Below are positions 1 through 64,000 of a stretch of DNA of 64,000 bases, in pieces. A program made the position numbers and the translations under genes. Within the stretch, counting starts at the first letter, position 1; each line of letters opens with the position of its first letter. The notes under the pieces were generated by a model. That model was not told the DNA's origin and ran no database searches. It saw only the letters and a list, made by a program, of their open reading frames with translations. Source of the stretch: Barnesiella intestinihominis YIT 11860. GTDB taxonomy: Bacteria; Bacteroidota; Bacteroidia; Bacteroidales; Barnesiellaceae. Location of the stretch: the NCBI RefSeq assembly GCF_000296465.1, contig NZ_JH815206.1, forward strand, positions 110,200 to 174,199. The letters run 5' to 3'.

Positions 1-1419
1 GCCTAAATTATTTTGTGTCGTTGCCAAGCCCGGCTCGTAAACCTGTGGATTCACTACGGATAACCGTTGATAAATCTCCACGGCAGAGAGATACATCTCT
101 TCGCTATCCTCATAACGTTGGGTATCGCTGCACAAAAGGCCTAAGTTATTTTGAACCATTGCCAAGCTCGGCTCATAGGCTTGTGGACTAATGGCCGCAA
201 GTCGCTGGCAAATGTCTAAATTTTCTCGATAACGAGCTTCCGCCAAATCGTATCGTTTGTTTGTCTGTAAAAAACAACCATACTCAAACAAACTTTTTGC
301 CAACTCTTCCTCCGAAAGGTTGGCTCGGATTAGCTCGATACCCTGCTCATAGGCATGGCAAGCCAATTCGAAGCGACGAGGCTCTGCATAGTCTGTCATC
401 AAAGCCTTTGCCCGCAAAACATACTCCTCGGCCAACGATCGTGTCTTTTGAAGTCCCGCCTCGATAAGCGACCGACCGGAATCGACCAGTAGTTTTCCTT
501 GCTCTATCTCCTTGCGGGCCTGAGCGACATCGGCGGCGATATCTTTTTCATTCAAAATCTCCACGACCCCTTTGCTGTTCCCTCGCTCGAACATCTCTAT
601 CGCCAACCGTTTGCGCTCGCTCACCGGAGTTCCGCTCCCGATCAGCTTGTTGATGGATAGAGCAAGATCGAACAGCTGGCTCTCCAATCGGTTGAGACTT
701 TCCCGTTTCTTGTATAGTTCCGCTTGTTTCTCATCAATCATCGGTTGAAGCTCGGCGACACCGGTCGCTCTCAGTCGGGCGATCTCTGTATTCAATCGGG
801 CAATGGACTCTTTCAACGAAAGGTATTCCGGATTTTCGGCGGCAAAAGAGAGATTGTCCAGTTCGGCTATCTTGTGGCCGTAAAGCGAAACGACTCCGTT
901 CTCTATCTTAAAGTGGTTACCCTCGGTTACGGAAGCGTTGCCCGATACCGATGGAATGATCCGCTCCAACTGCATGACAAAATGCAACTTCATGGCATCG
1001 TCGGTGGCATAGTTGCACCAATAATGCCCCACCCGATCGAACAAATCTTCCTTGAATCGTTTCAACGCCTCGTCCTCCATTTCACCTTCTATCAAGGCAC
1101 GAATATAGACAAATGTCTTAGGGTGACTCTGATTCTTCACATATTCGTCCAAGGCTTGATTGAACTCCTCTATGGTGTATTCTCCCGCTTTGCGGTGAAA
1201 CATACAGATACAAATATCGCTGGCACGTACTATGCGGTTGTAATCGTCCTGAGTACGGGTTCCGGTGCAAAATGCCGAAAAATCTTCCCAACGTCTGCAC
1301 CTTATGCGATATCCCCGAGGCTCGAAAATTTCGTCCAAAGAAGCCACCAACGAATGGAAACTGTTACGGTCGTTTTTCAACTCGTCGCTGGATGCCAAAA
1401 ATACGGTTATGTTCTTCAT
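1..1419 (-). CDS. TPR protein with DUF4062-like N-terminal domain (partial, runs off the window)
   Basis: The frame is open from an ATG at 1419 to the window edge (473 codons, no stop), so the C-terminus is missing. It begins MKNITVFLASSDELKNDR, followed by a region with DYNRIVRASDICICMFH and EYTIEEFNQAL at about residues 65-95. This resembles the DUF4062/TIR-like fold found at the N-terminus of NTPase- and TPR-linked effector proteins. A coiled-coil stretch rich in E, R, K and L covers about residues 175-250. From about residue 340 there are tetratricopeptide repeats; the last two have the kinesin-light-chain-like form QNNLGLL...YEDSEEMYLSAVEIYQ. No membrane segment is visible. A signalling or defence role is inference from architecture. 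The plus-strand frames over this region are shadows. Confidence 0.75.
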   Translation of the reverse strand, partial: MKNITVFLASSDELKNDRNSFHSLVASLDEIFEPRGYRIRCRRWEDFSAFCTGTRTQDDYNRIVRASDICICMFHRKAGEYTIEEFNQALDEYVKNQSHPKTFVYIRALIEGEMEDEALKRFKEDLFDRVGHYWCNYATDDAMKLHFVMQLERIIPSVSGNASVTEGNHFKIENGVVSLYGHKIAELDNLSFAAENPEYLSLKESIARLNTEIARLRATGVAELQPMIDEKQAELYKKRESLNRLESQLFDLALSINKLIGSGTPVSERKRLAIEMFERGNSKGVVEILNEKDIAADVAQARKEIEQGKLLVDSGRSLIEAGLQKTRSLAEEYVLRAKALMTDYAEPRRFELACHAYEQGIELIRANLSEEELAKSLFEYGCFLQTNKRYDLAEARYRENLDICQRLAAISPQAYEPSLAMVQNNLGLLCSDTQRYEDSEEMYLSAVEIYQRLSVVNPQVYEPGLATTQNNLG

Positions 1420-1475
1420 ATCGTTATATCTGAGTTTCACTATACTTTAATATAGGTCTGCAAGATAAACAATTT

Positions 1476-3017
1476 CTACCTATCTCCCCAATTCTCCCGG
1501 TCGAGATTTCGGTAATTCACCGCTTCGTTGATGTGTTGCACCTGTACCCCTTCGCTACCTTCCAAATCGGCGATGGTACGAGCCACTTTCAAAATACGGT
1601 CGTAGGCCCGTGCCGACAAGTGGAAACGGTTCATCGCATCTTTCAGCCGTTTCAATCCCGCCTCATCGGGGACAGCGAATTGGTTCAGCAGCCGGGTAGT
1701 CATTTGGGCATTGCAATGAATGCCGGGATAGTCGGCAAAGCGTGCGGCTTGAATTTCTCTTGCGGCAATGACTCGTCGACGAATCGACTCGCTCGACTCC
1801 GCCGGACGGGTGTCGGAGATTTTCTCGAACGGGACGGGAACGATCTCCACTTGTATGTCTATGCGGTCGAGCAGAGGGCCCGAAATTTTTCCCAAATAAC
1901 GTTGTATCGTTCCCGGGCTGCATATACACTCTTTCTCCGGGTGGTTATAATATCCGCAAGGACAAGGATTCATCGAAGCGACCAACATCACCCCGGCGGG
2001 ATATTCTATCGAGTATTTTGCACGTGCTATCGTTATCTTGCGGTCTTCGAGCGGTTGACGCATCACTTCGAGGACTTGACGTGAAAACTCGGGCAACTCG
2101 TCGAGAAAAAGCACCCCGTTGTGTGCCAATGAAATTTCACCCGGCTGGGGAAAAGTCCCGCCGCCCACCAACGCTACCGGCGATATGGTATGATGCGGCG
2201 ACCGGAACGGCCGTTGCGACAACAGCGAACTACCCCTCTCCATGCGTCCGGCGACCGAATGTATCTTGGTCGTTTCGAGTGCTTCCTGCAATGTGAGAGG
2301 CGGTAGTATAGAAGGCAACCGCTTCGCCATCATCGATTTTCCGGCGCCCGGAGGCCCTATGAGTATGATGTTATGTCCGCCGGCCGCCGCTACTTCGAAA
2401 GCCCTCTTGACACTCTCCTGACCTTTGACATCGCTGAAATCCAAATCGAAATGGGTATATTCCCTGAAAAATTCCGCACGAGTATCGATTACCGTCGGTT
2501 CCAGCTCGATCTCCCCGTTCAGGAAACGAATCACCTCGGTGATATTCTCTACGCCATACACATCGAGATGATTGACTACCGCAGCCTCGCGAACATTGGC
2601 TTTGGGAATAATCAACCCCTTAAAGCCCTCCTCCCTTGCCTTGATAGCTATGGGCAACGCCCCCTTGATAGGAAGAATGGAGCCATCGAGAGACAACTCC
2701 CCCATCAACATATACTCGCTCAATTTACCTGTTTCTATCTTCTCGTCGCTCGCCAAAATCCCCACGGCCAAAGGCAAATCATACGCCGCCCCTTCCTTGC
2801 GTATATCGGCAGGCGACATGTTCACGATTACCTGTTTCCTCGGAAATCTGTAACCGTTATGTTCCACGGCCGAGACAATCCGCTCGTGGCTCTCTTTCAC
2901 GGCTGCATCGGGCAATCCCACCATAAAGAAACGGATACCCTGCGAACAGTTCACCTCGATAGTCACTACAAGAGCATCGATACCCTGCACGGCTGCGCCA
3001 AAAACTTTCACCAACAT
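1476..3017 (-). CDS. comM: ComM/YifB family Mg-chelatase-like AAA ATPase
   Basis: The 513-residue protein has the full ComM layout. An N-terminal Lon-protease-like domain covers about residues 1-170 (VKVFGAAVQGIDALVV, VGLPDAAVKESHERI). The AAA ATPase core has Walker A GPPGAGKSMMAKRL near residue 220, the family block RPFRSPHHTISPVALVGGG, and Walker B NGVLFLDELPEF. The C-terminal helical domain contains NPCPCGYYNHPEKECICSP and the sensor region LSARAYDRILKVARTIADLEG. In other bacteria ComM is a hexameric helicase promoting branch migration during natural transformation. Whether this organism is competent is unknown, and the family is widespread in non-competent species. It lies 24 bases after the lipoprotein gene upstream, so co-transcription is likely. 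Confidence 0.93.
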   Translation of the reverse strand: MLVKVFGAAVQGIDALVVTIEVNCSQGIRFFMVGLPDAAVKESHERIVSAVEHNGYRFPRKQVIVNMSPADIRKEGAAYDLPLAVGILASDEKIETGKLSEYMLMGELSLDGSILPIKGALPIAIKAREEGFKGLIIPKANVREAAVVNHLDVYGVENITEVIRFLNGEIELEPTVIDTRAEFFREYTHFDLDFSDVKGQESVKRAFEVAAAGGHNIILIGPPGAGKSMMAKRLPSILPPLTLQEALETTKIHSVAGRMERGSSLLSQRPFRSPHHTISPVALVGGGTFPQPGEISLAHNGVLFLDELPEFSRQVLEVMRQPLEDRKITIARAKYSIEYPAGVMLVASMNPCPCGYYNHPEKECICSPGTIQRYLGKISGPLLDRIDIQVEIVPVPFEKISDTRPAESSESIRRRVIAAREIQAARFADYPGIHCNAQMTTRLLNQFAVPDEAGLKRLKDAMNRFHLSARAYDRILKVARTIADLEGSEGVQVQHINEAVNYRNLDRENWGDR

Positions 3018-3041
3018 AGTAATAGATTTTGCAATAATAGG

Positions 3042-4112
3042 TTATGGTGTTACTAAACGTTCGATATAAACCCTCGAAGAGTCGGGCGAAAGCCCTCGGG
3101 CGACAATCCGTCCCAAAGAGTCGGCGACCAACAGATAAGGTATGCTTTGGATATGAAGCTCTTTCACCCCCGGATAAAGATAACCGCCTTTCGCCCACCG
3201 CCGGGTCCATACGGCCGAATCGGACTCGATTCGCTCCTTCCACACGGCGCTGTCCCTATCCAGCGAAATTTCCACGACCTGCACCAACGAATCGTATCGT
3301 TCTGCTATCTCCCTTAAAAAGCCGCTGTACCTCTGTGTTCCGGGTGTCTCGGCAGCCCAAAAACAAAGCAGAGTCGCTTGGGCTTCTCGGGGATTCAGCA
3401 GTTCGGTCGTATCGGCCACCGTAGTCAATGATAAATAAGGTAATACGGTGTCACTCTTCTGTATGGTTTCAAATTGTCGATACATTTCCAATGCCGTGGC
3501 CGGCGGAGCCGACAGTACACGGTCGTCCAACAAACCGATCAACGAATCGCAAAACGCATCGCTCGCCCTTCCCAACACATAATCATCTAACAAAATAGCG
3601 CTCACGGGCGAATCTTTATGTTCGCCTACATACTTTGCCACAACACCTTGCAACTCCTTGCTCAACTGCTCGTATCGTCGGGTTCTCATTCCCGATGCCG
3701 AAATGTTCCTTTCTGCCGACCAAGACTGCAACAACTCTTTATTCTCTTGATTGAACTTAAACAAATCCTTATTTAGAGAACTTCCTTTCACTCTCAACCC
3801 GAAAGGATCCTGCCCGTCGCCCGACAATTCTATCCGGTCGCCGTTCTGCACATATATCTTGGTCAGGGGCGTTTTATCGAAATAATAAAACTGTATGGGA
3901 ATAACTGCCGAAGCCGAGTTTTTGAATGTGATAAAACCATTCTGCGGACGGAGAGTATCTACGACAATGCCGTTTTCAAGACTATAAACGGCATAAATAG
4001 GGCGTCCTCCTAAATTATTGATAGTTCCCTCCACGACAAACTCGTTATCCTTGCCGCCGCAACCCGACAGCAAAAGGACACAAATACACAGTACCGCACC
4101 TATTTTATTCAT
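3042..4112 (-). CDS. Lipoprotein with DUF4369-like N-terminus and degenerate thioredoxin fold
   Basis: I chose the ATG at 4112 (MNKIGAVLCICVLLLSGCGG) because it gives a clean lipoprotein signal with lipobox LLSGC; the longer frame adds an implausible leader. The 356-residue product has a beta-rich region (VEGTINNLGGRPIYAVYSLENG) typical of DUF4369, then a helical linker. A TlpA/AhpC-like domain from about residue 240 contains ATLLCFWAAETPGTQRY, ends in a cis-Pro-like SIPYLLV, and continues LGRIVARG. Where TlpA proteins carry WCxxC this one has AAETPG, so the redox cysteines are absent. It probably sits in the periplasm or outer membrane as a non-catalytic relative. It precedes comM by 24 bases. 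Confidence 0.82.
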   Translation of the reverse strand: MNKIGAVLCICVLLLSGCGGKDNEFVVEGTINNLGGRPIYAVYSLENGIVVDTLRPQNGFITFKNSASAVIPIQFYYFDKTPLTKIYVQNGDRIELSGDGQDPFGLRVKGSSLNKDLFKFNQENKELLQSWSAERNISASGMRTRRYEQLSKELQGVVAKYVGEHKDSPVSAILLDDYVLGRASDAFCDSLIGLLDDRVLSAPPATALEMYRQFETIQKSDTVLPYLSLTTVADTTELLNPREAQATLLCFWAAETPGTQRYSGFLREIAERYDSLVQVVEISLDRDSAVWKERIESDSAVWTRRWAKGGYLYPGVKELHIQSIPYLLVADSLGRIVARGLSPDSSRVYIERLVTP

Positions 4113-4264
4113 GCAAAAAACATTTTCATTTCTTGCAAATGTACTGGATTTTACGGGAGGAGCAAAACAATATCCGGGCAAAACAAAGTATAAAACCCGA
4201 CAACAATGGAAAAACCGGCGAAAAAGAACGACCTTTTTACCTATAAAATAAAGCCGATATAGCA

Positions 4265-4272
4265 TATATTTG
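4265..4272 (+). promoter_or_regulatory. Candidate promoter -7 box for pldA
   Basis: The box TATATTTG matches the Bacteroidetes TAnnTTTG consensus and would give a 5' leader of about 95 bases before the pldA ATG. A second match at 4364-4371 is only three bases from the ATG and is unlikely to be used. Confidence 0.4.
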
Positions 4273-4374
4273 CACAATTATCTATATCGGAATGTATCGG
4301 ATATAGATGCGGTTCGAAATAAAAAAATGAACAAGTTCATTTTTCATTTCTCCCACCATTTGTTATATTTGTAT

Positions 4375-5205
4375 ATGAAACGATTGTTTATCTTACTGCT
4401 GATAGTTCTGCTCTGCATTCCGGGTTTTACCCAAATCCGAAACGATGTCCCCCGATACAATCCCGACAGCGTGCGCAAAGAGCTGGACAAAAGACCTTAT
4501 TTTTCACTATACAAAGACAACTACTTCATCGGGGGTACGACCATCGGGAGCAAACCGACCAATAAAAATTCCGATGTAAAATTCCAACTAAGCATCAGCC
4601 AGAGACTTACAAAAAGTAAACTTCCATTCGACACCTACCTCTTTATAACCTATACGCAAAAAGCATTTTGGAATGTCTTTCAAGAATCTCTCCCGATGTA
4701 CGATCTCAACTTCAATCCCGGCATAGGGCTATCGCATCTGGTCATACATCGAAATAGACTTATCGGACAAGTCTCGCTCCTGATCGAACATGAATCGAAC
4801 GGGAAAGACAGCATTTGGTCTCGCAGTTGGAATAAAATCTCGTTTATGGGTGCGCTCGCCGTCGATCGCAATGTAGAGCTTCAATTCAAAACATGGATAC
4901 CTATCATCGACAGCGGGAACAACCGGGATATCCTCAAATACTGCGGTATTTTTCAATTAGCAGGTAGTTACATAAGCGACAATCGTCGGTTCGGGGCTAC
5001 CGTTATTCTCACCAAGCGGAGCGGCTGGAATTTCAATTTCAACACCGTTATCGAACTGAATGCCCGCTTATTCCCCAACGAAAACCAATATTTCTTTATA
5101 CAATATTACAACGGTTACGGCGAAGGACTGCTCGACTATAACAAATTCCATTCTCGCCTGAGAGTAGGGTTCGTCATCAAACCCCAGAATTTCAGCAATT
5201 ACTGA
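4375..5205 (+). CDS. pldA: Outer-membrane phospholipase A (PldA/OMPLA family)
   Basis: Starting at the ATG at 4375 gives a signal peptide (MKRLFILLLIVLLCIPGFTQ) and a 276-residue protein, normal for the family. The diagnostic motif IEHESNGKDS (about residues 140-149) matches the H-x-S-N-G active site of OMPLA, with His and Ser as the catalytic pair. A downstream SRSWNK supplies the Asn of the triad. The rest alternates short beta strands with aromatic girdle residues, as expected for a 12-strand barrel. The enzyme hydrolyses phospholipids that reach the outer leaflet of a stressed outer membrane. It diverges from the lipoprotein gene at 4112. Confidence 0.9.
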   Translation: MKRLFILLLIVLLCIPGFTQIRNDVPRYNPDSVRKELDKRPYFSLYKDNYFIGGTTIGSKPTNKNSDVKFQLSISQRLTKSKLPFDTYLFITYTQKAFWNVFQESLPMYDLNFNPGIGLSHLVIHRNRLIGQVSLLIEHESNGKDSIWSRSWNKISFMGALAVDRNVELQFKTWIPIIDSGNNRDILKYCGIFQLAGSYISDNRRFGATVILTKRSGWNFNFNTVIELNARLFPNENQYFFIQYYNGYGEGLLDYNKFHSRLRVGFVIKPQNFSNY

Positions 5206-5224
5206 TTCCTCCTTCACACATAGC

Positions 5225-5483
5225 TTTTTCAATCCGTGGGGCAGGCATAAATTTTATCGATGAATCACTTGTCGACAAACACACTCCGGACTTTTCGGTG
5301 AAAGGTTGATTCTTGCTTAAATTTCTGTACAAAGCGTACTACTCCTCCCCTGCCGTGTCCCGTAGTATTGCGGGGTGTTTCCGTTAGGGAATATAGGGGG
5401 AGTACCCGCAGGGCGAGGAGGTTAAAAAGATTATATAGGGGTAGAAATATAAAAAGACAATCCCCTCTGATTTCCGATTGAAC
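5225..5483. repeat. Composite intergenic element 1 (one hairpin unit with flanks)
   Basis: This lies in the gap between the convergent pldA and acetyltransferase genes. The left end (AATCCGTGGGGCAGGC) and right end (near GATTTCCGATTGAACC, 5466-5483) are imperfect inverted repeats. The left flank, about 5248-5320, is nearly identical to the reverse complement of 40187-40250. The hairpin unit at 5341-5423 contains CCCGTAGTATTGCGGG, TTCCGTTAGGGAA and CCCGCAGGG. The right flank (TATAGGGGTAGAAATAT) recurs at 63674-63690. No gene is supported here. Confidence 0.8.
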
Positions 5484-5566
5484 CGATATCCCCACTAATC
5501 GACAGATCCTCCTTATAGCCTCCGTGCAATAGGGCAACACATCATTCCTAATCGAAACACAATATA

Positions 5567-5611
5567 TTCAAAGAGCGGGGCTTGTACGATTTACAAGCCC
5601 CGCTCTTTGAA
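5567..5611. terminator. Bidirectional hairpin between element 1 and the acetyltransferase gene
   Basis: A perfect 19-20 bp stem (AAAGAGCGGGGCTTGTA and its complement) closes a short loop. Reading plus, it is followed within ten bases by a T-run (CCTTTTTTATAC). It can end transcription from pldA and from the converging acetyltransferase gene. Confidence 0.7.
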
Positions 5612-5653
5612 TACACCTTTTTTATACTCCTCCGAACAAAAGGACTCGAAATT

Positions 5654-6187
5654 TTATCCTTGTTGCATCACGACCTCAGTCAAGTCCGTGCTAAAAATCC
5701 GGTACTCATTTTCTGTTATAGACCGGGGAGATGTAAGCACAACCAACGAATGAGGCGGATAACCCTCCCGATAGGGAGGATGCGTATGGGCAAAAGGGTT
5801 CTCATGGAAGCCGCACTTTCGGTAAAATCTCAAACGAGCTCTCGAAACAGAATCAACGACAGGATCGATTTCCAGCAAAACAATTTTAGAGGTCGAGCGG
5901 AGAAACGCATTCAAAATTTCGCTTCCATACCCCCGTCCTCGTAATCCTTGATGCACTGCGAAATGCTCTATATACCTATAACTGCTAAACTCCCAATAGG
6001 AGATAAATCCGACAAACATATCCCCTTCGCTATACCCTACCAAATGATAATCGGCACACGAGAACGCTTTTTCCTGCTGCTCTTGCGTCCGCTGCTCGAA
6101 GATAGGGAAACTGACAGTATACAATTTCCGCCACGAGTCGTAAAGCTCATGCTGCGAACTATCTATATCTATATAATTCATAGTCAT
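5654..6187 (-). CDS. GNAT family N-acetyltransferase
   Basis: The 177-residue protein has the GNAT acetyl-CoA binding signature. Strand beta4 (YRYIEHFAVHQGLRG) is followed by the pyrophosphate loop RGRGYGSEIL at about residue 85, and then the LLEIDP and FYRKCGF elements of motifs A and B. The substrate cannot be read from sequence; the acceptor could be a small molecule or a protein. The first ATG at 6187 is used; a second in-frame ATG two codons later is equally possible. It is a stand-alone gene, converging on pldA across element 1. Confidence 0.85.
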   Translation of the reverse strand: MTMNYIDIDSSQHELYDSWRKLYTVSFPIFEQRTQEQQEKAFSCADYHLVGYSEGDMFVGFISYWEFSSYRYIEHFAVHQGLRGRGYGSEILNAFLRSTSKIVLLEIDPVVDSVSRARLRFYRKCGFHENPFAHTHPPYREGYPPHSLVVLTSPRSITENEYRIFSTDLTEVVMQQG

Positions 6188-6269
6188 ATAATATTTCCCA
6201 TGAATATCCCATTATCAAGGAATCATATCACCGTGGCAAAACCGGCACATACGATCGCTCGAATCCTCA

Positions 6270-7592
6270 TCATGCCATTCCGAAAGCCTTTTTCACGACT
6301 TCGACATAATCAAGTTTCTCCCAAGTGAACAGCTCTACCTCACGAACGATCGGTTCGGGGTTATAATGCGATTTGAATGTCTTCACGACAGTTTGCGGTT
6401 TTCTTCCCATGTGACCGTAAGCCGCCGTCTCCTCATAAATAGGATTACGTAACTTCAAACGTTCCTCGATAGCTTTCGGACGCATGTCGAAAATCTCGCA
6501 CACCCGTCGGGCTATCTCGGCATCGCTCATCGACACGTGCGATTTACCGTAAGTATTCACATAAACACTCACCGGTTCGGCGACTCCTATGGCGTACGAC
6601 ACCTGCACCAGAATCTCGTCCGACACCCCTGCCGCTACCAAATTCTTGGCAATATGACGAGCGGCGTATGCGGCCGAACGGTCTACCTTCGAGGGATCTT
6701 TTCCCGAAAATGCGCCACCTCCGTGACCACCTTTGCCGCCATACGTGTCGACGATAATCTTGCGACCCGTCAATCCCGTATCCCCGTGAGGCCCGCCGAT
6801 AACGAATTTGCCGGTAGGATTCACTAATAAAATCAACTGGTCGTCGAACAAGGTTCGTACCCGTTCGGGCAGTTGTGCGATAACACGAGGTAACAACACC
6901 TGTTTCACATCGTTGTAAATCGTCTGCAACATCTCCCGGTCGGCCGCTTCCTGAGCCTCTTTCGAGTCGTCGGCCGGAGTCACGAATTCGTCGTGCTGGG
7001 TCGACAATACGATCGTATGCACCCGCACAGGTTCGTTCCGTTCATTATATTCGATGGTTACTTGCGATTTGGAGTCGGGACGCAAATACGAAGTCACCTT
7101 CCCCTTGCGCAGATAGGTCATTGCCGAAGCCTCCCGGCGGATAACGGCCAGCTCGGTAAGCAACAAGTGAGACAAATCGAGCGACAACGGCATATAATTA
7201 TCCGTCTCATTGCAAGCATACCCGAACATCATACCTTGATCTCCCGCCCCCTGACTCATCGCTTCGGCGCGCTCCACGCCCCGATTGATATCGGCCGACT
7301 GCTCGTGTATGGCCGAAAAAATACCGCACGAGTCGGCATCGAACTTATACGAACTTTTATTATATCCGATACGGTGAATCACTCTGCGGGCAACCTCCAT
7401 CAAATCGACATAAGCATTCGATTTAACCTCGCCTGCCAATACGACCTGACCGGTCGTTACAAGGGTCTCGCATGCAACTTTCGAGTTCGGGTCATACGCC
7501 AGAAACTCGTCGAGCAAAGCGTCCGATATCTGGTCGGCCACTTTATCGGGGTGTCCTTCCGACACCGATTCCGAGGTAAACAAATAATTCAT
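6270..7592 (-). CDS. metK: S-adenosylmethionine synthetase
   Basis: The start at 7592 ([21 protein letters not shown]) fits the conserved MetK N-terminus and has GGAGAG just upstream; the frame extends further only into the leader. The 440-residue protein has the ATP and methionine signatures [12 protein letters not shown] (about residue 120) and [21 protein letters not shown] (near residue 290), plus [21 protein letters not shown]. It makes SAM from methionine and ATP for methylation and for QueA and the radical-SAM enzymes encoded nearby. A SAM-II riboswitch lies in its leader, so expression should fall when SAM is abundant. Confidence 0.98.
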
Positions 7593-7680
7593 TGGTTTCT
7601 CTCCTGAATAATAGTGATACATTATTGGAGGAAGAAAGACCGCAATTCCCACGAAAACAAAGGTGATTTGATAAAGCCGG

Positions 7681-7701
7681 ACGGGCTTCGAAAAGCCCCG
7701 T
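7681..7701 (-). promoter_or_regulatory. Hairpin downstream of the SAM-II aptamer in the metK leader
   Basis: On the minus strand this reads ACGGGGCTT, TTCG, AAGCCCGT, a nine-base stem with one bulged G and a stable UUCG-type loop. It follows the aptamer immediately and is a candidate expression platform. There is no T-run, so a classical terminator is not supported. Confidence 0.45.
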
Positions 7702-7757
7702 AACGCAGTTTTAGCATTTTTTTCCGTGGTTGCAAGCAGCCAAATCCTTCCACATTT
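7700..7757 (-). promoter_or_regulatory. SAM-II (SAM_alpha) riboswitch
   Basis: On the minus strand the metK leader carries the conserved SAM-II features in order: a short P1 stem (TGTGG with CCACG), an ATTTGGCTGCTTGCAA loop, an A-rich linker, and ATGCTAAAAC, which supplies the pseudoknot and SAM-contact bases. The order and conserved cores (CTTGCA, CCACG, GCTAAAA) match class II rather than SAM-I. It sits between the promoter at 7765-7772 and the metK ATG, about 100 bases upstream of it. The gene identity supports the ligand. Confidence 0.85.
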
Positions 7758-7764
7758 TCGGCTA

Positions 7765-7772
7765 CAAAGATA
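7765..7772 (-). promoter_or_regulatory. metK promoter -7 box
   Basis: TATCTTTG on the minus strand, with TTTG 20 bases upstream as the -33 element, fits the Bacteroidetes sigma consensus. Transcription from here would start just before the riboswitch. Confidence 0.75.
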
Positions 7773-7920
7773 GTACAAGTCCAAAGCAAAAGCAAATTTA
7801 TTTGCAATTTTGCCGAAAAACAATGTACATAGAATAGAGATGTACCGACAAACGCAAAGTCTCTCTATGTTGTAGGCCTTTCCCCGATCGTATCATATAA
7901 ATAAAACTCTGGGGGCTAAA

Positions 7921-8400
7921 TCACTTTTCGTTCCGTAAACCTTCCAATAGCTCCGTTGCCGTCTTTCCCAATACCGGGTGCACCCATTGCGGAGCTATTT
8001 CGACAAGCGGGGTCATCACGAAAGTCCGCTTGTGCATATACGGGTGAGGCAACACCAGCGAGTGAGTATCCAACACCAAACCGTCATAGTCGAGTAAATC
8101 TATATCGATAAGCCGGTCGACATAACTGCCATCTCTTTCCCGATGCTTTTTACTACCCAATTCCCGCTCGATTTCCTGTACGGTGAATAATACCTCTTCG
8201 GGAGATAAATCGGTATCTACTGAGATAGCAGCGTTACAGAACGTATGCACCGATTGATAGCCCCACGGAGCCGTCTTATAAAACGACGACATGGCAACGA
8301 CAGCTCCCACCCGTTCGCCAATCTTGTCGATGGCTTTTCTCACGATTCGCTCCTTATTCCCCAAATTCGAGCCCAAGCCTAAATATACTCGTTTCCCCAT
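7921..8400 (-). CDS. folK: 2-amino-4-hydroxy-6-hydroxymethyldihydropteridine pyrophosphokinase (HPPK)
   Basis: The 159-residue protein starts MGKRVYLGLGSNLGNKE, the HPPK opening motif. It contains FYKTAPWGYQSVHTFCNAAI and the HPPK signature DRLIDIDLLDYDGLVLDTHSLVLPHP, with the two metal-binding Asp residues in DIDLLDYD. It transfers pyrophosphate from ATP to the pterin in folate synthesis. The gene stands alone, downstream of composite element 2 and upstream of metK on the same strand. Confidence 0.96.
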   Translation of the reverse strand: MGKRVYLGLGSNLGNKERIVRKAIDKIGERVGAVVAMSSFYKTAPWGYQSVHTFCNAAISVDTDLSPEEVLFTVQEIERELGSKKHRERDGSYVDRLIDIDLLDYDGLVLDTHSLVLPHPYMHKRTFVMTPLVEIAPQWVHPVLGKTATELLEGLRNEK

Positions 8401-8483
8401 AGTTTTTACCTCCTTTTTGCGCTACTAAGATAGCAAAAAAGACGTTTTTCGCAAAAAATTTTCCCCTTCTCTCCCCATTATTA

Positions 8484-8765
8484 TGACTCAGTCTATATGA
8501 ATAGAGGGTTACTTTTAAACTTCTCCCTTGCCGTGCCCCGTAGTATTACGGGGTGTAGCGTTAGCAATAGGGGAGGTGGCACGTAGTGAAGGAGGGGTTG
8601 AAAAAACAGCGACAGTAGCAAACCGGACATCAACCTCTCCCTTGCCGTGCCCCGTAGCATTGCGGGGTGTAGCGAAGCAATAGGGGAGAAACCGAAGAAA
8701 CAACCGTTTCTGAGGAGAGGGGTTGAAATATACAAGGACAATCCCCACGAACTATCGACCGAACC
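8484..8765. repeat. Composite intergenic element 2 (two hairpin units)
   Basis: Two tandem units, 8515-8600 and 8631-8727, lie between the DUF456 and folK genes. Each has the pattern CTCCC, TTGCCGTG, palindrome CCCCGTAGTATTACGGGG or CCCCGTAGCATTGCGGGG, ATAGGGGAG, second hairpin, GGGGTTGA. The second hairpins differ: CACGTAGTG in the first and GAAACAACCGTTTC in the second. The right end 8736-8765 (CAATCCCCACGAAC, then CGACCGAACC) is the terminal repeat; the left end near 8484 is degenerate. Small ORFs here are repeat-derived. Confidence 0.8.
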
Positions 8766-8828
8766 ATCATCATACCGCTCGAAAAAAAAATTTTTTCGTC
8801 TTTCTTCTCAGGAAAGAGAGAAAAGAAA

Positions 8829-9305
8829 TCAGAATAGAGCAGAGATGAAGACAACCACGAAATAACCGCAGAGCGATACCTTTAAAATTACTCCTAAGAG
8901 AAATCCTACAAAAGCGCCCAGCCCGGCTTTGAGAGCTTCGTGTGTGAGTTTGCCACCCAACAGTTCACCAATGACGGCTCCCACGAGAGGACCGAAAATA
9001 ATGCCCCATGGAGGGAAGAGGAATATGCCGATGACGGTTCCCGCTATACAGCCCCGGTTCCCCCATTTGCTACCTCCGCTGTATTTCGTGCCGATGAGAG
9101 GTGTGAGGTAATCGAGCACCTGTACAATAATGACCAATATGGCCCAGACGATGAGCTGTGTCGCAGTAAACTGCACCTTGTCGGTGAGATGAAGAAGTAT
9201 CATGCCCACATAAGAGAGCGGAGGACCCGGAAGTGCCGGAAGAAAGCAACCCGCTAACCCGACGAGCAAGCATATCGCTCCTACAATAATCCATATAATA
9301 TCCAT
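8829..9305 (-). CDS. DUF456 domain membrane protein
   Basis: The chosen start at 9305 (MDIIWIIVGAICLLVGLAG) begins directly with a membrane helix. The 158-residue protein has four or five hydrophobic segments and the DUF456 pattern of glycine-rich helices: FLPALPGPPLSYVGM near residue 25, and PPWGIIFGPLVGAVIGELLGG at about residues 100-120. The function of the family is unknown. Two promoter boxes, at 9408-9415 and 9490-9497, read into it, leaving a leader of about 100 bases or more. Confidence 0.85.
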   Translation of the reverse strand: MDIIWIIVGAICLLVGLAGCFLPALPGPPLSYVGMILLHLTDKVQFTATQLIVWAILVIIVQVLDYLTPLIGTKYSGGSKWGNRGCIAGTVIGIFLFPPWGIIFGPLVGAVIGELLGGKLTHEALKAGLGAFVGFLLGVILKVSLCGYFVVVFISALF

Positions 9306-9407
9306 ATCATATCTATATTTTGCACGTTGTGCATGCAGAGTAAAAAGCGAGTCGGATAAAACCAACCTCATTTTTTCGTGCCCAGCCCGACTTATTCTCG
9401 CATATTG

Positions 9408-9497
9408 CAAAGATAGTGAAAGGTGAGCGCAGAGGCAAACGGAAATCTCATTTCAGTTTTGACTATGCCGAGCCGTATCCTATATTCTACAAATATA
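9408..9497 (-). promoter_or_regulatory. Tandem double-promoter cassette upstream of the DUF456 gene
   Basis: Two minus-strand -7 boxes, TATCTTTG (9408-9415) and TATATTTG (9490-9497), lie 82 bases apart. Each is preceded by the same stretch (GTTTGCCTCTGC, then CTTTCAC), which supplies a TTTG -33 box at 20-base spacing. The stretch between them contains CTCGGCATAGTCAA. The cassette recurs at 63822-63905 and, more diverged, at 24522-24609. Confidence 0.7.
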
Positions 9498-9621
9498 GTG
9501 AAAGGTAAGTGCAGAGGCAAACGGAAATTGCATTTTCGATTTGCTTCCTATATTCGTAGTGACAAAGATAATATGAACGAACACAGAAACAAATAAATTT
9601 GGTTATCTCCTTGCCTTGCAC

Positions 9622-9629
9622 TATTTTTG
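9622..9629 (+). promoter_or_regulatory. Promoter -7 box of the GH10-like lipoprotein gene
   Basis: TATTTTTG fits TAnnTTTG; the leader to the ATG at 9654 would be short. A TTG in the box would extend the frame but cannot be both promoter and start, which supports the ATG. Confidence 0.6.
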
Positions 9630-9653
9630 TCTCACAAAACAAAAATCAATACA

Positions 9654-11150
9654 ATGAAACTTAAAATTTATTTATCACTATTATTGTTTTCCTTTTTAAG
9701 CGGAATGGTGTCGCAGGGCGCAGAACACCCGAAACGAGAATTTCGCGGCGCATGGATTCACACGGTAGGTCAGAGTCGCTACATGGAGATGAATCGGGAT
9801 GCGATGCAAGACTATTTCGACCAAATGTTGGATAGTTTGCAGCATATCGGTATCAATGCGGTTATTTTCCAAGTACGCCCGACGGCCGATGCCTTTTATC
9901 GTTCGGAACTTGAACCGTGGAGCAAGTATCTGACCGGGAAGCAAGGCGTGGCTCCCGAACCGTTGTGGGACCCGTTGCAGTATATGATCGAGCAATGTCA
10001 TGCCCGCAACATGGAGTTGCATGCGTGGCTCAACCCTTATCGGGTGGGAACTAATGCCGATGAGCCGCTCGCCGCATCGCACATCTATCATAAACACCCC
10101 GAATGGTTCGTTCGGTATGGCCGACAGCTCTATTTCGATCCGGGGTTACCGGAGTGCCGCCGCTTCATCGGCCGGGTAGTCGACGATATTGTATCGCGAT
10201 ACGATGTAGATGCCATTCACATGGACGACTATTTTTATCCTTATCCGATAGCAGGCAGCGAGTTCCCCGATGAAAACAGTTATGCCCGGTACGGTAACGG
10301 TATGGATCGTGGCGATTGGCGTCGGGAGAATGTCAATGCATTGATTAAGGAACTGCACAAGATTATAAAATCGCGTAAACCGTGGGTGCGATTCGGTATC
10401 AGCCCGTTCGGTATTTACCGGAATCAAAAGAGCGACCCGGACGGCAGTGCGACGAACGGGTTGCAAAACTACGACCAGCTCTATGCCGATGTGTTGCTGT
10501 GGACACGCAACGGTTGGGTCGATTACATGTTACCGCAACTTTATTGGGAGATAGGTCATCAGGCCGCATGTGTCGAGACACTGATTTATTGGTGGAACAA
10601 TCATGCCAACGGACGTCATCTCTACATCGGTCAAGACGTGGCACGTACGATGAATGCTACCGACGTGAATCCCATATACACGCAACTGAACCATAAAATG
10701 CAGTTGAGCCGTTATCTCGACCATGTAGGTGGAAACTGTTTCTGGCCGGGCTATTCCTTGTTGGAAAATTATAAAGGCATAGCCGACGACTTGAAGGGGT
10801 ATTACCATGCGGTTCCCTCCCTTATCCCGGCCTATACGTTTATCGACAGCAAGGCTCCCGACGAGGTGAAGGGTTTGAAGGCAAAATGGACTCCCGAGGG
10901 ATACGAATTGCAGTGGAAAAGAAAGAAAACCAACGATGAGATGCAGAAGCAAATTTATTTCTGTGTCTATCGTTTTGCACCCAGCGAAGACATTTGTTTA
11001 TGTGATGCATCCCATCTCGTAGCCATTACTCGGGACACGAAATTTTTGCTCCCTTATAAACACGGAACCCGTCAGTATGTATATGTAGTGACGGCAGTAG
11101 ACCGTATGCACAACGAAAGTAAGGGTAAGATAAAGAAAGTGAAGTTGTAA
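9654..11150 (+). CDS. Glycoside hydrolase family 10-like secreted protein (DUF187/GHL10)
   Basis: The 498-residue product starts with a signal peptide (MKLKIYLSLLLFSFLSGMVSQG). The TIM-barrel domain has the family hallmarks REFRGAWIHTVG near residue 30, NAVIFQVRPTADAFY, ELHAWLNPYRVGT and DVDAIHMDDYFYPYP; acidic residues in the last block are in the catalytic position. After about residue 400 comes a fibronectin-type-III-like domain (APDEVKGLKAKWTPEGYELQWKR). Family members act on peptidoglycan or glycan chains outside the cytoplasm. The exact substrate is not readable. The gene is monocistronic and converges on pckA. Confidence 0.88.
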   Translation: MKLKIYLSLLLFSFLSGMVSQGAEHPKREFRGAWIHTVGQSRYMEMNRDAMQDYFDQMLDSLQHIGINAVIFQVRPTADAFYRSELEPWSKYLTGKQGVAPEPLWDPLQYMIEQCHARNMELHAWLNPYRVGTNADEPLAASHIYHKHPEWFVRYGRQLYFDPGLPECRRFIGRVVDDIVSRYDVDAIHMDDYFYPYPIAGSEFPDENSYARYGNGMDRGDWRRENVNALIKELHKIIKSRKPWVRFGISPFGIYRNQKSDPDGSATNGLQNYDQLYADVLLWTRNGWVDYMLPQLYWEIGHQAACVETLIYWWNNHANGRHLYIGQDVARTMNATDVNPIYTQLNHKMQLSRYLDHVGGNCFWPGYSLLENYKGIADDLKGYYHAVPSLIPAYTFIDSKAPDEVKGLKAKWTPEGYELQWKRKKTNDEMQKQIYFCVYRFAPSEDICLCDASHLVAITRDTKFLLPYKHGTRQYVYVVTAVDRMHNESKGKIKKVKL

Positions 11151-11280
11151 ACCGGCATCTTCATCGACCGATAAAAGCAGAAAGAAGTACATGGAAAAGT
11201 CAAGCTATATTTAACCTCCTCTGTTTTTACTCCTTCGGTGCTTTGTGTGTATTCTTTCCCTTTTCTCTCCCCTGTACACT

Positions 11281-11466
11281 CTTAACCTCCTCCCTTGCCG
11301 TGTCCCGTAGCATTGCGGGGTGTGGCGTCAGCCATATAGGAAAGGTGTCCGTAGGACGGAGGGGTTAGAAAATACCGGCAACAACAAAAATAACAGGGAG
11401 CAGCAACCTCTCCCTCTGTGTCGCGCAGCGATATAGGGGGAGTGCCCGCAGGGCGAGGGGGTTAAA
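11281..11466. repeat. Hairpin-unit array 3, left part (two units)
   Basis: Unit 11282-11368 has CCCGTAGCATTGCGGG, GGCGTCAGCC and a 3' hairpin GTCCGTAGGAC. Unit 11403-11465 has GTCGCGCAGCGAT and GCCCGCAGGGC. Both end in GGGGTTA. The array continues after the inserted 208-bp element at 11488-11695. This is the gap between the GH10-like gene and pckA. Confidence 0.8.
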
Positions 11467-11487
11467 TTCCCTGTAAAAAAAATCTCA

Positions 11488-11695
11488 AAATCTAAGAAGC
11501 TGTTTTAAATTTATTCCAAGACAGATTGAGACCTATGTTGAAGCTGATTGGAGTCCGAGATAGGCAGTCAATAGCGGGCTATTGACAAAAATCAAGGGGT
11601 TCAAGATGCGAGACAGGGGCTCAATATGGCCGGAACATACCTGCTTGCAATGATAATATTATTTCTCTATAAATTTAAAACAGCTTCTTAGATTT
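11488..11695. mobile_element. 208-bp MITE-like element with perfect 27-bp terminal inverted repeats
   Basis: The ends 11488-11514 and 11669-11695 are exact reverse complements over 27 bases (AAATCTAAGAAGCTGTTTT at the outer left). The interior has no ORF but holds an 18-base palindrome, TCAATAGCGGGCTATTGA. Perfect ends with a non-coding interior are what a non-autonomous transposable element looks like. No transposase is in the window, so the parent insertion sequence is unknown. A target duplication is not clear (A/T-rich flanks). Confidence 0.8.
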
Positions 11696-11892
11696 AACCC
11701 CTCTCCGTAGGATTCACTCCTGCGGCGTCCCCTATCTCCGATTGAAAATCGAAGCAGGGGAGAAGTTGGAAACTACCAACCGACTAACAAAATAGCCCTC
11801 AACAAAATAAGTATAAGCATCTCAACCTTTCCCTTGCCATATCCCATAGCACTATGGTCTGTTTTCCACATGGAAAATATAGAGAAGTAAGG
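11694..11892. repeat. Hairpin-unit array 3, right part (two units)
   Basis: Unit 11694-11775 is in the opposite orientation to the left part. It has stem CCGTAGGA with TCCTGCGG and the hairpin CGATTGAAAATCG. A diverged unit at 11819-11892 keeps the layout but with CCATAGCACTATGG in place of the usual CCCGTAGTATTACGGG, so both arms changed together. No gene is supported between 11893 and the pckA terminator. Confidence 0.65.
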
Positions 11893-12021
11893 AATTCATC
11901 GAAACAGCCCCGTCGATTTTCCAAAAAAAGTTTTATACACTATTATACCCACCTTGTAACACCACGAGACACAGCAGAAGACAATACTTTCATCGTTATT
12001 GAAAATCCACCGGACCATCAC

Positions 12022-12060
12022 AAAAAAACAACAGGCCGCTTCGACGAAGCGGCCTGTTGC
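12022..12060 (-). terminator. Rho-independent terminator of pckA
   Basis: A perfect 15-bp stem (CAACAGGCCGCTTCG with its complement) starts 24 bases after the pckA stop and is followed on the minus strand by TTTTTTT. Confidence 0.92.
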
Positions 12061-12083
12061 GTATAGAGTCAAATCGTGTACGA

Positions 12084-13691
12084 TTACAATTTCGGACCGG
12101 CAGCAACCAAAGCCTTACCGGCGGCATTACCTTCGAATTTAGAGAAGTTCTTGATGAAACGAGCGGCCAAATCCTTAGCTTTAACTTCCCAATCGGCAGC
12201 ATTAGCATAAGTATCGCGAGGATCGAGGATATTTTTGTCCACACCCGGCAACTCAGTAGGAACAACGAAGTCGAAATAAGGAATAACCTTTGTCGGAGCT
12301 TTGTCGATAGAGCCATCGAGAATAGCATCGATAATACCACGAGTATCGCGGATAGAGATACGTTTGCCCGTACCGTTCCAACCGGTGTTCACCAAATAAG
12401 CCTTAGCGCCTACCATTTCCATTTTCTTAACCAGCTCTTCGGCATATTTGGTCGGATGCAACGACAAGAATGCAGCTCCGAAGCAAGCCGAGAAAGTAGG
12501 AGTCGGTTCGGTAATACCGCGTTCTGTTCCGGCCAATTTAGCGGTGAAACCAGACAAGAAATAGTATTTGGTTTGTTCTGCGTTCAAGATAGAAACCGGA
12601 GGAAGAACACCGAATGCATCGGCCGACAAGAAGATTACTTGTTTAGCGTGAGGACCTTTCGATACCGGTTCTACGATATTCTTGATATGATAAATAGGAT
12701 AAGATACACGAGTATTTTCCGTTACGCTCTTATCTGCGAAATCGATCTTTCCGTTGGCATCAACCGTAACGTTTTCGAGAAGAGCGTCACGTGTAATGGC
12801 ATTGTAAATATCGGGTTCGCTTTCTTTATCCAAGTTGATAACTTTGGCATAGCAACCGCCTTCGTAGTTGAACACACCGTCGTTGTCCCAACCGTGTTCG
12901 TCGTCACCGATAAGCAAACGTTTCGGGTCGGTAGACAAAGTAGTTTTTCCCGTTCCGGAAAGACCGAAGAAGATAGCTGTGCTCTTACCTTCTTTATCGG
13001 TGTTGGCCGAGCAGTGCATCGAAGCCATACCTTTCAAAGGATTCAGATAGTTCATGATTGAGAAGATACCTTTCTTCATCTCACCGCCGTACCAAGTATT
13101 CAAGATAACTTGTTCGTTAGTCTTCAAGTTGAAAACGGTAGCGGTTTCAGAGTTCAGACCCAGCTCTTTGTAGTTGTCTACTTTCGCTTTGGCTGCGTTG
13201 AACGACACGAAATCGGGTTCACCGTAGTTAGCCAATTCTTCATCGGTAGGACGGATAAACATGTTCTTCACGAAGTGAGCTTGCCATGCAACCTCCATGA
13301 TGAAACGAACTTTCAAACGAGTAGCGGGGTTAGCGCCGCAGAAAGTATCCATTACGAACAATCTCTTTCCCGAAAGCTCTTTAACGGCTTTGGCTTTCAA
13401 ATCGGCCCAAGCTGCTTCCGAGCAAGGTTTGTTGTCGTTTTTATATTCATCGGTAGTCCACCAGATAGTATCTTTGCTGGCTTCATTCATCACAAAGAAT
13501 TTATCCTTAGGAGAACGACCGGTATAAATACCTGTCATTACATTCACAGCACCGAGTTCAGTCACCTGACCTCTTTCATAACCTTCCAATCCTGCTTTGG
13601 TTTCTTCCTCAAACAGAACTTCGTAAGAAGGATTGTGTAAAATCTCTTTTACATCCTTAATACCATACTTGCTTAAATCTAATGTTGCCAT
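12084..13691 (-). CDS. pckA: Phosphoenolpyruvate carboxykinase (ATP)
   Basis: The 535-residue protein has the ATP-type PEPCK features. The P-loop [26 protein letters not shown] near residue 250 combines the kinase-1a motif with the metal-binding DDE. The oxaloacetate/Mn site region includes [14 protein letters not shown] and [26 protein letters not shown] and [15 protein letters not shown] lie toward the C-terminus. In anaerobic Bacteroidales the enzyme mainly runs toward oxaloacetate, fixing CO2 and making ATP on the route to succinate. It has its own terminator and an upstream inverted repeat that may be an operator. Confidence 0.97.
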
Positions 13692-13755
13692 TGTTTTTGA
13701 AATTTAATGGTTTATAAAATATTTCTCTTTTTTCTTAATCCATGAAAACCGACTG

Positions 13756-13763
13756 CAAAATTA
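13756..13763 (-). promoter_or_regulatory. Candidate pckA promoter -7 box
   Basis: TAATTTTG on the minus strand fits TAnnTTTG and lies 65 bases upstream of the ATG. No strong -33 element is visible. Confidence 0.45.
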
Positions 13764-13813
13764 AAAACAAATTCTACAAGTAACGATTTAATTAAAGAAA
13801 ATTTTCGCTAATT

Positions 13814-13832
13814 GTTTGTATTTATTACAAAC
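13814..13832. promoter_or_regulatory. Inverted repeat upstream of pckA, candidate operator
   Basis: GTTTGTA and TACAAAC are perfect inverted 7-mers separated by five bases. They lie about 50-75 bases upstream of the candidate pckA -7 box, where an activator would bind. The site is in the divergent pckA/upp gap and could also act on upp. Confidence 0.4.
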
Positions 13833-13941
13833 ACACCCTCAATCGCTATGCCAAGATAGCAAAAAGGTCTGTTTCTTTCCTTTTTAAAGAACAAAACAAA
13901 AGAAAAAACAATCTATAATTTTCCAAAACAAAATTTATACG

Positions 13942-13949
13942 TACTTTTG
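13942..13949 (+). promoter_or_regulatory. upp promoter -7 box
   Basis: TACTTTTG fits the TAnnTTTG consensus and lies 23 bases before the ATG of upp. Confidence 0.6.
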
Positions 13950-13972
13950 CTCTTCGGCAAAAAACACAAAAT

Positions 13973-14623
13973 ATGGAAGTAATCAATTTTGCGGAAAAAA
14001 ACTCGGTAATAAACCGATTTATGGCCGAATTAAGAGATGTAAATATTCAAACCGACCGAATCAGATTCCGGCGAAACCTCGAAAGAATAGGCGAAATAAT
14101 GGCTTACGAAATAAGTCACCGGCTCCATTACTCCGAGAAAAAAGTAAAAACACCGCTGGGAACGGCCCATGTCAATCTTCCCGACGATACAGTCGTGTTG
14201 GCCACTATTCTTCGGGCAGGTCTGCCTTTTCATCAGGGATTCCTCAGTTGCCTCGACGATGCCGAAAATGCATTTGTCTCGGCTTACCGGAAATATAAAG
14301 ACAAGCTGAATTTCGACATCTTTATCGAGTATATCGCTTCACCGCGAATCGATGGTAAAGTATTGGTACTCACAGATCCCATGCTGGCGACAGGCGGATC
14401 TATGGAGCTATCCTACAAAGCTCTGCTCACCAAAGGCACACCCAAAGACATACACATCGCATCGGTAATCGCAAGCCGGCAAGCGATCGATTACGTGAAA
14501 GACCACTTCCCCGAAAACACGACAATATGGGTAGGAGCGATCGACGATAAATTAGACGAACACTCCTACATCGTTCCGGGACTTGGCGATGCCGGAGATT
14601 TGGCATACGGAATAAAGGAATAA
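13973..14623 (+). CDS. upp: Uracil phosphoribosyltransferase
   Basis: The 216-residue protein belongs to the PRTase type-I fold. It has the uracil-PRTase PRPP loop VLTDPMLATGGS at about residue 130 and the C-terminal uracil-binding stretch SYIVPGLGDAGDLAYG. ILRAGLPFHQGFL provides the conserved RAG element. The enzyme salvages uracil to UMP with PRPP. It is followed 34 bases later by a GNAT-like gene on the same strand, probably co-transcribed. Confidence 0.95.
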   Translation: MEVINFAEKNSVINRFMAELRDVNIQTDRIRFRRNLERIGEIMAYEISHRLHYSEKKVKTPLGTAHVNLPDDTVVLATILRAGLPFHQGFLSCLDDAENAFVSAYRKYKDKLNFDIFIEYIASPRIDGKVLVLTDPMLATGGSMELSYKALLTKGTPKDIHIASVIASRQAIDYVKDHFPENTTIWVGAIDDKLDEHSYIVPGLGDAGDLAYGIKE

Positions 14624-14657
14624 CAACCGAGAACAAATTGCTGAAATTATAAACATC

Positions 14658-15788
14658 ATGTCAATCACTATTCAGGAAATATCAGGAACTCGCGGTTTGA
14701 AAAAGTTCGCAAAGTTCCCGATAAATTTATACAAAGGAAACGAATACTATGTACCGGCTCTGGTTCTGGACGAAGTAGGAACCTTGAATTCGAAAAACAA
14801 TCCGGCGTTCGACTTCTGCGAATCGGTTTACTACATGGCCTATAAAGACGGGGAACCCGTCGGCCGAATTGCCGGAATCATCAACCACAAAGCGAATGAA
14901 AAGTCCGGGGAAAAAGCCGGACGCTTCGGATTTGTCGATTTCATCGACGACAAAGAAGTCAGCAAAGCGCTTTTCAATGCCGTCGAAAAGTGGGCAAAAT
15001 CAAAAGGCATGACCGAAATACACGGGCCGCTCGGTTTTACCGACATGGATCCCGAAGGAACACTCGTCGAAGGATTCGACCAACTAAGCACGATGTCTGC
15101 CATCTACAACTATCCATACTACCCGCAACACATCGAAAGCATGGGCTACGAAAAAGCGATAGATTGGGTGGAATACAAAATAAAAGTACCCGAATGCGTA
15201 CCCGAAAAACATCAACGCATTAGCGACATCGTACAACGAAAGTACAATCTGCGAATTCTGAAATTCAAAAGCGCATCCGACGTATACAAAGGCAATTACG
15301 GTCAAAAAATTTTCGACCTAATCAACAACGCCTATGCCGATTTATATGGATATTCGACACTGTCTCAACGACAAATCGACTATTATGTAAAAATGTACAT
15401 TCCGTTATTACGGCTCGAAAACGTAACAGCCATTGTCGACGAGCAAGACGATTTGATCGCCGTGGGTATTGCCATTCCTTCTTTGTCGAAAGCCTTACAG
15501 AAATCGAGAGGCCGGCTGTTTCCTTTCGGTTTTATCCATCTGCTCAAAGCCCTCAAAGGAAAAAACGACGGGGTTGACCTCTTGTTGGTAGCTGTCCGTC
15601 CCGACTACCAAAGCAAAGGAGTCAATGCGTTGCTATTCTCCGACCTTATCCCGGTATTCATTCAAAACGGTTACAAATATGCCGAGAGCAATCCCGAACT
15701 CGAAATGAACGAGAAAGTACAATCCCAATGGCAATATTTCGAACGGCAACAACACAAACGCCGCCGAGCCTATACAAAAAAGATATAA
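14658..15788 (+). CDS. GNAT-superfamily-like protein of unknown substrate
   Basis: This 376-residue protein begins MSITIQEISGTRGLKKFAKFP and is of a type common in Bacteroidetes. A first half with GRIAGIINHKAN and GFVDFIDD, then EIHGPLGFTDMDPEGTLVEGFD, looks like one GNAT-like half. The second half has LLLVAVRPDYQSKGVNALLFSDLIPVF, the acetyl-CoA-binding region, followed by AESNPELEMNEKVQSQW. The ligand is unknown. It has no signal peptide or membrane helix and is probably cytoplasmic. The gene follows upp closely and ends before a strong hairpin. Confidence 0.75.
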   Translation: MSITIQEISGTRGLKKFAKFPINLYKGNEYYVPALVLDEVGTLNSKNNPAFDFCESVYYMAYKDGEPVGRIAGIINHKANEKSGEKAGRFGFVDFIDDKEVSKALFNAVEKWAKSKGMTEIHGPLGFTDMDPEGTLVEGFDQLSTMSAIYNYPYYPQHIESMGYEKAIDWVEYKIKVPECVPEKHQRISDIVQRKYNLRILKFKSASDVYKGNYGQKIFDLINNAYADLYGYSTLSQRQIDYYVKMYIPLLRLENVTAIVDEQDDLIAVGIAIPSLSKALQKSRGRLFPFGFIHLLKALKGKNDGVDLLLVAVRPDYQSKGVNALLFSDLIPVFIQNGYKYAESNPELEMNEKVQSQWQYFERQQHKRRRAYTKKI

Positions 15789-15815
15789 CACGCCAGTGAG
15801 CGAATCACCCATACC

Positions 15816-15855
15816 CACCCCCTTTGCGTTCAATAAATGAACCACAAAGGGGGTG
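15816..15855 (+). terminator. Hairpin terminator after the upp-GNAT unit
   Basis: CACCCCCTTTG pairs perfectly with CAAAGGGGGTG around an 18-base loop, starting 28 bases after the stop codon. The following TTCCATTTAT is only weakly T-rich. Nothing else is supported up to the next gene. Confidence 0.65.
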
Positions 15856-16105
15856 TTCCATTTATAATTACCCGTGACTTTTCCGGTAAACAAGCGACGA
15901 CCAAACCACGACAACCATAAAAACAGAGAAAGAGACAAAGGAGGAATCGAAACCCGGAAAGAAGAAAATACACTTTCGCCATCATCGAGTCTCGACGGAC
16001 AACAATAAAAAATTCCCGATTCGGTATAAGGGTACACGACGTTTTTGGTGTCATAATATGTGAATCCTTAAAAATATTATCGACATGAGAAACTATTTTA
16101 ACTCC

Positions 16106-18457
16106 ATGAAAAAAGTCAAATTCTCACTATTCTTTTTATTATCGGTATTCGGGCTATGTGCTCAAAGTCCTATTTTGGTTTTAGAAGCCGAAAACGCCGA
16201 CTCCATTCATTCACCGGCGAGAGTTAAATCGGGCGACGGTTTCTCCAACGGGAAATACGTGGGCGGAAACGACCGGGGTAGTTACCTCTTCTTCCACAAT
16301 GTGAAGATGGAAAAAGCCGGAACCTATGAATTCAAAACTTATTTCAACTGCAATGGTGTACGTCGATTCACTGTAAAAGTAAATAATTATCCAGAGGTAG
16401 AATGTACCGTTAACGGAACGGCGAAATGGGATACTCCCCCTGCCGAAACGGCCAAGGTGCTGATTTACTTGGCTGCCGGGACGAATACCATAAAAATAAC
16501 GCCCTATCCCACGACATCAGGAGGTCCGAATTTGGATAAATTCGAAATACTGGAAACCTCGGAATCACCCCTGCCCGTACCCCAAGAAGGTTTCCCTATA
16601 ACATTGGAAGCCGAATACGCCCATTTATACGGAGACCTGAAAGTGAAAAATCTGGAAGGCATGTCCAATGGTCGCTACGTGGGAGACTTCAACAACAAGA
16701 ATAATTCCTACTTGCAATTCACGTGTGTCGATATACCCGAGGAAGGGCCGTATGAATTGAAAATCTTTACAAACGACCCCACAGGACGTCCTTTGGATAT
16801 TCAAATCAACAACTATGCAAAAACCTATATCAATGTGAACAAGTCCGAAGGCAAATGGGATCAACTGCCCACGGCAGAGACATCGGTATTGATTTGGTTG
16901 GACAAAGGGCTGAACACGATTTCGTTCACCGAATCATGCCGGTACGACGGGCCCAACATCGATAAGATAGAAATACATGAAACCGACCAGACTATGGAAA
17001 AACCCGACATCGAAAAACCCTATCCCGAATCGTGTAAGGAAATCGACGAATACAAAATATCATTCATGGGATCCTCTGTCTGCTATGGAACAGGAGCGAC
17101 AAACGATTACGGATACGCCTACATATATACCGACCTACTGAAACAACGTAAACAAGAAAACATCGGCAAAGACTGGACCACCTCGAACATCTCCATCGGT
17201 GGGAATACGACCCAAATGGTACTCGACCGTTGGGAACGAGACCTATTGCGGGATTGCGGACGCTACGTATTCTACGGGTTGTCGCTCGGCAATGAACGGA
17301 ACAACGGCACTCAAACCGACCAAGCCGCGAAAAATTACGAGAAAGGCATGAAACAATTGATTCGCCAAGCCGACTCCGTAGGTATCGTGCCGGTCATGGC
17401 AAGCAACTATGCCAACGGAGGATTCAACGAATCCGATTATGAGATTTTGAAAAACCTGAACCTGACCATACAGCAATGGGAAGTACCTTCGGTAAATATG
17501 CTGGGAGCTGTCGACGACGGAGCAGGACGCTGGGTCAAAGCGATTGAAAGCGATGGAGCACACCCCAATTCGGACGGACATCGGGAAATGTCCTACGCCA
17601 TAGTACCATCACTCTTCGATGCTTTGGATGCCGGGAAAACCATTCCGCAACGACAAGAAAGCACCGCCTATGCTTTGGGCAAAGCGTCCGCTACGCAACA
17701 CATCGAATTCGTACCGGAAAATATCGTTCACCCCTTCACCCTTTCATTCGAAGTGAAAGCCTCTTCTGCCGGAACTCTCGCCTCGTTCGAGACCGAAAAC
17801 GGCACGGGTAATATTAAAATCGACGAAAACGGAAATATCGTTTACGAATCGCCATCGGACGGACAAATCACATCGACCACCTCGGCCAATGACGAATGGT
17901 TATGTATATCCTTGACACACTATTATGCGTGGGGAATGACCCAACTGTATGTGAACGGCGTAAAATGCGGAGAGCTTTCCGAAAAGCTCGTAGCAACGAA
18001 ATTTGCCTTAGGCGGGAGTAACGCGCCCGATAAGGCAGACTATCGCCAACTTTTCTTCTGGCGTTCGGGTATGAACGATAAAGAAATCGCCGCCGTGGCC
18101 GAAGGCAAAATGTTACGGTCGAGTTTGGAAATCTATGCTCCTTTAAGCAACGAAAGTCCGCTGCTCAATCTGGCACAAAGCACAAACACACTCGCATTGG
18201 TAGAAAACACGACATCGGGAATCGCTTCCCTTAAAGAACGTTGTATGTTGTTCTCGCCTAATCCCGTAAAACAGGGAGAACGTGTAAACGCCGGTTGTTC
18301 GGGAATATTCGAAATCTATTCTGTGAACGGTATGTTGCTCGACAGGCAAACCCTCCGAAATGAAAGCGAAACGATTTCTACCGACGCCCTGACAGCCGGC
18401 ACTTATGTAATCCATTCGAACGATACGGGAAAAATAGGATTGTTGGTTATCTATTAA
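16106..18457 (+). CDS. Secreted SGNH/GDSL esterase with two CBM6/35-like domains, a LamG-like domain and a T9SS sorting tail
   Basis: The start at 16106 (MKKVKFSLFFLLSVFGLCAQ) gives a clean signal peptide; an ATG at 16085 adds seven residues. Two carbohydrate-binding domains follow, at about residues 20-155 (LEAENADSIHSPARVKSGD) and 160-290 (LEAEYAHLYGD). The SGNH hydrolase covers about 305-520, with block I MGSSVCYGTG, block II SIGGNTTQ, block III LSLGNERNN and block V DGAHPNSDGH, which carries the catalytic His. A LamG-like jelly roll covers about 540-680. The last 75 residues (LFSPNPVKQGE ... YVIHSNDTGKIGLLVIY) resemble a type A T9SS sorting domain. It probably deacylates a polysaccharide at the cell surface. 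Confidence 0.85.
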   Translation: MKKVKFSLFFLLSVFGLCAQSPILVLEAENADSIHSPARVKSGDGFSNGKYVGGNDRGSYLFFHNVKMEKAGTYEFKTYFNCNGVRRFTVKVNNYPEVECTVNGTAKWDTPPAETAKVLIYLAAGTNTIKITPYPTTSGGPNLDKFEILETSESPLPVPQEGFPITLEAEYAHLYGDLKVKNLEGMSNGRYVGDFNNKNNSYLQFTCVDIPEEGPYELKIFTNDPTGRPLDIQINNYAKTYINVNKSEGKWDQLPTAETSVLIWLDKGLNTISFTESCRYDGPNIDKIEIHETDQTMEKPDIEKPYPESCKEIDEYKISFMGSSVCYGTGATNDYGYAYIYTDLLKQRKQENIGKDWTTSNISIGGNTTQMVLDRWERDLLRDCGRYVFYGLSLGNERNNGTQTDQAAKNYEKGMKQLIRQADSVGIVPVMASNYANGGFNESDYEILKNLNLTIQQWEVPSVNMLGAVDDGAGRWVKAIESDGAHPNSDGHREMSYAIVPSLFDALDAGKTIPQRQESTAYALGKASATQHIEFVPENIVHPFTLSFEVKASSAGTLASFETENGTGNIKIDENGNIVYESPSDGQITSTTSANDEWLCISLTHYYAWGMTQLYVNGVKCGELSEKLVATKFALGGSNAPDKADYRQLFFWRSGMNDKEIAAVAEGKMLRSSLEIYAPLSNESPLLNLAQSTNTLALVENTTSGIASLKERCMLFSPNPVKQGERVNAGCSGIFEIYSVNGMLLDRQTLRNESETISTDALTAGTYVIHSNDTGKIGLLVIY

Positions 18458-18477
18458 GCGTACCACCGCACTATTCG

Positions 18478-18540
18478 ATAAAGAGAAAATACCATTACCC
18501 AATATCCGGGTGGTATTTTCTCTTTATTATTTTTTTTATT
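18478..18540 (+). terminator. Rho-independent terminator of the esterase gene
   Basis: AAAGAGAAAATACCA pairs with TGGTATTTTCTCTTT and is followed by a long T-rich tract (ATTATTTTTTTTATTTTTT). It lies 20 bases after the stop codon. Confidence 0.9.
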
Positions 18541-18577
18541 TTTTCGGCAAATACTGGCTTTAATCATAAAAAATAGT

Positions 18578-18585
18578 TAATTTTG
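18578..18585 (+). promoter_or_regulatory. Promoter -7 box of the SulP transporter gene
   Basis: TAATTTTG matches TAnnTTTG, 110 bases before the ATG at 18695. Confidence 0.5.
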
Positions 18586-18694
18586 TTGCGTTTTTTCAAA
18601 TTGGTCACCCGACCGATTAGAGAGGTAATTAATTTGTCGAATCCCGATGTCGAAATCGGGCTCTTCGAATAATAGGTATAAAATAGGTAAAAAG

Positions 18695-20380
18695 ATGAAA
18701 AGTACATTAGATTTTCACCCGAAGTTTCTCGCTTCGCTGGCAAGCTATTCCAAAGAAAAATTTACGAAAGACCTCATGGCCGGTATCATCGTCGGTATCG
18801 TCGCTCTGCCTTTGGCTATCGCTTTCGGTATCGCCTCGGGCGTATCTCCCGAAAAAGGTCTCATCACCGCCATTATCGGCGGATTCATCGTCTCTTTCTT
18901 AGGCGGGAACAGCGTGCAAATAGGCGGACCTACCGGAGCATTTATCGTTATCGTGTACGGCATTATACAAGCCTACGGATTGGAAGGACTGGCGATAGCC
19001 ACTTTCATGGCCGGTTTGATATTGGTCTTGATGGGCTGCTTCCGCTTGGGAACCATCATTAAGTTCATTCCCTACCCCATTGTCGTGGGATTTACCAGCG
19101 GTATCGCGCTTACCATTTTCGCCACACAGATAAAAGACCTGCTCGGATTATCGATGGACAGCGTCCCCGCCGATTTCATATCCAAGTGGGTCGCTTACTT
19201 TCAGCACATCGAGACCACCAATTTCTGGTCGCTGGGCATAGGAATACTCAGTATTCTCATCATTGCCTACACTCCCCGCATCTCCAACAAAATACCGGGC
19301 TCCCTCATGGCGATTATTCTCATGACCGTGCTGGTCTATGTGCTCGAACGTCTTTGGGGAATCGAAGGAATAGAGACCATTGGAGACCGTTTTAACATCA
19401 GCAATGAAGTTCCCGAGCCGCAAGCTCTGAATATCAATATGGAGACGATAAACCAATTACTCTCTCCGGCATTTACCATCGCCGTATTGGGAGCCATAGA
19501 GTCCCTGCTATCGGCCACCGTCGCCGACGGTGTAACCGGCGACAAGACCAACTCCAATACCGAGCTTATCGCACAGGGAGCCTCCAATATCGTGGTTCCT
19601 TTCTTCGGGGGAATCCCTGTCACCGGAGCCATTGCCCGTACCATGACCAATATCAACAACGGCGGGCGCACTCCCATTGCCGGTATAATACACGCTATCG
19701 TCCTTTTGTTGATATTCCTGTTCCTTATGCCGCTTATCAAGCTCGTGCCCATGTCGTGCCTCGCCGGTGTATTGATCGTCGTTTCCTATAACATGAGCGG
19801 TTGGCGCACGGTACGTTCCTTGCTGAAAAATCCGAAATCGGACGTGTCGGTACTTATCATCACCTTCCTGCTGACCGTTATATTCAATCTTACGATCGCC
19901 ATCGAAATCGGGCTGTTGTTGGCCGTTGTCCTCTTCTTGCGCCGCATGACAGAGACCACGCAAATATCGGTACTCCACGACGAGCTCGATATTGCGACCG
20001 GAACCGAATCGACTACCCACGAAGTCTTGAAAGTAGCCAAAGGCGTGGAAGTTTACGAGATAGAAGGCCCGTTCTTCTTCGGGGTAGCCACCAAGTTCGA
20101 CGAACTGATGCGTAGTATGGCCGATCGTCCGCTGGTGCGCATTATCCGCATGCGGAAAGTCCCCTTTATCGATTCTACGGCTATCCATAACCTCGAAATC
20201 CTAATTACCTCGTCACAGAAAGAGAAGATACATGTCATTCTGTCGGGGGTCAATCCCACGGTACACGCCACTCTCAAAAAGGCGAATATAGACCGGCTTA
20301 TAGGCGACGACCATATCTGCGACCACATCACCAAAGCCGTGGCAAAAGCCAACGAGTTCGTCGCAGAAATGAAGAAATAA
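18695..20380 (+). CDS. SulP family anion transporter with STAS domain
   Basis: The start at 18695 follows AGGTAAAAAG and gives MKSTLDFHPKFLASLASYSKEKFTKDLMAG, the usual SulP opening. The 561-residue protein has about 11-14 membrane segments, including the conserved GIVALPLAIAFGIASGV and NSVQIGGPTGAF motifs. The C-terminal STAS domain starts at about residue 445 (EVYEIEGPFFFGVATKFDEL, then DSTAIHNLEIL with the usual Ser/Thr region). SulP proteins move sulfate, bicarbonate or other anions across the inner membrane. The neighbours do not indicate the substrate. It converges on cysS with a shared hairpin. Confidence 0.92.
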   Translation: MKSTLDFHPKFLASLASYSKEKFTKDLMAGIIVGIVALPLAIAFGIASGVSPEKGLITAIIGGFIVSFLGGNSVQIGGPTGAFIVIVYGIIQAYGLEGLAIATFMAGLILVLMGCFRLGTIIKFIPYPIVVGFTSGIALTIFATQIKDLLGLSMDSVPADFISKWVAYFQHIETTNFWSLGIGILSILIIAYTPRISNKIPGSLMAIILMTVLVYVLERLWGIEGIETIGDRFNISNEVPEPQALNINMETINQLLSPAFTIAVLGAIESLLSATVADGVTGDKTNSNTELIAQGASNIVVPFFGGIPVTGAIARTMTNINNGGRTPIAGIIHAIVLLLIFLFLMPLIKLVPMSCLAGVLIVVSYNMSGWRTVRSLLKNPKSDVSVLIITFLLTVIFNLTIAIEIGLLLAVVLFLRRMTETTQISVLHDELDIATGTESTTHEVLKVAKGVEVYEIEGPFFFGVATKFDELMRSMADRPLVRIIRMRKVPFIDSTAIHNLEILITSSQKEKIHVILSGVNPTVHATLKKANIDRLIGDDHICDHITKAVAKANEFVAEMKK

Positions 20381-20402
20381 AAGAGGCTCCAAACATTCAT
20401 AC

Positions 20403-20448
20403 ATACGACAAACCCCGTGTTCTGAGCAGGACACGGGGTTTGTCGTAT
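20403..20448. terminator. Shared hairpin between the SulP gene and cysS
   Basis: An 18-bp stem (ATACGACAAACCCCGTGT with its complement) around a ten-base loop is centred between two converging genes. It has no long T-run on either strand, so strength is uncertain. Confidence 0.7.
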
Positions 20449-20467
20449 CATTTCATCGAAAGTCTGT

Positions 20468-21940
20468 TTATTTCAACTTCCACTCTACACCCTCTTTGGT
20501 GTCTTTGATTTCAAAACCTATCTCGGACAACCTGTCGCGAATGTAATCCGATGTCGTCCAATCCTTACGAGCCTTAGCCTCCTTACGCACATCGAGCAAT
20601 AAATCCACGGCTTTATGATAGGCCTCGTTCCCTTCTTCCGAGACACCGGCCTCTTCGCGAATGCCCATGATATCGAAAAGGAATATACGGAAAGTTTCCT
20701 TCAAATGAGCCGAATCCTCGGCCGACAAAGTAGCTCCTCCCGCCAATACCGTATTGATAATCTTCACGGCTTCGAACAAATGGGAGATAACGATAGGCGT
20801 ACTCAAATCATCGTTCATCGCCTCGTAACAACGTTCGCGAATGGTTTTCACATCGACCGTGGAAACTTCGGCAGGCTCGATCTTCGAGAGGTTGTCCCAC
20901 CCTTCGAGCATACGTTGCAGGGCCTTTTCCGATGCCTGCAAGGCCTCGTTGCTAAAATCGACCGTGCTGCGATAATGCGCTTGCAAGATAAAGAAGCGTA
21001 TCGTCATGGGCGAATAAGGCTGTTGCAACAATTTGTGATTACCGGAGAAGAACTCGTCGAGCGTAATGAAGTTACCCAACGATTTGCCCATCTTCTGCCC
21101 GTTGATGGTAATCATGTTGTTATGCATCCAATAGTGCACCGTCTCGTGCCCCTGCGCAGCCACCGATTGGGCTATCTCGCATTCGTGGTGGGGGAAAAGC
21201 AAATCCATGCCTCCGCCGTGAATGTCGAATTCCTCGCCCAAGTACTTGGTGCTCATGGTCGAACATTCGAGATGCCAACCGGGAAAACCGTCGCTCCACG
21301 GCGAGGGCCACCGCATGATATGTTCGGGAGAAGCCTTTTTCCAAAGAGCGAAATCGAAACTATTGTGCTTCTCGCTCTGTCCGTCGAGCTCCCGCGTCGT
21401 GTTGAGCAGGTCGTCGATATTGCGTCCCGACAGCTTGCCGTAATGGTGGTCTTTATTATACTTCACTACATCGAAGTAAACCGACCCGTTACTTACATAA
21501 GCATATCCGGCCTCTATAATCTTTTTGATATATTCGATCTGTTCGATAATATGCCCCGACGCATGCGGCTCGATACTCGGCGGCAACACGTTAAGAGCTT
21601 CCATCGCCTTGTGATAACGATTCAGATAATATTGTACCACCTCCATCGGTTCGAGCGATTCGAGCCGTGCTTTTTTGGCGACCTTATCCTCCCCTTCGTC
21701 GGCATCGTTTTCCAAATGCCCTACATCGGTAATATTGCGCACATAGCGCACTTTATATCCCAAATGCCGTAAATAACGGAACAATACGTCGAACGTGATA
21801 GCGGGACGGGCATGTCCCAAATGAGCATCCCCGTAAACCGTGGGACCGCATACATACATACCCACGTAGGGAGGGTTCAACGGTTTGAACTCCTCTTTTT
21901 TTCGGGTAAGTGTATTATAGATATAAAACGGTTGTGTCAT
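20468..21940 (-). CDS. cysS: Cysteinyl-tRNA synthetase
   Basis: The 490-residue class I synthetase has the HIGH-type motif AHLGHARP, preceded by the zinc ligand in [11 protein letters not shown]. The zinc-binding stretch [10 protein letters not shown] and HHECEIAQS follow. The KMSKS motif is KMGKSLGN at about residue 280. The C-terminal helical domain ends in EGVEWKLK. The length is normal for the family. It is followed by the Bax-inhibitor-like and argS genes only in the sense of sharing a strand; gaps of 25-35 bases between the three suggest one operon, argS first. Confidence 0.97.
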
Positions 21941-21974
21941 ATCGAGTATATTATGGATTCAGTTCCCGTAACGC

Positions 21975-22679
21975 TTAATCGTTGCTACGACCTCCGAAAA
22001 TACGAAGCAGATAAAGGAACAAGTTGATAAAGTCGAGATAAAGCGACAGAGCGCCTATCGTCGCCAACTTCCCGGTCTGGGAAGGATCGGTCACATAGGC
22101 CGCATTCTTGATCTTTTGGGTGTCCCATGCCGTCAATCCGATAAACAAAGCCACGCCGAACAAACTGATAATCCAGTCGAGAGTACTGCTTGCCACGAAT
22201 ATATTGACAATAGATGCGATGATCAACCCGAACAATCCCATGATACAATAGCTCCCGAACTTGGTCATATCGTTCTTGGTAACCATGCCATACACGCTCA
22301 TCGCCCCGAACACGCCGGCTGTGATGAAGAATGTATAGGCGATAGAGCCCAAATCGTACACGACGAAAATGGACGAAAATACCACTCCGTTAAGAACAGC
22401 ATACAGATAGAACAACAGCGTGGCGGTCGTCGTGCTCAGTTTATTCAACATGCCCGAAACAACGAAAACAACGGCAAGTTCGGCAATCATCAAGCCGAAA
22501 AAGACAGCCCGATTTCCCAACACAACCGATAATATGGCCGGAGAAGAAGCCACATACAACGATGTAAGAGCCGTTACAACAAGGGCGAGGAACATACGCC
22601 CGTACACCTTACGCATCACCATCGACAAAACCGATGTCCCGGTAGTCGATTTATAAGAAGAATCATACAAATTTTCCAT
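21975..22679 (-). CDS. Bax inhibitor-1/YccA family membrane protein
   Basis: The 234-residue protein has seven hydrophobic segments after a short N-terminal tail (MENLYDSSYKSTTGTSVLSMVMRKVYGRMFLALVVTAL). The family signature region near the C-terminus includes GLTAWDTQKIKNA and LYLDFINLFLYLLRIFGGRSND. BI-1 proteins are proposed calcium-leak channels or FtsH-interacting factors in bacteria; the role here is not known. It lies between argS (26 bases upstream) and cysS (34 bases downstream) on the same strand. Confidence 0.92.
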   Translation of the reverse strand: MENLYDSSYKSTTGTSVLSMVMRKVYGRMFLALVVTALTSLYVASSPAILSVVLGNRAVFFGLMIAELAVVFVVSGMLNKLSTTTATLLFYLYAVLNGVVFSSIFVVYDLGSIAYTFFITAGVFGAMSVYGMVTKNDMTKFGSYCIMGLFGLIIASIVNIFVASSTLDWIISLFGVALFIGLTAWDTQKIKNAAYVTDPSQTGKLATIGALSLYLDFINLFLYLLRIFGGRSND

Positions 22680-22704
22680 TTCTTTCTATTTTAACAGTTA
22701 TTTT

Positions 22705-24498
22705 TTACATACGGTCGGGCACTTCGATACCGAGCAATCCCATACCGGTTTTTATCACTTTGGCGACGTTGGCCGAAAGCATTAGGCGGAATGCCCGTAC
22801 TTCGGCGTTTTCTTCGCGCAGAATCGAATAATCGTGGTAGAACTGATTATATTCTTTCACCAAATCATACACATAGTTGGCGATAAGCGAAGGACTGTAT
22901 ATGCGACCGGCTTCGGCAACCACAGCAGGGAAATCGGCCAAATGCTGAATGAGCGAAATCTCTTTTTCAGAGGGTTCTACCTTAGCGGTGTCCACTTGGC
23001 GATAATCGATACCGGCTTCGGCAGCCTTGCGCATGACCGAACAGATGCGGGCGTGGGTGTACTGAATGAAGGGTCCCGTGTTCCCGTTGAAGTCGATCGA
23101 CTCTTTGGGATTGAAAGTCATGTTCTTGCGGGGATCGACTTTCAAGATAAAGTATTTCAATGCACCTAAACCCACGATACGAGAAATTTCTTCTGCTTCC
23201 TCGGCAGTACAGCCGTCGAGTTTACCCAATTCGGCCGATGTCTCGCGAGCGGTGGCGATCATCTCGTCCATCAAGTCGTCGGCATCCACTACCGTACCTT
23301 CGCGCGATTTCATTTTTCCTTCGGGCAACTCCACCATACCGTAGGAGAAGTGCACGAGATCTTTGCCCCATTTGAACCCGAGTTTGTCGAGCAATATAGA
23401 AAGAACCTGAAAATGGTAATTTTGTTCGTTGCCCACCACATAAATCATCTTATCGATGGGGAAATCTTTGAAACGCAACTTGGCCGTACCGATGTCCTGC
23501 GTCATGTACACCGATGTTCCGTCGCTGCGCAATAACAATTTGTGGTCGAGCCCCTCTGCCGTCAAGTCGGCCCATACCGAGCCGTCCTCTTTCCGATACA
23601 TGATACCCTTTTCCAATCCTTCGAGCACTTTCTCTTTCCCTTCGAGATAGGTCTGCGACTCGTAATATATCTTATCGAAGTCCACGCCCAAGCGACGATA
23701 CGTCTCGTCGAATCCGGCATAAACCCAGTTGTTCATCATCTCCCAAACCGAACGAACCTCGGGATCACCGGCCTCCCATTTGCGCAACATGGCGCGGGCT
23801 TCCTGCATGAGCGGCGAGGCGGCCTCGGCCTCTTCGGGGGTCATGCCTTTGGCTTCCAGCTCTTTCAGTTCTTGTTTGTAATGTTTGTCGAACAACACAT
23901 AGAAATCACCGATAAGGTGGTCGCCTTTTTTTCCGGCCTTTTCGGGAGTAACACCGTCGCCCCATTTTTGCCAAGCCAGCATCGATTTACAGATATGAAT
24001 ACCCCGGTCATTGACGATATTGGTCTTCACCACCCGATTACCATTGGCTTTCAAAATCTCGGAAAGACTATATCCCAACAAGTTGTTGCGCACATGTCCC
24101 AAATGTAACGGTTTGTTGGTATTGGGCGAGGAATATTCGACCATGACCAAAGGAGCATCGGCGGCAGCTTTATGCGTCCCGAAATCGGCCTCCTCGTCGA
24201 TGTGATGCAACATCTGGCTCCAAAACGAAGGAACGATCACCAAATTGAGAAAGCCCTTGATTACATTGAACGAAGCGACTGCCGGCTCATTGGCGAGAAG
24301 ATACTCGCCTATCTCCTGAGCCGTAGCTTCGGGAGCCTTATGAGAGGCTTTCAAAAAAGGGAACACCACCAACGTGAGATTTCCTTCGAACTCTTTCTTC
24401 GTCTTTTGAGGAACTGTCGTCCCGGGAGCTGCCTCGATTCCATACAAAGCTTTCACCGCTTTGACCGCAGCATCGGATATAATCTGTTCTATTTTCAT
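22705..24498 (-). CDS. argS: Arginyl-tRNA synthetase
   Basis: The 597-residue protein has the ArgS additional N-terminal domain in the first 110 residues. The class I HIGH-type motif is PLHLGHVRNNLLGYS near residue 130, and the KMSKS-type loop is GKMKSREGTVVDADDL. The C-terminal anticodon-binding DALR region contains LIANYVYDLVKEYNQFYHDYSIL and ends GLLGIEVPDRM. It is probably the first gene of an operon with the BI-1 gene and cysS, driven by the tandem promoters at 24522-24609. Confidence 0.97.
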   Translation of the reverse strand: MKIEQIISDAAVKAVKALYGIEAAPGTTVPQKTKKEFEGNLTLVVFPFLKASHKAPEATAQEIGEYLLANEPAVASFNVIKGFLNLVIVPSFWSQMLHHIDEEADFGTHKAAADAPLVMVEYSSPNTNKPLHLGHVRNNLLGYSLSEILKANGNRVVKTNIVNDRGIHICKSMLAWQKWGDGVTPEKAGKKGDHLIGDFYVLFDKHYKQELKELEAKGMTPEEAEAASPLMQEARAMLRKWEAGDPEVRSVWEMMNNWVYAGFDETYRRLGVDFDKIYYESQTYLEGKEKVLEGLEKGIMYRKEDGSVWADLTAEGLDHKLLLRSDGTSVYMTQDIGTAKLRFKDFPIDKMIYVVGNEQNYHFQVLSILLDKLGFKWGKDLVHFSYGMVELPEGKMKSREGTVVDADDLMDEMIATARETSAELGKLDGCTAEEAEEISRIVGLGALKYFILKVDPRKNMTFNPKESIDFNGNTGPFIQYTHARICSVMRKAAEAGIDYRQVDTAKVEPSEKEISLIQHLADFPAVVAEAGRIYSPSLIANYVYDLVKEYNQFYHDYSILREENAEVRAFRLMLSANVAKVIKTGMGLLGIEVPDRM

Positions 24499-24521
24499 GT
24501 ACTATACTCGTTTAATGGGTA

Positions 24522-24609
24522 CAAAGATAGTGCAAGATGAGAGCAAAAAGAACAAATCCATTTGTTTTTTTGCCGAATCGCAGCCTATATCGGACTTTTG
24601 TCAAAGATA
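24522..24609 (-). promoter_or_regulatory. Tandem double-promoter cassette upstream of argS
   Basis: Two minus-strand TATCTTTG boxes, 24522-24529 and 24602-24609, lie 80 bases apart. Each is preceded by a similar T-rich stretch (TTTGTTCTTTTTGCTCT). GATTCGGCA lies between them, as in the cassettes at 9408-9497 and 63822-63905. Confidence 0.75.
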
Positions 24610-24642
24610 GTACAAGGCGAATGCAGAGCAAAAAGAACAAAC

Positions 24643-25300
24643 GGATTCAGTAGAAAACTCATGAGGGCAGACTTGAATGTTAACAATGAATCCTTTGTCG
24701 GCAACCACATTCCGATCTCCTCGGTAAGTGGTTAAGAAAAGCAGCCAAATAGATTTTTGATGATATTCAACCCCTCCGTCACTTCGTGCCACCTACCCTA
24801 TATTTTACTGGGCAAAACACCCCGTAAGGCTACGGGATACGGCAGGGAGGAGGGAAAATACCCACAAAGCATCGGAGCGGATAAAAGCTGTTCAAGAGGA
24901 TACTTTCAACACTCTCCCTCTGCTCATCGTAGATGAGATAGGGGGAGTGCCCGCAGGGCGAGGGGGTTAAACCTTCAAAATATAACATGCTATTTTCCAA
25001 CCCCTCTCTTCGTCGCTATCGCTCCTCTGTCTCTCCCCTATATTTTGCGCTGCAAAACACAGGGGAGAAGTATTAATGCCTTCAACAACAGGAATAGGGT
25101 AGTGTATCTCCCTCTTACCGTGCTCCGTAGCATTACAGGGCACAGCAGGAGAGGAGGGTGGAAATCTTTCGACAACATCGCTCTGCCGCTGTTTTAATTT
25201 TTCTTTGCTTTGCGGGTATTTCTCCTTCTCCCCTGTGCCGCAAAGCAGTACAATAGGAGAGACACCGAAGAAACGACAGTTTCTGAGGAAAGGGGTTAAG
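24643..25300. repeat. Composite intergenic element 4 (about five hairpin units)
   Basis: The left end 24643-24672 (GATTCAGTAGAAAACTC) matches the terminal repeat of the other elements and abuts the argS promoter cassette. A diverged copy of the conserved flank follows (TTTGTCGGCAACCACATTCC). Units are at about 24767-24856, 24906-24970 (CTCATCGTAGATGAG, GCCCGCAGGGC), 24998-25070, 25107-25163 and 25222-25299 (GAAACGACAGTTTC). No right terminal repeat is recognisable before the gene at 25346. No gene is supported in 24499-25345. Confidence 0.75.
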
Positions 25301-25345
25301 AAGAATCGCTTAGAAATTTTTAAAGGGTTTAGGAGAACCTCTTTC

Positions 25346-25960
25346 CTATCCCATGCACCATGCCGCTGCGGGCTGCGGCGAAACGGGCAGATGCGGGAAA
25401 TATCCTTTGGGAGAGGGAGGCGGAGGTGTAGGCGGCGCAGGAAGGACTTTGGGCAACCGGAGCGATTTGCCGGTCTTCTTGCGACGGCTGCATTTCGCCA
25501 ATCGCCCCCGCTTCCATTGTTTGCGTTTTTCCTCCATATCCTTTTTCACCTCATCTTTGGCAGCCCAATAACGACAAGCGACCTCTTCCCAAAAACGACT
25601 GGCAAATTCTTCATAAGGATGCTTTTCACCCTCGGGCAAATCATACGCATCGGTCTCGTCGATGGCACTGACAATAGACGAAAAATAATATGCCGCGCGT
25701 TTACACCATCGGTAACGCTGCACATATTCCCCCGGCAAACGTCCCTCGGCTATCATTTTGTCGATGTCGTTGTCGGTTTGTTGCTCTTCCTGTTCCCGGC
25801 TGTGCCGTTCGAGCGTATCGACACAGCGGGTTACCGCCGTGATCTGTTTCGGTTGAGTCTTGGGATCGAGCTCCAACAGCTCGTTATAGTATTTGAGCAG
25901 TACGGCTTGGCGGGTCGATTCTATCGCCGTGCGCAAGTTTACAAAAGGTTCTTCTACCAT
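25346..25960 (-). CDS. Hypothetical protein, charged, proline-rich C-terminus
   Basis: I do not recognise this 204-residue protein. It starts MVEEPFVNLRTAIESTRQAVLLKYYNELLELDPK and is largely helical and charged (DNDIDKMIAEGRLPGEYVQRYRWCKRAAYYFSSIVSAIDETDA). It has no signal peptide or membrane helix. The last 60 residues are basic, then proline-rich (LPKVLPAPPTPPPPSPKG). The codons resemble those of neighbouring genes, and the frame beats the overlapping plus-strand one at 25205-26053, whose start lies inside a repeat unit. It may follow the LysO genes in one transcript. Confidence 0.6.
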   Translation of the reverse strand: MVEEPFVNLRTAIESTRQAVLLKYYNELLELDPKTQPKQITAVTRCVDTLERHSREQEEQQTDNDIDKMIAEGRLPGEYVQRYRWCKRAAYYFSSIVSAIDETDAYDLPEGEKHPYEEFASRFWEEVACRYWAAKDEVKKDMEEKRKQWKRGRLAKCSRRKKTGKSLRLPKVLPAPPTPPPPSPKGYFPHLPVSPQPAAAWCMG

Positions 25961-26036
25961 CGTCGCGTATTTTTCGACAAATGTATGATCGAGATACGTT
26001 CTTTTTTATGGCATAACCGAACTTTAAACAGGCCGC

Positions 26037-26663
26037 TCAACAGAATACATTAATAAGAAACGGCACGCTTACTTCGAGTGCTATGCCATGTAAAATAGCT
26101 ATCGGTATGAGTTCTTCTCCCTTATACGAACTTCGCACGATCATGGGAAGGCACACGTCCATCGAATTGATACCCGCTACCGAAATAGGAACCAACCTCC
26201 CACCCCAACGAGCGAGAACGGGTGTACCGAACAAAGCGATCATCTCGCGTATGACATTGGCGAGCAAAGCGATAGTCGCCAATTCGGCAGCTCCTTGCGG
26301 ACCGAGAGTGGCACTTTTAATGTCGGCTATCAACACCGACGATAACGAGTAATACCCGAAACCGCTGCCGATCGTCAAACAATCGTTCAAATCACGCCCA
26401 TGCAGCAAAAAAACACCTATGGCCGAAAATAAAAGCGTACCACCGATAGTAAAAACAGGCAAAAGAGACATGCGGGGATTAAGCGAATGGAATAATCCGC
26501 GTAAATCGTTGTTCGAACCTAAACTAATTCCCACTTGTACAATCAACAGCGAAAGAATAATTATAGGCAAATCATGACCGAGCAACCACTCCGGAGCGAA
26601 ATCGCCCAACCCTACAAATACCCCGGCAAGGAAACAAACCAAAATCATCAAATTCCCTTTCAT
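26037..26663 (-). CDS. LysO-family (DUF340) transporter, large subunit-like half
   Basis: The 208-residue hydrophobic protein matches the C-terminal two-thirds of LysO. It has about six membrane segments, and contains GSGFGYYSLSSVLIADIK and ISVAGINSMDVCLPMIVRSSYKGEELIPIAILHG. E. coli LysO exports lysine. Here the family is encoded by two genes: this start overlaps the stop of the 92-residue half by four bases (ATGA), so the two are translationally coupled and likely form one transporter. The lysine substrate is inferred from the family only. Confidence 0.85.
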   Translation of the reverse strand: MKGNLMILVCFLAGVFVGLGDFAPEWLLGHDLPIIILSLLIVQVGISLGSNNDLRGLFHSLNPRMSLLPVFTIGGTLLFSAIGVFLLHGRDLNDCLTIGSGFGYYSLSSVLIADIKSATLGPQGAAELATIALLANVIREMIALFGTPVLARWGGRLVPISVAGINSMDVCLPMIVRSSYKGEELIPIAILHGIALEVSVPFLINVFC

Positions 26664-26938
26664 GATTCACCTCCTTTCTTAAAAAACAAACGTTGAGCTA
26701 CACGAGCGGCCACAATACTCCCAAGCACTCCGAGGCAGGCAATTACAGCCGCTTGCCAACCGAAATTGTAAAAATTATCTACGAGATTACGATCGGACCC
26801 TATCGACACCCCGAACACAAATAACAGGACACAAACGGTAATCTGTATACTCCATTTCGTCACGCCGACGAAAGAACGTCCGCGCAACATATATCCTACG
26901 CCAACACCCAAAACCAAAAGGATCAAAATACGAAACAT
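26660..26938 (-). CDS. LysO-family (DUF340) transporter, small N-terminal half
   Basis: The 92-residue protein has three membrane segments and the LysO N-terminal pattern GVGVGYMLRGRSFVGVTKWSIQITVCVLLFVFGVSIGSDRNL. It corresponds to the first third of single-chain LysO and overlaps the start of the larger half by four bases. The leader is long (about 280 bases from the candidate promoter at 27221-27228) and has a stable hairpin just before the start. Confidence 0.82.
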   Translation of the reverse strand: MFRILILLVLGVGVGYMLRGRSFVGVTKWSIQITVCVLLFVFGVSIGSDRNLVDNFYNFGWQAAVIACLGVLGSIVAARVAQRLFFKKGGES

Positions 26939-26956
26939 AATTTGACTGTCTTTTAT

Positions 26957-26990
26957 GCCACAGACTACAACGACTCCGTCGTCGTATCCG
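26957..26990 (-). promoter_or_regulatory. Hairpin in the leader of the LysO genes
   Basis: On the minus strand TACGACGAC and GTCGTTGTA pair (one G-U) around a three-base GGA loop, ending about 30 bases before the ATG at 26938. The leader between the candidate promoter and the gene matches no riboswitch class I know. Confidence 0.35.
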
Positions 26991-27220
26991 AGCTACGTTT
27001 ATACGAATGAAAATAACCGGATAGGGCTTCCGCCCGCAAAAGGGGAAAAGAAAACGAGATTTTACAGATTATCCCCCTAAAAATCGATTGGCAGTCAAAT
27101 AAAGCCGCTGAACCAATGGACATGCACGATCGAAAGCGCACGTACTCCCCTGCGCCTTACACCGAAACAAATATGCTTGCCCTGTTGAATCATACGAATA
27201 ACTGAATAAAAATTCGAATG

Positions 27221-27228
27221 CAAAGGTA
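27221..27228 (-). promoter_or_regulatory. Candidate promoter -7 box for the LysO genes
   Basis: TACCTTTG on the minus strand matches TAnnTTTG and lies about 285 bases upstream of the first LysO ATG. The stretch 26939-27450 holds no convincing gene; small minus-strand frames there lack family features. Confidence 0.45.
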
Positions 27229-27453
27229 ATACTCTTCTCCGAATTCTCCAAATCAGGCACACCATTTTGTTTTCGCTACCGAGGGGAGAAGAAAGAATAC
27301 ATCTCAACTTTCCCATGTATTTCTTTCCGCCTTTATCGGGCGGTGAAGCCAAAAGGAAAACGGCGGGTAACGGGCAAAGTAATCCGATACTAACTATAAG
27401 ATGAAACGCTTTCGGTTAGGTGGAGCTTGTCCAGCTTTTTGGGGCAGTTCACC

Positions 27454-27741
27454 TTTAAACTCCTCCCCTTGCCGTGCCCCGTAGCATTGCGGGGTGTGGC
27501 GTTAGCCATATAGGGGAGGTGGCACGTAGTGACGGAGGGGTTGAAATGCGCTATCTCATCAGTCGGTTTATATCAGATATTTAACCCCCTCGCCCTACGG
27601 GCACTCCCCCTATCTCATTCTACGATGAGCAGAGGGAGAGGATTGAAAATGGTATTTCTCGTTTCGGCACAAAGATAGCTTTGTACCCTTCTCCCCTATC
27701 GCATGATACTACGGGACACGGCTGGGGAGATAGGGATTAAA
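27454..27741. repeat. Hairpin-unit array 5 (three units)
   Basis: Unit 27454-27545 is one of the best-preserved: CCCCGTAGCATTGCGGGG, GGCGTTAGCC, then CACGTAGTG, ending GGAGGGGTTGA. Unit 27581-27648 is reversed, with GCCCTACGGGC and CTCATTCTACGATGAG. Unit 27688-27741 has ATGATACTACGGGACACGG. Clear terminal repeats like those of the other elements were not seen. Confidence 0.75.
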
Positions 27742-27756
27742 AAAACTCAGCGGTAT

Positions 27757-28956
27757 TTATACTGCCCGGTAATAATCCTGCAAAAGACAGCGGGCGATGA
27801 AGTCCCAGTTTTCGGCTACAAATGCGGAGTCTCCGTCGGCGAAGCGGGCATCGGGAAGCAGTCGGTTTTCGCACAAATAGATGAGTAGGTCTATGGGGCA
27901 TCGCCCGGGTACGGTAAGGAGCGACAATGCATCCCTTCGGGCTACCTGCGGGTCGTAACAAGGATTGGCAGGGTCGCATACGCATTGGGCTATATCCGAA
28001 GCGATGAGCATGCCTTTGTAAGGCGTGACATAGAGAATAAAATTCTTTTTCCCGGCGAGGTGCGAGAGATGTCCGCCTTCTGTTTCTCCCCATTGCATCC
28101 CTTCGGTAAGAAATTTGTCCAACTCCGAGTAAGAGTCTATGTATTTGACAGGCATGCCTCCGGTTTCTCGGGTGAATTGCCGGTAATAGGGGTGCAGTTC
28201 CTTTTTCTCTTCCGCTTCTTCGGGGAAGGTGTGTTGCCAAAGCAAAGAGACCCATTCGTGAGCAAAGAGCGCCAAAGGTCCGGCCGGCAGAGTATATAGC
28301 GATTCCCGACGCAGTTCGCCGAGCTTGGCGATTCTTTCTTTGTCTCCATGCGATTTACTCTGTGCTTCGTGTGAAAGCTGCCGGGCGAGCGAACGATTGG
28401 AAGGACCCAACAGAAACGAATCCCAAAAGAGCCATTCGGCGAACCGGTAACGGGCTTCGGGGTCGTCGGTATCGTTCAGCTCGGGAAGACAAAATTCTTG
28501 TAACAAGGGTGAGTCGGGAGCTGTTTCGTATTCCGACTCTAACAGATCGTAAATCGTATCGGCCGTTGCGACGAGACGGTTGTCGAGCGGGGAAAGAATC
28601 TCGTGCAAGGAGTCGTGCGTACAAAGCAGATACCAGAGTAGCACTCGCAGGTCTTCCCGGTTTACTTCCCCGTCGTAGTAATTCTCGGCGGGAAAGAATG
28701 GCAGGATACGACCGTAGAGCGAGCGGTGATGGGAGAGAAACGTTGCCCACAATCCCGTACCCGACAGAATATCGGCAAAATAACCTACGACATCGCAACA
28801 AAGACTTTTGGTGGCCTCCTCGGTTAATCTTTCTTTCAACGGAGATATGTTTACGAGGTCGTATACTCGGTTGGCCAGCTGCGTATAATAACGATCGCTG
28901 TCGGTCGTTTGCGTATAAGGCTGTCGAGAAAGCCATTGTTGCAAAGTGATGTTCAT
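27757..28956 (-). CDS. Bacteroidales protein of unknown function (possibly DUF3843)
   Basis: The 399-residue protein starts MNITLQQWLSRQPYTQTTDSDRYYTQLANRVYDLV. It has blocks such as CDVVGYFADILSGTGLW, RILPFFPAENYYDGEVNREDLRVLLWYLL and YRFAEWLFWDSFLLGPSN. The late region FILYVTPYKGMLIASDIAQCVCDP precedes NPCYDP. It looks soluble and mostly helical. I associate this layout with the Bacteroidetes family DUF3843, but from memory only; no catalytic motif is evident. It follows the DUF3467 gene on the same strand after 85 bases. Confidence 0.7.
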   Translation of the reverse strand: MNITLQQWLSRQPYTQTTDSDRYYTQLANRVYDLVNISPLKERLTEEATKSLCCDVVGYFADILSGTGLWATFLSHHRSLYGRILPFFPAENYYDGEVNREDLRVLLWYLLCTHDSLHEILSPLDNRLVATADTIYDLLESEYETAPDSPLLQEFCLPELNDTDDPEARYRFAEWLFWDSFLLGPSNRSLARQLSHEAQSKSHGDKERIAKLGELRRESLYTLPAGPLALFAHEWVSLLWQHTFPEEAEEKKELHPYYRQFTRETGGMPVKYIDSYSELDKFLTEGMQWGETEGGHLSHLAGKKNFILYVTPYKGMLIASDIAQCVCDPANPCYDPQVARRDALSLLTVPGRCPIDLLIYLCENRLLPDARFADGDSAFVAENWDFIARCLLQDYYRAV

Positions 28957-29041
28957 TGTCTTTCCTTTTTTACGAGATTAGTTATTCCGAGTCACACCCG
29001 AAAAGATAACGAGTTAGAGAGAATTCGTCTCCTGTCGGTTG

Positions 29042-29347
29042 TCAGGCTTCCCCGCCGGGAGCCATGAAAGGAGGCATACCGCCCCGTTGAGGATCGTTCA
29101 TTTGTATAGGCCCGAATTGAGCTTCGTATTTGCGTATGTTGTCCTGCAAGGCGAATAACAATCGTTTGGCATGCTCGGCCGTGAGAATGATACGCGATTT
29201 CACCGGAGCTTTGGGAGCACCCGGAGTCATGCGGATAAAGTCGATAACGAACTCCGACGGAGCATGAGAAATAATAGCGAGATTGGAGTAAATGCCTTCG
29301 GCTACTTCGGCAGACAATTCTATCTGGATTTCCTTTTTTTCTTCCAT
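29042..29347 (-). CDS. DUF3467 domain protein
   Basis: The 101-residue protein has the DUF3467 pattern: an acidic beta start (KKEIQIELSAEVAEGIYSNLAIISHAPSEFVIDF), then APKAPVKSRIILTAEHAKRLLFALQDNIRKYEAQFG. The C-terminus is Gly/Met/Pro-rich. The function is unknown. The gene starts two bases before the end of the NigD-like gene, so the two are probably co-transcribed. Confidence 0.88.
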   Translation of the reverse strand: MEEKKEIQIELSAEVAEGIYSNLAIISHAPSEFVIDFIRMTPGAPKAPVKSRIILTAEHAKRLLFALQDNIRKYEAQFGPIQMNDPQRGGMPPFMAPGGEA

Positions 29348-29349
29348 AA

Positions 29350-30012
29350 TCAGTTCAGTTTAAAGTAATAGTATTTATAGTTGAAATTTACTTGATTTAC
29401 ATAAAGTTGCAGCGTCGTATAAGGACGGCTTCGATAAGCCGAGATATTGAACGACGAGTATAGATTGCTCCAATGTCCCTCGGGGTCGTCGTTGCGACTG
29501 TGTCGCAACTGTACTTTCAAAGTATCACCGGAAAGCTCGGCTTCGTCGGCGACAAGCAGGATGCTGTGCGGCCGGCTGTGATAGTCGATACGATACCTCA
29601 GATTAAGGAAGTCGCCGGTTTTCCATACGCTTTGCAAATAAAGAGTGTCGTCGGGCAACTGGTCGATTTTGTCATGGGGTACTATTCGAAGCGTGTCGAA
29701 ATGAATAGCCGAAAGCGCTTGTATTTCTACCTGCTTTTTGTGTTCCGACAACGTTTCTATCGGGCGGTATTGCAGCAATACGCGCACTCCCTCGCCCATG
29801 TCATCGCTGTTTACTTCCGAAACGGGATAAAGCGTATCGACCGGAGCGGAATCGGTTGTCTGGTAGGTGAAATAAGGATTGCCTTTATTCGTATGGCAAG
29901 TGACGATGTCGGCATAGAAGATGCCGTAAATATCTTTTTCATCGTCTCCGCAAGCCGTTGCGAAGATAGATAAAAGGATAAAGGAGCAACCATATAACCA
30001 ACTCTTTTTCAT
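29350..30012 (-). CDS. NigD-like lipoprotein
   Basis: The 220-residue protein has a lipoprotein signal (MKKSWLYGCSFILLSIFATACGDDE, lipobox FATAC). It continues with beta-rich sequence typical of NigD-like proteins of Bacteroidetes, ending in a YTTLQLYVNQVNFNYKYYYFKLN strand pattern. NigD is named from a bacteriocin-linked operon, but most homologues have no known role. It is probably anchored in the outer membrane or periplasm and sits 14 bases after the LolD-like gene. Confidence 0.75.
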   Translation of the reverse strand: MKKSWLYGCSFILLSIFATACGDDEKDIYGIFYADIVTCHTNKGNPYFTYQTTDSAPVDTLYPVSEVNSDDMGEGVRVLLQYRPIETLSEHKKQVEIQALSAIHFDTLRIVPHDKIDQLPDDTLYLQSVWKTGDFLNLRYRIDYHSRPHSILLVADEAELSGDTLKVQLRHSRNDDPEGHWSNLYSSFNISAYRSRPYTTLQLYVNQVNFNYKYYYFKLN

Positions 30013-30026
30013 TTGTATGCCTTGTT

Positions 30027-30698
30027 TTATTCTTCGACAGAAGCGGGAGAAACGATGGAACCGTCTTTCATGAAGAGGGTACGATCGGTCATTCGAGCCA
30101 ACGTCTCGTCGTGCGTGACGATGACGAACGTCTGTTTGAACTCGTCACGCAGGTCGAAAAACAGTTTGTGCAATTCGATTTTGTTTTTCGAATCGAGACT
30201 TCCCGACGGCTCATCGGCAAGTATAACAGAGGGGCGGTTTATCAATGCTCGGGCGACGGCTACTCGCTGTTTTTCACCGCCCGACAGTTGAGCCGGTTTG
30301 TGTCCCAGTCGGTCGCTCAGGCTCAGGAAATCGAGTATCCGCTTGGCTTCCTGTTCTGCATCCGATTGTTTTTTCCCCCCGATGAGAGCCGGAATCATCA
30401 CATTTTCGAGAGCCGTAAATTCGGGCAGCAACTGGTGGAACTGGAATACGAATCCGATGTTACCGTTTCTGAAACGCGCCATTTCCCTATCGGGGAGGTT
30501 ATCCACCCGCCTGCCGTCGTATAAGATTTCCCCGCAATCGGGCTTGTCGAGCGTTCCCACGATCTGCAACAAGGTTGTTTTGCCGGCTCCGCTCGCCCCC
30601 ACGATGGAGACGATTTCGCCCTGTTCGATCACGGCGTCGATACCTTTCAGTACCTCCAAAGAACCATAGCTCTTGTGTATGTTTTTTATCTCTATCAT
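30027..30698 (-). CDS. LolD-like ABC transporter ATP-binding protein
   Basis: The 223-residue ATPase has Walker [13 protein letters not shown], the signature [15 protein letters not shown] at about residue 137, Walker [17 protein letters not shown] and the H-loop VTHDETLA. Its size and the [15 protein letters not shown] region fit the LolD/MacB group that powers lipoprotein release or efflux through a separate permease. No permease gene is adjacent, so the partner must lie elsewhere. Its start overlaps the tcdA stop by four bases (ATGA). Confidence 0.9.
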
Positions 30699-31414
30699 AC
30701 TTCTGTTAGTTTTCTAATGACATGCCCCGCCAGATAACACCCGAAGATTGCCGGCAGATAAGAAATTGTCCCGACGGTCGATTTTTTGTTACGTTCTCCT
30801 TCCACGACCACGACGGCGTTACGATCGGCCTGCTCGGTGGAGAATACCGTTTTCAGACCTTTGGAGATACCCTCTTTCCGCAATCGCAATCTCACCGCTT
30901 TTGCCAAAGCGCAATGGTAGGTATCGGCTATGTCGGCTATCCGTATGGCCGACGGGTCTTTGCGTCCGCCTGCACCCATCGATGAAACGATTTTGATTTT
31001 ATGCCGCAGGCAATAGGCGATCAAAGCTACCTTCGGCGCCAGCGTGTCGATGGCATCGATGACAAAATCTATTTCGCCGCCCTCCAACAAAACAGGTATA
31101 TCTTCCTCTTCGATGAAACGGTGTTGTGCCGTCAACTTCAAATCGGGGTTTATATCGAGAAACCGTTCTTTCAACACCTCTACTTTGGGTTTTCCCAAGG
31201 TACTGTGCAAAGCGACCAATTGTCGGTTCAGGTTGCTCTCTGACACGGTGTCTCCGTCGATAATCGTCAAAGCTCCTATACCGGCTCGCACGATCATTTC
31301 GGCGGCATAAGCCCCTACACCACCCACCCCCACGACAAGGACGTGGGCATTTTGCAATCGCTTTATCGGTTCATCGCCAAACAGCAGCCGGGTACGTGAC
31401 AACCATTCGTCCAT
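30695..31414 (-). CDS. tcdA: tRNA threonylcarbamoyladenosine dehydratase
   Basis: The 239-residue E1-like enzyme has the ThiF-family nucleotide site [24 protein letters not shown] near residue 25 and the acidic [13 protein letters not shown] motif. [18 protein letters not shown] and [14 protein letters not shown] follow, as in TcdA (CsdL). It cyclises t6A at position 37 of tRNA to ct6A using ATP. It is the first gene of a minus-strand run with the LolD-like, NigD-like and DUF3467 genes. Confidence 0.93.
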
Positions 31415-31704
31415 CTTTTCTTATGCGGTTTGTCTGTATATAATTGAATGACGAAGATACTCTTTTTTACCGAAAATCGGAAATGGCCGAGGCAAATTAA
31501 AGTCGAACGCATTGGCGATAGTAATATGGATAACGGTTTTTCGTCGATTCAGAAATGCGATTTGTCTTTTACTCACGACTTCCGTGGCACACGGATAGGC
31601 AGGACGATAGTAATCGATATGATTTTTATTCTATTTATAGATTTTATTCACAGGATTTTTGGTAAAAATAAGATTCATTGGGTTTTTCGGTAATCTCCTC
31701 ATTG

Positions 31705-31712
31705 TATATTTG
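31705..31712 (+). promoter_or_regulatory. Promoter -7 box of the cysteine-rich protein gene
   Basis: TATATTTG fits the consensus and lies 100 bases before the ATG. The leader can fold around GCCGAGATACTAAGGC and AACCTTGCTGGC. The rest of the 31415-31811 gap shows no gene. Confidence 0.6.
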
Positions 31713-31811
31713 CGTTGTAAAATAATACGAAATAGACTATGCCGAGATACTAAGGCAACCTTGCTGGCTTTCTATTTTGTAAAGTAGTCACCTATTAAAA
31801 ATAAAGTAATT

Positions 31812-32102
31812 ATGAAGAAGTTTCTTGTTATGGCGTGTATCGCCGCTGCTTCGATGATAGCCTTGCCGGCTGTGGCTCAAACGACTACCGGTAGTAAGAC
31901 CCAAACGGAATGCTGTAAAAAAGGCAAAGCCGATTGTAAGAAAGAGTGTAATTGCACCGATTGCAAATGCAAAGATTGTAAAGCGACGGCTCCTTGTTGC
32001 GACTCTAAGGCAAAATGCAACGACAAGGCCGATTGCTGCAAACAAACCAAATGTGATAAGGCTAAGGCTCCTTGCTGCGAAAAGAAGAATGTAAAAAAGT
32101 AA
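31812..32102 (+). CDS. Secreted cysteine-rich, metallothionein-like small protein
   Basis: The 96-residue precursor has a clear signal peptide (MKKFLVMACIAAASMIALPAVA, cleavage before QTT). The mature part of about 74 residues has 16 cysteines and many lysines, in CC and CxxC-like spacings (ECCKKGKADCKKECNCTDCKCKDC, abbreviated here as clusters of CC, CxxxC, CxC and CxxC). It lacks hydrophobic residues for a folded core, so metal binding or disulfide cross-linking is likely. I recognise no named family. It has its own promoter and terminator. Confidence 0.85.
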   Translation: MKKFLVMACIAAASMIALPAVAQTTTGSKTQTECCKKGKADCKKECNCTDCKCKDCKATAPCCDSKAKCNDKADCCKQTKCDKAKAPCCEKKNVKK

Positions 32103-32128
32103 ATTTTGTTGTTGAAAGATGAATTCGG

Positions 32129-32160
32129 GGCGACCGCAAAATTGCGGTCGCCTTTTATTT
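32129..32160 (+). terminator. Rho-independent terminator of the cysteine-rich gene
   Basis: GGCGACCGCAA pairs with TTGCGGTCGCC around two bases and is followed by TTTTATTT, 27 bases after the stop codon. Confidence 0.92.
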
Positions 32161-32186
32161 GATGACCCGTAGTTTTCTTTGGAATA

Positions 32187-33056
32187 TTATGCCGGAGTCG
32201 TGGTTATGTCCGTGTGGCCATGCCCCATGCGGTTCCTGTATTTCGTAGGCGAGACTTCTTTGTATTTCAGAAATGTCCGGCAAAAATGAGATAGATTATT
32301 AAATCCTACGCCGTACGCTATCTCGGAGACCGATTTGTCCGTCGTCGACAACAGGCGGCAGGCTATATCCATACGGTAGGTATTGAGATAACTCGTAAAC
32401 GATACCCCTTTCATTCGTTTGAAAAAGACGCAGAACGAAGAACGGTTCATATGTACGAGGGTGGCGATTTCGTCGATAGGAATATCGTGATTATAATGCA
32501 AGGAAACATAAATCTCTATCTGTTGTATCTTCTTGTCTCGTTTCTTTAACGGGCGATTGATTCCTGTCGGATTCATCTCGTCGGAAAGAGCCAGATGTCC
32601 GAGTATCCGTATCACTCCCGATAATTGTCCGAGCGAGTCGGTTTTTATTATTTCCTGCATTTCATGCCTCACATTTTTCAATAAATCGCCTCGTAACTGA
32701 AAGGCCGTGTGTTGCCGGCTGTCGAGATGTCCGAGCGGCCCTATTTCGGGTAACGTAACCGAGAGTTCTTTAAACAGATTTTTCCTGAAAAGCAGACAAA
32801 TATCCTCTACCACATTGCCGGGATTGTTGTCGAATATCCAACCGTGCAACATGTCGGGCGGTATTAAAAAGATTTCATCTTTCGTGAAAGGTTGCGATTG
32901 GTCGCCGATAACGAATGTGCCGCAACCTCTGATAATGTAGATAAGTTCCCAGTCCGATTGTGTATGAATGGGAAACTCCTCGGACGGGTTTAGCAAATCG
33001 TGTAATACGAGAAAAGAATGCGTACCTCCTGTCAAGTGATAATATTTGGATTCCAT
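32187..33056 (-). CDS. AraC family transcriptional regulator
   Basis: The 289-residue protein has an N-terminal cupin-like sensing domain (residues 1-120, DWELIYIIRGCGTFVIGDQSQPFTKDEIFLIPPDMLHG). The C-terminal double helix-turn-helix covers about 185-280, with IDEIATLVHMNRSSFCVFFKRMKGVSFTSYLNTYRMDIACRLL and the signature VSEIAYGVGFNNLSHFCRTFLKYKEVSPTKYRN. Such regulators respond to sugars or their derivatives. It diverges from the acyltransferase gene, with 112 bases between the starts, so it may control that gene. The ligand is not readable. Confidence 0.93.
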   Translation of the reverse strand: MESKYYHLTGGTHSFLVLHDLLNPSEEFPIHTQSDWELIYIIRGCGTFVIGDQSQPFTKDEIFLIPPDMLHGWIFDNNPGNVVEDICLLFRKNLFKELSVTLPEIGPLGHLDSRQHTAFQLRGDLLKNVRHEMQEIIKTDSLGQLSGVIRILGHLALSDEMNPTGINRPLKKRDKKIQQIEIYVSLHYNHDIPIDEIATLVHMNRSSFCVFFKRMKGVSFTSYLNTYRMDIACRLLSTTDKSVSEIAYGVGFNNLSHFCRTFLKYKEVSPTKYRNRMGHGHTDITTTPA

Positions 33057-33135
33057 CTGGGACTGTTTTATATAAAATGTAAATATAAATCAAAAGTTTC
33101 GAACTATATGCAAATATCAATCAAAATAAGAGTCC

Positions 33136-33143
33136 TACTTTTG
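33136..33143 (+). promoter_or_regulatory. Promoter -7 box of the acyltransferase gene
   Basis: TACTTTTG lies 26 bases before the ATG in the divergent gap with the AraC regulator. Confidence 0.55.
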
Positions 33144-33168
33144 TACCCGTAAAAAACAGCATAATATC

Positions 33169-34332
33169 ATGGAGAAAATCACCGATGCGGTTATGTCCGA
33201 AAAACCACGTTATGCTATTCTCGACGGATTGCGAGGAGTGGCTGCCGTGATTGTCGTCGCCTTTCATTTGTTTGAAACTTATTCCAAAGGTCCCGCTTAT
33301 CAAATATTGAACCACGGCTATCTTGCCGTCGATTTCTTCTTTGTACTTTCTGGTTTCGTGATCGGATATGCTTATGACAATCGATGGGGAAAGATGTCCA
33401 CTCTGGCTTTTTTCAAACGCCGTTTAATCCGGTTGCACCCTATGGTAATCATGGGGTCGGCAATAGGCGCATTGTTGTTCTATTTCGGTAATTGCGAACG
33501 TTTCCCTCTTATAGACCAAACTGCATGGTGGCAGGTACTGCTCATGTTTCTGCTTGCCTGTACGATGATACCGGCGCTTACCAGTTGGGATATACGAGGC
33601 TGGCAAGAGACCAATCCGCTCAATGGGCCTACTTGGTCGCTCCTGTGGGAATATCTGGCGAATATTCTTTATGCTTTGGTCGTCCGTAGGTTCTCCAAAA
33701 TCGCATTGGTTTGTTTTGTTTCCTTTGCGGCGTTTTTGACACTCGATTTGACACTTAATCTCGATGTGTTCGGGTTACTTGCCCATCGAGACATTACGGC
33801 TTATACCGTTATCGGAGGTTGGAGCATTACCCCCGAACAGGTCTATATCGGTATCGTTCGGGTGCTTTATCCGTTCTTCGGAGGATTATTACTGTTTCGT
33901 ATAGGAAAACTTATTCGGGTAAAGGCCGGCTTCTGGTGGTGTTCGTTACTCGTCGTTGCAGCTTTGGTAATGCCTCGTATCGGAGGCGAAACCGATGCTT
34001 GGCAAAACGGTATCTATGATGCGGCATGTATACTCCTTTTGTTCCCCGTTATCGTGGCGATGGGAGCCGGCAGCGAGGTAAAGGGGAAACACAGTGTGGC
34101 CGTATGCAATTATCTGGGCGAAATCTCCTATCCGCTCTATATTACCCATTATCCCTTTGCCTATATGCAGATGGCGTGGGTGACACACAATCCTGATGCA
34201 TCTATGGGAGCGCACGTATTTGTCTCCGTATCGACGTTTATCTTGTCTGTCGGTGTGGCACACGCTTGTTTGAAACTCTATGATTTGCCTGTTCGCAATT
34301 GGCTGAAAAACAGGTTTCTTGTAAATAAGTAA
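33169..34332 (+). CDS. Acyltransferase 3 (OafA/YrhL) family membrane protein
   Basis: The 387-residue protein has the acyltransferase-3 opening YAILDGLRGVAAVIVVAFHLFE, with the catalytic His region near residue 34, and VDFFFVLSGFVIGYAYDNRW. About ten membrane helices follow, with FFKRRLIRLHPM and PTWSLLWEYLANILYALV (the family's conserved W/S/E cluster). LGEISYPLYITHYPF lies near the C-terminus. These enzymes O-acylate sugars or glycolipids using acyl-CoA at the inner membrane. The target glycan is unknown. Control by the divergent AraC gene is inference. Confidence 0.92.
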   Translation: MEKITDAVMSEKPRYAILDGLRGVAAVIVVAFHLFETYSKGPAYQILNHGYLAVDFFFVLSGFVIGYAYDNRWGKMSTLAFFKRRLIRLHPMVIMGSAIGALLFYFGNCERFPLIDQTAWWQVLLMFLLACTMIPALTSWDIRGWQETNPLNGPTWSLLWEYLANILYALVVRRFSKIALVCFVSFAAFLTLDLTLNLDVFGLLAHRDITAYTVIGGWSITPEQVYIGIVRVLYPFFGGLLLFRIGKLIRVKAGFWWCSLLVVAALVMPRIGGETDAWQNGIYDAACILLLFPVIVAMGAGSEVKGKHSVAVCNYLGEISYPLYITHYPFAYMQMAWVTHNPDASMGAHVFVSVSTFILSVGVAHACLKLYDLPVRNWLKNRFLVNK

Positions 34333-34424
34333 GGCCAGTCTATTTGGAACGGCAACATGTAAATCGAAATATTCTGCATTTTCATTAGCATCGGATTACC
34401 GGTAGTAATACCTACACTTTACTC

Positions 34425-34876
34425 TGCATCGCAATATGGCGATATAAGGAGAATACCCACAAGGCAAGGGGTGGAGGATAAATATCCCATAACCCGACTA
34501 ATGAGATGGCGTTTTCAACCCCTCTGTCCTTCGGACACCTCCCCTATATTTTACTGTGCAAAACACAGGGGAGGAGGTGAATCCCCATAAAGCTCCGAAG
34601 GAGTAAAAACTGTTAATGTGATACTTTCAATCCTCTCCCTCTACTCATCGTAGATGAGATAGGGGGAGTTCCCGCAGGGCGAAGGGGTTGAACTCTACAA
34701 CCAAATGATCTTTTTCAACCCTTCTCCTTAGAAACTATTGTTTCTTCGGTGTCTCCTCTATATGGCTAACATAGTACCCCGTAATACTACGGGACACGGC
34801 AGGGGGAGGAGTTTGAAAATGTATTAAACCTCTCACCCTATATTTCGCTATTGCAAAGCACCGAGGGGGAATTGAA
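34425..34876. repeat. Hairpin-unit array 6 (four clear units)
   Basis: The gap 34333-34878 between the converging acyltransferase and sulfatase genes holds units at 34515-34580 (GTCCTTCGGAC; TTTTACTGTGCAAAACA), 34626-34692 (CTCATCGTAGATGAG; CCCGCAGGG), 34714-34816 (GAAACTATTGTTTC; CCCGTAATACTACGGG) and a short one at 34825-34875. A diverged fragment precedes them near 34432-34482. No gene is supported here. Confidence 0.75.
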
Positions 34877-34878
34877 AA

Positions 34879-36384
34879 TCATTCTTTCGGATAATGAGGA
34901 CTGTATAGCATTTTCTTTTTGCGAACGACCAACCGCCCGTCTTTCACGAACTCTTCTCCTCGTTCACCGAGGTGACGTATCATTCGAGCACGCAGCTTTT
35001 CCAACCGTCCCTTGTACTCTTTATCGTTAACGGCATTGTGGAGTTCCTGCGGATCTGCGACAAGGTCAAACAATTCTTCCTGTCCCGTGTAAAAACGCCA
35101 TACATACTTTATTTTCCCATCGGTCAACGCACACCAGTAGTTGTCACGACTATAACAAGTGGCATGTTCCAAATCGATGTATTCTCGCCACCCGGTATCG
35201 GTTCCTTTGGCCAGCGGTAAAAGAGGGCGTCCGTCCATATCGGCAGGGACGGTTGCCCCGGCTATATCCAAGAAGGTAGGTAAAACATCGCGCAATTCCA
35301 CCGGATTATCTATTTTCTCAGCAACCCCACCGACATTTGCCGGCCACTTCGCGATACAGGGAACATGAACCGAGCCCTCATAGGGATAAGTCTTTCTCCA
35401 ATGATAGTGGTCGCCCATCATATCGCCGTGATCCGATACGAAAAAGATGAGAGCATTGTCATACATACCTTTGTCTTTCAACGCTTGAACGATACGTCCT
35501 ATTTGTTCGTCGATAAAAGTAATATTGGCATAATAGTGTCGCTTGGAATTACGGACATATTCATTACCGAAATTTCCATAAGGGGCATCCGAGGCAGCCT
35601 CTTCGGGATTCAACCGCTTTGCATATCTACCGCACCAATCCCCTATCGCCGGGTCGGGAACATCGACGTTATCATACATATCCAGAAAACGTTGCGGCGG
35701 ATCATACGGACTGTGAGGACGGGCAAAAGACACTTTGAGGAACAAAGGACGGCTCTCGGGGTCATAATGGCTGATGAGATTGCAAGCCATTTCGCCGGTC
35801 CAGTACGTGGGATGTAGTTTTTCATCTAATTTGTAAACCCCAGCACCGTGATCATTCCACCAAATACCTGTTGCATCGGGGTTCTTCCCGGGAGCTTGCA
35901 CTTGAAACCACTGTCGATAATCACTGGTAAAATGGGGGTCTTGCCTGCGGCCGCTCTCATCTAACAACGTTCCGTCAAATCCGTGTTTCACCCGCTGGGG
36001 ATACCAATGCATTTTCCCGATACCAAAGGTGTAATAACCGGCGTCTTTCAACATTTGAGGCATCTCGTACTCATACTTCGGCGCTACCCGTCCATATCCT
36101 AACATTCCGTGATGCCACGGCGACATTCCGGTCAACAATCCGGCACGGGCAGGTGTGCTGCTGGGACAGGACGAATAGGCATTCATGAACAAAGTTCCTT
36201 CGTTGGCAAGTTTGTCCAAATGAGGGGTAATGACAAACTCATTTCCCATACACCCCACAGCATCGCCCCGCTGTTGGTCGGTCATAATCAATATAATATG
36301 GGGCTGTTTTTGTGCATTCGCAAATGAGGAGCAAAATCCGGCAGAGAGAGCCAATGTGCATTTCAGGTTAGTCAAGGCATTCAT
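34879..36384 (-). CDS. Secreted sulfatase of the Ser-type (anSME-dependent)
   Basis: The 501-residue precursor has a signal peptide (MNALTNLKCTLALSAGFCSSFANA). The S1 sulfatase features are IILIMTDQQRGDAVG (metal site), the maturation motif STPARAGLLTG near residue 75, GIGKMHWYPQ, and VSDHGDMMGDHYHWRKTYPYEGSVHVP. In the motif [C/S]-x-P-x-R the modified residue is Ser, so formylglycine must be made by an anaerobic radical-SAM maturase encoded elsewhere. It acts in the periplasm, probably on sulfated host glycans; the exact linkage is not readable. It converges on the acyltransferase gene. Confidence 0.93.
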   Translation of the reverse strand: MNALTNLKCTLALSAGFCSSFANAQKQPHIILIMTDQQRGDAVGCMGNEFVITPHLDKLANEGTLFMNAYSSCPSSTPARAGLLTGMSPWHHGMLGYGRVAPKYEYEMPQMLKDAGYYTFGIGKMHWYPQRVKHGFDGTLLDESGRRQDPHFTSDYRQWFQVQAPGKNPDATGIWWNDHGAGVYKLDEKLHPTYWTGEMACNLISHYDPESRPLFLKVSFARPHSPYDPPQRFLDMYDNVDVPDPAIGDWCGRYAKRLNPEEAASDAPYGNFGNEYVRNSKRHYYANITFIDEQIGRIVQALKDKGMYDNALIFFVSDHGDMMGDHYHWRKTYPYEGSVHVPCIAKWPANVGGVAEKIDNPVELRDVLPTFLDIAGATVPADMDGRPLLPLAKGTDTGWREYIDLEHATCYSRDNYWCALTDGKIKYVWRFYTGQEELFDLVADPQELHNAVNDKEYKGRLEKLRARMIRHLGERGEEFVKDGRLVVRKKKMLYSPHYPKE

Positions 36385-36461
36385 AATTATCGTTTATTAT
36401 CACACAAACGATACAAAAATATGATTTCCACAAGTCAAAAACAATAAAACCTCGGAAAACT

Positions 36462-36938
36462 CTACCGGCATTCCGACAAATGCAATATCCGTTGATTACT
36501 GCTGCCCCGGAAAGAGAGAGCCGGATCAAAGAGCGATTGGACGAACGGACCATCGACAAGGGTGTCGATATAGTCGAGACAGGGACGGCGGGTCTCGTCT
36601 TTTAACAGGGACTCGTAGGTATAGCCGGTGTAACACCAGACGTTTTTGTGAGTTTCCTCTTTGAGGCGACGGAGCAGAGCCAACAACGCAAAAGGGTTGT
36701 AGAAAGGGTCGCCGCCCGAAATGGTGATTCCATCGAGAATGGGATTGTCGTTTATCTCGGCGACGATACGGGAGAGAATAAGCTCCGTGAGCGGCTCGCC
36801 GGCCACCGGACTCCAACTGCCGGGATTGTGGCATCCCCGGCAATGATGGGTACAACCGGCCAGATAGATGGCATAGCGTACCCCGAAACCGTCGGAGATA
36901 GTCTCGGGGTAAACATTGATGATGTGAAGCGGTTCCAT
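36462..36938 (-). CDS. nrdG: Anaerobic ribonucleotide reductase activating protein
   Basis: The 158-residue radical-SAM enzyme has the cluster motif CTHHCRGCHNPGSW at about residue 31 (CxxxCxxC), preceded by GFGVRYAIYLAG. GITISGGDPFYNP gives the SAM-binding GGE-like motif. It makes the glycyl radical on NrdD. Its ATG overlaps the nrdD stop codon by one base (TAATG), so the two are coupled and share the B12 riboswitch upstream of nrdD. Confidence 0.95.
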   Translation of the reverse strand: MEPLHIINVYPETISDGFGVRYAIYLAGCTHHCRGCHNPGSWSPVAGEPLTELILSRIVAEINDNPILDGITISGGDPFYNPFALLALLRRLKEETHKNVWCYTGYTYESLLKDETRRPCLDYIDTLVDGPFVQSLFDPALSFRGSSNQRILHLSECR

Positions 36939-39319
36939 TATTTGTGTTTCACACGGTCGCGCTCTTCGGCCTGCTTAGCGGAATTCCACGATTCGAGGCT
37001 TCCGGTGAGGTAACCCGTAATCCGTCGCATGCGCGATATATTCTCGCTCTTGCAAACCGGACATTGCGTATAGATGACACCTCGATAACCGCACGAACGA
37101 CAGGTATCTACCGGGTGATTGATCGACCCGTAACCGATTCCTTCGTCGTGCATCACTTTCACGATTTTGAGAATGACAGAGACATTCTTTTTCGCTTCAC
37201 CGTCGAGCTCGACATAGGTAATGTGCCCACCTTTCGTGATAGCATGGAAAGGAGCTTCTTTCTTGATTTTCTCGACAATACCCACCGGTTCTTTCACATC
37301 GATATGGAACGAATTTACGTAGTAGTCCCGATCGGTCACGCCCGGAATAACACCGTAACGTTTGCGGTCCATACGAGTGAAACGTCCCGAAAGCCCTTCG
37401 GCCGGAGTAGCCAAAACCGAGTAATTGAGATTGTAGCGGGTCTTGTACTCCTCGACAACATTGTTCATCACCCGTATGGCATCATAGAGTGTGTTCCATG
37501 CCTCTTGGTTATGAGCATGGCCTTCGCCGTAAATAGCACACATCGCATTGTGCCCGCCAATGAACCCGATACCCAATGTCCCGCTATCGATGACATCGCC
37601 CACCTCGTCGTTGGGTTGTAGCTTACCACCACCTTTCCAAACGTCGTTGCCCATCATAAACGGGAACTGACGGGCAAGCGCTTTGCGCTGGTATTCATAA
37701 CGCTCGTAGAGTTGCTCGGCAATCATCGATGCCACACTGCGCACTTTCTCCAAAAATAGAATACGGGCTTCCCGACGAATAGCATGCTTGTCGCCGTCGG
37801 GATGCAGCTCTTCGGCCTCCCGCCGGGCCTCGATAGCCAACCGGGGCATATTCATCGAAGTAAAGGAGAGATTACCCCTCCCCCACGAACTTTTAACGCC
37901 GTGTAAATTCTCGAAGACCCTTGTACGGCATCCCATCGTCGCCACTTCGTAACGGAAACGGTCGGGATCATCGGCTTTCCAAAGGTCGTTTTTGTTGTAT
38001 TCGGTATCTAAAAAGAGGAAATTGGGGAAGAGCGAAGTAGAAGTCGTGCGACAGGCTTCGAGCAACAGGTCGAAATTAGGCGCCTTGAATTTGATTTTTC
38101 CCGCCATCGCTCCCTCGAAATCGTCCATCGCGGCATCGTAATCCTCATCGGTGTAAGAGACACTATCTTTTACCTTAAATATCTGTATGGGGAATACCGG
38201 GACTTCACCGCTACCAAGCCCCTCGACAGTCGCCGAAAGCAACTCCCGCATGACCATACGGCCTTCGGCCGAAGTGTCCGTCCCATAATTTATTGAACTG
38301 AACACCACTTGATTACCTCCACGAGAGTGCATGGTATTGAGATTGTGAACCAACCCCTCCATAGCTTGATGCGTATCTTTACGAGTCATCTCGTAACTTT
38401 GTCGCCAAGCGGTATCGAGTTCGGCAACAGAAACGTTCACCCCTATCTCTTTCAAACGCTCGCCCAAAGCGGCCTTCTGTTCTTCGGTCATATCGATCGA
38501 AATGATTTCTTCCCGAAACAAATCTTTCAACGCCGGCATATCTTCCATTCCGTGCAAACGACAAATGAAGCCTACCCCGTTTTCGAGGTGCTTGCGGAAA
38601 CTCTTCAAGACGCCCGGCGCCATAAAATGGTCGAAAGCCGGAATGGATTGCCCGCCGTGTTGCTCATTTTGGTTGGTCTGGAAAACGATGGTGGCCAACG
38701 TGGCATAACTCTGTATGGACTGTGGCGTACGCACCGTACCGTTTTTGGTATGGAATCCCCGGTTGAAGATGTCCTCCAAATCATATTGTACGCAAGTGGT
38801 CGTCTTGGTGGGATAGTAATCGAGGTCGTGAATGTGTATGTCGCCTTCCCGGTGTGCCCGTCCATAACGAACCCCGACCAAATATTTATAGGCATAATCT
38901 TTCGTGACCTCCGAGGCGAATGTCATCATTTGCCCTGCCGGTGTATGAGACGACATATTGGCATTGCTCAGGTTTACGTCGTTCTTCTCGACTGCCACGA
39001 TACCGTCCATCACCTGCTTCATCGATGTGCGCTTTTCACGTTCTTTGGTACGCCACTCCCGATAAATGATAAATTTCTTCGCTACCGAGGGATTGCGCAT
39101 CATCAATTTGCGCTCTACCAAATCCTGAATCTCTTCTACCGAGATATTCTCCCTATCGATGGCAGCGGCAACCTCGGCCGTAACTTGTTTAATAGAGGTC
39201 TCGTCGTCGTTCATACCGTCGGCACGATAAGCCTTAGCGATAGCCCGCTCGATTTTCTCAATCGAGAAGTTCTCTTTGGATCCATCACGTTTCGTAATGG
39301 TAATACATGCATAGTCCAT
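36938..39319 (-). CDS. nrdD: Anaerobic (class III) ribonucleoside-triphosphate reductase
   Basis: The 793-residue protein begins with an ATP-cone (ITITKRDGSKENFSIEKIERAIAKAY, residues 6-31, to about residue 95). The catalytic body contains HIHDLDYYPTKTTTCVQYDL and NQNEQHGGQSIPAFDHFMAPG. The C-terminus has two zinc CxxC pairs (CRSCGYRGVIYTQCPVC) and the glycyl radical site RITGYL. It reduces NTPs to dNTPs without oxygen. The leader has a cobalamin riboswitch, so B12 should repress it, presumably because a B12-dependent reductase elsewhere can replace it. Confidence 0.97.
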   Translation of the reverse strand: MDYACITITKRDGSKENFSIEKIERAIAKAYRADGMNDDETSIKQVTAEVAAAIDRENISVEEIQDLVERKLMMRNPSVAKKFIIYREWRTKEREKRTSMKQVMDGIVAVEKNDVNLSNANMSSHTPAGQMMTFASEVTKDYAYKYLVGVRYGRAHREGDIHIHDLDYYPTKTTTCVQYDLEDIFNRGFHTKNGTVRTPQSIQSYATLATIVFQTNQNEQHGGQSIPAFDHFMAPGVLKSFRKHLENGVGFICRLHGMEDMPALKDLFREEIISIDMTEEQKAALGERLKEIGVNVSVAELDTAWRQSYEMTRKDTHQAMEGLVHNLNTMHSRGGNQVVFSSINYGTDTSAEGRMVMRELLSATVEGLGSGEVPVFPIQIFKVKDSVSYTDEDYDAAMDDFEGAMAGKIKFKAPNFDLLLEACRTTSTSLFPNFLFLDTEYNKNDLWKADDPDRFRYEVATMGCRTRVFENLHGVKSSWGRGNLSFTSMNMPRLAIEARREAEELHPDGDKHAIRREARILFLEKVRSVASMIAEQLYERYEYQRKALARQFPFMMGNDVWKGGGKLQPNDEVGDVIDSGTLGIGFIGGHNAMCAIYGEGHAHNQEAWNTLYDAIRVMNNVVEEYKTRYNLNYSVLATPAEGLSGRFTRMDRKRYGVIPGVTDRDYYVNSFHIDVKEPVGIVEKIKKEAPFHAITKGGHITYVELDGEAKKNVSVILKIVKVMHDEGIGYGSINHPVDTCRSCGYRGVIYTQCPVCKSENISRMRRITGYLTGSLESWNSAKQAEERDRVKHK

Positions 39320-39377
39320 GCTGATGTTATTAAAGATTCGATACTGCGAACGCCTCCTCGAACGTTCATTTGCTTCT

Positions 39378-39565
39378 CTCCCACTTCGGCAGGTCTTCTG
39401 ACTTTTCCCAATCCGAAAACGCCTTCCCGATATTCAGAAACAGATTCTTTATCAGTGGCCTGTGTCAACGGACTTTCGCAGGAATTACAGCAGCGGGACT
39501 GTCCGGGATTCTCACCCGATTCCCTTTTTATCGATTGTGCCTCACAGCGACAACCGAACCGAAAT
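39378..39565 (-). promoter_or_regulatory. Cobalamin riboswitch upstream of nrdDG
   Basis: On the minus strand the leader contains, in order, GGTTGT, GGGAATCGGGTGAGAATCCC, GACAGTCCCGCTGCTGTAA, GCCACTG and the B12 box AGTCAGAAGACCTGCC at 39388-39403. The box matches the consensus AGYCMGRRGACCKGCC at every position. Order and spacing are those of an adenosylcobalamin-class aptamer. It ends about 60 bases before the nrdD ATG. Confidence 0.95.
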
Positions 39566-39571
39566 GCGAGT

Positions 39572-39580
39572 GTAAAGGTA
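39572..39580 (-). promoter_or_regulatory. Candidate nrdD promoter -7 box
   Basis: TACCTTTA on the minus strand is one base off TAnnTTTG and lies just before the riboswitch. Confidence 0.45.
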
Positions 39581-39617
39581 CATAAATTCTTTCCAAGAAA
39601 ACAACAAATCTACACAC

Positions 39618-39644
39618 AAAAGTTTCCTGTTTTGGAAAACTTTT
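39618..39644. promoter_or_regulatory. Near-palindrome upstream of the nrdD promoter
   Basis: AAAAGTTTCC and GGAAAACTTTT are inverted around TGTTTT, about 40 bases upstream of the candidate -7 box. A half-site (AAAGTTTCC) recurs at about 39663-39671. It may bind a regulator of nrdDG; it does not resemble the NrdR box. The rest of 39581-39815 shows no gene. Confidence 0.35.
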
Positions 39645-39815
39645 AGAATTATTTTATCAAGAAAGTTTCCTAAAACGGGGAATTATTGCCCATTAATATA
39701 GCACTTTTATTTTTTCTGAAACTGCCCGAAAAGATAGTGTTTTCATAGAGTCTCTCAACTTTACTTGTCGGTTTTCTTACTATTACAAGCGAGGTCGATA
39801 ATCAGTGAGAATATC

Positions 39816-40282
39816 GGCTCAGTAGGAAATCTAAGGGAATTGCCCTTTTGCACAACCATAAAGTGAAAAGCCCGCCCTTCTCCCCCTGCGTTTTGCCATG
39901 TAAAATATAGGCAAAGTGGCACGTAGTGACAGAGGGAGTAATACTACAAAAATACTATATGCCATCTTTCCAACCCCTCTCCTTAGAAACGATAGTTTCT
40001 TCGGTGTCTCCTCTATATGGATAACATAGTACCCCGTAATACTACGGGACACGGCAGGGGAGGAGATTGCAGCCCAATCCGTTCCCCTTGCTGCGTTTTT
40101 TCAACCCCTCCGTCCTTCGGACACCTCCCCTATATTTTGCTGTGCAAAACACAGAGGAGGAGTACACTTTGTATAGAAATTTAAACAAGAATCAACCTTT
40201 CACCGAAAAGTCCGGATTGTGTTTGTCGACAAGAGACTCATCGCTAAAATCCATATCTACCCCACGGATTTTCGGCTGAACC
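39816..40282. repeat. Composite intergenic element 7 (three units, both ends intact)
   Basis: This is the clearest complete copy. The left end 39816-39845 (GGCTCAGTAGGAAATC) and right end 40257-40282 (GGATTTTCGGCTGAACC) are inverted repeats of each other. Units are at 39872-39942 (CACGTAGTG), 39970-40067 (GAAACGATAGTTTC; CCCGTAATACTACGGG) and 40099-40161 (GTCCTTCGGAC; TTTTGCTGTGCAAAACA). The flank at about 40187-40250 is the reverse complement of the left flank of element 1. The element lies between nrdD and the queA terminator. Confidence 0.85.
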
Positions 40283-40331
40283 GTAAAAGGCAGTTCAGTA
40301 GATACTATCGGAATCAAAGGATCGTTCATCG

Positions 40332-40372
40332 AAAACAAAAGGAGGAATACGTAGAAAACGCTATTCCTCCCT
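40332..40372 (-). terminator. Rho-independent terminator of queA
   Basis: On the minus strand GGAGGAATAGCG pairs with CGTATTCCTCC and is followed by TTTTGTTTTC, about 25 bases after the queA stop. Confidence 0.88.
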
Positions 40373-40395
40373 ATTATAAAAGTACCCAATCGATT

Positions 40396-41445
40396 TTACA
40401 AAATGAGCATGGCATCGCCATAAGCCCCGAAACGATAACCTTCTTTCAATGCCGATTCGTATGCCTCCAAAACGATGTCATAACCACCGAACGCAGCTAC
40501 CATCATAAGCATAGTGGAAAGGGGCATGTGAAAGTTCGTCACCAAATTGGTTGCCACCGTGAAATCGTAAGGAGGGAAAATAAACTTATTGGTCCAACCG
40601 TCATACGTTTTCATGTGTCCCCCCGTACTTACAGCACTTTCTATCCCTCGCATCACCGATGTACCCACGGCACACACTTTACGACCTTCGTCCTTAGCAT
40701 GGTTCACGAGTTCCACCAATTCGGGAGTCACTCTCATCTGCTCGGAATCCATCTTGTGTTTCGTGAGGTCCTCGACATCGATTTCACGGAAATTACCCAA
40801 GCCGGAATGAAGGGTAAGGAACCCGTAATCGATTCCTTTAATTTCCATTCGTTTCAACAGCTCACGGCTGAAATGCAGACCAGCGGCCGGAGTGACAACG
40901 GCACCTTCGTTACGAGCAAAAATATTCTGATACCGATCGGCATCCATCTCTTCTACCGGACGGGCGATATAGGAGGGCAACGGCATTTCTCCCAACTTGT
41001 AAAGAGCTTCCTTAAACTCATCGTGGGAACCGTCGTAAAGGAATCGTAACGTGCGCCCTCGCGAAGTCGTATTGTCGATTACTTCGGCCACCATAGAATC
41101 GTCGTCGCCGAAATAGAGTTTATTTCCGATACGAATCTTACGAGCCGGCTCTACCAAAACGTCCCACAACCGATTCTCTTCGTTCAATTCCCGTAACAGA
41201 AAAACCTCTATCTTAGCTCCTGTTTTTTCCTTATTACCGTAAAGACGAGCCGGAAAAACTTTGGTGTCGTTAAACACGAACACGTCTTTCTCGTCGAAAT
41301 ACTCGATAATTTCCTTAAAAATGCGATGTTCTATTTTCCCCGTCTTCCGGTCGATTACCATCAACCGGGATTCATCACGGTTTTTAGCCGGATATTGAGC
41401 GATTTGCTCTTCGGGTAGTTTGAATTTAAATTGGGACAGTTTCAT
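40396..41445 (-). CDS. queA: S-adenosylmethionine:tRNA ribosyltransferase-isomerase
   Basis: The 349-residue protein has the QueA landmarks: [22 protein letters not shown] at the N-terminus, [53 protein letters not shown] and [23 protein letters not shown]. It adds the epoxycyclopentane group from SAM to preQ1 in tRNA, the step before QueG, whose gene is at 53397-54350. It is the last gene of the ftsX-DUF3098-uppP-truB-queA run, 11 bases from truB. Confidence 0.97.
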
Positions 41446-41456
41446 ATCTTTAATTA

Positions 41457-42176
41457 TTATTCTTTTTTCTCTTCTTCCAAAACGGGTTCAACGTCTATAT
41501 GGTCTATCATGTCGGCGACCTGTTCGACCGAAAGGCAATCGGCAAGAGTCACGTCGCCCACTCGTGTACGGATCAATCCCACAAGGTGGGCTCCACTACC
41601 GAGCGCCTCTCCGATGTCACGAGCCAAAGCCCGAATATAAGTTCCCTTGCTGCACACGACCCTGATTTTGATTTCGGGCAATTCGCAAGAAAGCAACTCT
41701 ATTTCGTCAATAACCAATTCTTTGGGCTTCAAGTCGACCGCCTGCCCTTTACGGGCCATATCGTACGCCCGGCGGCCATCGACTTTACAAGCCGAATAAG
41801 AGGGCGGTATCTGCATAATCGAACCGACAAATCGAGGTAAAGTTCGCTCTACACTTTCACGGGTGATATGTTCATGGGGATAAACACCATCTATCTCAGT
41901 TTCCAAATCGAACGACGGTGTCGTCGCTCCCAGACGCAAAGTCGCTATATATTCTTTGGTCTGATATTGAAATTCTTCTATCCGTTTCGTCGCTCGTCCC
42001 GTGCATATAATCATCACGCCCGTAGCCAACGGATCGAGAGTTCCCGCATGCCCCACCTTCAATTTTTTTTGTTTGATGCGGCGGAGTATACGCAACCGTA
42101 TGCGCTTGACCACATCGAACGAAGTCCAATGAAGCGGTTTGTCGATATATATGATTTCGCCTTCGTTAAAGTCCAT
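41457..42176 (-). CDS. truB: tRNA pseudouridine(55) synthase
   Basis: I start at the ATG at 42176 ([23 protein letters not shown]); the frame continues upstream only from a TTG. The 239-residue protein has [23 protein letters not shown] with the catalytic Asp in GTLDPLA near residue 60, then [16 protein letters not shown] and [17 protein letters not shown]. It forms pseudouridine 55 in the T-loop of tRNA. It lies 10 bases after uppP and 11 bases before queA. Confidence 0.96.
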
Positions 42177-42186
42177 ATCGGCGATA

Positions 42187-42984
42187 TTAGTGAACAAGCG
42201 AATAAATTATAGCACAAGCTCCCATCGCCACACAATAGATAGCAAAATACACTAATTTGCCATTATTGACTAAACGGAGCATCCACTTACACGCCAAACA
42301 CCCCGACACGAATGCGGCAAGAAATCCGATAATCATCACCGGTATGGACAATCCCGACTCCGCAGGAGAAAACCCTCCTTTCATCAAATCAAGAAGAGCC
42401 TCGCCCAAAATAGGAATAATCACCATAAGAAACGAGAATCGGGCCACCTGTTCTTTTTTGTTTCCCAGCATGAGTCCGGTAGCAATAGTCGTACCGGAAC
42501 GCGAAAGTCCGGGTAAAACGGCTACCGCCTGCGAGAGACCGATGATAAATGCATCTCGATAAGATATATCTTCTTTCACCCGAGGCCGGGCATAATAAGC
42601 GAATGTCAACAACGCCGCAGTTACCAGCAACATGATGCCGACTAATAACAAACCGTTGCCAAAAAACGATTCTACATAGTCTTTCAGAAACAGCCCTACG
42701 ATACCTACCGGTATCATGGACAAAGCTATTTTTGCCAGATATTTCGTTTCGCTATTCCACGTAAAACGGAAAAGTCCACGAAACAAAATCTCCACTTCCT
42801 TCCATAGTACAACAATCGTACTACATACTGTCGCCGTATGCACCAACACGGCAAAAGTGAGGTTCTCTTCACCTTGTATACCGAACAATGCATTCGCGAT
42901 TTCGAGGTGTCCGCTGCTACTTACCGGCAGATATTCGGTGAGCCCTTGCACGAGGCCCAATATAAGAGATTCTAACCAAGTCAT
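42187..42984 (-). CDS. uppP: Undecaprenyl-diphosphatase (BacA type)
   Basis: The 265-residue membrane protein has the UppP signatures [19 protein letters not shown] near residue 10 and [23 protein letters not shown] at about residues 148-170, which carry the conserved Glu, Ser and Arg. About eight hydrophobic segments are present. It recycles undecaprenyl diphosphate for peptidoglycan and other envelope polymers, and can confer bacitracin tolerance. It is placed with ftsX and DUF3098 as in many Bacteroidetes. Confidence 0.97.
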
Positions 42985-43010
42985 AATGTGATCAATGAAA
43001 ATTAACGATA

Positions 43011-43277
43011 TTATTTCGAATTACGCATGATCGCATAGACCATGAAAACGAAACCAGCAAAAGCTATACCGGGCGCCAACACGATACGACGGAAACTAAA
43101 TATATCGGGGTTATAGGCCTCCGGTGTAGTACCGGGCCCCAGCATAAGCAGGAAACCGACGACGATCACAACGAACGCCACAGCTATAAGTATAATATTA
43201 GTCTTGCCGAGGGCAAACTCCGTTTTCTTTTGCTCTCCCGGAACAACGGACTCAGATTTCATTTTCTTAGATTCCAT
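43011..43277 (-). CDS. DUF3098 membrane protein
   Basis: I use the ATG at 43277 ([28 protein letters not shown]), since the frame upstream of it begins only with a TTG near the ftsX stop. The 88-residue protein has two membrane helices joined by [25 protein letters not shown], the DUF3098 core. The function is unknown. Its constant place between ftsX and uppP hints at a role in envelope growth. Confidence 0.9.
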
Positions 43278-43291
43278 ACATAAAAGTTTTT

Positions 43292-44173
43292 TCAAATATA
43301 ATACAGGTCATCTCTATCCATACGAATATAACGATTAACAGCCCAATAAGCCGAAACCGCCGTTAAGATAATCCCTAAAATCAAAACCGACAAAAAGACC
43401 AATACCATCATGGGAACAGACAGCAGGGTCGTGAAGTTCTCCATCTCGGACATCAGATAATATATGCAACCCGAAAGCAACAACATAGCTATTACCGATG
43501 CAACGATACCGTTAATCACATTGGAAACGATAAAGGGCCGACGAATGAATGCCGGTGTAGCCCCCACCAGTTTCATCGTGTGGATAAGAAAACGCTTGGA
43601 GTAAGCTCCTAATCGAATCGTATTGCTTATCAACGCAAACGAAATGAGCATGAGAACTATCGCCAATGCCAATAACACCAGTCCTATACGACTCATATTG
43701 TCATTGACCGACTGGATAAGGTCTTTCTGATAAAGAATATCGCTGACGATCACTTGCCCACGGAGATTTTTTTCAATGACGGCCAAACTGTCGGTATTGG
43801 CATAATCGGCTTTCAATTTAACCTCAATAGACGATTGAAGCGGATTGACTCCCAACACGTCCTCGGGATTTTCTCCCAACTCGATCATCACCTCTTTCAA
43901 GGCATCTTCCTTCGATATATACTGCGCCGCCTTCACATATTTGGAACGTTCGAGCATTCTTTGCAGTTGATGCACCTGACGCTCGCCGGCCGATTCGTTC
44001 AAGACAATGGAGAAACCTATGTTTTCTTTGACATGACGGGATAGATTAGTCGCTAAAAATCCCATCAAAACCATAATCCCCAAGATAAAAAGAACCAATG
44101 AAACGCTCAATGTCGAAGTCATTCGGGCATTCAGAAAAGAAATCCGTTTGCTGAAAGAAGCCTTATTGTTCAT
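43292..44173 (-). CDS. ftsX: Cell-division ABC permease-like protein FtsX
   Basis: Starting at the ATG at 44173 (MNNKASFSKRISFLNARMTSTLSVSLVLF) gives 293 residues. A first membrane helix is followed by a periplasmic domain of about 110 residues (NESAGERQVHQLQRMLERSKYVKAAQYISKEDALKE). Three more helices follow, including the FtsX region NTIRLGAYSKRFLIHTMKLVGATPAFIRRPF. FtsX with the ATPase FtsE controls peptidoglycan hydrolases at the septum. No ftsE is adjacent, which is usual in Bacteroidetes. Confidence 0.93.
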   Translation of the reverse strand: MNNKASFSKRISFLNARMTSTLSVSLVLFILGIMVLMGFLATNLSRHVKENIGFSIVLNESAGERQVHQLQRMLERSKYVKAAQYISKEDALKEVMIELGENPEDVLGVNPLQSSIEVKLKADYANTDSLAVIEKNLRGQVIVSDILYQKDLIQSVNDNMSRIGLVLLALAIVLMLISFALISNTIRLGAYSKRFLIHTMKLVGATPAFIRRPFIVSNVINGIVASVIAMLLLSGCIYYLMSEMENFTTLLSVPMMVLVFLSVLILGIILTAVSAYWAVNRYIRMDRDDLYYI

Positions 44174-44365
44174 ATCTCTCTTTTTTACCAAATCGATGCA
44201 CCTTTTTATGAGGGAAAGAACCTCTGTTAATAACTATTTCGACATCATTATCCCCTCTCTTTTTTTCATATCGGAAAGCAAAAGGATAGTTTTAGCCCAA
44301 ATTTTATGCAAAATAAAGTCTATATCGTTGAATTCGCTTCTTTTATTCACATATTTTAATAAATT

Positions 44366-45556
44366 CTATCTCAACTTATGATTTTCGAAATGCGCCGCCG
44401 TTTTCATTTTAAAGAGTACATACCCTATGGCACACAACACACAAGCCGTCGCATAGACCGTTGCATAATTCGATACTTCGGCTATCTGTCCACCGATGAG
44501 AACACCCAGCCCAACCCCTAAATCCCAAGCGGTAAGATAGGTGGAATTGGCTGTTCCCCGTTGATTATTGGGAGCCAGATTGATAAACATGGTCTGATAG
44601 GCCGGACAAATACAGCCATAGCCCAACCCCAAAATAACAGCCGCCCCATAGTACCCCCATTCATTACGCACGGCTACAAAAATCAGATAGCCCAGCAAAG
44701 AGAGCAACATGCCGACAAGGATATTACGGGTGACATATCCCCGGTTAAGCCAACAGCCCGAAGTGAGCCTCGACAAAATCAACCCTACGGCCAACAAAAC
44801 AAAGAAAAAACCAGCTCCCGAATCGATACCCAACTCTTCTTTACCATAGACAGCAAGATAGGTGGAAAGCACACCGTAACTGAACGAGAAAAATATAAGC
44901 GTCAAAGCCTCGGGCATTCCCTTCAAAAGCAGGAAACGGTCGAGCGAAACCGGCGGCTTTTCAAGTATCGGCTCGCGGCGATAGGGCATTCGAATAGTCG
45001 AAACGCATATCAGCCCGATCGTGGCAGAAACCATCGAAAGCAAAAATATATAATCGAAATTGGCAAAAGAATCGTGAATATAAAGCGACAACGTAGGCCC
45101 GACAGCCATAGCCAAATTGTTGCTTACTCCGTAATATCCTATGCCTTCGCCCCTACGGGACGACGGCATGACATCGATAGCCACCGTGCTATTGGATACG
45201 GTAAGAAGCCCGAACGCTATCCCGTGCCCGGCACGAATAATGGCGAATAACAAGAGCGTACCGGCCAACAGATATCCCCCGAAAAAAAGGAGAAAAGTGA
45301 AATAGCAGATAAGCAGCAGTTTTTTACGGGGAAAGGTATCGACCATATACCCGGCGAACGGACGTATCATCAGCGCCGTGATGGTATAGGAAGACAATAT
45401 GAATCCTGCCGTCGAACGGCTTGCTGCGAACGCTTCGCTCAAATACATGGGCAAAACAGGCAACAACAAATAAAAAGCAAAAAAAAGCAGGAAATTCCCG
45501 GCAGCCACCGCACAGAAGCTATGTGTCCACAATTTCTCACGAACGACCTTTTCCAT
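44366..45556 (-). CDS. MFS transporter
   Basis: The 396-residue protein has about twelve membrane helices and the MFS loop motif RPFAGYMVDTFPRKKLLL between helices 2 and 3. The second-half repeat is SRLTSGCWLNRGYVTRN. RAGHGIAFGLLTVSNSTVAIDVMPSSRRGEGIGYYGVSNNLAMAVGP is typical of the drug- and arabinose-efflux (YfcJ/AraJ-like) group. The substrate is unknown. The start is 14 bases downstream of the miaB stop, so co-transcription is likely. Confidence 0.93.
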   Translation of the reverse strand: MEKVVREKLWTHSFCAVAAGNFLLFFAFYLLLPVLPMYLSEAFAASRSTAGFILSSYTITALMIRPFAGYMVDTFPRKKLLLICYFTFLLFFGGYLLAGTLLLFAIIRAGHGIAFGLLTVSNSTVAIDVMPSSRRGEGIGYYGVSNNLAMAVGPTLSLYIHDSFANFDYIFLLSMVSATIGLICVSTIRMPYRREPILEKPPVSLDRFLLLKGMPEALTLIFFSFSYGVLSTYLAVYGKEELGIDSGAGFFFVLLAVGLILSRLTSGCWLNRGYVTRNILVGMLLSLLGYLIFVAVRNEWGYYGAAVILGLGYGCICPAYQTMFINLAPNNQRGTANSTYLTAWDLGVGLGVLIGGQIAEVSNYATVYATACVLCAIGYVLFKMKTAAHFENHKLR

Positions 45557-45570
45557 CGACTTTTTTCATT

Positions 45571-46935
45571 TTATTCAAGCGCCTCGCCCAACAGAGTGGC
45601 CGACGATGCATCGTTCACTTTTACCCGGACAAACTCTCCTATGCGATGACTACCTTTATCGAAAACAACAACCTTATTCTGCGATGTGCGACCGAACAAC
45701 TGTTCGCGCGAACGTTTTGAAAAACCTTCTACCAAAACTTCGAACTCTTTGCCGATATCCTTGCGATTGCTTTCGAGAGAAAGCTCGTTCTGCAAATCGA
45801 TCATACGTTGCAAACGAGCAATTTTCATTTCCTCGGGAATATCGTCGGGCAAGTGTTTGGAGGCATACGTTCCGGGGCGTTCGGAGTATTTGAAAAGAAA
45901 CGAGGAATCGAATCCCACCTCTCGCATCAAATCGAGAGTCTCTTCAAAATCGGCATCGGTTTCGGAGTGAAATCCGCTGAACATGTCGGTCGTAATGCCG
46001 CAATCGGGTAAAATATGGCGAATAGCGGCAATACGGTCGAGATACCATTCCCTCGTATATTTCCGGTTCATCAACTTCAAAATGCGATTGCTCCCCGACT
46101 GCACCGGAAGGTGTATGTGACGGCACACATTGGGGTAAGCAGCGATAATTCTCAGAGTCTCGTCGCTCATATCCTTAGGGTGGGAGGTCGTGAAACGCAC
46201 CCTCATACCTTCTGCCGACTGCGCCACCAACGCCAACAGTGCCGGAAAATCGACAACAGTCCCATCGGGACGTTCATATCGATAGGAATTTACGTTTTGT
46301 CCCAACAAAGTCACCTCTTTAAAACCCTTGATTTTCAAGTCGGCCAACTCGCCGAGAATGCTCTCGGGCTCGCGGCTACGCTCACGACCACGTGTGTACG
46401 GGACTATACAATAGGAGCAAAAATTATTGCACCCTCGCATAATCGAAATGAATCCCGAAATACGGTTATGACCGATACGAGAAGGTATGACTTCCCGATA
46501 GGTCTCGGTCGTGGAAAGCTCCACATTCACGGCTTTTTCTCCCCGTTCGGCAGCTCCGACCAAGTTAGGTAAATCGAGATACGAATCGGGACCGACCACG
46601 AGATCTACGCCGTTTTCGGTAATCAACTGTTCGCGAACCCTTTCGGCCATACAACCCAAAACCCCTATCACCAAAGATTTCTTATGTTTACGCAACGATT
46701 GAAAATAGGACAATCTCGAAAGGACCTTTTGCTCGGCGTTATCCCGAATGGAACAGGTATTGACAAATATGGCATCGGAGTCTTCGATCGTATCGCAAAG
46801 CGTATAGCCTGCCATCTGCATAATCGAAGCGACCACTTCGCTGTCGGCCACATTCATCTGACAGCCATAAGTCTCTATAAACAGTTTCTTCTCCTCTCTT
46901 TTTTCAAAAGTATCTTTATCCGATATATTTTTCAT
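45571..46935 (-). CDS. miaB: tRNA-2-methylthio-N6-dimethylallyladenosine synthase
   Basis: The 454-residue methylthiotransferase has the N-terminal UPF0004 domain with auxiliary-cluster cysteines in YGCQMN, NTCSIRDNAEQK and GVLGCMAER. The radical-SAM motif is GCNNFCSYCIVPYTRGRERSR near residue 165, followed by LLGQNVNSY. The C-terminal TRAM domain ends VNDASSATLLGEAL. It methylthiolates i6A37 of tRNA. The QMN motif and RAD features favour MiaB over MtaB or RimO. Confidence 0.96.
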   Translation of the reverse strand: MKNISDKDTFEKREEKKLFIETYGCQMNVADSEVVASIMQMAGYTLCDTIEDSDAIFVNTCSIRDNAEQKVLSRLSYFQSLRKHKKSLVIGVLGCMAERVREQLITENGVDLVVGPDSYLDLPNLVGAAERGEKAVNVELSTTETYREVIPSRIGHNRISGFISIMRGCNNFCSYCIVPYTRGRERSREPESILGELADLKIKGFKEVTLLGQNVNSYRYERPDGTVVDFPALLALVAQSAEGMRVRFTTSHPKDMSDETLRIIAAYPNVCRHIHLPVQSGSNRILKLMNRKYTREWYLDRIAAIRHILPDCGITTDMFSGFHSETDADFEETLDLMREVGFDSSFLFKYSERPGTYASKHLPDDIPEEMKIARLQRMIDLQNELSLESNRKDIGKEFEVLVEGFSKRSREQLFGRTSQNKVVVFDKGSHRIGEFVRVKVNDASSATLLGEALE

Positions 46936-47092
46936 TCTATCTGTTTTTTCTTTCGTTTAATTTTAATTTATAAAAAATTCATTCAGAAAAGTAATATTTT
47001 TATCATTAAAATTTGTTTTTTAAAAAATATTGTTTTTCTTTGCATACACATTACATGAAATTTTTTCATAGTTAAGGTTTAGGTTAAATCGG

Positions 47093-47120
47093 CTAAGAGT
47101 TGTTGAGAAACAGCTCTTAG
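47093..47120. terminator. Hairpin in the miaB/small-protein divergent gap
   Basis: CTAAGAGTTGTT and AACAGCTCTTAG pair with one mismatch around a four-base loop. It is followed by TTATTTATAG on the plus strand. Its role between two divergent genes is unclear; it may be a leader hairpin. Confidence 0.35.
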
Positions 47121-47164
47121 TTATTTATAGAGTCCTAAAATTTGGAAGATTCTCAATAAAACTC

Positions 47165-47172
47165 TATATTTG
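47165..47172 (+). promoter_or_regulatory. Promoter -7 box of the small membrane protein/CoA-transferase unit
   Basis: TATATTTG matches the consensus and lies 23 bases before the ATG at 47195. Confidence 0.6.
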
Positions 47173-47194
47173 AGGACAAAATTACAAAAAAGAG

Positions 47195-47680
47195 ATGGAT
47201 TTTTCAGAGATAATCGTCACCATAATCATCAGTTTGGTCATTATCGCTATTAACGCCCTGGGATCAAAAAAGAAACAAGAGGTTAAAAACCAGCAGGGAG
47301 AACGACCTCTACAAGATACCGAATCCCATGAGACGACCGATGAACCGTGGGGCGAAACTCGGACTTTAACCATAGACGATATATTCAAAGAGCTGCGGAA
47401 AGCGAAAGAGGAAGCAGAGCAGGAAGACGACTATATCCCAAAAGCCAAGAAAAAGCCACAGACACAAATACTCGAAAGACCGGCAGAAAAAACGCCGGAA
47501 CCGATAATCCCCTCCACAATGCCGGAGAAAGAAGGTGTAGCGGTTTTTACTCATACCGTGCCGCCTATAACATCGTTACACACCGATTACGATACTGCCG
47601 GAGAGAACCCTATCGATGTAAAGGACATAGATTGGCGTAAAGCCGTTATCGCATCGGAAATTCTAAATCGAAAATATTGA
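47195..47680 (+). CDS. Hypothetical single-pass membrane protein
   Basis: The 161-residue protein has one N-terminal membrane helix (MDFSEIIVTIIISLVIIAINALG), then a long charged, low-complexity region (EVKNQQGERPLQDTESHETTDEP, KELRKAKEEAEQEDDY). It ends in a conserved-looking tail, VKDIDWRKAVIASEILNRKY. I recognise no named family, though similar tails occur in Bacteroidetes proteins. It is 57 bases upstream of the CoA-transferase gene on the same strand. Confidence 0.7.
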   Translation: MDFSEIIVTIIISLVIIAINALGSKKKQEVKNQQGERPLQDTESHETTDEPWGETRTLTIDDIFKELRKAKEEAEQEDDYIPKAKKKPQTQILERPAEKTPEPIIPSTMPEKEGVAVFTHTVPPITSLHTDYDTAGENPIDVKDIDWRKAVIASEILNRKY

Positions 47681-47737
47681 ACCAGATAAAAACCTTAACC
47701 TTGAAATTTCTCAAAAACAACAAAATTTTTCGTAGAT

Positions 47738-49228
47738 ATGGCATTTAAATTTATCACCGCAGAAGAAGCGGCTGAATTCATTCATCACAACGACAATGTC
47801 GGATTCAGCGGATTTACCGCAGCAGGAACTCCCAAAGTAGTTTCCGTCGCTCTTGCAAAAAAAGCAGAAGCAGAGCATGCCGCAGGTCGCCCTTTCCAAA
47901 TCGGAGTTTATACAGGAGCATCGACCAGTGATTACATTGACGGTGCTTTAAGTCGGGCAAAAGCAATCAAAAGCCGTACGCCTTATCAATCACACAAGGA
48001 CTCACGCGAAGCGATCAACAACAACGAAATCGCCTATTTCGATTTACACTTGTCTCACCTTGCTCAAACCCTTCGTTACGGATTTCTCGGTAAAGTAGAT
48101 GTCGCCGTCATAGAAGCGACCGATGTGACCCCCGACGGCGAAATTTTATTAGGGCCCGGTGTAGGCGCCACACCGACTTTCTGCTCTCTTGCCGAAAAAA
48201 TAATTATCGAGTTGAACCACCATGATCCCAAAGAGCTGCGTGGCATGCACGATATATATCAACCATTGGACCCGCCCTATCGTCGGGAAATTCCCATCTA
48301 TAAACCGAGCGACCGTATCGGTGTACCTGTTGTCAAAGTAGACCCGAAAAAAATCATCGGTATCGTCGAAAGCGACAAACGCGACGGCGTGAAACCATTC
48401 GCTCCGGTAGACGAGGTTACCATGAAGATAGGAAACAATGTCTGCAACTTCCTCGCACAACAATTAAAATCGGGCTTGATTCCTCCCCAGTTCCTGCCTT
48501 TGCAGTCGGGTGTAGGAAACATCGCCAACGCTGTTTTGGCCTGCTTAGGTTCGAATCCCGACATTCCAGCCTTCGAAATGTACACCGAAGTCGTACAGGA
48601 TGCCGTTATCGATTTGATGAAAGAGGGAAAATGTAAATTCGCCAGCAGCTGCTCCCTCACCGTGAGCGACGACAAGTTAAACGAGGTATTCCAAAATATC
48701 GGATTCTTCCACGACAAAATCATACTTCGTCCGGGAGAAATCACCAACAACCCCGAAGTCGTACGCCGTCTGGGACTGATTACAATGAATACAGCTCTCG
48801 AAGCAGATATCTTCGGTAACGTAAACTCCACGCACGTCACAGGAACCAAGATGATGAACGGCATAGGCGGCTCGGGCGACTTCACACGCAACGCTTATCT
48901 GTCGATATTTACTTGCCCTTCGACAGCCAAAGGCGGAAAGATAAGCGCCATCGTCCCTATGGTATCGCACCTCGACCACAGCGAACACTCGGTACAGGTA
49001 CTCATTACCGAACAAGGTGTCGCCGATTTGAGAGGGAAATCGCCCATTCAACGGGCTCACGCCATTATCGAAAACTGCGCTCACCCCATGTACAAAGAAC
49101 TGTTATGGGATTACCTTAAACTGGGTAAAGGGCACACGCCTCACCGCCTGAACGCCGCATTCGCATTCCACAACGAATTTTTGAAATCGGGCGACATGGC
49201 TCTTACCAACTGGGCCGATTACGAATAA
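47738..49228 (+). CDS. Acetyl-CoA hydrolase/CoA-transferase family (probably succinyl-CoA:acetate CoA-transferase)
   Basis: The 496-residue protein has the family's N-terminal FKFITAEEAAEFIHHNDNVGFSGFTAAGTPK and two Rossmann-like CoA-binding halves. LQSGVGNIANAVLACLG at about residue 260 and the conserved Glu in EMYTEVVQDAVIDLM are present. HVTGTKMMNGIGGSGDFTRNAYLSIF and LITEQGVADLRGKSPIQRA lie in the C-terminal half. The length and these motifs fit enzymes that move CoA between succinyl-CoA or propionyl-CoA and acetate. It would serve succinate and propionate fermentation, consistent with pckA. Hydrolase versus transferase cannot be settled from sequence. Confidence 0.93.
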   Translation: MAFKFITAEEAAEFIHHNDNVGFSGFTAAGTPKVVSVALAKKAEAEHAAGRPFQIGVYTGASTSDYIDGALSRAKAIKSRTPYQSHKDSREAINNNEIAYFDLHLSHLAQTLRYGFLGKVDVAVIEATDVTPDGEILLGPGVGATPTFCSLAEKIIIELNHHDPKELRGMHDIYQPLDPPYRREIPIYKPSDRIGVPVVKVDPKKIIGIVESDKRDGVKPFAPVDEVTMKIGNNVCNFLAQQLKSGLIPPQFLPLQSGVGNIANAVLACLGSNPDIPAFEMYTEVVQDAVIDLMKEGKCKFASSCSLTVSDDKLNEVFQNIGFFHDKIILRPGEITNNPEVVRRLGLITMNTALEADIFGNVNSTHVTGTKMMNGIGGSGDFTRNAYLSIFTCPSTAKGGKISAIVPMVSHLDHSEHSVQVLITEQGVADLRGKSPIQRAHAIIENCAHPMYKELLWDYLKLGKGHTPHRLNAAFAFHNEFLKSGDMALTNWADYE

Positions 49229-49242
49229 ATCTATTTAGGACC

Positions 49243-49288
49243 CGTAAGTGGAAGCAGCATAACGCTTGCTTCCACTTACGTTTTTTCT
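49243..49288 (+). terminator. Rho-independent terminator of the CoA-transferase gene
   Basis: CGTAAGTGGAAGCAG pairs with CTTGCTTCCACTTACG and is followed by TTTTTT, 15 bases after the stop codon. Confidence 0.92.
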
Positions 49289-49312
49289 ATTCGACCACCT
49301 CTGTACAAATAC

Positions 49313-49561
49313 ATGAAAACACGACTCTCGTATTAAACGACCACGATACAAACAAAGCATATTATCCTCGTTTTATTACTTTCAATACTCCTAACGGCTT
49401 GTCTGCAATGGAAAAAGCAGAAAACCGACATTACCACAGCAAATCAACCGGAAGCCACAGAGTCTGACAACGGCACAATAGTAAGTCAGTGTGAGCAGCC
49501 ACGATTTTTATCGCTAAAATTCTTGTCGATAACCACATTCCAGACTTTTGGGAGAGATTGA
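49313..49561 (+). pseudogene. Broken small lipoprotein with an in-frame stop, truncated by a repeat element
   Basis: Reading from the ATG at 49313 gives MKTRLSY, a TAA stop (49334-49336), then in the same frame a stretch including KHIILVLLLSILLTAC, a good lipoprotein signal with lipobox LLTAC. About 30 polar residues follow (QKTDITTANQPEATESDNG). From about 49500 the frame runs into the flank of composite element 8 and stops at 49561. No alternative ATG precedes the signal sequence, so the gene seems inactivated at the start and cut at the end. A start at a rarer codon cannot be excluded. Confidence 0.4.
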
Positions 49562-50250
49562 TTCTTGCTTAATTAAACCTCCTCCATTGCCGTGTCCCAC
49601 AATACTACGGGACACGGACAGGGGAAGAGATATATATACTACCCTGTTCCTGCTGTTGAAGGCATTCACCCTTCTCCCCTGTGTTTTGCCCAGCAAAATA
49701 TAGGGGAGAGACAGAGGAGCGGTAGCGACGAGGAGAGGGGTTGGAAAGATGGCATATAGTATTTTTGTAGAATTAACCCCTCCGTCACTACGTGACACCT
49801 CCCCTATATTTTGTTTGCCAACAAAACACAGGGGGAGGAATTTTAACTCCCTCTCACCGCATTGTCTTAGCGAATAAGATAGATTGCGTTTACCCTTCGT
49901 ACCCTATTGCATTAGCCAAAAAGTGACGGAGGGGTTGAAAAACACTATTTCGTCAGGCTGTTTGTATCAGATTTTAACCCCCTCACCCTGTGGGCACTCC
50001 CCCTATATTCCTTGCAGGAACACCCCGCAATACTACGGGACACGGCAGGGGGAGAGGGAGATACACCACGCTCCTATTATCGAAAGTGTCCTGAGTTTTG
50101 CCGCAAAACATAAAAGAAGAGGTTTGAAAAACCACACCAATGGTGTCACACTCCCGCCATTCTAAAAGGAGTGTGAAATCCAGCAATGCCGTAAAACACA
50201 ACAAGGAGAAGATTTAAAGGACAAACCCTACTGATTACCCATATTGTCAG
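49490..50250. repeat. Composite intergenic element 8 (four units and a fragment)
   Basis: The left flank at 49508-49572 (TTCTTGTCGATAACCACATTCC, shortened, then TTGATTCTTGCTTAA) matches that of element 1. Units are at 49575-49630, 49669-49745 (TTTTGCCCAGCAAAATA), 49773-49845 (GTCACTACGTGAC), a fragment at 49920-49938, and 49972-50062 (CACCCTGTGGGC; ATACTACGGGACACGG). A diverged right end may lie near 50218-50250. No intact gene is supported in 49562-50301. Confidence 0.72.
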
Positions 50251-50301
50251 TCGTACCGGATAGAAACTTGGAATTGAACGAAACCAAAACACCCATCAAA
50301 T

Positions 50302-50334
50302 AAGAAGGAGGAAGCTGTCCGCTTCCTCCTTCTT
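50302..50334 (-). terminator. Terminator hairpin of the NagB-PIG-L fusion gene
   Basis: AAGAAGGAGGAAGC pairs perfectly with its complement around five bases, 23 bases after the stop codon. The tail on the minus strand is TTATTTG. Confidence 0.75.
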
Positions 50335-50356
50335 CTATACCAAGATAACCGTTAAA

Positions 50357-52339
50357 CTATCGAATGGGGTGATATTCCACAAAAGCCTCTATGGCCTCGT
50401 ACGAAGCCAACCCTAAGCTGGCATAAAGATCGGCCGTAGCTTTGTTGCGGTCTTCGGCACGTTGCCAGAACAGACGTTCGTCATCTCCCAAGAAAGGAGC
50501 ACTCTCCATCTGCGACTGGTGTTTGAGGATAGAGTTACGTTTCTGACGCAATTCCTCGGGGCTAAGAGGAACGGCCATTTCGATATGGTCGATTTCCCAT
50601 TCGGCCCATGCACCACGGTACATCCAGATGCGACAATCTTTCATCCAATCTTCGTCCTTGATTTCGTCGATAGCGGCGAGAACGGCATCGAGACAAACTT
50701 TGTGAGTTCCGTGCGGGTCGGCCAAATCGCCGGCAACGAAAATCTGATGGGGTTTCACCGATTCGATCAAATCTTTTACAATTTGTATATCGGCTTCGGA
50801 GAGATCGCCTTTTTTAATGGTTCCGGTCTCATAGAACGGCAGGTTGAGGAAGTGTACGTTCTGCGGTTTAATACCGATATAGTTACATGCCGTACGTGCC
50901 TCGCCCTGACGAATCATCGTCTTGATGAAACGAATATCGGGCGTATCGGATTCCCCGTCTTTCTTCTTACCGATGAATTTATGTATCTCGTTGCTTTTCT
51001 TCAAAAGCTCGGGAGTATCGAATTTGAATTTCTTGGCAATGTTGTCGATCAGCATGATGTAACGCATCATATCTTCGTCACCCACGGCGATATTACCCGA
51101 AGTTTCGTATGCTACGTGTACATCGTGTTTCTGGTCGGCCAATCGTTTGAGTGTGCCGCCCATCGAAATCACATCGTCATCGGGGTGCGGGCTGAATACG
51201 ATCACTCGTTTGGGATAAGGTTTGGCACGCTCCGGACGGAATGTATCGTCGGCGTTGGGTTTTCCTCCGGGCCAACCGGTAATCGTGTGTTGTAACGAAT
51301 TGAAGATGCGGATATTGACATTATAGGCCGATCCGAAAAGGGCTACCAATTCGCTCAATCCATTGTCGTTGTAATCCTTGTCGGTTAATTTCAAGATGGG
51401 TTTTCCCGTCACCTTGCATAACCAAACGATAGCCCGACGAATGAGCTTCTCGTCCCATTCGCACGACGTTACCAGCCACGGACGACTGATACGCGTCAAA
51501 GCCTCGGCAGCCGACAAATCGAGCACGATTTTCGCCCGACGGTGGGTTTGCAGGAACGAAGAGGGTATCAAATCGGTAATGTCACCTTCGATCGTACGTT
51601 TCACGATGTTGGCCTTATTTTCACCCCAAGCGACACAAACGATACGACGAGCCGACATCAAATTGGATATACCCAACGTAACGGCGCTGCGGGGAACATT
51701 CTCGCTCGAATTGAACTGCGACGATGCCATGTGGCGAGCATCGCTACCGAGCAGCATCAGACGGCAGGAAGAGTTGAGCTGCGAACCCGGTTCGTTAAAT
51801 GCCAGATTTCCGACCGCACCGATCTCGCACAAAGCTAAATCGATACCACCGCAAGCCTCTATTTCTTCTTCGTAATTTTTACAATACTGGTACACATCTT
51901 CTTTCGATACCAACTTACCGGGCGAATGAATATTCTCGGGATCGATATTCACCTTGTCGAGCAACAGCTCTTTCAACAGGCTCATCGTCCCGGGAGCTCC
52001 TTCTGCCAAAGGATAATATTCCCCGATATTGAATACTATGACATTCGAGAAACTGACTTCGCCGGCCTGATACATGCGTACCAATTCGGCATAAACGGCG
52101 TGAGTACCGACACCCGAACCCAAAGCGAGCACACAATGACGATGCTCTGCCTTGCATTTCTGTATCAATTCCGCTACGTCATGAGCTACATACACCGACC
52201 CTTCCTCAGAGCCTTCGAAGATTTTGGTGTAAACTTTCTCGTCTCGTGTAAGAGCCGCAAGTTCCAACTCACCATCAGGAGCATAATACCTTTTGGGTAT
52301 CCGATCCAGTTTAATCTGAGAACTTAGATTTGTTTTCAT
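50357..52339 (-). CDS. Glucosamine-6-phosphate deaminase-like protein fused to a PIG-L deacetylase domain
   Basis: The 660-residue protein joins two domains. Residues about 20-320 form a NagB-like sugar-phosphate isomerase/deaminase domain (VLALGSGVGTHAVYAEL, NIGEYYPLAEGAPG, LALCEIGAVGNLAFNEPGSQLNSSCRLML). From about residue 375 comes an LmbE/PIG-L zinc deacetylase with the signature VIVFSPHPDDDVISMGGTLKRL and the later metal His in DLADPHGTHKVCLDA. The NagB half differs from active NagB at GxGxDGH (here EIGAVGNLAFN), so its catalytic state is uncertain. It diverges from a canonical nagB 180 bases away, suggesting joint control of amino-sugar use. Confidence 0.9.
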   Translation of the reverse strand: MKTNLSSQIKLDRIPKRYYAPDGELELAALTRDEKVYTKIFEGSEEGSVYVAHDVAELIQKCKAEHRHCVLALGSGVGTHAVYAELVRMYQAGEVSFSNVIVFNIGEYYPLAEGAPGTMSLLKELLLDKVNIDPENIHSPGKLVSKEDVYQYCKNYEEEIEACGGIDLALCEIGAVGNLAFNEPGSQLNSSCRLMLLGSDARHMASSQFNSSENVPRSAVTLGISNLMSARRIVCVAWGENKANIVKRTIEGDITDLIPSSFLQTHRRAKIVLDLSAAEALTRISRPWLVTSCEWDEKLIRRAIVWLCKVTGKPILKLTDKDYNDNGLSELVALFGSAYNVNIRIFNSLQHTITGWPGGKPNADDTFRPERAKPYPKRVIVFSPHPDDDVISMGGTLKRLADQKHDVHVAYETSGNIAVGDEDMMRYIMLIDNIAKKFKFDTPELLKKSNEIHKFIGKKKDGESDTPDIRFIKTMIRQGEARTACNYIGIKPQNVHFLNLPFYETGTIKKGDLSEADIQIVKDLIESVKPHQIFVAGDLADPHGTHKVCLDAVLAAIDEIKDEDWMKDCRIWMYRGAWAEWEIDHIEMAVPLSPEELRQKRNSILKHQSQMESAPFLGDDERLFWQRAEDRNKATADLYASLGLASYEAIEAFVEYHPIR

Positions 52340-52484
52340 CGCGATAGTTTTTTTAAGTTACAAACTTAATGATTCCTTTACACTTTTTCCACACAAAAAA
52401 GGTAAAAAATCACGGAATCACTTTCGATTTTTAGAAAAATACACAAAATTTTCACATACACATCTGTACTTCCCAAAAAATGAT

Positions 52485-52492
52485 TACTTTTG
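52485..52492 (+). promoter_or_regulatory. nagB promoter -7 box
   Basis: TACTTTTG lies 27 bases before the nagB ATG, in the divergent gap with the fusion gene. Confidence 0.6.
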
Positions 52493-52518
52493 GGGAAAGC
52501 TAAAATTATATACAAATC

Positions 52519-53328
52519 ATGAGACTGATTATCGAACCAACCTATGATGCAGTTTCTCGTTGGGCCGCTAATTATGTGGTATCGTGCATCAATAAGTTCA
52601 AGCCGACAGAGGATAAACCTTTCGTACTGGGTCTTCCCACAGGGTCGTCGCCTCTGGGCATGTATAAACATTTGATAGAATTGAACCGTAAAGGTGTCGT
52701 TTCGTTCCGTAATGTCGTGACTTTCAACATGGACGAATATTGCAATCTGCCCGAAGACCACGAACAAAGTTACCATACGTTCATGTGGAGCAATTTCTTC
52801 TCCCACATCGATATTCGCCCGGAAAACGTGAATATACTCAACGGCAACGCTGCCGACCCCAAAGAAGAATGCGCCCGCTATGAAGCCAAAATAGCATCTT
52901 ACGGGGGTATCGAACTGTTCCTCGGCGGTGTAGGTCCCGACGGCCATATCGCTTTTAACGAACCGGGGTCTTCGTTAACGTCACGCACCCGCGTAAAAAC
53001 ACTGACCCAAGACACAATTATCGCCAACTCCCGTTTCTTCGGAGGCGATACCCATCTTGTTCCCAAAACGGCTCTCACCGTAGGTGTCGGTACTATCATG
53101 TCGGCCCGGAATGTCCTTATCATCGTTAACGGGCACAACAAAGCCAAAGCCTTGCAACAAGGCGTAGAAGGCGGCATTTCCCAAATGTGGACGATCACGG
53201 CTCTGCAAATGCACCCCAAAAGCATCATTGTCTGCGACGACGCCGCAACGGCCGAATTGAAGGTGGGTACTTACAAGTATTTCCTCGACATCGAGAAAAA
53301 CAACCTCGACCCTGACAGCTTATTATAG
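52519..53328 (+). CDS. nagB: Glucosamine-6-phosphate deaminase
   Basis: The 269-residue protein begins [21 protein letters not shown] and is the usual length. It has [16 protein letters not shown] (phosphate loop), [20 protein letters not shown] with the catalytic Asp in NMDEY near residue 72, and the active-site block [17 protein letters not shown] with the catalytic His. [22 protein letters not shown] follows. It converts glucosamine-6-phosphate to fructose-6-phosphate and ammonia. It shares a hairpin terminator with the converging queG. Confidence 0.97.
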
Positions 53329-53349
53329 GACTTGTCTTAATCACATAAT

Positions 53350-53381
53350 AAGAGAGGCTTCGCCGTGGCGAAGCCTCTCTT
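53350..53381. terminator. Shared hairpin terminator of nagB and queG
   Basis: AAGAGAGGCTTCGC pairs with GCGAAGCCTCTCTT around four bases, between the two converging genes. Both sides are A/T-rich. Confidence 0.8.
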
Positions 53382-53396
53382 AATTTATACATAACA

Positions 53397-54350
53397 TCAT
53401 TCTATGGGGGACTTTCTGTTTTTCTTCCAAATCTCGAAATTTCGTTTCAGTCCGGCATACTTAGCTCTTTTGACAGCCGAATGGCGAAATATCCGATTGA
53501 AATCATCGGGTGTCATCGTTTCGAATCGGGAAGCATCGAGAGCAAGAAATTCTTCGCTGGGTGCAAATTCGTGATGCACAGAAGGTCGAGCCGATTTATT
53601 CCACGGGCAACATTGCTGACAGGTATCGCATCCATATACCCGATCGCCCATTCTATCGGCTACGAAAGGAGCTATATCCCCCTTGTTCTCGATGGTTTGA
53701 CAAGAGATACACAGGCGGGCATCCACACTCCCCGGAGCGTACAACGCCCCGGTGGGACAACTGTCCATACAACGAGAACAATCGCCACATCGAGCAACGA
53801 CCGGACTATCGGGAGGAAGATCCAAAGAAGTTATCAATTCTCCCAAGAAGAAGAAAGAGCCTTTACCGGGAATAATCAACTGGGCATTTTTCCCGATAAA
53901 GCCGAGACCTGCACGAACCGCCCAATAACGTTCCCGCACCGGAGCCGTATCGCAACAGACCCTCCCCGTATCCCCAGAATAGGACGAAACAAAAACGGCC
54001 AACTGCCTCAGCTTATCCCGCATCACATCGTGATAATCCCAACCATAGGCATAATAAGCGAACCGGGGACTTTCACCAGACTGAAAGCGAACCGGATAGT
54101 AGTTGAGTGCCACACAAATCATCGTGCGGGCTCCGGGATATAACAACGCCGGATTATCCCTCAACTCCACATAATTGTCCAAATAACCCATTTGCGCCTG
54201 TTTCCCGGAAGCGAGCCACTGCCGGTAGCTATCGCGCATATCGACATCGACCTCTTCCACCCTTGCGAAGCCACAGGCATCGAAACCGATACGCAAAGCT
54301 TCGTTTCGTATGATCTCACGCCATTCAGAGGGTTTTGAACAAGAAGCCAT
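53397..54350 (-). CDS. queG: Epoxyqueuosine reductase
   Basis: The 317-residue protein has the QueG layout: an N-terminal cobalamin-binding region (GFDACGFARVEEVD, residues 18-31), APVRERYWAVRAGLGFIGKNAQLI, and two [4Fe-4S] motifs, CGDCSRCMDSCPTGA and CDTCQQCCPWN. It reduces epoxyqueuosine in tRNA to queuosine and needs B12. The enzyme acts after QueA (40396-41445). Its start overlaps the end of the polysaccharide deacetylase gene by 26 bases, so they are one transcript. Confidence 0.96.
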   Translation of the reverse strand: MASCSKPSEWREIIRNEALRIGFDACGFARVEEVDVDMRDSYRQWLASGKQAQMGYLDNYVELRDNPALLYPGARTMICVALNYYPVRFQSGESPRFAYYAYGWDYHDVMRDKLRQLAVFVSSYSGDTGRVCCDTAPVRERYWAVRAGLGFIGKNAQLIIPGKGSFFFLGELITSLDLPPDSPVVARCGDCSRCMDSCPTGALYAPGSVDARLCISCQTIENKGDIAPFVADRMGDRVYGCDTCQQCCPWNKSARPSVHHEFAPSEEFLALDASRFETMTPDDFNRIFRHSAVKRAKYAGLKRNFEIWKKNRKSPIE

Positions 54351-54933
54351 TCTCTCTAAGCCAATTTATCGTCCTCGGCAACGCATAGTGCAAGTTTCGC
54401 TCTGCCTTAATCGAATCGTGAAACACGATGATGGAACCGTTGCGGGCATAACGTTTCACATTGCCGAACACCTGCTCACCCGACAATTTATTACTATAAT
54501 CGCGCGTCACGACGTCCCACATGATAATGCTGAAATCTTTCTTCAACAATTTGGCTTGTCCGGGTAACATGTGACCATGAGGGGGGCGAAACAACCGACT
54601 TTGAATAAGGTCGTGAGCATTCATGACATTCCGCACGTATTTTTCGGGAGACATCGACATTCCCTTCACGTGATTCATCGTATGATTCCCCACTTGATGC
54701 CCTCTGTCCCTGATCACCTGAAACAGATTGGGATTACGCGCGACATTGTCACCGACACAAAAAAACGTAGCTTTCACTTCGTAGTAATCGAGTACATCGA
54801 GAACCCACGGAGTAACTTGCGGAATGGGACCGTCATCGAAAGTGAGATATACGGTCTTTTTATCTCCCGGTATACGCCAAATCGTTTCGGGAAACAACAT
54901 GCGATAAAAAAACGGGGGTTGCTCTATAAACAT
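54325..54933 (-). CDS. Polysaccharide deacetylase (NodB homology) family protein
   Basis: I start at the ATG at 54933 (MFIEQPPFFYRMLFPETIWRI); a longer reading begins with a GTG inside a terminator hairpin. The 202-residue protein is a compact CE4 domain: VYLTFDDGPIPQVTPWVLDVL with the TFDDGP catalytic Asp, VGNHTMNHVKGM (metal His residues), RLFRPPHGH, IIMWDVVTRDYS and IIVFHDS. No signal peptide is present. It removes acetyl groups from chitooligosaccharide-like or peptidoglycan chains. It overlaps queG by 26 bases. Confidence 0.92.
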   Translation of the reverse strand: MFIEQPPFFYRMLFPETIWRIPGDKKTVYLTFDDGPIPQVTPWVLDVLDYYEVKATFFCVGDNVARNPNLFQVIRDRGHQVGNHTMNHVKGMSMSPEKYVRNVMNAHDLIQSRLFRPPHGHMLPGQAKLLKKDFSIIMWDVVTRDYSNKLSGEQVFGNVKRYARNGSIIVFHDSIKAERNLHYALPRTINWLRENGFLFKTL

Positions 54934-54949
54934 AACAAGTATATAACTG

Positions 54950-54994
54950 AAAAACGGGAGAGATCCGGAAAAGTATTTTTCCGACACCTCTCCC
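54950..54994 (-). terminator. Rho-independent terminator of the DUF2723 gene
   Basis: On the minus strand CGGGAGAGGTGTCGGAAAA pairs with its complement around ATAC, with small internal mismatches, followed by GTTTTTC. It starts 19 bases after the stop. Confidence 0.75.
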
Positions 54995-55012
54995 GAAAAG
55001 AATGTCTTTTAT

Positions 55013-58000
55013 TTATTCTCGAATAGCAAATTTTTCTTCTATTCTTTTCTGTAATTCGGGAAGCTCATAAGATGTACTCATTTCATGTATCGCCTGAATG
55101 ATATACAGATGTTTCTGATAATCGCTTCCTACGGAACGAAGCTGACCGGAAGTCAAGTCTTTATACCAATTCAGGTATCCGGCCGAATTGTCGAGTATCT
55201 CGGTCAACAAAGCCTCGCCTTTCGTTTTCTCTCCCAAATCGAGATAGGACTGCGCCAGCGAAATGGAGGTAAGGTCGTGAGTCACTTGCCAACCCGGAAT
55301 CTTCTCCATAATCAAATCCAGTGCGGTCAATGCCTTATCGTTTTTCCCTTCGGCAATGAGTTGAACGACCAAATCGCCGAACATCATGCGATGCGTGTTG
55401 CACATGCGACGTACATTTTCGTCGAGATATAACGGGTGCTCGGGAGTTGCTTTATCGATTCCTCCCCAACGGAATTTATTGACCATATTGTCATACATCT
55501 TATCCGTATCGATGTTGTTGGAAACACCTTTCAAAGGAACGACCTGATAAGCCAGTCCGGTACGGGAGAAATAATCTTCCAAGCCCAGATAGTAACTACT
55601 ACCCACCGTCACGGCAAAATAAACCGGACGTTTCCAACCTTGCATGGCATTGGTGTTGATAATGTCCAACGAAGCTATTTCACTCATCGTAAAACCTCGC
55701 TTATCGGCAAAATCGGGAACAATGCGAGAAACGATACTATCTTTCAACTCAGGCGCTACCGTACCCGAAGCGACGGCCGCATCGGCGTTTACCGGGATAT
55801 AGAGCTTGTTCGTGGGTAAATGGTTCAACTTTCCGTATCCGGGAACATCTTTCGTCCAATCCTCATCGCTATACAAATAGTCCAATCCATCGCTTACCGT
55901 AATAGAATCGGCCAACCGATTGATTACATAATTATAGGAACGAACGTCATAGGCGTATTTCGACTCATCGGCCGAAATGGGCAGCGGCGCCGATTCGTAG
56001 GCCGGACGTTTCATCTGGTCGATATACCAGTCGGTCTGTAAATAAGACAAATTGCAAACCCTTACATCGGTGCGATACCCTTCCACCTCCTGCACGTACC
56101 ACAAGGGGAAAGTATCGTTATCGCCATTGGTAAAGATGATACCGTTTTCATCGACACTCGACAGATAGTTCATACCGAAATCGCGACAAACATATCGTCC
56201 CGAACGGTCGTGGTCGTCCCACGTCTGGCTTACCATCTGCAAGGGCACACACAAACATAGCAGCGCAGCCACAGCAGCGGTAATCGTACTCACGGGTTTT
56301 TCGTCGGTCGTTTTCAACAGATAATTCAATCCTCTCCACACGGCCGCAACACCCAATCCTATCCAGATAGCGAATGCGTAGAACGAACCGGCGTAGGCAT
56401 AATCCCGTTCACGAGGCTGATAGGGGGTTTGATTCAAATAAATCACAATCGCTATACCGGTCATGAAGAACAGGAAGAATGTCACCCAAAAACTTTCGAT
56501 ACCTTTCTTACCGGAAAATGCCTGATAGAACAACCCGATCAGACCCAACAAAAGGGGCAGCATATAAAAGACGTTACGCCCTGCATTATTCTTCAAATCG
56601 TCGGGCAGATTGGTCTGGTCTCCCGCAATATGCTTGTCGATAAAATTGAAGCCACTGATCCAATTTCCGTTTTGCACCTCTCCATGTCCCTGTATATCGT
56701 TTTGTCGTCCGGCGAAGTTCCACATGAAATAACGCCAATACATGTAGTTCAACTGATAATCGAGGAAGAAAGCGAGATTCTCGGCAAAAGTGGGTTTCAT
56801 GACCGTTTTAGTTCCTTCGGAAGTTCTCACCTGTACCGGACGACCTTTAAAATTAGTCCACTCTTTATATGCCGATATATGTTCCGATTTATCGCTATAC
56901 ATACGCGGGAACAGCATGTTCAACTCGGGTTGATACTCGTAATGTTCGTTATATCCGGTGACTATATAACGGTCTGCCTCGTCCTCCGATGTTTTCAGTT
57001 TTTTCTTCCAAATGGCTTTGCCCTTTGTCGATATGGCAGTCCCGTTGGCATCACGAGCGATTTCGGCCGGGAAAGTCTGTCCATAGAACAAAGGCCTGTC
57101 GCCATACTGTTCGCGGTTGAGATAACCGCCCAAACTAAATATATCTTCGGGCGAATTTTGATCCATCGGGGTATTGGCCGTCGAACGAATCACAATCAGC
57201 GCATACGAAGAATAACCGATAAAAATAACGAACAACGACAACAATATCGTATTCATGGCGACTACCGCCAGCTTTTTACGAGTAAACAAATAATAAGCCA
57301 ACGCAGCCGTAAGGACAATACCGATAATATACCCGTCGCCGATAAAAGGAATACCCACCAATACGATACTTATCAAAAACGAAATCTTGATGAGCTTATC
57401 GCTGCGTTGAGCATACGTCTCATAAATGGCCCAAGCGATAACCCCGACAATGAGGAAGAAATAAAAAACCACTCCGCTGTTGAACGGTAAATGGAAAACA
57501 TTGACGAACAACAATTCGACCCAACTGGCAACCTCGACAAAACCCGGAACCAGACCGTAAAGCAGAAGCACGATCAACACGAACGATACCAACAGGGCAA
57601 TTAAAGAACCCTTTAAATCGGTATTTTTATACTTACGGTAATAATAAACCAATACGATGGCCGGGATACACAAAAGATTCAACAGGTGAACCGCAATCGA
57701 AACTCCTATGATATAGGCTATCAAAATAATGTAACGGTTGGCATGCGGCAGGTCGGCCACGCTTTCCCATTTGAGGATAAGCCAAAACACCAATGCGGTA
57801 CAGAACGACGAATAGGCATAAACTTCGCCTTCCACCGCCGAGAACCAAAATGTATCGGACCACGCATAGGCCAAAGCTCCTACCAACCCGCAACCGAGAA
57901 TTGCAATCATCTGCCCGAGCGACATCGTCTCTTCTGTCTCTCCCTCACGCAAAACGATCTTCTGCGCCAAACGGGTGATCGTCCAGAACAACAACAGTAT

Positions 58001-58267
58001 GGTGGCAGCGCTTAACAACCCCGACATAAGGTTTACCATATAGGCGACCTCGGAGGGAGAAGAAGCAAAATTGGCAAAGAATCGCGCCGTCAACATAAAT
58101 ATGGGATTACCCGGCGGGTGACCCACTTCCAACTTATAACCCGATGCTATAAACTCACCACAGTCCCAAAAACTGGCCGTGGATTCCAAAGTAAGGATAT
58201 AGGTAACCGCTGCGATAACAAAGACTACCCACCCCAAAACATTGTTCAGTAATTTGTACCGTTTCAT
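55013..58267 (-). CDS. DUF2723 membrane protein (PMT-like glycosyltransferase superfamily)
   Basis: The 1084-residue protein starts MKRYKLLNNVLGWVVFVIAAVTYILTLESTASFWDCGEFIASGYKLEVGHPPGNPIFML, the DUF2723 hallmark with the acidic WDCGEF and HPPGNP blocks of PMT-type enzymes. About 13 membrane helices reach to residue 700, interrupted by a large loop near 385-520. A soluble part follows, with GDNDTFPLWYVQEVEGYRTDVRVCNLSYLQTDWYIDQM. The last 200 residues include TPR-like helices. Members are proposed to transfer lipid-linked sugars to proteins or glycans in the periplasm. The activity of this one is not known. Confidence 0.9.
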   Translation of the reverse strand: MKRYKLLNNVLGWVVFVIAAVTYILTLESTASFWDCGEFIASGYKLEVGHPPGNPIFMLTARFFANFASSPSEVAYMVNLMSGLLSAATILLLFWTITRLAQKIVLREGETEETMSLGQMIAILGCGLVGALAYAWSDTFWFSAVEGEVYAYSSFCTALVFWLILKWESVADLPHANRYIILIAYIIGVSIAVHLLNLLCIPAIVLVYYYRKYKNTDLKGSLIALLVSFVLIVLLLYGLVPGFVEVASWVELLFVNVFHLPFNSGVVFYFFLIVGVIAWAIYETYAQRSDKLIKISFLISIVLVGIPFIGDGYIIGIVLTAALAYYLFTRKKLAVVAMNTILLSLFVIFIGYSSYALIVIRSTANTPMDQNSPEDIFSLGGYLNREQYGDRPLFYGQTFPAEIARDANGTAISTKGKAIWKKKLKTSEDEADRYIVTGYNEHYEYQPELNMLFPRMYSDKSEHISAYKEWTNFKGRPVQVRTSEGTKTVMKPTFAENLAFFLDYQLNYMYWRYFMWNFAGRQNDIQGHGEVQNGNWISGFNFIDKHIAGDQTNLPDDLKNNAGRNVFYMLPLLLGLIGLFYQAFSGKKGIESFWVTFFLFFMTGIAIVIYLNQTPYQPRERDYAYAGSFYAFAIWIGLGVAAVWRGLNYLLKTTDEKPVSTITAAVAALLCLCVPLQMVSQTWDDHDRSGRYVCRDFGMNYLSSVDENGIIFTNGDNDTFPLWYVQEVEGYRTDVRVCNLSYLQTDWYIDQMKRPAYESAPLPISADESKYAYDVRSYNYVINRLADSITVSDGLDYLYSDEDWTKDVPGYGKLNHLPTNKLYIPVNADAAVASGTVAPELKDSIVSRIVPDFADKRGFTMSEIASLDIINTNAMQGWKRPVYFAVTVGSSYYLGLEDYFSRTGLAYQVVPLKGVSNNIDTDKMYDNMVNKFRWGGIDKATPEHPLYLDENVRRMCNTHRMMFGDLVVQLIAEGKNDKALTALDLIMEKIPGWQVTHDLTSISLAQSYLDLGEKTKGEALLTEILDNSAGYLNWYKDLTSGQLRSVGSDYQKHLYIIQAIHEMSTSYELPELQKRIEEKFAIRE

Positions 58268-58421
58268 TTGTTATATTTATAATTTTTTCCTTTCATCTCG
58301 ACCGAAAACATCGGGTCCTTGTAATCCGCAACAAAGACAACACACCCGACGGCAAAAACAAATCCATTTCGTCAATCATCGAAATCCGGTTCATTTTCAC
58401 ATTCCGGCCACAAAAATATTG

Positions 58422-58429
58422 CAAAGATA
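58422..58429 (-). promoter_or_regulatory. Promoter -7 box of the DUF2723 gene
   Basis: TATCTTTG on the minus strand, 155 bases upstream of the ATG. The divergent 58268-58563 gap holds nothing else that I can support. Confidence 0.55.
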
Positions 58430-58563
58430 ACAAAGATTGTCAATCTCCCCTCTTTATAAACTTTTTATAATAGTTTATCGGCTATATTTCACAAAATAAC
58501 AGTATCGCTAATCCCATTTACAAGGTTTCTTATTACTTTTACACGCACAAACAAACAGCGTTT

Positions 58564-59574
58564 ATGAGCATGAAAATTTTGATTACCGGAGCCGGCGGAT
58601 TCATCGGCGGATTTATCGTCGAAGAGGCGCTGTCGCGAGGGTACGAAACTTGGGCGGGTGTGCGCAAAACGACTTCTCGCGAGCATCTTTCCGACCCCGC
58701 AATCCGCTTTATCGACTTCAATTACGGTAACAAAAAAATTCTTACCGACCAACTACTATCGCATAAAGGGGAATACGGAGCATGGGACTATATCGTTTAT
58801 AATCTGGGAGTTACAAAATGTAAAAATCCCGATGACTTCGATCGAATCAACTACGGCTTTGTGAAAAATTTCACCGAAGCCCTCGTCGAAACAGAAATGG
58901 TTCCTAAACAATTCATCATGACGAGCAGCCTCGGAGCATGGGGAGTCGGCGACGAAAAAAACTTCACCCCCATACGCCCCACCGACACCCCTCACCCCAA
59001 TACCCGATACGGAAAAAGCAAGCTGAAAGCCGAGCGACATTTAGAATCGTTGGAAGGATTCCCCTACGTGGTCATGCGTCCCACCGGAGTATATGGCCCC
59101 TATGAGCGAGATTACTACCTGATGATGAAAAGTATCAAATACGGATTCGATTTCATCGTCGGGTTCAAACCTCAACTCATCACCTTCATTTACGTGAAAG
59201 ATTTGGTACAAGCTATCTTCAAAGCCATAGACCGGGGAGTCGTTCGGCGGGGGTACTTCCTCTCGGAAGGAAAAGCATACACTTCGTCCCAGTTTCGCCG
59301 ATATGTAGCGACCGCTTTGGGAAAGCGCAGGGTTGTCCCTGTCAAAATTCCGGTGTGGTTGCTTTGGGTCGTATCGGTCATTGCCGAAAAAGGAGCTATC
59401 GTGCTGGGAAAAACCAGCACATTAAATCGGGATAAATTCCGTATCATGAAACAACGCAACTGGATTTGCGATATTTCGGACGCTCAAAACGAGCTCGGTT
59501 TTTCTCCGCAATACAGCTTGGAACGAGGCGTGAACGAATGCGTGAAATGGTATCGCGAAAACAAATGGTTATAA
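58564..59574 (+). CDS. NAD(P)-dependent epimerase/dehydratase family protein
   Basis: The 336-residue extended SDR has the nucleotide-binding motif GAGGFIGGF near residue 9 and the active-site layout TSSLGAWG with NTRYGKSKLKAE (YxxxK). VVMRPTGVYGPYERDYYLM and ITFIYVKDLVQAIFKAID follow, as in NDP-sugar epimerases and related reductases. The substrate is unknown. The first ATG at 58564 is used; MKI two codons later is equally possible. It diverges from the DUF2723 gene. Confidence 0.9.
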   Translation: MSMKILITGAGGFIGGFIVEEALSRGYETWAGVRKTTSREHLSDPAIRFIDFNYGNKKILTDQLLSHKGEYGAWDYIVYNLGVTKCKNPDDFDRINYGFVKNFTEALVETEMVPKQFIMTSSLGAWGVGDEKNFTPIRPTDTPHPNTRYGKSKLKAERHLESLEGFPYVVMRPTGVYGPYERDYYLMMKSIKYGFDFIVGFKPQLITFIYVKDLVQAIFKAIDRGVVRRGYFLSEGKAYTSSQFRRYVATALGKRRVVPVKIPVWLLWVVSVIAEKGAIVLGKTSTLNRDKFRIMKQRNWICDISDAQNELGFSPQYSLERGVNECVKWYRENKWL

Positions 59575-59614
59575 CGTCGCTTGTGCCGAAGGGTTCTCTT
59601 TCGGGAAAAAGCGT

Positions 59615-59622
59615 TAACTTTG
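59615..59622 (+). promoter_or_regulatory. Promoter -7 box of the LOG-family gene
   Basis: TAACTTTG lies 23 bases before the ATG at 59645. Confidence 0.6.
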
Positions 59623-59644
59623 CAACCGATTCAAATACGTGACA

Positions 59645-60232
59645 ATGAAAAAGATAAAATCGGTTTGCGTTTATTGCGCATCCAGCTCAAAAATAAATCC
59701 TCGCTATTTCGAAGCCGCCCGCGAAACAGGCAGACTTCTCGCACAAAACGGAATGCGATGCGTTTGCGGCGCCGGCAATCAAGGTCTGATGGGTACTCTG
59801 GCCGACAGTGTTCTCGAAAACGGAGGCGAAGTATTGGGTGTAATACCCCGGTTTATGATCGACGAAGGTTGGTGTCATAAGGGTTTGACCGAGACCATCG
59901 TAACCGCCGACATGCATGAACGGAAAGAACGCATGGCACAAGAAGCCGATGCCGTCATCGCTTTACCGGGCGGTTGCGGAACGATGGAAGAGCTCTTCGA
60001 GATAATCACATGGAAACAACTCGGACTGTTTCTCAACCCCATCGTCATATTGAACATAGACGGATACTATAACCCGTTGATAGAAATGCTTCATAACGCC
60101 ATCGGCGAAAACTTCATGAGGCAGGAGCACGCCCGCATGTGGCAAGTCGCACAGACCCCCCAAGAAGCTGTCGACGCTATTCAAAACATGCCCGTATGGG
60201 ATAAAAACATTCGCAAAATCGCAGCCATATAA
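59645..60232 (+). CDS. LOG family (TIGR00730) Rossmann-fold protein
   Basis: Starting at the ATG at 59645 (MKKIKSVCVYCASSSKINPRYF) gives 195 residues; a GTG two codons earlier is less likely. It has the LOG signature PGGCGTMEELFEIITWKQLG near residue 110, preceded by GAGNQGLMGTLADSVLENGGEVLGVIP and ERKERMAQEADAVIAL. Homologues cleave cytokinin ribotides or other nucleotide 5'-monophosphates. The native substrate in bacteria is uncertain. It may be co-transcribed with the downstream DUF4271 gene, two bases away. Confidence 0.93.
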   Translation: MKKIKSVCVYCASSSKINPRYFEAARETGRLLAQNGMRCVCGAGNQGLMGTLADSVLENGGEVLGVIPRFMIDEGWCHKGLTETIVTADMHERKERMAQEADAVIALPGGCGTMEELFEIITWKQLGLFLNPIVILNIDGYYNPLIEMLHNAIGENFMRQEHARMWQVAQTPQEAVDAIQNMPVWDKNIRKIAAI

Positions 60233-60234
60233 TC

Positions 60235-61113
60235 ATGCCTGTCCCCGCCGCACATACCGCCATTCCCGCCGATACCGCGCAAGCCCAGTCGCCCGCCGGT
60301 ACTCCCGAGGTTTTCGTGCCGCGATACATACATGGATTCGAGCGAAGTACTCCCTTGAAAGAGACCGATCCGCTGAAAGACCTGCAAGAAACCATAATCG
60401 CCATACCCGAAGGATTCCCGTCTGAAAAAATACCCGAAACACCCATGAACGATCCCGTAATCGTCGGCCTCGTTCTCATTGTTTTCTTACTGTTCGCTTT
60501 CACGTTCAAAAAAGGAATCAAATATTTGGGTGAAGTGCTCCGCAATTCGCTCAACGTAAAGGAGAGACAAAACCTGTTCGACGATACTACCGTGAGAGAA
60601 ACCCAACTCCGGGCCGTATTGTTGATCATGACTTTCATCTCCGAAGGCTTCTGCCTATTCGAACTTGTAAGTCGGCATATACCTTCCCTATCCGAAATGA
60701 TCGGAATAGGGATTTGTTGCGGAGGAGTCATCGCATTTTGTTATTATTACCTTCAAAAATGGATTTATACCGGAATCGGGCGGTTATTTACCGATGCCAC
60801 ACATACCCGTAAGTGGATAGACAGCTTCGTATCGATCAATTCCTTGATAGGCATTCCTCTCGCCTTGTCGATACTCGCGATGACCTTCATTCCTCCTTTG
60901 GAAAAAATCATGTTCGTCACAGCGGCACTTATCTATCTAATCTCTCGTATCTTGTTTATTTATAAAGGGTTTAAGATTTTTTACCGCAATATATTAGATT
61001 TATTCTATTTTATTGTGTACCTTTGTGCCCTCGAAATCACCCCCCTATTTTGGGTATATAGATCAAGTATATTGATATATAATTTTGTCGAACTAAAAAT
61101 ACAGCAGCTTTGA
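60235..61113 (+). CDS. DUF4271 membrane protein
   Basis: The 292-residue protein has a proline/alanine-rich N-terminal part (MPVPAAHTAIPADTAQAQSPAGTPE) without a clear signal peptide. Seven or so membrane helices follow from about residue 75, with FKIFYRNILDLFYFIVYLCALEITPLFWVYRSSI at the end, the DUF4271 region. The function is unknown. It immediately precedes hemD and rnpA in a conserved Bacteroidetes cluster and starts two bases after the LOG-family stop. Confidence 0.88.
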   Translation: MPVPAAHTAIPADTAQAQSPAGTPEVFVPRYIHGFERSTPLKETDPLKDLQETIIAIPEGFPSEKIPETPMNDPVIVGLVLIVFLLFAFTFKKGIKYLGEVLRNSLNVKERQNLFDDTTVRETQLRAVLLIMTFISEGFCLFELVSRHIPSLSEMIGIGICCGGVIAFCYYYLQKWIYTGIGRLFTDATHTRKWIDSFVSINSLIGIPLALSILAMTFIPPLEKIMFVTAALIYLISRILFIYKGFKIFYRNILDLFYFIVYLCALEITPLFWVYRSSILIYNFVELKIQQL

Positions 61114-61859
61114 AAATTAAGAAAATTCTTGTTTCTCAGCCCAAGCCGAGTTCCGAAAAATCTCCCTACTACGATATTGCAGAAAAATATGGTGTAAATA
61201 TCGTTTTTCGTCCTTTTATCAAAGTAGAAGGTCTGACCTCCAAAGAATTCAGACAGCAGAAAATATCCATACCCGAGTACACTGCCGTTATTTTCACGGC
61301 ACGCACCGCTATTGACCATTTCTTCCGTCTGTGCGAAGAACTGCGTGTTACCATACCGGAAACGATGAAATACTTCTGTACGACAGAGGCCATCGCCCTT
61401 TATTTACAGAAATACATCATCTATCGCAAACGCAAAATATTTTTCGGGAACTCTGGAAAGCTGGACGACTTAGTGCCTTCGTTGCTCAAACACTCCGGCG
61501 AAAAATTCCTCTTCCCGGTTTCCGATGTACATAAAGAGCAAACTTCTGTATTAGAGAAGCATAAAATCAACTATACGAAGGCCATTATGTATCGTACCGT
61601 AAGCAACGACTTCGGGCCCGATGAACCGTTCGATTACGATATGCTTCTGTTTTTCAGCCCATCGGGTATCAAATCGCTGACCAAGAATTTCCCCGATTTC
61701 AAACAAGACGACATAAAAATCGGGACATTCGGCCCCACTACGGCACAAGCCGTACGGGATGCCGGCTTGAGACTCGACATCGAGGCTCCGTCACCCGGAG
61801 CTCCGTCGATGACCGCAGCCTTAGACCTCTTCTTAAAAGAACAAAGTAAAAAGAAATAA
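61110..61859 (+). CDS. hemD: Uroporphyrinogen-III synthase family protein
   Basis: No ATG is available near the N-terminus; a TTG at 61110 gives MKIKKILVSQPKPSSEKSPYYDIAEKYG, the conserved start of this Bacteroidetes family, and overlaps the DUF4271 stop (TTGA). The 249-residue protein has two HemD-like lobes (AVIFTARTAIDHFFRLCEEL; FPVSDVHKEQTSVLEKHKINYTKAIMYRTV), ending LLFFSPSGIKSLTKNFPDF and IGTFGPTTAQAVRDAGL. HemD closes hydroxymethylbilane to uroporphyrinogen III. In species without other heme genes the family may do something else. Confidence 0.88.
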   Translation: MKIKKILVSQPKPSSEKSPYYDIAEKYGVNIVFRPFIKVEGLTSKEFRQQKISIPEYTAVIFTARTAIDHFFRLCEELRVTIPETMKYFCTTEAIALYLQKYIIYRKRKIFFGNSGKLDDLVPSLLKHSGEKFLFPVSDVHKEQTSVLEKHKINYTKAIMYRTVSNDFGPDEPFDYDMLLFFSPSGIKSLTKNFPDFKQDDIKIGTFGPTTAQAVRDAGLRLDIEAPSPGAPSMTAALDLFLKEQSKKK

Positions 61860-61881
61860 ACCCTTTTTTACCTCAAACCCG

Positions 61882-61925
61882 AACCTCATAATCGTCTTTT
61901 ACCGGAAGGAGGCGCTTATGAGGTT
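61882..61925 (+). terminator. Hairpin between hemD and rnpA
   Basis: AACCTCATAA pairs with TTATGAGGTT around a 24-base loop and is followed by TTATTTTC. The rnpA ATG is 15 bases further, so it may act as attenuator as much as terminator. Confidence 0.55.
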
Positions 61926-61940
61926 TTATTTTCAAAACCG

Positions 61941-62339
61941 ATGAACGACCACAAACTCCCCAAAAACGAAAAGTTGTGTAGCCGAACGGCAATCGACCGA
62001 CTGTTTGCCGAAGGGAGTTCTTTTATCGTCTATCCGATTCGTGTCGTTTATCGCATAGACGACAGCGAAAGCGCTCCGCCACGTTTCTTTATCAATATCC
62101 CCAAACGGAACTTTAAACGCGCCGTCAAACGGGTATATTTGCGTCGCCGGATAAGAGAAGCCTATCGGCTTAACAAGCAGATTCTGACAGAACCGCTATC
62201 GCGGCAAAGCCGAACCGCACATTTAGCCTTTCTTTACCTCGATAAAAACTTGAACGATTTTCATTTTATAGAGAAGAAAGTCGTTGAAATTCTGGAACGT
62301 CTGGCCCGGAAAATAGAATCGCAACAAACCCCGTCCTGA
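61941..62339 (+). CDS. rnpA: Ribonuclease P protein component
   Basis: The 132-residue basic protein begins [28 protein letters not shown] and contains the RnpA core [28 protein letters not shown] at about residues 52-80, with the R-rich RNR-like motif. It supports RNase P RNA in 5' processing of tRNA. As in many bacteria it is followed by yidD, here five bases away. Confidence 0.95.
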
Positions 62340-62343
62340 CGTC

Positions 62344-63207
62344 ATGAAAAAACTGCTATCGGCCATACTCCTGCTTCCTATCCGTTTTTACAAGGCATGT
62401 ATTTCCCCCATGCTACCTCCATCGTGCCGATATGTACCCACCTGTTCGCAATATGCTATCGATGCCATACAGATACATGGCCCGTTAAAAGGTTTGTGGC
62501 TGACCGTCAAACGTATCCTGAGCTGTCACCCGTGGGGTGGTAGCGGTTACGATCCCGTCCCGATTAAAACGCCGACCGATATTCACACGCACCACGACCA
62601 CTACGGAGCCATCATTAGCACGACCCCCGAAGAGTTCCACCCCGAACCGGGAAAGTTCTACTCCGTCGGGATGCACCCGTGGAGCCTGACCTCCCGCTCC
62701 AAAGAAACATTCCCTCTGCTGGAAACGATCGTACGAAACGAGCAAGTCGTGGCGATCGGCGAGACGGGACTCGACAGACTCAAAAGCGGAGTCGGCTATG
62801 AAGAACAATCGGAATACTTCAAACATCACATATATCTCTCTGAAAAGTGGCACAAGCCACTCGTCATACACGCCGTCAAAGCATACGACGACATAATCCG
62901 CATCCATAAAGCAGAAAAACCTAAACAACCGTGGATTATACACGGATTCAGAGGGAAACCCGAAACCGCAGGGCAGCTGATTCGAGAAGGGCTATATCTC
63001 TCCTTCGGAGAATATTACAACCACGAATCTTTGAAATCCGTACCACTCGACCGCCTGTTTTTAGAAACAGACGAGGGCAACATGCCTATCGATAAACTAT
63101 ATAGGAAAGCGGCACGCATACGTAATCTCTCGACTCACCGATTACGCAAATCGATAAAGGAAAACATCTCGCGAATCTTTACGTTTTCCCCGCAATCCCG
63201 ACAATAA
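62344..63207 (+). CDS. YidD-TatD fusion protein
   Basis: The 287-residue product joins two families usually encoded separately. Residues 1-74 are YidD, the membrane-insertion efficiency factor ([31 protein letters not shown], ending [10 protein letters not shown]). Directly after, at residue 80, a short TatD-type metal hydrolase begins (DIHTHHDH), with [29 protein letters not shown] and LETDEGN supplying metal ligands. In related genomes yidD ends at the DPVP position and tatD starts anew. No stop lies between the halves here. Loss of the yidD stop codon, or an assembly error, is the simplest origin. Confidence 0.9.
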
Positions 63208-63269
63208 GACTAAACTACTATTCCCTCCTGCTTATCATTCGCTTGTATTACCGACTCGACTCACATCAC

Positions 63270-63724
63270 GATTCAGTAGAAAATCCGTGGGGATAGCCCT
63301 GAATTTTAGCGAATGAGATGGATTATATATCTCCTCCTCTGGTGTGGCGTTAGCCATATAGGGGAAGTGGCACATAGTGACGGAGGGGTTAAACAATACA
63401 ACAATCGAACAATCTTTCTAACCCCTCTCCTCAGAAACTACCGTTCCTTCGGTCTCTCCCCTATATTTTGCACTGCAAAACACAGGGGAGAAAGAGCAAT
63501 ACCAACAGCAGTAACAAAATTAAGTCCCCCCTCTCTCCCTGCCATGCCCCGTAGTATTACAGGGAGTTGCAAAACAACATAGGGAGAAAAGGCTACTTTT
63601 CAATCCTCTCCCCCTGTGTTTCCGAAGAAATATAGGGGGAGTGCCCGTAGGGCGAGGGGGGTTAAAAAGATTATATAGGGGTAGAAATATAAAAAGACAG
63701 TCCTCACTAATTATCTACTGAGCC
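63270..63724. repeat. Composite intergenic element 9 (four units, both ends intact)
   Basis: The left end 63270-63299 (GATTCAGTAGAAAATC, then CGTGGGGATAG) and right end 63696-63724 (TATCTACTGAGCC) are inverted repeats. Units are at 63330-63391 (GGCGTTAGCC; CACATAGTG), 63418-63494, 63530-63589 (CCCCGTAGTATTACAGGG) and 63599-63664 (TGTTTCCGAAGAAATA; GCCCGTAGGGC). The tail TATAGGGGTAGAAATAT is shared with element 1. Small ORFs here are repeat-derived. Confidence 0.85.
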
Positions 63725-63821
63725 CACATACCTTTGTCGAGAACACGAAAATAGGATGCAATCCGGAATGAAAAACAGGCGAGTTCTCTTTTTCCGATAC
63801 TCATCTTTCACTATCTTTGTA

Positions 63822-63905
63822 ACTATGAAGATAGGTGCGGTTCGGCATAGTCAAGTCGGAAATAGGATTTCCGTTTGCCTCAGCACTCACCTTTCGCTAT
63901 CTTTG
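63822..63905 (+). promoter_or_regulatory. Tandem double-promoter cassette near the window end
   Basis: Two TATCTTTG boxes, 63822-63829 and 63898-63905, lie 76 bases apart on the plus strand. GTTCGGCATAGTCAA and GATTTCCGTTTGCCTC lie between them, closely matching the cassette at 9408-9497 on the other strand. It presumably drives a gene beyond the window; the only nearby frame (from an ATG at 63912) is 11 codons long. Nothing else is supported to 64000. Confidence 0.7.
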
Positions 63906-64000
63906 CATAAAATGAATAACGGATTGTTCTACGACAGAAATACCTAAATTGCGTCTGTCTTCGCTCACATTATTTTTTAAGAAAAAACTGTGTATCAAAA

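Follow-up and report, generated by a model that had tools for sequence, protein, structure and literature searches.

The 64,000-nt stretch of the Barnesiella intestinihominis YIT 11860 genome analysed here (the window) raises the question of what the hairpin modules are that recur in nine of its gaps between genes. The original prediction described about 30 such modules. We find that the modular family is real and have curated 26 units in the nine gaps by eye (Table 1). A covariance model built from 9 short window units (R1) has 28 matches in the window at E<=1. Three of these run antisense to other units (34535 on the plus strand, 49674 and 63594 on the minus strand), and the curated units at 11824, 25222 and 34717 are without an R1 match at this threshold. 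The 5' motif, allowing at most one mismatch, matches 13 times where 3.55 are expected, a count attained in 0 of 100 shuffles. The types T1, T2 and T3 were assigned by ad hoc patterns.

Table 1. Units, terminal-inverted-repeat ends (L, left; R, right) and orphan gene in the window
Feature	Position	Strand	Evidence or remark
Unit T3, long tip, CCC/GGG hairpin B	5337..5423	+	by eye, R1 match, type pattern
Unit T1, long tip, CAC/GTG hairpin B	8516..8600	+	by eye, R1 match, type pattern
Unit T2, long tip, long hairpin B	8632..8726	+	by eye, type pattern; R1 weak, 14.2 bits
Unit, long tip, TCC/GGA hairpin B	11284..11367	+	by eye, R1 match
Unit T3, short, clear three-way junction	11405..11464	+	by eye, R1 match, fold z -3.7
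Unit, diverged	11697..11768	-	by eye, R1 20.7 bits
Unit, decayed, without 3' end	11824..11899	+	by eye alone; no R1 match at E<=1
Unit T1	24769..24852	-	by eye, R1 match, type pattern
Unit T3, CTCATC/GATGAG tip	24908..24969	+	by eye, R1 match, type pattern
Unit T2	24999..25071	-	by eye, R1 match, type pattern
Unit T2	25222..25299	+	by eye, type pattern; no R1 match at E<=1
Unit T1, long tip	27456..27543	+	by eye, R1 match, folding, type pattern
Unit T3	27583..27644	-	by eye, R1 match, folding, type pattern
Unit, TCC/GGA hairpin B, GAA loop	34517..34577	-	by eye, R1 match, fold z -6.5
Unit T3, CTCATC tip	34629..34690	+	by eye, R1 match, type pattern
Unit T2, long	34717..34813	-	by eye, type pattern; no R1 match at E<=1
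Unit, decayed	34827..34874	-	by eye; R1 E 0.17
Unit, CAC/GTG hairpin B, decayed	39874..39944	+	by eye, R1 match
Unit T2, long	39972..40067	-	by eye, type pattern; R1 E 0.33
Unit, TCC/GGA hairpin B	40103..40164	-	by eye, R1 match
Unit T2	49666..49743	+	by eye, R1 match, type pattern
Unit T1	49775..49842	-	by eye, R1 match, fold z -5.9
Unit T3, long tip, ACA loop	49976..50058	-	by eye, R1 match, type pattern
Unit, CAC/GTG hairpin B	63328..63391	+	by eye, R1 match
Unit T2	63420..63492	-	by eye, R1 match, fold z -7.3
Unit T3	63602..63664	+	by eye, R1 match, folding, type pattern
L end, partial, island about 5219-5484	5231..5277	+	flank 8-mers do not match
R end, island about 5219-5484	5440..5484	-	
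R end, island 8401-8828	8721..8765	-	
L end, island 24499-25345	24644..24703	+	
R end, island 39816-40282	39816..39849	+	flank 8-mers do not match
L end, island 39816-40282	40224..40282	-	
L end, island 63270-63724	63270..63294	+	
R end, island 63270-63724	63700..63724	-	
Orphan gene, 204 aa	25349..25960	-	

The units are non-coding, about 60-95 nt long, and can fold, best on one strand, into a three-way junction. Its outer stem is AACCTC../..GAGGGGTT, its hairpin A is long (CTCCCCTGTG..ATATAGGGGAG) and variable at the tip, and the closing loop of its hairpin B is mostly C-GNA-G. The hairpin variants read from the letters at the outset are present: hairpin B as CAC/GTG near 8577-8585, TCC/GGA at 11346 and CCC/GGG at 11443, and on the minus strand TCC/GGA with a GAA loop at 34525 and CCC/GGG with an ACA loop at 49985; hairpin A with the tips CCCGTAGTATTACGGG, CCATAGCACTATGG and CTCATCGTAGATGAG. 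The canonical strand of all 8 window units tested folds with z scores of -2.5 to -7.3, and one strand gives the better fold in 141 of 144 cases with RNA parameters and in 138 of 144 with DNA parameters. In a tree-based, R-scape-like covariation test with a tree-preserving null (E<0.05), 4 of 25 structure pairs covary in the home genome against 1 of 2055 pairs outside the structure. In an independent test on genomes outside model building, 7 of 24 pairs covary, with each of the three helices represented, against 0 of 1746 elsewhere. The proposed covarying stems are thus above background in both data sets. In the independent alignment covariation falls on the outer-helix pair 9/164 and, next to it but distinct from it, on the hairpin-A pairs 10/99 and 11/98, so that all three helices can coexist, which supports one three-way junction and not two exclusive folds. 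The two mutually exclusive folds of the original prediction are not supported; competing registers do exist, but nothing shows a switch between them.

One wobble pair is conserved on the canonical strand in 136 of 144 home sequences and in 122 of 131 sequences from other genomes. Such conserved wobble pairs are as compatible with RNA as with DNA, or more so. With five fixed wobble columns set aside, no strand asymmetry is left (GT in 60 cells, AC in 114), and since the large excess of GT over AC comes from these five columns we have not used it as a substitution test. Paired arms might arise from mutation itself, if template switching in the hairpin copied one arm onto the other without selection. 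This would fit one locus at which strains with 98-99% identical flanks differ in the unit array and in a hairpin tip that stays paired nonetheless. However, template switching would make the TGTG/ATATA wobbles perfect, while the wobble described above is kept, and covariation is also seen at pair 9/164 of the outer stem, between whose arms both hairpins lie. We regard this origin of the pairing as quite improbable.

How widely does the family occur? An HMM applied to the window and 73 further stretches of the home genome finds 205 units in 98 clusters; a first look had given 809 candidates in this genome, and 150 of the 150 that were scored match at E<=0.1. The occurrence among genomes is patchy. 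Of the 9 genomes of the genus, 3 carry units (the home genome and two congeners, G002 and G004), and so does one goat-gut MAG of another genus; units are absent from 51 of 51 genomes of other families; under stricter filters 57 of 60 genomes are without a match at E<=1e-6. Near PEPCK, units are found in the home genome only and in 0 of 8 congeners. Between the HSP20 and MFS genes they are found in G002 and G004 and in 0 of 7 other genomes of the genus, one of which (G006) stops before any MFS gene. Unit occurrence at these two orthologous loci is lineage-specific. A sulfatase flank was useless as an orthologue anchor, with a match at E<=1e-100 in a single one of the 9 genomes. Three patterns for unit cores were searched in viral contigs; two gave 0 loci each and one gave 1 locus.

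The position of the units relative to genes bears on a function in RNA. Gene and island are separated by a strong terminator at 5566-5612, at 12028-12060 and at 49243-49280. No terminator-like site falls inside a unit in the two stretches scanned (5000-12200 and 49100-50500), and there a terminator role of the units is rejected. Of the 90 gaps that hold units 35 are convergent, compared with 18 of the 109 unit-free gaps. If the units worked as RNA, either as cis elements in 3' regions or as small structured RNAs, selection would act on the transcript. The conserved wobble pair on the canonical strand, folding z scores down to -7.3 and the better fold of one strand speak for such a role; covariation by itself is no evidence of an RNA. 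However, units in convergent gaps are oriented 30 plus and 31 minus, and 45 of 72 in codirectional gaps are antisense (counts that leave out 31 of 191 units falling in naive ORFs). In the stretches examined they sit beyond the gene terminators, and they are missing at the orthologous positions of the congeners tested. Rfam has no match to a unit, either in the window (gathering score) or in four loci searched at E<=0.5 (L188, L199, L098 and L218), which agrees with the earlier view that no described RNA family is concerned; in open-licence PMC papers the unit family was likewise not found described. A role as RNA seems rather unlikely to us. Orientation relative to the replication strand is biased in the home genome (p 1.4e-5 for units, 0.014-0.02 for loci and 0.24 for 50-kb bins). 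In G002 and G004, on short and on 16-20-kb stretches, both opposite to home, the sign is reversed (p 0.005 and 0.018 for units, 0.06 and 0.12 for loci), and we therefore claim no such bias.

We lean towards the reading that the units are BIME/MITE-like, non-autonomous and recombinogenic DNA repeats that can fold as single strands. Repeats of several types would accumulate between genes and may alternate in inverted order, as is clear in two relatives. The fold would be kept because a trans-acting enzyme recognises the single DNA strand during mobilisation, and not for a function in RNA. No mobilising enzyme was identified, Y1 transposase being the family searched.

Part of the MITE-like character comes from separate terminal inverted repeats, of which the home genome has 30 copies against 0 for a reversed-pattern control. 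An end lies within 450 bp in 48 of the 98 home clusters and both ends in 18, while 50 of 98 have no end nearby; in G002 and G004 none was found in 28 of 28 unit stretches. The ends face inward across units, and one L end (L139) sits inside a cluster. The associated duplications are decayed: 4 of the 18 two-ended elements have flank 8-mers that match at 7 or more of 8 positions, a level reached by 0.33% of 306 mismatched pairings, and 14 of the 18 fall below it. Inspection by eye shows a perfect 8-bp duplication at one further element, L026, which contains a unit, and the flanks of island 63270-63724 (63262-63269 CACATCAC, 63725-63732 CACATACC) match at 6 of 8 positions. Some home clusters lie inside a distinct element that is bounded by terminal inverted repeats and has target duplications of 8 bp. 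An inversion in the window may have run between two islands. Of the features of MITEs, terminal inverted repeats belong to the home-genome L-R elements only, not to the units and not to G002 or G004. Target-site duplication holds for the L-R elements taken together and is shown for no single unit. A length of about 50-1000 bp without transposase describes the two-ended elements (266-1062 bp; longest stop-to-stop frame 181 codons). Inspection of the 30 terminal-repeat loci, short of a systematic search for ORFs, brought up no parent transposon with the same ends. The units could be the decayed interior of a single inverted-repeat MITE family and nothing else, which would account for the 48 clusters with at least one end, but not for the 50 clusters and the G002 and G004 stretches that have none, nor for L010, which has L and R-like ends but, within its 113 bp, no unit. 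This is very unlikely. Nor are the units one transposon end with ordinary decay, since many home-genome units lie between separate ends and units also occur without them.

Porphyromonas gingivalis belongs to the same order as the home bacterium. Its BrickBuilt MITE, as far as the published description goes, contains a tandem minisatellite with a 23-nt repeat and has ends that resemble those of the IS5-family ISPg1/ISPg9 (PMC4596501). The likeness lies in an inverted-repeat element with internal repeats whose number varies by strain. In contrast, the interior here consists of structured units in both orientations, which are also found without ends.

Current understanding of structured interspersed repeats rests chiefly on RAYTs. 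In the accounts consulted, REP/BIME sequences with RAYT transposases are 20-40 bp palindromes with a GTAG/CGTC tag (PMC2817692, PMC3733652), the tag being a GTAG (or CGTC) tetranucleotide at one palindrome end (PMC3733652). As far as these accounts go, the units resemble them in high copy number, extragenic hairpins, types in alternating orientation, kept pairing and strain-variable arrays, and differ in their larger three-way junction, the missing tag and the lack of a RAYT in two unit-rich genomes. T1 and T2 are inverted in 34 of 35 neighbouring pairs in the G002 and G004 stretches, while in the home genome this order is weak (10 of 16 pairs). The units might be ordinary REP/BIME elements moved by a RAYT (Y1 tyrosine transposase), and more than 100 extragenic copies in alternating orientation, strongly so only in G002 and G004, would suit this. 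However, among the 9 genomes of the genus Y1_Tnp (PF01797) occurs in the home genome alone, where the surrounding 3336 bases contain no unit; G002 and G004, which have many units, lack it. The curated units start with forms such as AACCTCTCC, AAACTCC or ACTTCTCC and end in GAGGGGTT forms, and a GTAG or CGTC tag is absent from their ends as read by eye. We consider a RAYT origin extremely improbable.

The recombinogenic side of the reading we prefer, that of foldable DNA repeats, is illustrated by one chimeric unit. In place of this single unit of G002, G004 has a 3161-bp cassette (about 3.2 kb, leucine-rich repeat) with a unit on either side. The crossover in the chimeric unit, the one observed, lies inside hairpin A; the direction of the event is read from parsimony. 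On this reading, recombination between units in hairpin A produces chimeric units, and the intervening DNA can be deleted or inverted. Among the flank-joining matches listed (at most 45 of 225), all are unit-to-unit or recombination-like, and none is a clean unit insertion with target duplication. Of the functions guessed in the original prediction, recombination holds in part, through the chimeric unit and the strain-variable array, whereas termination is not supported, the strong terminators in the two stretches scanned being outside the units. Given hundreds of copies, covariation in all three arms, two unit-rich genomes that lack a RAYT and a clear case of cassette-linked recombination, it would become directly testable what moves such repeats and how the genomes of gut commensals are reshaped.

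Integron attC sites are folded single-strand recombination sites beside gene cassettes, with AAC..GTT ends. The units also fold, flank a cassette and carry AAC..GTT ends; however, the single crossover seen is within hairpin A and not in a terminal box. The units might form a RAYT-independent repeat class in which the folded strand is the substrate of a dedicated recombination or mobilisation system that brackets and exchanges accessory cassettes, like a dispersed integron, although we think this unlikely. The cassettes meant here are BspA-type LRR proteins and an orphan protein family, in gut Bacteroidales.

This orphan family, to which the 204-aa gene at 25349..25960 belongs, has 11 loci in the home genome, and 10 of them are no more than 1.25 kb away from units. 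It has no convincing match in Pfam, NCBIfam or PHROGs (best PHROGs E 0.006, to a function-unknown family), and a structure prediction from one sequence is all helical with a mean pLDDT of 55 and was set aside. One member has no match in plasmids. The family is found in one viral-collection contig, and another member in two unannotated faecal phage-labelled records.

The frame of the original prediction, a unit with two hairpins A and B, is present in the sequence at the places proposed, and the pattern is real, with significant covariation. Curated by eye, the window holds 26 units; R1, a covariance model built from nine of its short units, gives 28 matches there at E<=1, of which three lie antisense to another unit. 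In the home genome (G000; 3.44 Mb, five contigs) 150 of 809 candidates were scored, and at E<=0.1 all 150 match. Unit counts for G000 come from the window and 73 stretches around the scored matches, where cmsearch at E<=0.05 returns 247 matches, including some antisense doubles, and an HMM yields 205 non-overlapping units in 98 clusters.

On the canonical, better-folding strand the outer stem is formed by AACCTC and GAGGGGTT, and hairpin A has the stem CTCCCCTGTG / ATATAGGGGAG with a variable tip (TTTTGC..GCAAAA, TTCC..GGAA, CTCATC..GATGAG or GGC..GCC; a longer form carries an extra hairpin of the CCCGTAGTATTACGGG type). Hairpin B is long in type 2 and short in types 1 (CAC/GTG) and 3 (CCC/GGG). 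In 105 of 144 distinct G000 units its loop matches C-GNA-G exactly; GNA loops in DNA are unusually stable, which for hairpin B is only a lead. Folding z scores range from -2.5 to -7.3 on the canonical strand (eight units) and from -1.1 to -5.2 on the complementary one (four). Of the 144 distinct G000 units, 141 fold better on the canonical strand with RNA parameters and 138 with DNA parameters; the fold is strand-specific. A role of the units as RNA is possible. G.T cells outnumber A.C cells (650 vs 117 in the 144 G000 sequences), an excess traced to five fixed wobble columns, without which the numbers are 60 vs 114. Since the excess is confined to fixed columns, the substitution spectrum does not discriminate an RNA fold from a DNA fold.

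Covariation was assessed in two alignments, both fitted to the structure of R1, a bias that favours that structure. In A2 (144 distinct G000 sequences from the best 150 of the 247 matches) 90.2% of cells are paired and both sides change at 13 of 25 pairs; none of 500 shuffles pairs as highly, and slid controls reach at most 67.1%. Since shuffles of this kind ignore relatedness, a tree-preserving null was run in an R-scape-like build of our own (FastTree tree, Fitch substitutions, columns reassigned). With 20 nulls, E<0.05 is reached at 4/25 structure pairs and 0/2055 others; with 100 nulls and three seeds the result is 4/25 and 1/2055, the latter in neighbouring columns (9/10). A4 consists of units of the congeners G002 and G004 and of the goat-gut MAG RGIG2076, none used in building R1; 92.5% of its cells are paired, both sides change at 18 of 25 pairs, and E<0.05 is reached at 7/24 structure pairs vs 0/1746 others. 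The covariation first proposed is significant in both alignments. The A4 pairs are 9/164 in the outer stem, 10/99, 11/98, 25/87, 26/86 and 27/85 in hairpin A, and 103/159 in hairpin B. Two mutually exclusive folds had also been proposed; pairs 9/164 and 10/99 covary separately, which speaks against these and for one three-helix junction.

The distribution of the units is patchy. At E<=1e-6 R1 finds them in three congeneric genomes out of 60 (G000, G002 and G004, with 88 of 89 scored in G002 and 26 of 89 scored in G004), and in none of six other congeners or 51 genomes of other families. RGIG2076, a goat-colon MAG, also has five stretches that match a 31-base core pattern in which two positions are free. 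Its ribonucleotide-reductase protein aligns to the NRDD gene of the window and is nearer to G029, of another family in the same order (83% identity), than to G000 (78%), which places RGIG2076 in another genus and probably in another family.

Sites differ between lineages as well. At the PEPCK locus R1 finds units in G000 only (0/8 congeners). The congeners, by reading, have a terminator and then a DUF456-gene-like stretch in convergent order; in G000 this junction is broken, with one island of units at the 3' end of PEPCK and a second at that of DUF456, which would fit an inversion between islands. The HSP20-MFS locus carries units in G002 and G004 and in 0/7 others (the G006 stretch stops before any MFS gene), and the G000 gap has a different ~190-bp inverted-repeat element instead.

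Part of the G000 units is carried by a MITE-like element. A 25-bp end occurs in 30 copies in G000 with <=3 mismatches (reversed control, 0); the ends are of two types, facing inward over units, with one L end (L139) situated inside a cluster. Within 450 bp, at least one end is found at 48 of 98 clusters, both at 18 and none at 50. The 18 two-ended elements measure 266-1062 bp, with a longest frame of <=181 codons. Their flanking 8-mers agree at >=7/8 (shifts <=2) in 4/18 vs 0.33% of 306 mismatched pairings, and at >=6/8 at fixed offset in 3/18 vs 0.65%; a further element (L026) has, by eye, exact 8-mers ATAATAAC on both sides and a unit inside. No ends of the 25-bp type were found in 28 G002/G004 stretches. 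Since ends accompany only part of the G000 clusters and none in those G002/G004 stretches, the units are not parts of that element alone.

Stretches of G002 (L178) and G004 (L198) align in two blocks, 42-1853 to 6701-4889 (87%) and 1818-3501 to 1728-40 (91%), separated in G004 by 3161 bp that encode an LRR_5 (BspA-type) protein and one of 142 aa that has no Pfam match. The G002 junction unit is a chimera: its 3' half and tip (type 2) are those of the left G004 unit, its 5' arm (type 1) is that of the right one, and the switch falls in AACACAG/GGAG of hairpin A; loss of the cassette in G002 is the simpler reading. A viral-collection contig (L218) shares flanks of 98-99% identity and the R end with a G000 locus (L140), and has a single long unit with another hairpin tip in place of an array. 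Genome-wide, LRR_5 genes lie at 10 loci in G002 and 6 in G004, with R1 units at 4/9 fetched loci and 1/6, respectively (each fetched locus extends just 1500 bases beyond the domain, which makes absences tentative); one further G002 gene (contig C2, ~17.7 kb) is flanked on either side by units according to L180 coordinates, and the G002 counts stand without a base rate. Most likely, the units are a BIME/MITE-like, non-autonomous, recombinogenic DNA repeat, with the mobilising agent putative.

In naive ORF contexts, 31 of 191 units fall inside ORFs >=100 aa, in our view spurious frames spanning the repeats, and were left out. Among gaps >30 bp, 35/90 with units are convergent vs 18/109 without (Fisher p 0.0006). 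No sense bias was found in convergent gaps (30 plus, 31 minus) or codirectional gaps (45/72 antisense). By ad hoc type patterns, neighbouring type 1 and type 2 units are mutually inverted in 34/35 pairs in G002/G004 and 10/16 in G000. At G000 C1:930-975 kb, where the local GC skew is close to zero, nearly all units are on the minus strand, vs mostly plus further upstream; this may reflect a recent inversion. The sole Y1_Tnp match among nine genomes of the genus (L009 1501-1836; G000 C1:236191) lies in a tract of consecutive long open frames that is free of hairpin units. Islands of G002 (e.g. L183, L185, L186, L188) embed another ~190-nt repeat with a hairpin GTTCATTCTTCTC..GAGAAGAATGAAC at one end.

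An orphan protein family (IExxRxxxLxxYYxxLLELDP.....CIxxLER) has 12 matches at 11 loci, in G000 only among nine genomes; two members scanned have no Pfam match. Units lie <=1.25 kb away at 10/11 loci. Six of the 11 were first noticed while viewing islands; among the five that came up afterwards, units accompany four (9% expected from placement, p 0.0003, with paralogues not fully independent). A hairpin like GTTCATTCTTCTC..GAGAAGAATGAAC also stands ahead of orphan-family genes in G000 (L101, L134).

Features of the window and their positions
Feature	Position	Strand	Remarks
SAM-II riboswitch	7701-7759	minus	
Island at DUF456 3' end	8401-8828		
Island at PEPCK 3' end	11151-12083		
Separate ~190-bp element	11493-11690		Inverted ends AAGAAGCTGTTTTAAATTTAT / ATAAATTTAAAACAGCTTCTT; copy between HSP20 and MFS in G000 (L250); stretches ~96% identical in phage-labelled faecal record MT836387.1 (L219)
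Orphan family member	25349-25960	minus	Ten other loci in G000
Cobalamin riboswitch	39371-39578	minus	Adjoins NRDD (anaerobic ribonucleotide reductase) gene
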